21,322 bases of DNA, from IMG/VR virus record IMGVR_UViG_3300006922_000228, positions 1 through 21,322 of that record. One strand, 5' to 3'. Position 1 is the first letter of the stretch. Every line of letters begins with the position of its first letter. Source of the stretch: a virus. Made by a program: the position numbers and the translations under genes. The notes beneath the pieces are model-generated. The model made no database searches, had not been told where the DNA came from, and saw only the letters and a program-made list of their open reading frames with translations. Positions 1 through 21,322 of this stretch are shown piece after piece.

Positions 1-230
1 CTCAATGAATTAATACTGTTAGGTGGGAACATACCTTAACTAGATGTGGGATTCCTATTAACAATGACTCTAACAGGTATGGGAGAAAGTTGGGTATTAA
101 TAAGGTGTATTGTGGTTTTAGTTGCAACACGAATACTTAATGAGGACTAAATTCAAGTGCGTACCAAATCCTCGCCTTAATGAATTCTATACATGGCGTA
201 TAGATATAACTAGTAATCATAGGAGTAAAT
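1..230. other. Non-coding leader upstream of the first operon
   Basis: No convincing gene was found here. Frame 1 is open from the left edge to a TAA at 37-39, so the last 12 codons of an upstream plus-strand gene could lie there; the other two plus frames close within the first 15 bases. The rest holds inverted repeats (13-22 with 70-80; 186-192 with 198-204) and a purine-rich ribosome binding site (AGGAG near 221-225) for the gene at 231. It probably carries the promoter and 5' leader of the operon, but no strong -35/-10 pair was seen and no tRNA could be folded. Confidence 0.5.
186..204 (+). promoter_or_regulatory. Perfect 7-bp hairpin before the first operon
   Basis: TCTATAC at 186-192 and GTATAGA at 198-204 are exact reverse complements around a 5-base loop. 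The hairpin lies 26 bases before the ATG at 231 and about 16 bases before its Shine-Dalgarno sequence. It could be an operator, a processing site or a 5' RNA stabiliser. Only the symmetry is seen; the role is unknown. Confidence 0.4.
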
Positions 231-1271
231 ATGAAAGCTAAAGAACTAATGACTACATTGGAGAGATTGTTTGCTATTAAGCGAACTACTTATATACAAG
301 GCTCTCCAGGTGGTGGTAAGACTACCATTGTCAGAGATGTAGCCAAGAAACTAGGAGTAGAGTATGTAGAAGTACATATGCCTACTATGTTGGTAGAGGA
401 TATGGGTATACCTATGCCTCAGCCTGATGGCACTATCAAGTATGTGTTACCTGAGTGGATACCTGTTGAGGGTAGTAAGCATGACCAACAAGTTATTGTG
501 TGTTTAGATGACTTCGGTCAGGCTAGTCACGATATACAAAAGGTTGTAGCTAACATGGTACAAAGTGGTATCCATCATGGTAAAAAACTAAAGGACATTA
601 TGTTTATTATGACAGGTAATAAACAATCCGATAGGTCTGGTGTTGTATCAATGCTAAGACACTTGGGTAATAGAATGACTATAGTTGAGCTAGATACTAA
701 CATATCTAATTGGCTAGATTGGTCATCAGAAAATGGTGTTCACTCTCTTGTGCAAGGGTTTGTACAATTTAGACCAGACTTACTGCACATGTTTAACCCA
801 CAAAAAGAGCAAAGTCCTACACCAAGGTCTTGGGTTGAGGGTGTGTCAGCTATCATGGAGTTGTGGGGTAATGACTACATGAAAGATGGTAGTGTAGATA
901 TTACATTGCAAGAATGTATTATGGGGGCAGTTGGTGAGGGAGCTGGAGCTGAGTTTGTTGGTTTTCTACAGACTTATGCAGACCTACCTAAACCTGAAGA
1001 AATACTTAAGTCACCTAGTACAGCACTAATACCAGAGAAACCAGATGTTATGTGTGCCTTGTGTGCCTCTATTGGTACTATTGCCAATAAGTATGCTGAA
1101 AACTTTATCAAGTATCTAGACAGATTGTTTGATAATGGCAGAGCAGAGTATTCAATACTTGCACTGAAAATGGTACAGAGTAAGCATGGTATCGAGCCAT
1201 TTGTTGCAGTAGGTAAGCCTTATGCAGAGTTGATGGTTAAGAATGCCAAGTTTACACAAGCTGGTAGATAA
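231..1271 (+). CDS. MoxR-type AAA+ ATPase
   Basis: A 346-residue AAA+ ATPase of the MoxR/CobS-like type. Walker A is GSPGGGKT at residues 24-31, Walker B is the CLDDF stretch around D93-D94, and sensor 1 is N130 in an FIMTGN strand. R148 follows in a GNRMT context, as expected for an arginine finger. MoxR ATPases are known to work with VWA-domain partners to remodel or load metals into other proteins. Here a VWA/metallopeptidase gene lies two genes downstream, which supports that pairing. The start is set by AGGAG six to ten bases before the ATG. It is first in a compact operon, 18 bases before the next gene. Family assignment is firm; the substrate is unknown. It would act in the cytoplasm of the infected cell. 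Confidence 0.9.
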   Translation: MKAKELMTTLERLFAIKRTTYIQGSPGGGKTTIVRDVAKKLGVEYVEVHMPTMLVEDMGIPMPQPDGTIKYVLPEWIPVEGSKHDQQVIVCLDDFGQASHDIQKVVANMVQSGIHHGKKLKDIMFIMTGNKQSDRSGVVSMLRHLGNRMTIVELDTNISNWLDWSSENGVHSLVQGFVQFRPDLLHMFNPQKEQSPTPRSWVEGVSAIMELWGNDYMKDGSVDITLQECIMGAVGEGAGAEFVGFLQTYADLPKPEEILKSPSTALIPEKPDVMCALCASIGTIANKYAENFIKYLDRLFDNGRAEYSILALKMVQSKHGIEPFVAVGKPYAELMVKNAKFTQAGR

Positions 1272-1289
1272 ACTAGAGAGGAAAATATT

Positions 1290-2138
1290 ATGAAACTAGA
1301 TGAGAGAGCATTGTTAGTTCAGCTAAATGTATCACAGCCTACTATGAGTAAGCGTGATAAAAAGGTTAGTGAGCAAGTTGCTATGACTAACAACGCAATA
1401 ACAACAGCTGGTACTTATCATAAATCGTTACTACCTAACAATGAGTATCTTGGTAATGTACACAAGTATACTACGTTGGTTAGGCAGTTCTTTTACCAGA
1501 ACACTCTACCTTGGTTGAGTGATGGTACTATGATATTACCTACTGAAAACTATATGCCATTCATGGAAAGGTTTAATGAGATGAAAGTTGAATGGTTTAG
1601 ATTAGTAGATACTTTTATAAATCAATATCCACAGTTGCAGTTGAATGCACAAAGGGACTTAGGTAGTTTATATAACCCTGATGAATACCCTACTGAGTAT
1701 GAACTGAAACTAAAATTTGGTATGGACATGACTGTGCTACCTATACCCTCTGATGATTTCAGAGTAGACATTGCGAGTAGCGAGTTGGAAAACATACGCA
1801 AACAAGTTGGAGAGAAAGTAGAAAGTTCTATTGAAAATGCTATGCGTGAGGCATGGCAAAGACTATACGATAAGGTTAAACACATAGCTGATAAGCTGTC
1901 AGACAATAAGAATATCTTTAGGGATACTATGATTGATAACTTGAAAGAGCTATGTGATGTTCTAAAGCGTATGAATATCACCAATGATGTTAACTTGGAG
2001 AACATACGACAACAAGTTGACACAAAGTTGGCGAACAATAACCCAGAATCTCTAAGGCTAGACTTAGACTTGAGGAGACAGAAAGCCATAGAGTCTAGAG
2101 AGATTTTGAAACAGATGGAGGAATACATGAATGACTAG
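1290..2138 (+). CDS. Helical protein of unknown function, MoxR/VWA cassette partner
   Basis: A 282-residue protein with no catalytic motif I can name. The N-terminal half has mixed structure. From about residue 160 to the end it is rich in charged residues and looks mostly helical, with coiled-coil-like heptads. I recall similar proteins beside AAA+ and VWA genes in phages and integrative elements, in the manner of DUF3150-like proteins, but cannot verify the family. Its position between the ATPase and the VWA gene, and its 8-base overlap with the latter, suggest it is the third subunit or an adaptor of one complex. The start follows a GAGAGG-type ribosome site. Function is not assigned. Confidence 0.85.
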   Translation: MKLDERALLVQLNVSQPTMSKRDKKVSEQVAMTNNAITTAGTYHKSLLPNNEYLGNVHKYTTLVRQFFYQNTLPWLSDGTMILPTENYMPFMERFNEMKVEWFRLVDTFINQYPQLQLNAQRDLGSLYNPDEYPTEYELKLKFGMDMTVLPIPSDDFRVDIASSELENIRKQVGEKVESSIENAMREAWQRLYDKVKHIADKLSDNKNIFRDTMIDNLKELCDVLKRMNITNDVNLENIRQQVDTKLANNNPESLRLDLDLRRQKAIESREILKQMEEYMND

Positions 2139-3276
2139 AGATGAAAGAGTAAAGAGAGCTAAGACTCAGTTGATACTTCGCTATCCTTTTGTTGGTAATC
2201 TACTGTTCGGTATGGATATAGTATGGGACACAAGTATACCAACAGCTGGTACAAATGGTGAGGTAATTGTACTAAACCCTGATTATGTGGATAGTCTAAC
2301 TGATGAGGAGCTAGTGTTTCTTCTAGCACATGAGGTATGTCACCCTATGCTAGGACATTGTTTCAGACTAGAGACTAGAGATAGCTACAAGTGGAATCAA
2401 GCTGGTGACTATGTAATCAATCATATGCTTGATGAAGATGGGATTGGTAAAATGCCAGATGGTGGCTTACTTGATAGGAATATCTACGAACAAGGTAAAG
2501 GAAATACTGATGGTATCTACAATCTATTACCTGATACACCGAAAGATGAGCAAGGTATGGGTGGCGAGGGACAGCCACTAGATGATTGTATTGGTAACAA
2601 CAATGATAAACAAGCTAAGACACAATCTGACTTGGACAGACTATCAGCTAAATGGAAAGTTAAAGTGGCTCAATCAGCCAATGCTACTAAGATTATGGGT
2701 AAGATGACTTCTGGTATTGAGAGACTAGTGAATGAAGTACTTAGACCTAAAGTAGATTGGAAAGAAGTACTACTTAAGTTTATGCAAAAACTTCGTGTTG
2801 ATGATAGAACTTATGCTAGACCTAACAGAAGATTTATTACCCAAGGAATGTATATGCCTAGTGTTACAGGCATGGGACTAGGCGAGATAGCTGTGGCTGT
2901 TGATTGCTCTGGCTCTGTTGGTCAAGATGAGATAAACCAATTTAACAGTGAGATAAATACCATATGGCAAGACTTATTACCAAGTCGTTTACATGTGGTG
3001 TACTTTGATAGTGAAGTATCTCACTATGATGAATTCAATAAAGGAGATGATGTTGTAATCAAGCCTCATGGTGGAGGTGGTACAGCATTCAGCCCTGTAT
3101 TTGAATACCTAGATAAGAAAGATATACAGCCATTGGCTTGTGTGTTTCTTACTGACTTGTATTGTAGTGACTTTGGTAAAGAGCCTGAGTACCCTGTACT
3201 GTGGATATCTACCACAAGTGATGACAATATGAGAGTGCCTTTTGGCGAGATAGTCAGAATGCATGACAACAATTAA
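2131..3276 (+). CDS. Metallopeptidase-like/VWA domain protein (DUF2201 type)
   Basis: A 381-residue two-domain protein. Residues 1 to about 130 hold an HExxH zinc site (H67, E68, H71) followed by an AGDYVIN segment near 91-97, typical of the putative metallopeptidase domain found before VWA-like domains. The C-terminal part starts at about residue 250 with a MIDAS loop DCSGS (D258, S260, S262). A GGGGTAF stretch and an FLTD strand follow, matching later MIDAS positions. Families of this design are usually encoded beside MoxR-type ATPases, as here. Both the zinc and MIDAS ligands look intact, so a metal-dependent and possibly proteolytic role is plausible but unproven. GGAGG at 2118-2122 fixes the ATG, which overlaps the previous gene by 8 bases. 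Confidence 0.88.
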   Translation: MTRDERVKRAKTQLILRYPFVGNLLFGMDIVWDTSIPTAGTNGEVIVLNPDYVDSLTDEELVFLLAHEVCHPMLGHCFRLETRDSYKWNQAGDYVINHMLDEDGIGKMPDGGLLDRNIYEQGKGNTDGIYNLLPDTPKDEQGMGGEGQPLDDCIGNNNDKQAKTQSDLDRLSAKWKVKVAQSANATKIMGKMTSGIERLVNEVLRPKVDWKEVLLKFMQKLRVDDRTYARPNRRFITQGMYMPSVTGMGLGEIAVAVDCSGSVGQDEINQFNSEINTIWQDLLPSRLHVVYFDSEVSHYDEFNKGDDVVIKPHGGGGTAFSPVFEYLDKKDIQPLACVFLTDLYCSDFGKEPEYPVLWISTTSDDNMRVPFGEIVRMHDNN

Positions 3277-3298
3277 CTATAACCAAAGGAGTAAAATT

Positions 3299-4024
3299 AT
3301 GGCTACAGTTAAACTAAGTGACAGTCTATGTCACGATATTAATCGTAATGCTGAGCATGTATTTACCAAAAGAATACAATCTTATACAAAGAATAATCCT
3401 GTTGATGTAAGTGGTTGGGGCGATAAGATATATGATACCATCATACCAGAACATCTTCAGAATAAACTTCTTAGTATCCCAAGAGATTTTATAAGGTATA
3501 AAAAATCTATTAATTTTAATGGTTTTGATAATGCTGAATTACATAGTAGTGGCTATTCATATTCAGAAATAGCAAGGGAACTTCAAGACTCTGGGTATGG
3601 TGGAATGACTTTAGAATTATCTAAAGAAAGACCTATACCTGTTAATCGTAATGATAGCGATAGTAAATATAATTTATTGGGTAGTGATAGCTACGTTAAA
3701 TTAGATTGGAATGATGAAAAATTTACTTGGCTTAGAGATAAAATCAAAGAGATAAACAAACCTATATTTGATATATATGCTGAGAGAGATAAGTTTCTTT
3801 CTGATGTAAAGGCGTTATTAAATGCACATACCACACTAAACAAAGCATTAAAGCAATGGGAGGGGTTATGGGATTTAGTACCAGAGGAGGCTAAAGATAG
3901 ACACAAAAGAGTTGTTGAGAGGAATACATCTGAGCCTAGAGATGTTGTTGATGAAACATCTGGTATAGACTTTGATGGGCTAACAGCTCATGTACAAACT
4001 AGTAAACTAATTGATGGAGAGTAG
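3299..4024 (+). CDS. Conserved-type phage protein, unknown function
   Basis: A 241-residue protein. I chose the ATG at 3299 because it is preceded by AAAGGAG at a good distance; an ATG at 3263 in the same frame lies inside the previous gene and lacks this signal. The N-terminus (TVKLSDSLCHDINRNA) and a C-terminal helical stretch containing LNKALKQWEGLWDLVPEEA loosely recall phage proteins labelled as putative nucleotide-modification-associated domain 5 (Nmad5). The resemblance is from memory and weak. No membrane segment, zinc site or nucleotide-binding loop is visible. It is in the same operon as the MoxR/VWA genes, 22 bases after them, and may be functionally linked. Confidence 0.75.
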   Translation: MATVKLSDSLCHDINRNAEHVFTKRIQSYTKNNPVDVSGWGDKIYDTIIPEHLQNKLLSIPRDFIRYKKSINFNGFDNAELHSSGYSYSEIARELQDSGYGGMTLELSKERPIPVNRNDSDSKYNLLGSDSYVKLDWNDEKFTWLRDKIKEINKPIFDIYAERDKFLSDVKALLNAHTTLNKALKQWEGLWDLVPEEAKDRHKRVVERNTSEPRDVVDETSGIDFDGLTAHVQTSKLIDGE

Positions 4025-4027
4025 ACT

Positions 4028-5086
4028 ATGGGAATATGGCAATATAATAACTTAATAAACAGACCAGTTATGCAAGGTCTTAATAACCCAAGTGATATGT
4101 ATGAGAGAGCAAATGCAAACAGTAGGGACTTTATAGACATAAGGTTTGATAACCTAAAAGACTTATTAGAAAACCATTGTAGAAATCAAGACAAAGGTAA
4201 ACCGATTAAACCTAGTGGGTTTAGATTGTTCTATGCATTAACTGACAAATCTAAAATAAAAGTAATGCATTATAATCAGCCTATGTTTACTGTTGATGAT
4301 AATAATATTATGACATGGGAGTTATCAATGGCACAAGCTGGTGGACAATCACAAGTAAACAGTATGCCTAACTACGTGCCTGTATGTCTTTACCGATTAG
4401 GCACAAATAATTATTCGGTAGTGACAATGTGGGATATAGCAAAAGGGTGTACTGATTTTAAAGAATTACCTTATATATTTAATGGGCTACAGTATAACTT
4501 GTTGACAGGTGAATACCTAAATGCAAAGCAAAGACAAAAGACAGTAGAGAGAGGAGATGAAAGAAAACTATGGAGGTCATTACTTACACCCCATAAGAAA
4601 ATGCTTTTGACTATGACATCTCTAGGTGGTTTTAAACTTTTAGATGATGATGTGCATGATGTGATAAGGAGAAAAGTAAAAGCAATAATAAATAATATAG
4701 AGTCTTATCATTATCATTCTGGAAAAATAACTTTAGAAGAAACAAAATTAACTGAATATATTCTATCAGTTATGAAATCAGGAGAGTTAAATAATCAATA
4801 CCTAAACTTGTTGAGATATAATATCTCGTTCCAAATAAGTAATTATAGTTTTCAAATGAGAAACCCATTAGGGCAAAATGAAATTCAACCAGAACACATA
4901 CGAAATTATTTAAATGAATACAGTACAGCATTTAAACAATTTTTAAATGTTTTTGAAAGCATAGGTTTTAATAGCCAAAAGAAAACATTATCAAATAACC
5001 TAACTGATAAACAAGCTGATGAATTAATAGAATTGTTTAGTGATAGTAGTATGGCTGAACATAAACGCAACGCAAAACAGGAGTAA
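4028..5086 (+). CDS. Hypothetical protein
   Basis: A 352-residue protein that I do not recognise. The first half (residues 1-170) has aromatic-rich beta-like segments and an AQAGGQSQ loop. The second half is mainly helical and polar, with an acidic, Asp-rich turn (LLDDDVHD) near residue 205. No signal peptide, membrane segment or catalytic motif is evident. The ATG lies 4 bases after the previous stop, and the GGAGAG site sits inside the end of that gene, so translation is probably coupled. It is the last long gene of the MoxR/VWA operon before the run of tiny genes. It is more AT-rich than the genes before it. Confidence 0.75.
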   Translation: MGIWQYNNLINRPVMQGLNNPSDMYERANANSRDFIDIRFDNLKDLLENHCRNQDKGKPIKPSGFRLFYALTDKSKIKVMHYNQPMFTVDDNNIMTWELSMAQAGGQSQVNSMPNYVPVCLYRLGTNNYSVVTMWDIAKGCTDFKELPYIFNGLQYNLLTGEYLNAKQRQKTVERGDERKLWRSLLTPHKKMLLTMTSLGGFKLLDDDVHDVIRRKVKAIINNIESYHYHSGKITLEETKLTEYILSVMKSGELNNQYLNLLRYNISFQISNYSFQMRNPLGQNEIQPEHIRNYLNEYSTAFKQFLNVFESIGFNSQKKTLSNNLTDKQADELIELFSDSSMAEHKRNAKQE

Positions 5087-5090
5087 TAAA

Positions 5091-5279
5091 ATGACAAGTG
5101 AAAGTGATGTTAAATCTGTAAACATAGCAGTATGTGACTGTGCTAATGGAGAGGTAACTCTTTATTGGAAAGTATCTATTGTTGTTGGAACGGAAAGTGA
5201 ATGGGTAAAAGGGCAAGGATATGATTTAAAAACATGTTCATGGGCTACATTTAAATCAGTTAAAGAGGTAATACTATGA
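5091..5279 (+). CDS. Small hypothetical protein
   Basis: A 62-residue protein starting at an ATG four bases after the preceding stop, with CAGGAG just upstream. A longer in-frame reading from 5040 would overlap the previous gene and has no ribosome site, so I reject it. The sequence predicts beta strands with several aromatic residues (VTLYWKVSIVVG), which is suggestive of a small beta-sheet fold. No family recognised. Its stop overlaps the next ATG (ATGA). Confidence 0.65.
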   Translation: MTSESDVKSVNIAVCDCANGEVTLYWKVSIVVGTESEWVKGQGYDLKTCSWATFKSVKEVIL

Positions 5280-5470
5280 GTTTAGAAATTCTAGATGATG
5301 AGACTAACAAAGCCAAACTTCTTCAGATGTGTATGGACAGGAGACTGTTGATAGACAAAATTAAAAGTTGGCTGAGGAAAGAACTAAATGATAATACAGA
5401 GGGTTATACTAGACAGGAATGTGCCAGTCAGCTGTATGAAAAAATAATAGAGTGGGAGAAAGAATTATGA
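5276..5470 (+). CDS. Small helical hypothetical protein
   Basis: A 64-residue, charged and mainly helical protein overlapping the previous gene by ATGA (5276-5279) and the next gene by 4 bases. It contains an MCMDRRLLIDKIKSWLRKEL stretch typical of amphipathic helices. No known domain. The tight overlaps at both ends argue that it is a real, translationally coupled gene. Confidence 0.65.
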   Translation: MSLEILDDETNKAKLLQMCMDRRLLIDKIKSWLRKELNDNTEGYTRQECASQLYEKIIEWEKEL

Positions 5471-5730
5471 CAAAAGAAATAATTATTAAACCAAGTATGA
5501 TTAAAGGAATGAACAGTAAGGTTATGAATAGCATACTTGAAGATACAGACTGTGAATGTTTGGTTGCAGTCACAGTTATTCGTAGTAAGAAAACAGGTTT
5601 ATGTTATCCGATTGGGTATGGCATGAGGTCTAATGATACCTTAGAGTATGATGTAAATGTAGCAGTCAATACATTAGCAGACTTTGATACATTAATAGAG
5701 GAGGAAGATGATGATATTAGCAAAGATTAA
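5467..5730 (+). CDS. Small hypothetical protein
   Basis: An 87-residue protein. The ATG at 5467 follows GGGAGAAAG and overlaps the previous stop (ATGA); a GTG at 5452 is less likely. It has a hydrophobic, beta-like centre (CLVAVTVIRSKKTGLCYPIG) and an acidic end. Part of that acidic tail (EEEDDD) is encoded by the Shine-Dalgarno plus start region of the next gene. No family recognised. Confidence 0.65.
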   Translation: MTKEIIIKPSMIKGMNSKVMNSILEDTDCECLVAVTVIRSKKTGLCYPIGYGMRSNDTLEYDVNVAVNTLADFDTLIEEEDDDISKD

Positions 5731-5986
5731 AGAACGAAGTGGAGAGTATGAGTATGAGCATTATTGTTGGTACCAAACAGTAAGCAAGGAAGATTATAAA
5801 AATGGAAAGCTAAACGAAAGGCATGTGCTATCAGATTTTTTTAGTAATGAAAGAATTGATGATGAGTATGATAAAACCAATAGAGGTTATTGGCTTGATT
5901 CGATTGCAATAGTATGGGTCGAATGGGTTAAAGAAATAACAGAAGATGAACTAACAACGCTGAAGAAGTTTCAGGTTGTTTACTAG
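5708..5986 (+). CDS. Small hypothetical protein, aromatic-rich
   Basis: A 92-residue acidic protein with many Tyr and Trp residues. It begins with two consecutive ATG codons (5708 and 5711). The AGGAGG site is only 3 bases before the first ATG and 6 before the second, so the second is the better-spaced start. It overlaps the previous gene by 23 bases. No known domain; short proteins like this are common in phage early regions. Confidence 0.65.
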   Translation: MMILAKIKERSGEYEYEHYCWYQTVSKEDYKNGKLNERHVLSDFFSNERIDDEYDKTNRGYWLDSIAIVWVEWVKEITEDELTTLKKFQVVY

Positions 5987-5993
5987 GAGGAAG

Positions 5994-6215
5994 ATGATGA
6001 GTAGTAGTACAGGAGAGTGGTGTTGTACAGAGTGTGGCTCACACAATGCCTATCAAGAAACATTTAATGATGATGAAGTAGGACACATTATGGGTTGCGA
6101 AGACTGTGGCTACTATGATGTGTATAGAGAAAATGCAGAAACAGAAGAAATAATTGAGGATTATCAAGGTTACGACCACGATTATGCACAAGATGATAAG
6201 GAGAATAACAAATGA
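5994..6215 (+). CDS. Small zinc-ribbon protein
   Basis: A 73-residue protein with two Cys pairs: WCCTECGS near residues 9-16 and CEDCGYYD around residue 40. Together they fit a zinc ribbon with a 20-30 residue spacer. The tail is very acidic. It starts at double ATG codons after AGGAGG, 7 bases beyond the previous stop. An upstream in-frame TTG at 5976 lies inside the previous gene and is rejected, since its reading would translate the ribosome site. Zinc ribbons may bind nucleic acid or protein; the role is unknown. The stop overlaps the next ATG. Confidence 0.7.
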   Translation: MMSSSTGEWCCTECGSHNAYQETFNDDEVGHIMGCEDCGYYDVYRENAETEEIIEDYQGYDHDYAQDDKENNK

Positions 6216-6421
6216 AATTAACTGAAGAACAAAAACAATTATTAAAGGACAACAAATGGGATTTAATACCCAATGAAACAGGACATATATGGATAGGTAG
6301 TGATACATATAGTAAGACACCATTACTTTCATTAGTAAATGAAGTCTTGCCTTTAGAGGAATCAACAGGTGGTTATAACTTTTTAATTATTGCCTATCAA
6401 AAGGAGGAAGATGATGAGTGA
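6212..6421 (+). CDS. Small hypothetical protein
   Basis: A 69-residue protein starting at an ATG that overlaps the previous stop, with AAGGAG upstream. It begins with a charged helix (KLTEEQKQLLKDNKWDLI) and continues with hydrophobic strands. Its final residues KEEDDE are encoded by the ribosome site and double ATG of the following gene. No family recognised. Confidence 0.65.
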   Translation: MKLTEEQKQLLKDNKWDLIPNETGHIWIGSDTYSKTPLLSLVNEVLPLEESTGGYNFLIIAYQKEEDDE

Positions 6422-6569
6422 ATGGTGGGAATGGAAATTTTGTGAGACTTGTAAGAAAGAAACAAAGCATGATGAACATGATGTCAAATATGGGTGTGTA
6501 CCTTTTGTCTGTCAAGAATGTAAAACTAAAACAATAGTCATGGGGTACAATAAGGAGGAAAACAAATGA
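6411..6569 (+). CDS. Tiny zinc-ribbon protein
   Basis: A 52-residue protein beginning with two ATG codons after AGGAGG. It contains two CxxC pairs, FCETCK (residues 10-15) and FVCQECK (residues 32-38), separated by a charged loop. This is a compact four-cysteine zinc ribbon with a Trp-rich N-terminus (SEWWEWK). It overlaps the upstream gene by 11 bases and the downstream ATG by 4. Likely a nucleic-acid or protein-binding zinc module; the specific role is unknown. Confidence 0.65.
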   Translation: MMSEWWEWKFCETCKKETKHDEHDVKYGCVPFVCQECKTKTIVMGYNKEENK

Positions 6570-6715
6570 GTAAAGAATATACACGATATGGAGTTAGCGA
6601 CATTGTAATTAAAAGTGGAATAAAGTTAGCTAAACATGTTGAGGTAAAAGACATTAATGGAAATGTAGTAGATAGTGTTGAAGTTTATTTTATAGAGGAG
6701 GAAGATGATGAGTAG
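6566..6715 (+). CDS. Tiny hypothetical protein
   Basis: A 49-residue protein starting at an ATG overlapping the previous stop, with AAGGAGG about 8 bases upstream. The visible pattern is mostly beta (VSDIVIKSG; VVDSVEVYF) and it ends in IEEEDDE, encoded by the ribosome site and start of the next gene. No family recognised. The overlaps and strong ribosome site support it as a gene. Confidence 0.55.
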   Translation: MSKEYTRYGVSDIVIKSGIKLAKHVEVKDINGNVVDSVEVYFIEEEDDE

Positions 6716-6878
6716 TGATATAACAGAAGTAATAGATGATTATTGTAGGAGGAAGTATGGTCATACTAATTGGGCATGGTACAACGAGGAGGAACACTTT
6801 GGAGTATCAGATGATGTTGCAACATTAGAGGGCAATATTATATTTTATTTTAAACCATATGAGGAGGAAAATGTATGA
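6705..6878 (+). CDS. Tiny hypothetical protein
   Basis: A 57-residue acidic, aromatic-rich protein starting at two ATG codons after AGGAGG and ending in YEEENV, which again lies over the ribosome site of the next gene. The reading frame is intact and overlaps both neighbours (11 and 4 bases). It contains an internal AGGAGG plus ATG in another frame (6747-6759). No known domain. Confidence 0.55.
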   Translation: MMSSDITEVIDDYCRRKYGHTNWAWYNEEEHFGVSDDVATLEGNIIFYFKPYEEENV

Positions 6879-7108
6879 CAATAGTAAAAAGTAATGACAA
6901 GGTAGAGAAACCAGAACACTACACAAGGTATAAGATTGAGCCAATAACATTTATTGTTGAGAATGAAATACCTTATTGTGAATCAAATGTAATCAAGTAT
7001 GTCTGTAGGTGGCAACACAAACACCCAACGAAACAAGGGCAGATAGAGGACTTGAAAAAAGCTAGACAATATTTAGATATACTAATTAAGAAAGCAGAAC
7101 AGGGGTAG
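6875..7108 (+). CDS. DUF3310 family protein
   Basis: A 77-residue protein matching the DUF3310 pattern: a KPEHY segment near residue 12, an IEPI core, an NVIKYVCRW segment near residue 39, and a C-terminal DLKKARQYLDILIKKA helix. DUF3310 proteins are frequent in phage early regions and are sometimes labelled nucleotide kinase-like, but no kinase motif is seen here and the function is not established. The ATG overlaps the previous stop and follows GAGGAGG. It precedes the DNA polymerase gene by one base. Confidence 0.85.
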   Translation: MTIVKSNDKVEKPEHYTRYKIEPITFIVENEIPYCESNVIKYVCRWQHKHPTKQGQIEDLKKARQYLDILIKKAEQG

Positions 7109-7109
7109 C

Positions 7110-8972
7110 ATGGATATAATAACTATAGATTTTGAAACCTATTATGATAGGGACTACTCTCTATCTAAAATGACAACTGAATCTTACATTAGAGACGAAA
7201 GGTTTGAGGTCATCGGGATGGCGGTTAAGGTAAATGACACACCAACACGTTGGTATAAAAATGTCCATGACGCTCTGGCTTCCGTAGACATGAGTAATTC
7301 TTGTATACTTGCACACAACACAATTTTTGATGGGTCTATACTTTCGTGGCACTACAACATTAATCCTAAGTTTTGGCTAGATACTATGTCTATGGCTAGA
7401 CCACTCCACAATGCAACTGTAGGTTGCTCGTTGGCTAATCTTTCCTCTATATATAAGGTAGGGAAAAAAGGAACTGAAGTTATCAATGCTTTAGGTAAAA
7501 GAGAGAAAGACTTTACTCCTAAAGAACTTGAGGACTATGCAAACTACTGTATTAATGATGTCGAACTAACTTACAAACTCTTTAAAATTCTAGTTAAAGA
7601 TTTTCCTAAGTCTGAACTTAAAGTTATAGACCAAACAATTAGAATGTACACCGAGCCACACATTGAACTTGACAAAAAACTTTTATGCAGCCACGCAGAG
7701 AAGATAAAGTCAGACAAACATAAACTTGTTGACAGTTTGGCTACTAAAATTGGAGCCCCACCTGAAAGCGTGGAAAAAATTTTGTCCTCTAATAATATGT
7801 TCGCAAAAATTTTGAAGAAACTTGGCGTGGAGCCACCGAAAAAAATTTCCGCCACAACAGGTAAAGAGACTTATGCATTTGCAAAGACAGACAAACAGCT
7901 TACGTCTCTAAGTCACCACGATAATCCAATCGTACGAGAACTTGTTGGAGCAAGATTGAATGTTAAGTCTACTATTGAACAGACAAGAGCTGAGAACTTA
8001 ATTAATGTAAGTGATAGAGGTAAATTACCAATCCTTTTAAATTATTATGGGGCTCATACAGGTAGGTTTAGTGGTGGGGATAAACTTAATTTACAGAACT
8101 TACCTCGTAATGGGGCTATTCGTAAAGCATTGACAGTACCAAAAGATAAAATGCTAATTGCCTGTGACTCATCACAGATTGAGGCTCGAATGGTTGCATA
8201 TATAAGCGGACAAAAAGATTTAATACAAGCATTTAAAGAAGGTAGAGATGTATACAGTGAATTTGCTAGTGAGATTTATAATAGGAAGATTACTAAAGAA
8301 GATAAACTAGAACGATTTGTAGGCAAGACTTGTATATTAGGGCTTGGTTATGGAATGGGGGCAGTAAAATTTAAAGATACCTTGGCATTAGGACAGGGTG
8401 GTATGTCAGTAGATATTGATATAAATGAGGCACAAAGAATTGTCAACTTGTATAGACAAAAAAACCATATGATTGTAATTTTCTGGGGAGTGTGTAATTA
8501 CGCATTGCGTGGGATACTACATAATAGGAAAGGCAGTATACATGATGACATGTTGGAATACGATTCTAGAGGAATCTTATTACCGAATGGACTTCGCATT
8601 AGATATCCAAAACTAAGGCGAACAGATAATGGGTTTGAATACATTTCTAACTCAAGAACTTATAAGAAACTACAACTTAATGGTACTCTTGAAGATAAGG
8701 AATGGACTAAAATCTATGGAGGAAAAGTGACTGAGAATATAGTACAAGCACTAGCAAGGTTAGTTATATCCGAACAGATGGTAGAACTAGGGAAAACACA
8801 CAAAGTTTTATTTCAAGTACATGATGAACTAATTTGTTTGGCTGACGCTAAAAACTATACAAAGACACAGAAACACGTTGAGACAATAATGTCTACTCCA
8901 CCTGGCTGGGCAGGCAATTTGCCTGTTGCATGTGAGAGTGGGGTGGGTAATAACTATGGAGATTGCAAATGA
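7110..8972 (+). CDS. DNA polymerase I (family A) with 3'-5' exonuclease
   Basis: A 620-residue replicative family A polymerase. The N-terminal exonuclease carries all three motifs: D7/E9 in IDFET, D74 in LAHNTIFD, and Y146/D150 in YCIND. Polymerase motif A is DSSQIEAR (D353), motif B runs through GKTCILGLGYGMG, and motif C is QVHDE (D572). No 5'-3' exonuclease domain is present, as usual for phage replicative enzymes. Aligned to E. coli Pol I motif B, the position of Phe762 is Leu (residue 410 here). That variant is known in many viral Pol A enzymes and is thought to affect speed and fidelity. An AGGGG site precedes the ATG. The enzyme would copy the phage genome with the primase-helicase and SSB encoded downstream. 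Confidence 0.97.
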   Translation: MDIITIDFETYYDRDYSLSKMTTESYIRDERFEVIGMAVKVNDTPTRWYKNVHDALASVDMSNSCILAHNTIFDGSILSWHYNINPKFWLDTMSMARPLHNATVGCSLANLSSIYKVGKKGTEVINALGKREKDFTPKELEDYANYCINDVELTYKLFKILVKDFPKSELKVIDQTIRMYTEPHIELDKKLLCSHAEKIKSDKHKLVDSLATKIGAPPESVEKILSSNNMFAKILKKLGVEPPKKISATTGKETYAFAKTDKQLTSLSHHDNPIVRELVGARLNVKSTIEQTRAENLINVSDRGKLPILLNYYGAHTGRFSGGDKLNLQNLPRNGAIRKALTVPKDKMLIACDSSQIEARMVAYISGQKDLIQAFKEGRDVYSEFASEIYNRKITKEDKLERFVGKTCILGLGYGMGAVKFKDTLALGQGGMSVDIDINEAQRIVNLYRQKNHMIVIFWGVCNYALRGILHNRKGSIHDDMLEYDSRGILLPNGLRIRYPKLRRTDNGFEYISNSRTYKKLQLNGTLEDKEWTKIYGGKVTENIVQALARLVISEQMVELGKTHKVLFQVHDELICLADAKNYTKTQKHVETIMSTPPGWAGNLPVACESGVGNNYGDCK

Positions 8973-9181
8973 CAACAAAAGAAAATGTAATGAAAATATT
9001 AGATGAAACAAAAAAAGTAGCAGAAGATAATGATGAAGTGACACATGTTTTTGTTTTGCTAAGAGTAGGTAATTCATATATTAGACATTCAACACAGATG
9101 GATGACACTATGAGTGAGTTAGGTAGGATTGATTTATTAAAGCATGATATAATTAATAGAATGAATCAACAACCAAAGTAA
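8969..9181 (+). CDS. Small hypothetical protein after Pol A
   Basis: A 70-residue protein whose ATG overlaps the polymerase stop (ATGA at 8969-8972). A TTG at 8963 in the same frame is possible but less likely. The predicted structure is helix, a short hydrophobic strand pair (HVFVLLRVG), then helix. No family recognised. The coupling to the polymerase gene and the TAATG junction with the nuclease gene suggest a replication-linked role, without direct evidence. Confidence 0.65.
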   Translation: MTTKENVMKILDETKKVAEDNDEVTHVFVLLRVGNSYIRHSTQMDDTMSELGRIDLLKHDIINRMNQQPK

Positions 9182-9843
9182 TGGAAAAACTTACACATAG
9201 CTATTCATCTATTAAGATGTTTGAACAATGCCCTAAAAGGTATCTACATCAGAGAATAAACAAAGATGTAAAAGATATGGGAAGTGAGGCTACTATATAT
9301 GGAGAGAGAGTACACAAGCAACTAGAAAATCGCTTGGCTCTCTCCGAGCCATTACCTAAAGAATCAATTAAGCACGAACAAGTTTGCAACACTATTGAAA
9401 AACTTACAGAAAATGCTGACTTGTATTTAGAACAACAGTTATGCCTTAATGAAAACCTTACACCAACAGGTTGGTATGACAATGACGCATGGTTACGCAG
9501 TATCCTAGATGTTCTTATCCTCAAAGATGACACAGCTATTATAATGGATTGGAAAACAGGTAAGAGGAGACCAGATTTTTTTCAGTTAGAACTGTTTGCA
9601 CTGCAAGTATTCAAGCACTATCCCAATATTAAAAAAGTTAAGTCTACTTTCGTATGGTTAAAGGAGGGTAAGATAGATACCGAGAACTTTAATCATGTCG
9701 ATACTAATATAATGTGGACTAATGTTTTATCAAAAATAGATAAGATTGACCAAGCCTATACATCTAATAACTTCCCAGCAAGACCAAGCGGTTTATGTAG
9801 GTATTGCCCAGCCAATAATATTTGCGAATATGCACGAATTTAA
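9181..9843 (+). CDS. PD-(D/E)XK nuclease, RecB/Cas4-like, with four cysteines
   Basis: A 220-residue nuclease of the PD-(D/E)XK superfamily. The motifs are H45 in GERVH, D110 in SILDVLI, D123 and K125 in IMDWKTG, and Q135 in the following QLELFAL helix. One Cys near the N-terminus (C17 in EQCPKRY) and three near the end (C206, C209, C215 in CRYCPANNIC) match the 4Fe-4S cluster layout of Cas4 and AddB-type nucleases. It probably acts as a DNA exonuclease in recombination, end processing or host DNA breakdown. Its start overlaps the previous stop (TAATG) with no clear ribosome site, so coupled re-initiation is likely. It forms a run with the VRR-NUC and helicase genes. No CRISPR array or other cas gene is present. 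Confidence 0.88.
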   Translation: MEKLTHSYSSIKMFEQCPKRYLHQRINKDVKDMGSEATIYGERVHKQLENRLALSEPLPKESIKHEQVCNTIEKLTENADLYLEQQLCLNENLTPTGWYDNDAWLRSILDVLILKDDTAIIMDWKTGKRRPDFFQLELFALQVFKHYPNIKKVKSTFVWLKEGKIDTENFNHVDTNIMWTNVLSKIDKIDQAYTSNNFPARPSGLCRYCPANNICEYARI

Positions 9844-9846
9844 TAC

Positions 9847-9872
9847 TTGACAACATTGTAAATATCTATAAT
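9847..9872 (+). promoter_or_regulatory. Possible sigma70-like promoter, short spacer
   Basis: A perfect TTGACA (9847-9852) and a perfect TATAAT (9867-9872) occur in the only gap between the two nuclease genes. The spacer is 14 bases, shorter than the usual 16-18, and the predicted transcript would begin inside the VRR-NUC gene. It might drive the helicase and later genes. Presence of the two hexamers is certain; promoter activity is doubtful. Confidence 0.3.
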
Positions 9873-10223
9873 ATGGCTAATACACCAGAGGGAAAAATTA
9901 AAAACAAACTTGACACCATGTTAAAGTCTCTGAAAAACTCTGGAGTGTGGTTTTATTCGCCACAATCAGGGATATATGGTAAGTCAGGTATACCTGATAG
10001 AGTTATTGTGGTTTGCGGTAGCTTTATTGGAGTAGAGTGTAAGGCGGACAGGACTAAGAAACCCACCGCCTTACAACTTAAGTGTATGAAAGATATTGAA
10101 ATGGCTAAAGGTAAATGTTTTGTTGTGTATGATGACAAAACTATTAACCAAGTTAAAACTTACATAGAGAAGATTATAGATGATAGTAGTAGAACAAGCA
10201 AAAGCATTAGCATTAAAACCTAA
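9873..10223 (+). CDS. VRR-NUC domain nuclease
   Basis: A 116-residue single-domain VRR-NUC protein, a PD-(D/E)XK-type nuclease. The key residues visible are E6 at the start of helix 1, the P41-D42 pair in GIPDRVIV, E55 and K57 in GVECKA, and Q68 in the following helix. VRR-NUC proteins cut branched DNA, and phage members often sit beside an SNF2-type helicase, exactly as here. The ATG at 9873 has no Shine-Dalgarno sequence and directly abuts a TATAAT hexamer. An in-frame TTG at 9822 inside the previous gene is an alternative start. The end overlaps the helicase gene by 44 bases. Confidence 0.88.
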   Translation: MANTPEGKIKNKLDTMLKSLKNSGVWFYSPQSGIYGKSGIPDRVIVVCGSFIGVECKADRTKKPTALQLKCMKDIEMAKGKCFVVYDDKTINQVKTYIEKIIDDSSRTSKSISIKT

Positions 10224-11733
10224 GTTTCCTAATAAAATTTTAGAGACTATTCCTGATTCCCGTGAATTAACGTACAACAACCACAAACTTGTTGTCACAC
10301 CTCATACCGTAGAGTCGGTTCAAATTTTGAAGAGAGTTGGTTTAAATGCTCCTAGTCCAATACTTTATTATTACGATTGGAGTGGGGAGTTTACTCCATA
10401 CCACCACCAGAAAATGACATCAGCATTTTTAACTATACATGACAAGGCGTTGGTGCTTAATGAAATAGGTACAGGTAAAACTCAATCAGCTTTATGGGCA
10501 TGCGACTACCTCATGGAAATAGGAAAGATTCGTAAGGTTTTAGTTATCTCACCATTGTCAACTTTAGAGAGAGTGTGGGGGGATAGTATATTTAAAAGTT
10601 TCCCACATAGACAAGCAGTAACTTTACATGGTACGAGTGCTAAAAGAAAACAACTATTAAAAACACAAGCGGATTTTTTTATTATTAATCACGATGGTTT
10701 CCAAATAATTGAACAAGAATGTAGAAACATGTTTGACGTTATCATTATAGATGAGGCAGCTGTGTTGCGAAACCCGTCTACTAATAGATTTAAAATTATT
10801 CGTAAGTTTATGGAAAGAGAAATCAATACAAGACTTTGGCTTATGACAGGTACACCTACACCTAATGACCCTACAGACGCATGGGCTTTAGCTAAACTTG
10901 TTGAGAGCCCATTTAATACTAAAACATATACAGCTTTTAGAGAATCGGTAATGCTTAAAATTAGTCAGTGGAAATGGGTACCAAGAGTTCAATCTATTGA
11001 TACAGTTAAACAAGTTTTATATCCATCAGTTAGATATACAAGAGATGAGTGCTTTGACCTACCAGAGACTGTGTTTCAAACTCGAAAGGTTGCTCTTACA
11101 TCAGACCAGACTAAACATTATAACAAAATGCTTAAACATTTTGCTACAGAATTAGAAGAAGAAGGAACAATTACTGCTGTTAACGAAGCAGTTAAACTAC
11201 AAAAACTTGTACAAATAAGTTGTGGTGTGGTGTACGGAGATGAAGGAGACCACATAGAAGTTGATTGTTCTCCAAGAGTTAACGTTGTTCAAGAAACAAT
11301 AGAACAAGTTGACGGTAAAGTTATAGTATTTGTACCTTTAACAGGTACATTAAGAATGTTAGAGAGAGCTCTCTCTAAACAATGGAGTGTTGCGGTAGTT
11401 AATGGAGAAGTATCAGCTACAAAAAGAAACAAAATATTTCATGACTTCCAAAACGCAGACAATCCTCACGTTCTTATTGCCCACCCAGCTACCATGGCAC
11501 ATGGACTTACTCTTACAAGAGCTAGTACTATCATATGGTATGGTCCTGTGACAAGCAATGAGCAATACATTCAAGCGAATGGAAGAATAGAAAGGATTGG
11601 TAAGAAACATGTATCAAACATTATACATATTGAGGCAACAGAGCTTGAGTATAAAATGTATGAACGGTTAAGGAGTAAACAGAAACTACAAGGTCTATTA
11701 CTAGACCTTATTAAGAAAGAGAGGAAAGAATGA
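10180..11733 (+). CDS. SNF2-family DEAD/DEAH-type helicase
   Basis: A 517-residue superfamily 2 helicase of the SNF2-like phage type. It carries a Q-like residue (Q77 in YHHQ), Walker A IGTGKT (96-101), motif Ia around LVISPLSTLERVW, motif II DEAA (191-194), motif III LMTGTP, and a C-terminal motif VI (QANGRIERIG) near residue 465. Such enzymes translocate on double-stranded DNA and can remodel forks or junctions. Adjacency to VRR-NUC suggests joint processing of branched DNA. The ATG lies within the previous gene, with a weak AGAGAAG site; later in-frame Met codons would cut into the helicase core. Its end overlaps the next gene by ATGA. A perfect 20-bp palindrome lies inside at 11359-11378. 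Confidence 0.93.
   Translation: MIVVEQAKALALKPKFPNKILETIPDSRELTYNNHKLVVTPHTVESVQILKRVGLNAPSPILYYYDWSGEFTPYHHQKMTSAFLTIHDKALVLNEIGTGKTQSALWACDYLMEIGKIRKVLVISPLSTLERVWGDSIFKSFPHRQAVTLHGTSAKRKQLLKTQADFFIINHDGFQIIEQECRNMFDVIIIDEAAVLRNPSTNRFKIIRKFMEREINTRLWLMTGTPTPNDPTDAWALAKLVESPFNTKTYTAFRESVMLKISQWKWVPRVQSIDTVKQVLYPSVRYTRDECFDLPETVFQTRKVALTSDQTKHYNKMLKHFATELEEEGTITAVNEAVKLQKLVQISCGVVYGDEGDHIEVDCSPRVNVVQETIEQVDGKVIVFVPLTGTLRMLERALSKQWSVAVVNGEVSATKRNKIFHDFQNADNPHVLIAHPATMAHGLTLTRASTIIWYGPVTSNEQYIQANGRIERIGKKHVSNIIHIEATELEYKMYERLRSKQKLQGLLLDLIKKERKE
11359..11378. repeat. Perfect 20-bp palindrome inside the helicase gene
   Basis: TTAGAGAGAG at 11359-11368 is followed directly by its exact reverse complement. 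It lies in coding sequence for MLERALSK. It has no loop, so it would suit a dimeric DNA-binding protein rather than an RNA hairpin. It may be chance arising from the codons used. Confidence 0.6.
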
Positions 11734-12134
11734 ACATACCTATAAACAAAGTTATAGATACATACCTTAAATTAAGAGGCGAGAAAGAAACTCTTGAATC
11801 TAAAACTAAAGAGAAAGTTAAAAGTATTAAAGAGCAAATGGCTAAACTAGAGGCATATATCAAAGAACAAGCAGATGAACAAGGCGTAGATTCTTTTAAG
11901 ACAGGCAATGGTACAGCGTTTTTAACTACTACTGATTTTGCACAAGTTGCAGATTGGGACGCAGTGCTTGAGTTTATAAAAGATAATGACGCTTTTGACT
12001 TACTAGAAAAGAGAGTTAGTAAGACAGCAGTTCGTGGTTATATAGAGGCTGATAAATCGGTACCATCAGGTATTAACTATGGTACTCGTATTGATGTCAA
12101 TGTAAGAAAACCAGTAAACAAAGTGGAAGATTAA
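11730..12134 (+). CDS. Phage coiled-coil protein of unknown function
   Basis: A 134-residue protein. Residues 10-50 form a strongly charged helix or coiled coil (KLRGEKETLESKTKEKVKSI). A compact domain follows with a GNGTAFLT strand, a WDAVLEFIKD helix, and a LEKRVSKTAVRGYIE segment. I recall similar proteins beside the SSB or helicase genes of many phages, some labelled Gam-like because of the coiled coil. I cannot confirm an end-binding function. It starts within the helicase stop (ATGA) after GAGGAAAG and ends in a TAATG junction. Expression is likely coupled with both neighbours. Confidence 0.75.
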   Translation: MNIPINKVIDTYLKLRGEKETLESKTKEKVKSIKEQMAKLEAYIKEQADEQGVDSFKTGNGTAFLTTTDFAQVADWDAVLEFIKDNDAFDLLEKRVSKTAVRGYIEADKSVPSGINYGTRIDVNVRKPVNKVED

Positions 12135-12805
12135 TGAGAAAAAAACTTTCAATAAAGAATTCTACTTTTGCTACCATCCGAGACGGTACATACGACAAAC
12201 TATCTGAAACAAGTTTAGATGTTGTATTCGTAGGGGCTAACCCAAATGTGTCTAAGATGTGGTACGAAAGTGAATGGTCAGACGATAGGGAGTCTACGAC
12301 TCCAGATTGTTTTTCCCTTGATGGTAAGGCACCTAACAAAGCTAGTGTGTCACCTCAGAATGATGTGTGTGCATTATGTCCACGCAACGCATGGGGTTCT
12401 AAGATAACACCTCAAGGGTACAAGGTTAAAGATTGCTCTGATATAAAAAGAGTAGCAGTTATCCTTGCTGACAAACCAAAAGAGGGTGTACATCTTTTGC
12501 ATATAACACCTTCATCTTTAAAAAATCTAAATACATATCATAAAACATTATCTATGAGAGGTATTGTTCCTGAGATATGTAGGACAACATTATGTTTTGA
12601 TGAGGAAGTTAGTTACCCAAGACTGAAATTTAAGTTCAGTGGGTTTAACAATGACAACATCCAGAAATATGTTGACACAATATTAGATTCTGAAGAAGTG
12701 AAGTTAGTTACGGGCGAGATATCTACACCAAAAACTACCGCAGATGATTTTGATTTTTCTGTTGAGGTAGGGTATTCAATCAATAACAAGTCGGAGGACT
12801 TATGA
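12134..12805 (+). CDS. Cys-rich protein of unknown function beside SSB
   Basis: A 223-residue protein with a cysteine set in residues 58-97: C59 in TPDCFS, the pair in VCALCPRNAWG, and one in VKDCSD. The spacing suggests a four-cysteine zinc or Fe-S site. The rest alternates strands and helices, including a VAVILADKP strand. I recall relatives in replication modules of Pol A phages, always unnamed. It starts in a TAATG overlap and ends in ATGA overlap with the SSB gene, so it is likely made along with SSB and could be part of the replisome or recombination complex. No catalytic motif was found. Confidence 0.75.
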   Translation: MRKKLSIKNSTFATIRDGTYDKLSETSLDVVFVGANPNVSKMWYESEWSDDRESTTPDCFSLDGKAPNKASVSPQNDVCALCPRNAWGSKITPQGYKVKDCSDIKRVAVILADKPKEGVHLLHITPSSLKNLNTYHKTLSMRGIVPEICRTTLCFDEEVSYPRLKFKFSGFNNDNIQKYVDTILDSEEVKLVTGEISTPKTTADDFDFSVEVGYSINNKSEDL

Positions 12806-13533
12806 AAATTACAACACCAGTGGGTATTGCTCACTATCCGTATATCAGTAAACCTGATACACAAGCAGTTGAGAAAGGGTATGCAAGTGTACCTATGTAC
12901 AAAGTAAACCTTTCTATACCGCAAGAAGAGGCCCAACCTTTAGTTAAATTAATTAAAGAGTTGCTCGTTGCTGGTATGAAATCTGAAAAAGATAAAAAAC
13001 CTAAAGCAAATTTAAAGCAAGCACCATTACCATTTAGTAATGAAGTAGATGAAGATGGGGAGGAAACAGGAAACATTATATTTAAGTTTAAATCTAAGTT
13101 TAAGCCTGCTGTATTTGATTCTAAGAAACAACCTATGATAGACCACAATATATTTGGTGGCTCAGAACTTAAAGTTGGGGGATTACTTGCATTTTATAGC
13201 TCGCCAGCTATTGGATGTGGTGTAACTCTAAGACTTCAAGCTGTGCAAGTTATTCAATATGTTGAAGGAACAGGTAGCGGAGCTGACAGTTTTGACTTTG
13301 AGGAAGAAGATGGGTTTGTGTCTGGTGCTGACCAGGCGGAATCAACAGAATCTCCAAACACACAGGAACAAGTTGATGTAAGCGTAAACATAGACGCAGC
13401 ACCTGCAGCAAAGGAAAAACCTAAAGCTAAACCTAAAGCTAAACCTGTACCTGTTGAAGAGCCTGAAGATGTACCTTCGACAACAACTAATGATGAGTTA
13501 GCTGCTGAAATAGCTAAACTTGTTGGGGAGTAA
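12802..13533 (+). CDS. ssb: Single-stranded DNA-binding protein (DUF2815/gp2.5-like)
   Basis: A 243-residue protein with an N-terminal OB-fold-like domain (about residues 1-155) matching the phage DUF2815 type. It opens KITTPVGIAHYPYISKPDT, has a central IIFKFKSKFKP strand, and ends with a GVTLRLQAVQVIQY strand. A long, low-complexity acidic tail follows, with a KPKA repeat and acidic C-terminal residues, as is common in SSBs that use the tail to recruit partners. GGAGG precedes the ATG, which overlaps the previous stop. It would coat single-stranded DNA during replication with Pol A and the primase-helicase. The gene symbol reflects function rather than homology to bacterial Ssb. Confidence 0.82.
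   Translation: MKITTPVGIAHYPYISKPDTQAVEKGYASVPMYKVNLSIPQEEAQPLVKLIKELLVAGMKSEKDKKPKANLKQAPLPFSNEVDEDGEETGNIIFKFKSKFKPAVFDSKKQPMIDHNIFGGSELKVGGLLAFYSSPAIGCGVTLRLQAVQVIQYVEGTGSGADSFDFEEEDGFVSGADQAESTESPNTQEQVDVSVNIDAAPAAKEKPKAKPKAKPVPVEEPEDVPSTTTNDELAAEIAKLVGE
13417..13446 (+). repeat. 12-bp tandem repeat in the SSB tail
   Basis: Two and a half copies of AAACCTAAAGCT are found at 13417-13428, 13429-13440 and 13441-13446. They encode KPKA KPKA KP in the flexible linker of the SSB. The exact nucleotide repetition suggests recent slippage or duplication. Confidence 0.85.
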
Positions 13534-13537
13534 ACTA

Positions 13538-13819
13538 ATGGCAAAGTTACCTCTAGATTTTAAAAGAGTAGAAGCTTTAAGGAAACACATGTTACTTACT
13601 ACAGGTAATATGGCTGAGATTCTAGAGGTATCTCGTATGACTTACTACGGATGGGTAAAAGGGAAATCTGTCCGTAGAAAAAACGATGAGAGAGTACGAG
13701 ATACTTTAAGGAAATTACTATCTGCTATGGAAAGCGGGTGGCCTATGCCTGAGATTATAGCTATGGAACAGAAACTTAGATTCAGAAGGCTTCTTGAGGT
13801 TTTAAAAGAAAAAGAATAG
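13538..13819 (+). CDS. Small helix-turn-helix DNA-binding protein
   Basis: A 93-residue basic protein with a central helix-turn-helix: TTGNMAEILEVSRMTYYGWV at about residues 25-44, similar to XRE/Cro-type domains. A basic segment follows (KGKSVRRKNDERVR), then C-terminal helices. Likely a phage transcription regulator or replication-associated DNA-binding protein. The ATG at 13538 follows GGGGAG; an in-frame alternative at 13520 would lie inside the SSB gene. It is the last gene before a 75-base gap leading to the primase-helicase, where its operator might lie. Confidence 0.8.
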   Translation: MAKLPLDFKRVEALRKHMLLTTGNMAEILEVSRMTYYGWVKGKSVRRKNDERVRDTLRKLLSAMESGWPMPEIIAMEQKLRFRRLLEVLKEKE

Positions 13820-13831
13820 TATAACAGAACG

Positions 13832-13872
13832 GGGTAGTTGCGTTTTTTACATTTAAGTTTTCACAGCTACCC
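13832..13872 (+). promoter_or_regulatory. Inverted repeat before the primase-helicase gene
   Basis: GGGTAGTTG (13832-13840) can pair with CAGCTACCC (13864-13872) in RNA, eight Watson-Crick pairs and one G-U, around a 23-base loop. A competing short hairpin, AGAACG (13825-13830) with CGTTTT (13841-13846), is followed by more T and resembles a weak terminator. The two cannot form together. The gap between the HTH gene and the primase start is the longest inside the replication module, so a regulatory role is plausible but unproven. Confidence 0.4.
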
Positions 13873-13894
13873 TTATGACAAAGGTAAATCAAAT

Positions 13895-16756
13895 ATGAAT
13901 ATGTTGGAATTTTTTCAGCAAGTTTTACCAGACGAGGGATTTTATGTTACTACTGTAATTAACAAAGACGGTAGACGGCAGGGGTTTTTTAGGTCTAGGG
14001 AGGAACTTGCACAAGTATGTGAACGATTAGATAAAACTAATAACAATACTTATTTTGCAATATCTGCATTTAAACAGAAAGGAAACAGGAAACAAGATAA
14101 TGTAAGAGCTACTAAAGTAGTAGCTATAGATATAGATTGTGGTGGTAATAAACCATATGAATCTTGGAAAGAAGGTTTAAAAGCATTAGGGAAGTTTGTG
14201 TCTGACCTGAAGTTACCTAAACCTATGATAGTGCATTCAGGTAATGGCTTACATGTATACTGGGTGCTTGATGAAGAGCTACCGCCTGAGCAGTGGAAAC
14301 CATTAGCAGAAGCTATGAAGCAAGCTGCAATCCAAAAAGAATTTAAAATAGACGCTGGTCTTACAGCCAACAGTGCATTAGTGTTAAGACCTATAGAAAC
14401 TCATAATCCTAAGAATGGTAATAAAGTTAAGGTATTAGTAGAATCTAAGCCAACTAGTGTTGCACATCTGAAGACAAGTTTATCTTACTATTACGTTGCG
14501 GCCACAACGTCATCCAAAGGTCAAACTCGTGACAACTCGTTGTTAGATAATTTATCTACTAAGAGTGAACACCAGTCTGCTGTTGGTTCAGTAGTAGCTA
14601 GCAAGTGTAAACAAATAGAGTGGGCTATATCACATCAAGACAAAGTAGATGAGCCTTTATGGTACTCCCTTATAGGAGTAGCAGCTTTCTGCCAAAACCC
14701 TGAAACAACGGCTATAGAGTGGTCTAGGGGGCATTCAGGATATAGTGAGAAGTCAACTAAACATAAACTTCTTCAGTGGAAAGAGTCTGCTTCAGGCCCA
14801 ACTACCTGTGCAAAGTTTGAATCTAATAGACCTACAGGTTGTAGAGGTTGTAAGTATAAAGGTAAGATAGGTTCACCAGCTAGACTAGGTGTTCAGTATC
14901 AAGAAACTCCTATAATAAAACAAGCTCCTGATAAAGTAGCTAACGCTGTGCCTATGCCTAAACCATTTAAAAGAACTAAGGATGGTATTAAAATTACCAT
15001 AGATGATACAGATATAGACATATGTAAGTTTGATATATACCCAGTAGGCTACGGATTTGATGAGTCATTAGGGTACGAAACTGTAAGATTTCATTGGGAT
15101 AGACCACATATGGGGTGGCAAGAACTATCATTAAGGCAAGCATATCTTACTGATGGTAGTAGGGAATTCCCTAGTGCTATAGCAGACCAAGGTATTGTAC
15201 TGTACAATAAGAAACAAACGGAGTATTTTCAGCTTATGCTAAGAACTTACATGGAAGAATTAAGACAGATTCGCACCATGACAAATTTGTATTCTACTAT
15301 GGGTTGGAAAGAAAAGAACTCATCTTTTCTATTAGGTAATTTATTAATAAAAAGAAAACCTGACGGGTCTGTAATAGAGGAGAAGATAAACTTAGCCTCC
15401 ATTATACAAAAGCAAGGCTCAGATTTATATGGTGCTAAAGGTTCATTAGAACAATGGACTAATCTTACTTCTGTTATGGATAAGGCTAACCTTAAATCGC
15501 ATATGTTCTGTTTAGGTGTGGCATTCTCTGCACCCCTATATAACTTTACTGGACTTAAAGGATTGACAGTATCACTATATGGACCAACGGGCGGTGGTAA
15601 AACACTAGCACAGTATTGGGCTCAGTCTATATATGGAAGCCCTGAGAAGTTACACTTTACAGCTAAGTATACACAGATGGCTTTGTTCTCTCGACTTGGT
15701 ACATACGCTAACTTACCACTTACTATAGATGAAGTAACCATGATGAACGATAAAGAAGTAGGAGACTTTTGTTATTGGGTGTCACAGGGGCGTGATAAAG
15801 CAAGACTTAATAGAAATGCGGAAGAACGAGATGCTAAAACATGGGCTACACCTGTACTAGTATCTACCAACAAGTCTCTACAAAGTAAGCTGATTGCCTC
15901 TGGTCTGGACACAGACGCACAGATGGCTAGACTTTTAGAATTAACTGTCCCACAGACTGATGTCTTCACGAGAAACAGTGAGGTAGGCAAAAAAATATAC
16001 CAAGCTATCCATCAAAATTATGGTCATGCTGGTAGAGAGTTTATTAAAAAGCTAGTAGAGATGGGGGAAGAAGGTATTCAATCTATTATTGCAGAAGCTT
16101 CTGATAATTTTAGTAAAAAATATAGATGTAGTTTTGGCGGACAAGAGAGATATTGGGAACAAGCTATTATCCTTGCTGACTTATCTATGAGCCTAGCTAA
16201 AGAATGGGGGTTAATAGACTATGACTATGAGAAGTCTACTGAATGGGTACTCGCACAGATAGGAGCTATCCGTAGAACTGTACAAGAAAACCAAGTAGAT
16301 GCGTTTGATTTAATTGCAGAATATATGGCTGACTCAGCTGATACATCAGTAACTATTATGCATACAACAGGACAAAAAGCACAACCAGACTTTGCTAGAA
16401 TACCAAGAGGAGATATAAGAATAAGATTAGATGTATTTAGAAAGTCAGCTGCTGATGCGTTTGATAAAGGCACTATGATGATTGACAGAACTCATTTTAG
16501 AAAGTGGTTATCTATGCGTGGTGCAGACTATAAGACATTCAAACAGGAACTTGTTGCTGAGAATGTAGTCGCTACTCCTAAGTCAGAGAAAGCATCACTT
16601 GGTAAAGATACTCCTGTGAAGTTAGCACAGACTTATGTTATTGGATTTAATCTTACTCACCCTAGATTTCAGAGTCTATTAGATAACGCTGATATTGAAG
16701 CAGATGACTTGTCATATGGACAATTACAGGTTCTCGACAAAAAAGAAGGGGTCTGA
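13895..16756 (+). CDS. Primase-helicase (AEP-like primase plus AAA helicase)
   Basis: A 953-residue multidomain replication protein. Residues about 70-180 fit an archaeo-eukaryotic-type primase/primpol core: D79 and D81 in AIDIDCG, then a SGNGLHVYW strand with H120. A primase-C-terminal-like helical region follows, with cysteines C305, C316 and C319 in a CRGCKYKG context. The C-terminal half is a DUF927-like/SF3-like helicase with Walker A GPTGGGKT (563-570) and Walker B LTIDE (D612, E613). It would unwind and prime DNA for the Pol A. I chose the ATG at 13895, which has AAGG 10 bases upstream. The longer reading from a TTG at 13838 would translate the inverted repeat and has poor spacing. Domain boundaries are approximate. 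Confidence 0.88.
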   Translation: MNMLEFFQQVLPDEGFYVTTVINKDGRRQGFFRSREELAQVCERLDKTNNNTYFAISAFKQKGNRKQDNVRATKVVAIDIDCGGNKPYESWKEGLKALGKFVSDLKLPKPMIVHSGNGLHVYWVLDEELPPEQWKPLAEAMKQAAIQKEFKIDAGLTANSALVLRPIETHNPKNGNKVKVLVESKPTSVAHLKTSLSYYYVAATTSSKGQTRDNSLLDNLSTKSEHQSAVGSVVASKCKQIEWAISHQDKVDEPLWYSLIGVAAFCQNPETTAIEWSRGHSGYSEKSTKHKLLQWKESASGPTTCAKFESNRPTGCRGCKYKGKIGSPARLGVQYQETPIIKQAPDKVANAVPMPKPFKRTKDGIKITIDDTDIDICKFDIYPVGYGFDESLGYETVRFHWDRPHMGWQELSLRQAYLTDGSREFPSAIADQGIVLYNKKQTEYFQLMLRTYMEELRQIRTMTNLYSTMGWKEKNSSFLLGNLLIKRKPDGSVIEEKINLASIIQKQGSDLYGAKGSLEQWTNLTSVMDKANLKSHMFCLGVAFSAPLYNFTGLKGLTVSLYGPTGGGKTLAQYWAQSIYGSPEKLHFTAKYTQMALFSRLGTYANLPLTIDEVTMMNDKEVGDFCYWVSQGRDKARLNRNAEERDAKTWATPVLVSTNKSLQSKLIASGLDTDAQMARLLELTVPQTDVFTRNSEVGKKIYQAIHQNYGHAGREFIKKLVEMGEEGIQSIIAEASDNFSKKYRCSFGGQERYWEQAIILADLSMSLAKEWGLIDYDYEKSTEWVLAQIGAIRRTVQENQVDAFDLIAEYMADSADTSVTIMHTTGQKAQPDFARIPRGDIRIRLDVFRKSAADAFDKGTMMIDRTHFRKWLSMRGADYKTFKQELVAENVVATPKSEKASLGKDTPVKLAQTYVIGFNLTHPRFQSLLDNADIEADDLSYGQLQVLDKKEGV

Positions 16757-16780
16757 GAGGCTCGAGAAGACTGTTTCCAG

Positions 16781-16807
16781 AGGGGGGCTGTACCCTAGGT
16801 ACCCCCT
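16781..16807. terminator. GC-rich hairpin between convergent genes
   Basis: GTACC (16790-16794) and GGTAC (16798-16802) pair around a CTA loop, and AGGGG (16781-16785) pairs with CCCCT (16803-16807) outside a four-base bulge. The stem lies between the stop of the primase-helicase gene and the stop of the convergent minus-strand gene, so a bidirectional terminator is the natural reading. Neither strand has a proper U-run after the stem, so it may act as a transcript end stabiliser or use another termination mode. Confidence 0.55.
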
Positions 16808-16824
16808 AAAACTTTACATATCAT

Positions 16825-19800
16825 CTAGTGATTATCTATTGCGTCTTCGTATGCGTCTAATAAAAATTGTGTATCAGGTCTGATATTTTTAGGAGCAAAC
16901 TTTTTGTATCGTTGAGCCGCTGGTAGTGACCAAGCTCTATATGCTCTTTGTGCTGAAGGCAACCAACGTTTTAATTCAAACTCAGTACCTCTATGGTCTT
17001 GGTTATGTTCTCTAACATCTCGTTCTACCTGTCTCATTCTGTCTCTATCTCCTACTAGTTTTGCTTTAACCCAAGCATCGGTATAACCTTTTTTAATTGC
17101 TTTAACATAACCATCAGTTTGTTTACTCATCCTTATAATATCATTTTGATAAGTAGCTCCTGCTGGGTAGAAGTTTAAAAATCTAAAGAAAGTCTGTAGA
17201 CCGCTTACATCTTCTTGTAATATCTTACCTTGTTTGTTTGTTATATGTCCGTTTGCCATATAAGATATACCATCTGTTACACCTCTTAATGCACCGAATG
17301 GTTGGTTCTTAAATATATCAGACCAAGTTGTTGTATCATCTTTAAGTCCTATAGCTTCCGCACCTTGTCGTGCTATTAAATTTGCTGTAACTATTGATTG
17401 TTCTGCTGCAGAATACACAGGCCCAAAAAAGTTTTTAACTTCTTGCCAGTTGTCTGAGCCTGCCTTACCAAGCCCCGTTAGTGGTACCAAATCACCGAAG
17501 CCTAATCTTGTAGATATGGTAGCTCCAAGATAGTAATCCAATAGACCTCTCATAGCTATTGGTGATGCTCCAGGTGCAAGTTCTTCTATAAGTTCTGTTA
17601 ATTCTTTTTCTACAGTTCCCATTTTAATACCTCGTGCTTGCACTAATGTATCTATTAAATCTGTTATATCATCAGCAAACGGTAAACCTTTTAATCCTGA
17701 AAGTAACACAAGCATACCAAGTAATATTAATCTTTCTTTCGGAGCTAAGTTTTTTATAAGTTCTACAGTAATAATTACAAATTGTTTATACATAAAGATG
17801 TATTGAAGTACATTACCACGAGCCATTTGTGGTCTGTTAAACATTCCATATTCACCTTGAGATGTGTTAACAGCTCTTATAGCAAACTGTTCTGCATTTT
17901 TAGAAGCTTCTTTTAAACTCTGACCAGCATTTTGTAGCTTATCTCTTTGTAATCTGTACGCTGCTAAGAAAGTTGTTCTTCTGTTTAACTGCTCTGTGTA
18001 TGAGAATATTTTCATCCATGCTCTGACACCAGCAGCTAATTGTTTCTTAGCCATCAATCCACCTCTAGCTGTACCAACAAGAGCATTAAACTGTGCCGCT
18101 TGAAGTACACCTTGTTCAGTAGCTTCAAGTAATACTTGAGCTTCGTCTTGACGTATACCGTATTTACTCCGTAATGCTTTACCTTCTTTAGGGTCCGCTA
18201 CTTTTTGTACATGAGACAAGTTCTCTAGGTTAAAGTTCTTCATATTTCTTAACGCCATAGTCATAGCACTAGCCGACCTACCCATACCAAAGCCACCACC
18301 ATATCCAGTTTTAGCGTTATACGTAGATAAATAAGGAATACTATGGGTGACCATAGACATAGTATTTATAATACCTGTTGCAAGAGAACCACCAAGTTGT
18401 GTAGTTACTGTTAATAATTTTATAGCAGAACCTGCTTCACCTGAAAGCATATCTTCTGTAGATACGTCTATGTTTCCTGCTCTACCATAGAAATCTAGTA
18501 GCCCACTAGCTATGTCTTTATATCTATTACCTTCACCTTCAGTAGCAACTTGTATTGACTCTCTGCCTCTACCACTACCTTTAAATACAGTAATGGTTTC
18601 ACCTTTCTCCGCACTATATCTATACTGGTTTGCATAAGCATCATACTGTTGTTGTGCAATTTGTATCTGCTCATCATTACCTGTTTGTTCTACTCGCTCC
18701 ATGTTTTCTCTAAGTCTGTTTAGTTTTTTCTTATTACCTTTACTCCATAGTTTTACATCAGTGGTATATTTATTTAATTTGTGTGAATAAAAAGTTTTAC
18801 CCGCTGCGTGAGACATAGTTTCTAAATGTTCTGATACACTTCTTACAACATCTGCGTCCCAACCAGCTGTGCCTGAACGTTGTAAACTTTTTCTTGCTCT
18901 ATCACTTTGTTTTGTTAAAGCAGTAATTATTTTCTTTCGTTGCTCTGGATTTAAAGAACCTACTACTCTAGCCATAATGCTAGTAAATTCATTTAGATTC
19001 ATCTCACTAGATACGGGTGCACTTTTTGACACAGCAGCTGTTCTTGCTTCTAAAGTAACTTCTACTTCTTGTAAGTTATTGTCTACAAATTTATATTTTG
19101 TATCACTAAAGTCTTGTGTTAACTCTTCTGTTAAAGCTCTTGCATCTTCTGCAGTAGCAACTTGGTAGTACGGTAAAACATTTTTAGTATGGTCAGCTAG
19201 CTCCACTTCATTACCATCATTATCAAAAGCTCTAAGTGTTACTTGAAATTTACCACGCCTAGTAAATGGTACATACCCACCTAGTATAGTTCTCTTTGCA
19301 TTAAATTCATTATTAGTATTTTTTAAATCTAGTATTAATAAGTTTTGTATTGTTTCTGTTACTGTTTTTGCGTCAGCTTTTTTATTATTATAGATTTCAT
19401 GTAGTTGTTGCAGACTATTTACTACATCAGTAAACTGTTCACTGCCATCTTGTAATACAGGTACTTCAGTGGTATTACCACTAACCCAGTCTTCAAGTTT
19501 TTTTGGTTCCCATAAAGCACGATTAACGTCCCTTATAAATCTTTCTGCTTTATCTTGAGCTTTAGGGTCATACTTAATACCTACACCTTCTAGCGTAGCT
19601 CCTTCAGAATAAATCTCTTTGTATTTATTTAGGATAGTTCTTGCCGCAGCTACATCTTGAGCACTAGCTCCTATGCCACGACTGTCTTCTGCATACTCTC
19701 TAACCATTTGTAATATATCTGTAGTTTCTGATACGGTAGCTTCTAGGTTAGACTCTAATAAATCTTTAGCAGCTTCATCTACAGCGTTTCTATTTTCTTG

Positions 19801-21322
19801 GTAAATTCTATAAACTCTATCGCTAATAGCACCAGGTTCAAATCTAAAAGGTCTACCATCTGGATTAGGTGTACCGTCTTCTAGAAAATCTAGTTGAACA
19901 TCAAGACCTTTTTCAAAAGTTTCTTTACTTATAATATTATCAGCTTTCATTTTTTCAAAAGCTTTTAAATCAATAACTGGATTACCTTCTCCGTCTTTTG
20001 TTATTAGTGACGGAGCGTTTCTTATATCAGCGTCACTATTAATTTGACCGCTTTTAAACAATGCACCAAATGCTAGTAGTTTACCTGCTATTTCTAGCTC
20101 TTGTGCTGTAGGTCCGTTTTGCCCAAACAAACCAGAGTAATTTGCACTATGGGTAAACTTAGTCATATCACCATATATCTGTTGATACTTTCTTGTCCTT
20201 GCTGTTTGTCCTTGGAACAATGCAAAGATTTTTGATAAGCCTTCACTACGCAAAGCTACGTTATCTAATGTTTGAAACTCTTCAAGTATCCTACCAAAAG
20301 CTCCTGATGCATCACCTTGACCATACATACGCCTACCAATTTTTTTAGCTCCATCGTAATATTCTTTATAGTTAAATAGATTACCTGATTTGTTAGTAAG
20401 TCTTTGTGCCATACTTGTTAAACCTTTAGCTGCTACAGTTGAGTGTGTTTCGACAAAGTAACGACCATACTTACTTTCGTTTCTTAGTCTGTTCATGTTC
20501 TCCATCATTTTCCCTACTGTTACAACACCACTACCGCCTGTACGCAAGTTCCTGCGAGCTTGGAATATTAAGTATCTTGTCATATCATCTTGGAACTCTA
20601 TGCCAAATGCATCTCGCATAAAGTTTTTAATTGCGTTCCAAAATCTTGCTAGTATATGTGAATCAACATAGGCAGCATGGTCAGCTAATGCTTCTTCTAT
20701 AGCCTCATACTTTTCTTGCCCATTGTTTATATTCATATCAGCTATTAATCTTATAGCTGGGTCACTATTGTAGATGTCATCAAATACTAACTTGAGTCTA
20801 TTCATTGGTAAGAAAGCTCTAAAGCCAAAGTGTCCTAGTGCTTCGTGCCCAATAATGCTCCGCAGCATTTGCTCATCTTTAACAAAATCTGTAAATATTA
20901 TTATCTGGTCACCAAAAGAATAACCTGATGCATTGACTGTATCAAAATCATCTCTAGCTTCTGTTGCTCTTTTATACAACGCAGGGTTTGTTTCTTGTAA
21001 TTCTTCTCTGTTTTTAACTACAGTAACTGTAGGTTTAGTTTTAAGTTTTCTTAATACTTGTTTAACTATTAGTTCTGCTTTACCTTTAGGCACAGGGTCT
21101 TTTATTTCTTGCCCATCTGTGTATCTATAATACTTACCATCTTTACCATCAGCTTCATTAACTATGTCATTGACAGTAGGAGCTGTTTGTTTATTGTTTA
21201 TGGGTGCAGGTTTACGAACTTTCATACCACTTTCAGTTGTTGATTGCACAAGATTTAAATTACCATCTTTATCAAAGTAATCTTTTAGTGGTACTCCTTG
21301 GACAATCGCTTCTTTGTTTGCA
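16825..21322 (-). CDS. Giant polyvalent virion-type protein (PLxRFG-like), 5' end beyond window
   Basis: At least 1,474 codons from a GTG at 21249; the frame stays open to the window edge, so the gene is almost certainly longer and this is its C-terminal part. Near the visible N-terminus an IIGHEALGHFGF helix gives a zinc HExxxH site (H135, E136, H140, numbered from the GTG), followed by YEAIEEALADH, which could supply a third ligand. This fits the metallopeptidase domains known from phage polyvalent proteins. The middle is long and mostly helical. A hydrophobic segment lies around residues 1150-1190 and an RLGFGDLVPL stretch near 1250 resembles the PLxRFG region. Such proteins are thought to be packaged in the virion and ejected with the DNA. 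Its strand, opposite to the replication genes, suggests the structural module. Exact class is tentative. Confidence 0.8.
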   Translation of the reverse strand, partial: ANKEAIVQGVPLKDYFDKDGNLNLVQSTTESGMKVRKPAPINNKQTAPTVNDIVNEADGKDGKYYRYTDGQEIKDPVPKGKAELIVKQVLRKLKTKPTVTVVKNREELQETNPALYKRATEARDDFDTVNASGYSFGDQIIIFTDFVKDEQMLRSIIGHEALGHFGFRAFLPMNRLKLVFDDIYNSDPAIRLIADMNINNGQEKYEAIEEALADHAAYVDSHILARFWNAIKNFMRDAFGIEFQDDMTRYLIFQARRNLRTGGSGVVTVGKMMENMNRLRNESKYGRYFVETHSTVAAKGLTSMAQRLTNKSGNLFNYKEYYDGAKKIGRRMYGQGDASGAFGRILEEFQTLDNVALRSEGLSKIFALFQGQTARTRKYQQIYGDMTKFTHSANYSGLFGQNGPTAQELEIAGKLLAFGALFKSGQINSDADIRNAPSLITKDGEGNPVIDLKAFEKMKADNIISKETFEKGLDVQLDFLEDGTPNPDGRPFRFEPGAISDRVYRIYQENRNAVDEAAKDLLESNLEATVSETTDILQMVREYAEDSRGIGASAQDVAAARTILNKYKEIYSEGATLEGVGIKYDPKAQDKAERFIRDVNRALWEPKKLEDWVSGNTTEVPVLQDGSEQFTDVVNSLQQLHEIYNNKKADAKTVTETIQNLLILDLKNTNNEFNAKRTILGGYVPFTRRGKFQVTLRAFDNDGNEVELADHTKNVLPYYQVATAEDARALTEELTQDFSDTKYKFVDNNLQEVEVTLEARTAAVSKSAPVSSEMNLNEFTSIMARVVGSLNPEQRKKIITALTKQSDRARKSLQRSGTAGWDADVVRSVSEHLETMSHAAGKTFYSHKLNKYTTDVKLWSKGNKKKLNRLRENMERVEQTGNDEQIQIAQQQYDAYANQYRYSAEKGETITVFKGSGRGRESIQVATEGEGNRYKDIASGLLDFYGRAGNIDVSTEDMLSGEAGSAIKLLTVTTQLGGSLATGIINTMSMVTHSIPYLSTYNAKTGYGGGFGMGRSASAMTMALRNMKNFNLENLSHVQKVADPKEGKALRSKYGIRQDEAQVLLEATEQGVLQAAQFNALVGTARGGLMAKKQLAAGVRAWMKIFSYTEQLNRRTTFLAAYRLQRDKLQNAGQSLKEASKNAEQFAIRAVNTSQGEYGMFNRPQMARGNVLQYIFMYKQFVIITVELIKNLAPKERLILLGMLVLLSGLKGLPFADDITDLIDTLVQARGIKMGTVEKELTELIEELAPGASPIAMRGLLDYYLGATISTRLGFGDLVPLTGLGKAGSDNWQEVKNFFGPVYSAAEQSIVTANLIARQGAEAIGLKDDTTTWSDIFKNQPFGALRGVTDGISYMANGHITNKQGKILQEDVSGLQTFFRFLNFYPAGATYQNDIIRMSKQTDGYVKAIKKGYTDAWVKAKLVGDRDRMRQVERDVREHNQDHRGTEFELKRWLPSAQRAYRAWSLPAAQRYKKFAPKNIRPDTQFLLDAYEDAIDNH

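Follow-up and report, generated by a model that had tools for sequence, protein, structure and literature searches.

Absence of GATC sites from an uncultivated phage genome record and from several branches of its relatives

How can a common tetranucleotide disappear from a phage genome altogether, and what in the host would remove it? The stretch analyzed here (the window) makes up a complete virus record (21,322 bases, 36.0% GC), in which the first-pass annotation had reported no GATC. Counting confirmed this report. A maximal-order Markov model built from 3-mers predicted 55.1 GATC sites in the window (positions 1 to 21322, no strand assigned), and none was observed, which corresponds to a Poisson probability of about 1e-24. 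GATC ranked as the most depleted of all 256 tetranucleotides (z = -12.6, both strands counted) and was missing in every flanking context. Equal depletion of nonpalindromic tetranucleotides was looked for and was not found, as the worst of them, AACC/GGTT, reached a z-score of only -5.1. All 23 remaining permutations of these four bases were present; ACGT, TCGA, and CATG stood at 0.52 to 0.67 of expectation. GANTC sites, whose presence had also been noted, numbered 44 versus 53 expected. Phage T7, which has 6 GATC sites, includes 21,330 consecutive bases without one, so a single window of this size cannot tell total from near-total loss; total loss is established by the longer relatives described below. 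Counting also revealed absences that the first-pass annotation had not mentioned, namely, those of GCGC (0 versus 13.2 expected), CCGG (0 versus 6.9), and CGCG (0 versus 5.4), together with a reduction of GGCC (5 versus 18.7).

The effect of protein sequence and codon usage was determined by shuffling synonymous codons 500 times in 22 chosen open reading frames (ORFs; 20,448 bases), with proteins and per-gene codon usage kept fixed. The shuffled sequences contained a mean of 39.3 GATC sites (standard deviation, 4.6; minimum of the 500, 26), compared to 0 observed, so that GATC remained extreme in both the Markov and the codon-shuffle analyses and its count was nowhere near expectation. Twelve of 18 control tetranucleotides (GATG, GATT, GATA, CATC, TATC, AATC, GTAC, CTAG, AGCT, TGCA, AGTC, and CATG) lay within 2.5 standard deviations of the shuffled mean; GACT lay above it (z = 3.2), and GCGC, CCGG, CGCG, TCGA, and ACGT lay below it (z = -2.5 to -4.9). 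The depletion is visible in codon choice. Asp was encoded by GAC in 22 of 22 cases before a C-initial codon and in 120 of 422 cases elsewhere, Ile was encoded by ATC in 0 of 58 cases after G and in 45 of 368 cases elsewhere, and none of 310 codons ending in GA was followed by TC. All seven plus-strand examples of Asp that had been cited earlier read GAC followed by C, and near position 20761 of the minus strand GACCC is present as letters, reading frame aside. These results indicate that the depletion of GATC is beyond what amino acids or codon usage explain.

Twenty ORFs of the window were scanned against Pfam and 10 against PHROGs. On the plus strand, this analysis revealed an AAA ATPase (231..1271; PF00004, phrog_1297), a DUF2201 metallopeptidase-like/VWA protein (2131..3276; PF13203 and PF09967), a DUF3310 protein (6875..7108; Pfam scan), a family A DNA polymerase (7110..8972; PF00476, phrog_17) that weakly matches the 3'-5' exonuclease family PF01612 at a score slightly under the cutoff, a PD-(D/E)XK nuclease (9181..9843; PF12705), an endonuclease-like protein (9822..10223; phrog_93), an SNF2-type helicase (10180..11733; PF00176 and PF00271), a single-stranded DNA-binding protein (12802..13533; PF21265 and PF10991), and a DUF927 primase/helicase-like protein of 972 amino acids (13838..16756; Pfam scan), which was the source of the tree described below. 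The minus-strand frame at 16825..21249 is open to the record end and encodes the C-terminal part of a very large protein; the corresponding frame comprises 2,264 to 3,273 codons in the 13 relatives in which it is uncut by a contig end. Its product, which distantly matches PLxRFG-domain and structural proteins of F116-like phages, is probably a virion protein. No tRNA genes were found in 15 pieces from five records.

The closest relatives of the window are likewise free of GATC. Whole records contained 0 sites where 159 (G007, 53,970 bases), 139 (G015, 49,378 bases), 117 (G016), 97 (G008), and 92 (G004) were expected; G006, G007, and G008 are near-identical (G008 is a near copy of G007) and hence not independent. 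A sister branch, whose primase is 88 to 91% identical to that of the window, includes two genomes that retain 66 and 80 sites, and in its two longest records GATC stands at 0.37 to 0.39 of expectation, which makes the long selection invoked in the first-pass annotation unnecessary. In a tree of 80 primase loci retained of 94 found, plus the window, the GATC-free state (0 or 1 site) requires at least five changes; 80 rows were scored, 25 with 0 or 1 GATC and 55 with more, and the count of changes excludes a single row in which expectation fell below 10 sites. Codon alignments of 14 window ORFs showed that 0 of 20 (G021) and 0 of 21 (G019) sister-branch GATC sites persist in the window, compared to 34 to 35% of all tetranucleotides. 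Within DNA blocks of 80 to 95% identity, 0 of 42 GATC sites survive in the GATC-free genomes, with about 22 expected; these pairwise blocks overlap, and 38 of the 42 sites lie in blocks of 80 to 85% identity. The GATC-free and GATC-bearing branches have DNA stretches in common that are up to 94% identical, and the few GATC sites that one branch has there are missing in the other. GATC was thus lost in some branches of related genomes and kept in others. A common history of replication and virion genes does not follow from their shared lack of GATC, since selection across the whole genome would produce an identical pattern and since sites are missing on one side of these shared stretches.

Screening of 448 palindromic motifs, with up to 14 listed per record, revealed motif-specific absences elsewhere in the family; listed motifs had at least 6 expected sites and no more than 10% of expectation, with order-2 expectations for relatives. 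Three relatives lack RGATCY but retain GATC in other flanking contexts: G025 (0 of 60 expected, with 108 other GATC sites present), G030 (0 of 60, with 93), and G042 (0 of 51, with 29). G025 additionally lacks CCWGG (0 of 82), GGWCC (0 of 50), and YACGTR (0 of 42), and G021 lacks GCGC (0 of 34), CCGG (0 of 24), and CGCG (0 of 14). GCGC is absent from the GATC-bearing sister branch too (0 of 17 and 0 of 34) and is present in the GATC-free genomes G016 (42 versus 56 expected), G012 (21 versus 16), and G014 (5 versus 22). RGATCY, CCWGG, GGWCC, YACGTR, GCGC, CCGG, and GATC are targets of Type II enzymes. The motifs absent from the window (GATC and GCGC) and from its relatives therefore match Type II specificities, degenerate ones included.

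A restriction enzyme, active in the hosts of this phage, is our inferred agent. With a probability of roughly two-thirds, it is an orthodox Type II system that recognizes the 4-base site GATC, as do MboI, DpnII, and Sau3AI, and that has purged the phage lineage. Unmethylated incoming phage DNA carrying GATC would be cut by the host enzyme, variants losing sites through small, often synonymous, changes would survive until zero sites remain, and a site-free genome would escape that enzyme without a methyltransferase or an inhibitor of its own. This explanation is supported by the complete lack of GATC, the imprint of this lack on codon choice, the GATC-free state of the closest relatives, the repeated change of state, the disappearance of aligned sites of relatives, and the lack of additional restriction-type motifs within the family. 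The failure of other absent motifs, such as GCGC, to travel with GATC counts against restriction; it lowered our confidence in this explanation and raised that in mismatch repair. The first-pass annotation had proposed selection against GATC within the host range, by a GATC-specific restriction system or a methyl-dependent process; codon shuffles, close relatives, recurrence, and further motifs support such selection. A portal-based host search that applied two peptide patterns to species genomes yielded only six distant relatives among 40 pattern matches (31 to 39% identity; three in Solimonas, two in Lentisphaerae, and one in Methylophaga). This outcome and the lack of any observed GATC-cutting enzyme weigh against restriction.

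Escape from Dam/MutHLS mismatch repair is unlikely for the lineage but possible for the window itself. MutH would nick or cleave the GATC sites of fast-replicating, under-methylated phage DNA, and sites would be counterselected; other Dam-related interference is covered by this explanation as well. GATC is the target of MutH, and its loss in every flanking context of the window is what mismatch repair expects. The hosts of T7 and of Vibrio phage CHOED have Dam and MutH, that of T7 also Dcm, and both phages are depleted of GATC (6 of 143 and 1 of 179 expected); the loss in T7, unlike that in the window, is incomplete. Both phages also lack CCWGG (2 of 87 and 1 of 100), so further absent motifs are compatible with mismatch repair acting at GATC; this finding, too, shifted confidence from restriction toward mismatch repair. 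GATC is more mildly depleted at every other compared locus (0.13 to 0.80 of expectation, RGATCY-keeping loci included), and a milder general pressure, Dam/MutH-like or exerted by several enzymes, may underlie the depletion in GATC-bearing members. Like the window, phiX174, a 5.4-kb single-stranded DNA phage in this respect different from it, has no GATC, a loss discussed in connection with mismatch repair (PMC5014478); phiX174 variants to which GATC sites were added have been published there. A Psychromonas prophage has fewer GATC sites than its host, a deficit read as pressure toward minimal regulatory interference (PMC12570018) and counted here in favor of mismatch repair or Dam interference. 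However, MutH is unable to explain branches that lack RGATCY alone among GATC contexts, or the absences of GCGC, CCGG, CCWGG, GGWCC, and YACGTR. Puniceispirillum phage HMO-2011 has 0 of 157 expected GATC sites in 50,000 bases read, and its recorded host, Candidatus Puniceispirillum marinum, is an alphaproteobacterium, a group that to our knowledge lacks MutH. Dam occurs in the host group of Pseudoalteromonas phage Slicky01, which retains 112 of 191 expected GATC sites. Restriction would select for further absent motifs and MutH would not; of the two, a restriction enzyme therefore accounts better for the family.

Methyl-directed restriction (DpnI type, Type IIM) is improbable. Phage DNA methylated in Dam hosts would be cut at methylated GATC elsewhere, which requires two kinds of host; in its favor, GATC was under-represented in 46 of 46 phages whose hosts encode the Type IIM enzyme, according to Rusinov et al. 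(PMC6286503).

It is very improbable that an unrecognized GATC-specific nuclease of the phage itself degrades host DNA, site absence being its sole self-protection; motif absence would then be offensive rather than defensive. The window encodes the two nuclease-like genes at 9181 to 9843 and 9822 to 10223, but both also occur in six of six GATC-bearing genomes compared. Profile searches covered 50 of 74 initially listed related records, the window lying outside these 50 (17 with 0 or 1 GATC and 33 with more; some are fragments). A first look gave DpnII candidates in four of the 50 (G002, G004, G005, and G015), all among the 17 GATC-free records, but these had no score at E <= 10 in a DpnII search of 15 records, window included. 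MutH and DpnII profiles had no matches in the 50 records, and a phage-borne enzyme of either type was rejected. A phage methyltransferase protecting the GATC-bearing relatives was likewise rejected (Dam, D12, and N6/N4 methyltransferase profiles PF05869, PF02086, and PF01555, 0 of 50 records each). Among the matches listed, no gene occurred in all GATC-free records and no others, several records being fragments.

Base composition, codon choice preferences, and artifacts of assembly or of the library (for example, DNA digested at GATC) can practically be dismissed: the close relative G002 does start with AGATCT, its only GATC, but the codon test refutes composition and codon usage, with at least 26 sites in every shuffle, the listed ends of eight other records with 0 or 1 GATC and of the window are without GATC, which speaks against contig breakage, and the GATC-free state recurs in records of different metagenomes (by contig names), over 54 kb, and in codon choice.

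The window is a further example of known phage site elimination, the principle of which is published. According to Rusinov et al. 2018 (PMC6286503), the vast majority of phage avoidance concerns orthodox Type II sites, with complete or almost complete elimination in about one-tenth of viral genomes. GATC-free phages already in print are phiX174 and the Staphylococcus phages K and fRuSau02, which differ from the window as Twort-like staphylococcal phages. HMO-2011, a distant relative by its portal, also lacks CCWGG and other motifs; unlike the window, it has a Toprim primase and a DnaB-like helicase as replication genes. Rhizobium phage RHph_TM3_14A, a distant relative with a similar cassette (polymerase, RecB-like nuclease, VRR-NUC, SNF2, and a primase homologue), totally lacks GANTC but, unlike the window, has GATC (122 of 169 expected). 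Losing a common tetranucleotide entirely over approximately 54 kb takes numerous changes and is strongly indicative of what the hosts of the phage contain. The sets of absent motifs differ among branches and, for uncultivated phages, may be readable as a record of host restriction, which may include the 4-base or 6-base specificity of overlapping targets (GATC versus RGATCY). These sets yield testable host predictions.

The DNA stretch (GC content, 36.0%; 21,322 bases, one complete virus record) contained no GATC, compared to 55.1 sites expected from 3-mer frequencies (Poisson probability, about 1e-24). GATC ranked first in depletion among the 256 4-mers of the window, and the remaining orderings of the letters G, A, T, and C were found there. 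As a control, synonymous codons were permuted inside each of the 22 window open reading frames (ORFs), and 500 rounds yielded 39.3 ± 4.6 GATC sites with a minimum of 26. The total absence of GATC noticed in the first-pass annotation was thereby borne out. In the ORFs, Asp before C was encoded by GAC in 22 of 22 codons, Ile after G was never encoded by ATC (0 of 58), and none of 310 codons ending in GA was followed by TC. The codon signature of GATC avoidance is complete. All seven plus-strand examples of GAC before C in that annotation were correct, and GACCC was found at its minus-strand example. GANTC, likewise said to be present, occurred 44 times compared to 53 expected, without notable depletion. 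In this respect, the window differs from its Rhizobium phage relative RHph_TM3_14A, which had no GANTC compared to 143 expected by an order-2 model (87 by a higher-order model). GCGC, CCGG, and CGCG were absent from the window (13.2, 6.9, and 5.4 expected, respectively), and GGCC was rarer than expected.

The window, which comes from an uncultivated phage, encodes a family A DNA polymerase, a DUF927 primase-like protein, an SNF2 helicase, a PD-(D/E)XK nuclease, and a T7-like single-stranded DNA-binding protein. On the minus strand, positions 16825 to 21249 encode the C terminus of a giant, probable virion protein. The frame of the latter is open through the record end and spans 2,264 to 3,273 codons in relatives where no contig end cuts it. 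At positions 231 to 3276, the gene for an AAA ATPase is followed by one without assignment and then by one for a DUF2201 metallopeptidase/VWA protein; this trio had homologues in 6 of 6 GATC-bearing genomes compared.

Searches of IMG/VR with the polymerase, the primase, and the large protein retrieved 24, 80, and 49 loci, respectively. The window's own clade comprised seven records (polymerase 98 to 100% or primase 98 to 99% identical). Six of them had no GATC in the available DNA, and the sole GATC of the seventh (G002) sits at its second base. A locus with an 85% identical polymerase (L007) had 0 GATC compared to 16.5 expected. GATC was retained in the sister branch, whose primases are 88 to 91% identical to that of the window (G019, 80 versus 205 expected; G021, 66 versus 177). 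Beyond it lies a second GATC-free branch with G007 (53,970 bases; 0 versus 159) and G015 (49,378 bases; 0 versus 139), both probably near complete as judged by length. Two relatives at greater distance also lacked GATC (G016, 0 versus 117; G014, 0 versus 54), and G012 had a single site (1 versus 49). All remaining family loci counted were mildly low, at 0.13 to 0.80 of expectation. The primase tree, built by quick maximum likelihood with SH-aLRT as the only support, had 81 rows; among the 80 that were scored, the state of 0 to 1 GATC required at least 5 changes. A third state (GATC present, RGATCY at most 1) applied to 19 rows out of the 74 in which 20 or more GATC were expected, and including it gave 14 changes.

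Codon alignments of 14 window ORFs revealed that 0 of 20 GATC sites of G021 and 0 of 21 of G019 survived in the window, versus 34.6% and 34.1% of all 4-mers. For 8 of the 20 sites lost relative to G021 and 9 of the 21 relative to G019, the protein was unchanged across the touched codons. DNA stretches with 80 to 95% identity occur between GATC-free and GATC-bearing genomes. There, 0 of 42 GATC sites persisted (about 22 expected from all 4-mers); these sites are nonindependent, coming from overlapping genome pairs, and 38 lie in blocks of 80 to 85% identity. In blocks of 70 to 80% identity, 1 of 637 sites persisted. The most similar blocks, which contain just 3 GATC sites altogether, probably reflect recent exchange; for example, G007 (26674 to 27937) and G021 (52459 to 53725) share 91.8% identity over 1,267 bases, and their primases are 82% identical.

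A screen of 448 plain and degenerate palindromic motifs, together with a table ordered by tree, revealed that classical type II targets are missing from other branches. RGATCY was lacking in G025 (0 versus 60 expected), G030 (0 versus 60), and G042 (0 versus 51) and nearly so in G044 (1 versus 54), all within loci L178 to L189. G025 kept 108 GATC in other contexts, of which about 28 would be RGATCY at the expected share; G030 kept 93 and G042 kept 29. In G025 and G030, respectively, CCWGG (0 of 82 and 1 of 73 expected), GGWCC (0 of 50 and 0 of 46), and YACGTR (0 of 42 and 0 of 33) were missing as well. General palindrome avoidance was ruled out as the cause because the nonpalindromic AGATCC, one of the sequences covered by RGATCY and found 20 times in G019 and 15 times in G021, was also missing from G025, G030, and G042. 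Otherwise GATC-keeping genomes contained GATC-free runs of up to 12.3 kb (G042) and 17.6 kb (G044), possibly through regional exchange with GATC-free relatives.

Eight comparison phages were counted over 50,000 bases or the entire genome. GATC was strongly depleted in three, HMO-2011 (0 of 157 expected), CHOED (1 of 179), and T7 (6 of 143), and not in CRP-1 (164 of 192), HTVC033P (149 of 183), RHph_TM3_14A (122 of 169), Rollin (190 of 197), or Slicky01 (112 of 191). HMO-2011 (L196, NC_021864, 1 to 50000) also had no CCWGG (77 expected), AGMKCT, RAGCTY, GCMKGC, or GCRYGC, and RHph_TM3_14A (L199, MN988472, 1 to 50000) had 2 of 135 expected CCWGG and 0 of 35 expected RGATCY. In one search of a collection of open-access papers, none mentioned both HMO-2011 and GATC, and neither "GATC" nor "restriction" occurs in the main text of an HMO-2011-type paper (PMC9038755).

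Methyltransferases of the Dam (PF05869), D12 (PF02086), and N6/N4 (PF01555) types, MutH (PF02976), and DpnII (PF04556) were each found in 0 of 50 related records, several of which are fragmentary. Both nuclease-like window genes have counterparts in 6 of 6 GATC-bearing genomes compared. Phage-collection matches to the polymerase, portal, and terminase were all below 60% identity, and the host search in species genomes returned distant matches only.

The agent was likely a host restriction enzyme with the 4-base target GATC, with a probability of roughly 0.68. Type II restriction enzymes would select for context-specific, degenerate motif absences. The absences of GCGC and GATC are uncoupled across the family, which counts against a GATC restriction enzyme: GCGC was missing from the GATC-bearing sister branch (0 of 17 and 0 of 34 expected) and present in the GATC-free G016 (42 of 56), G012 (21 of 16), and G014 (5 of 22). 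The mildly low GATC counts at the other family loci also count against it. Because T7 and CHOED combine strong GATC loss with CCWGG loss in hosts that possess Dam and MutH, mismatch repair through MutH keeps a small probability for the window; however, MutH requires GATC alone and would not account for branches that lack only RGATCY or other degenerate motifs. DpnI-type cleavage of methylated GATC is less probable still. The loss of this site from the window is a further, well-resolved case of a phenomenon already in print.
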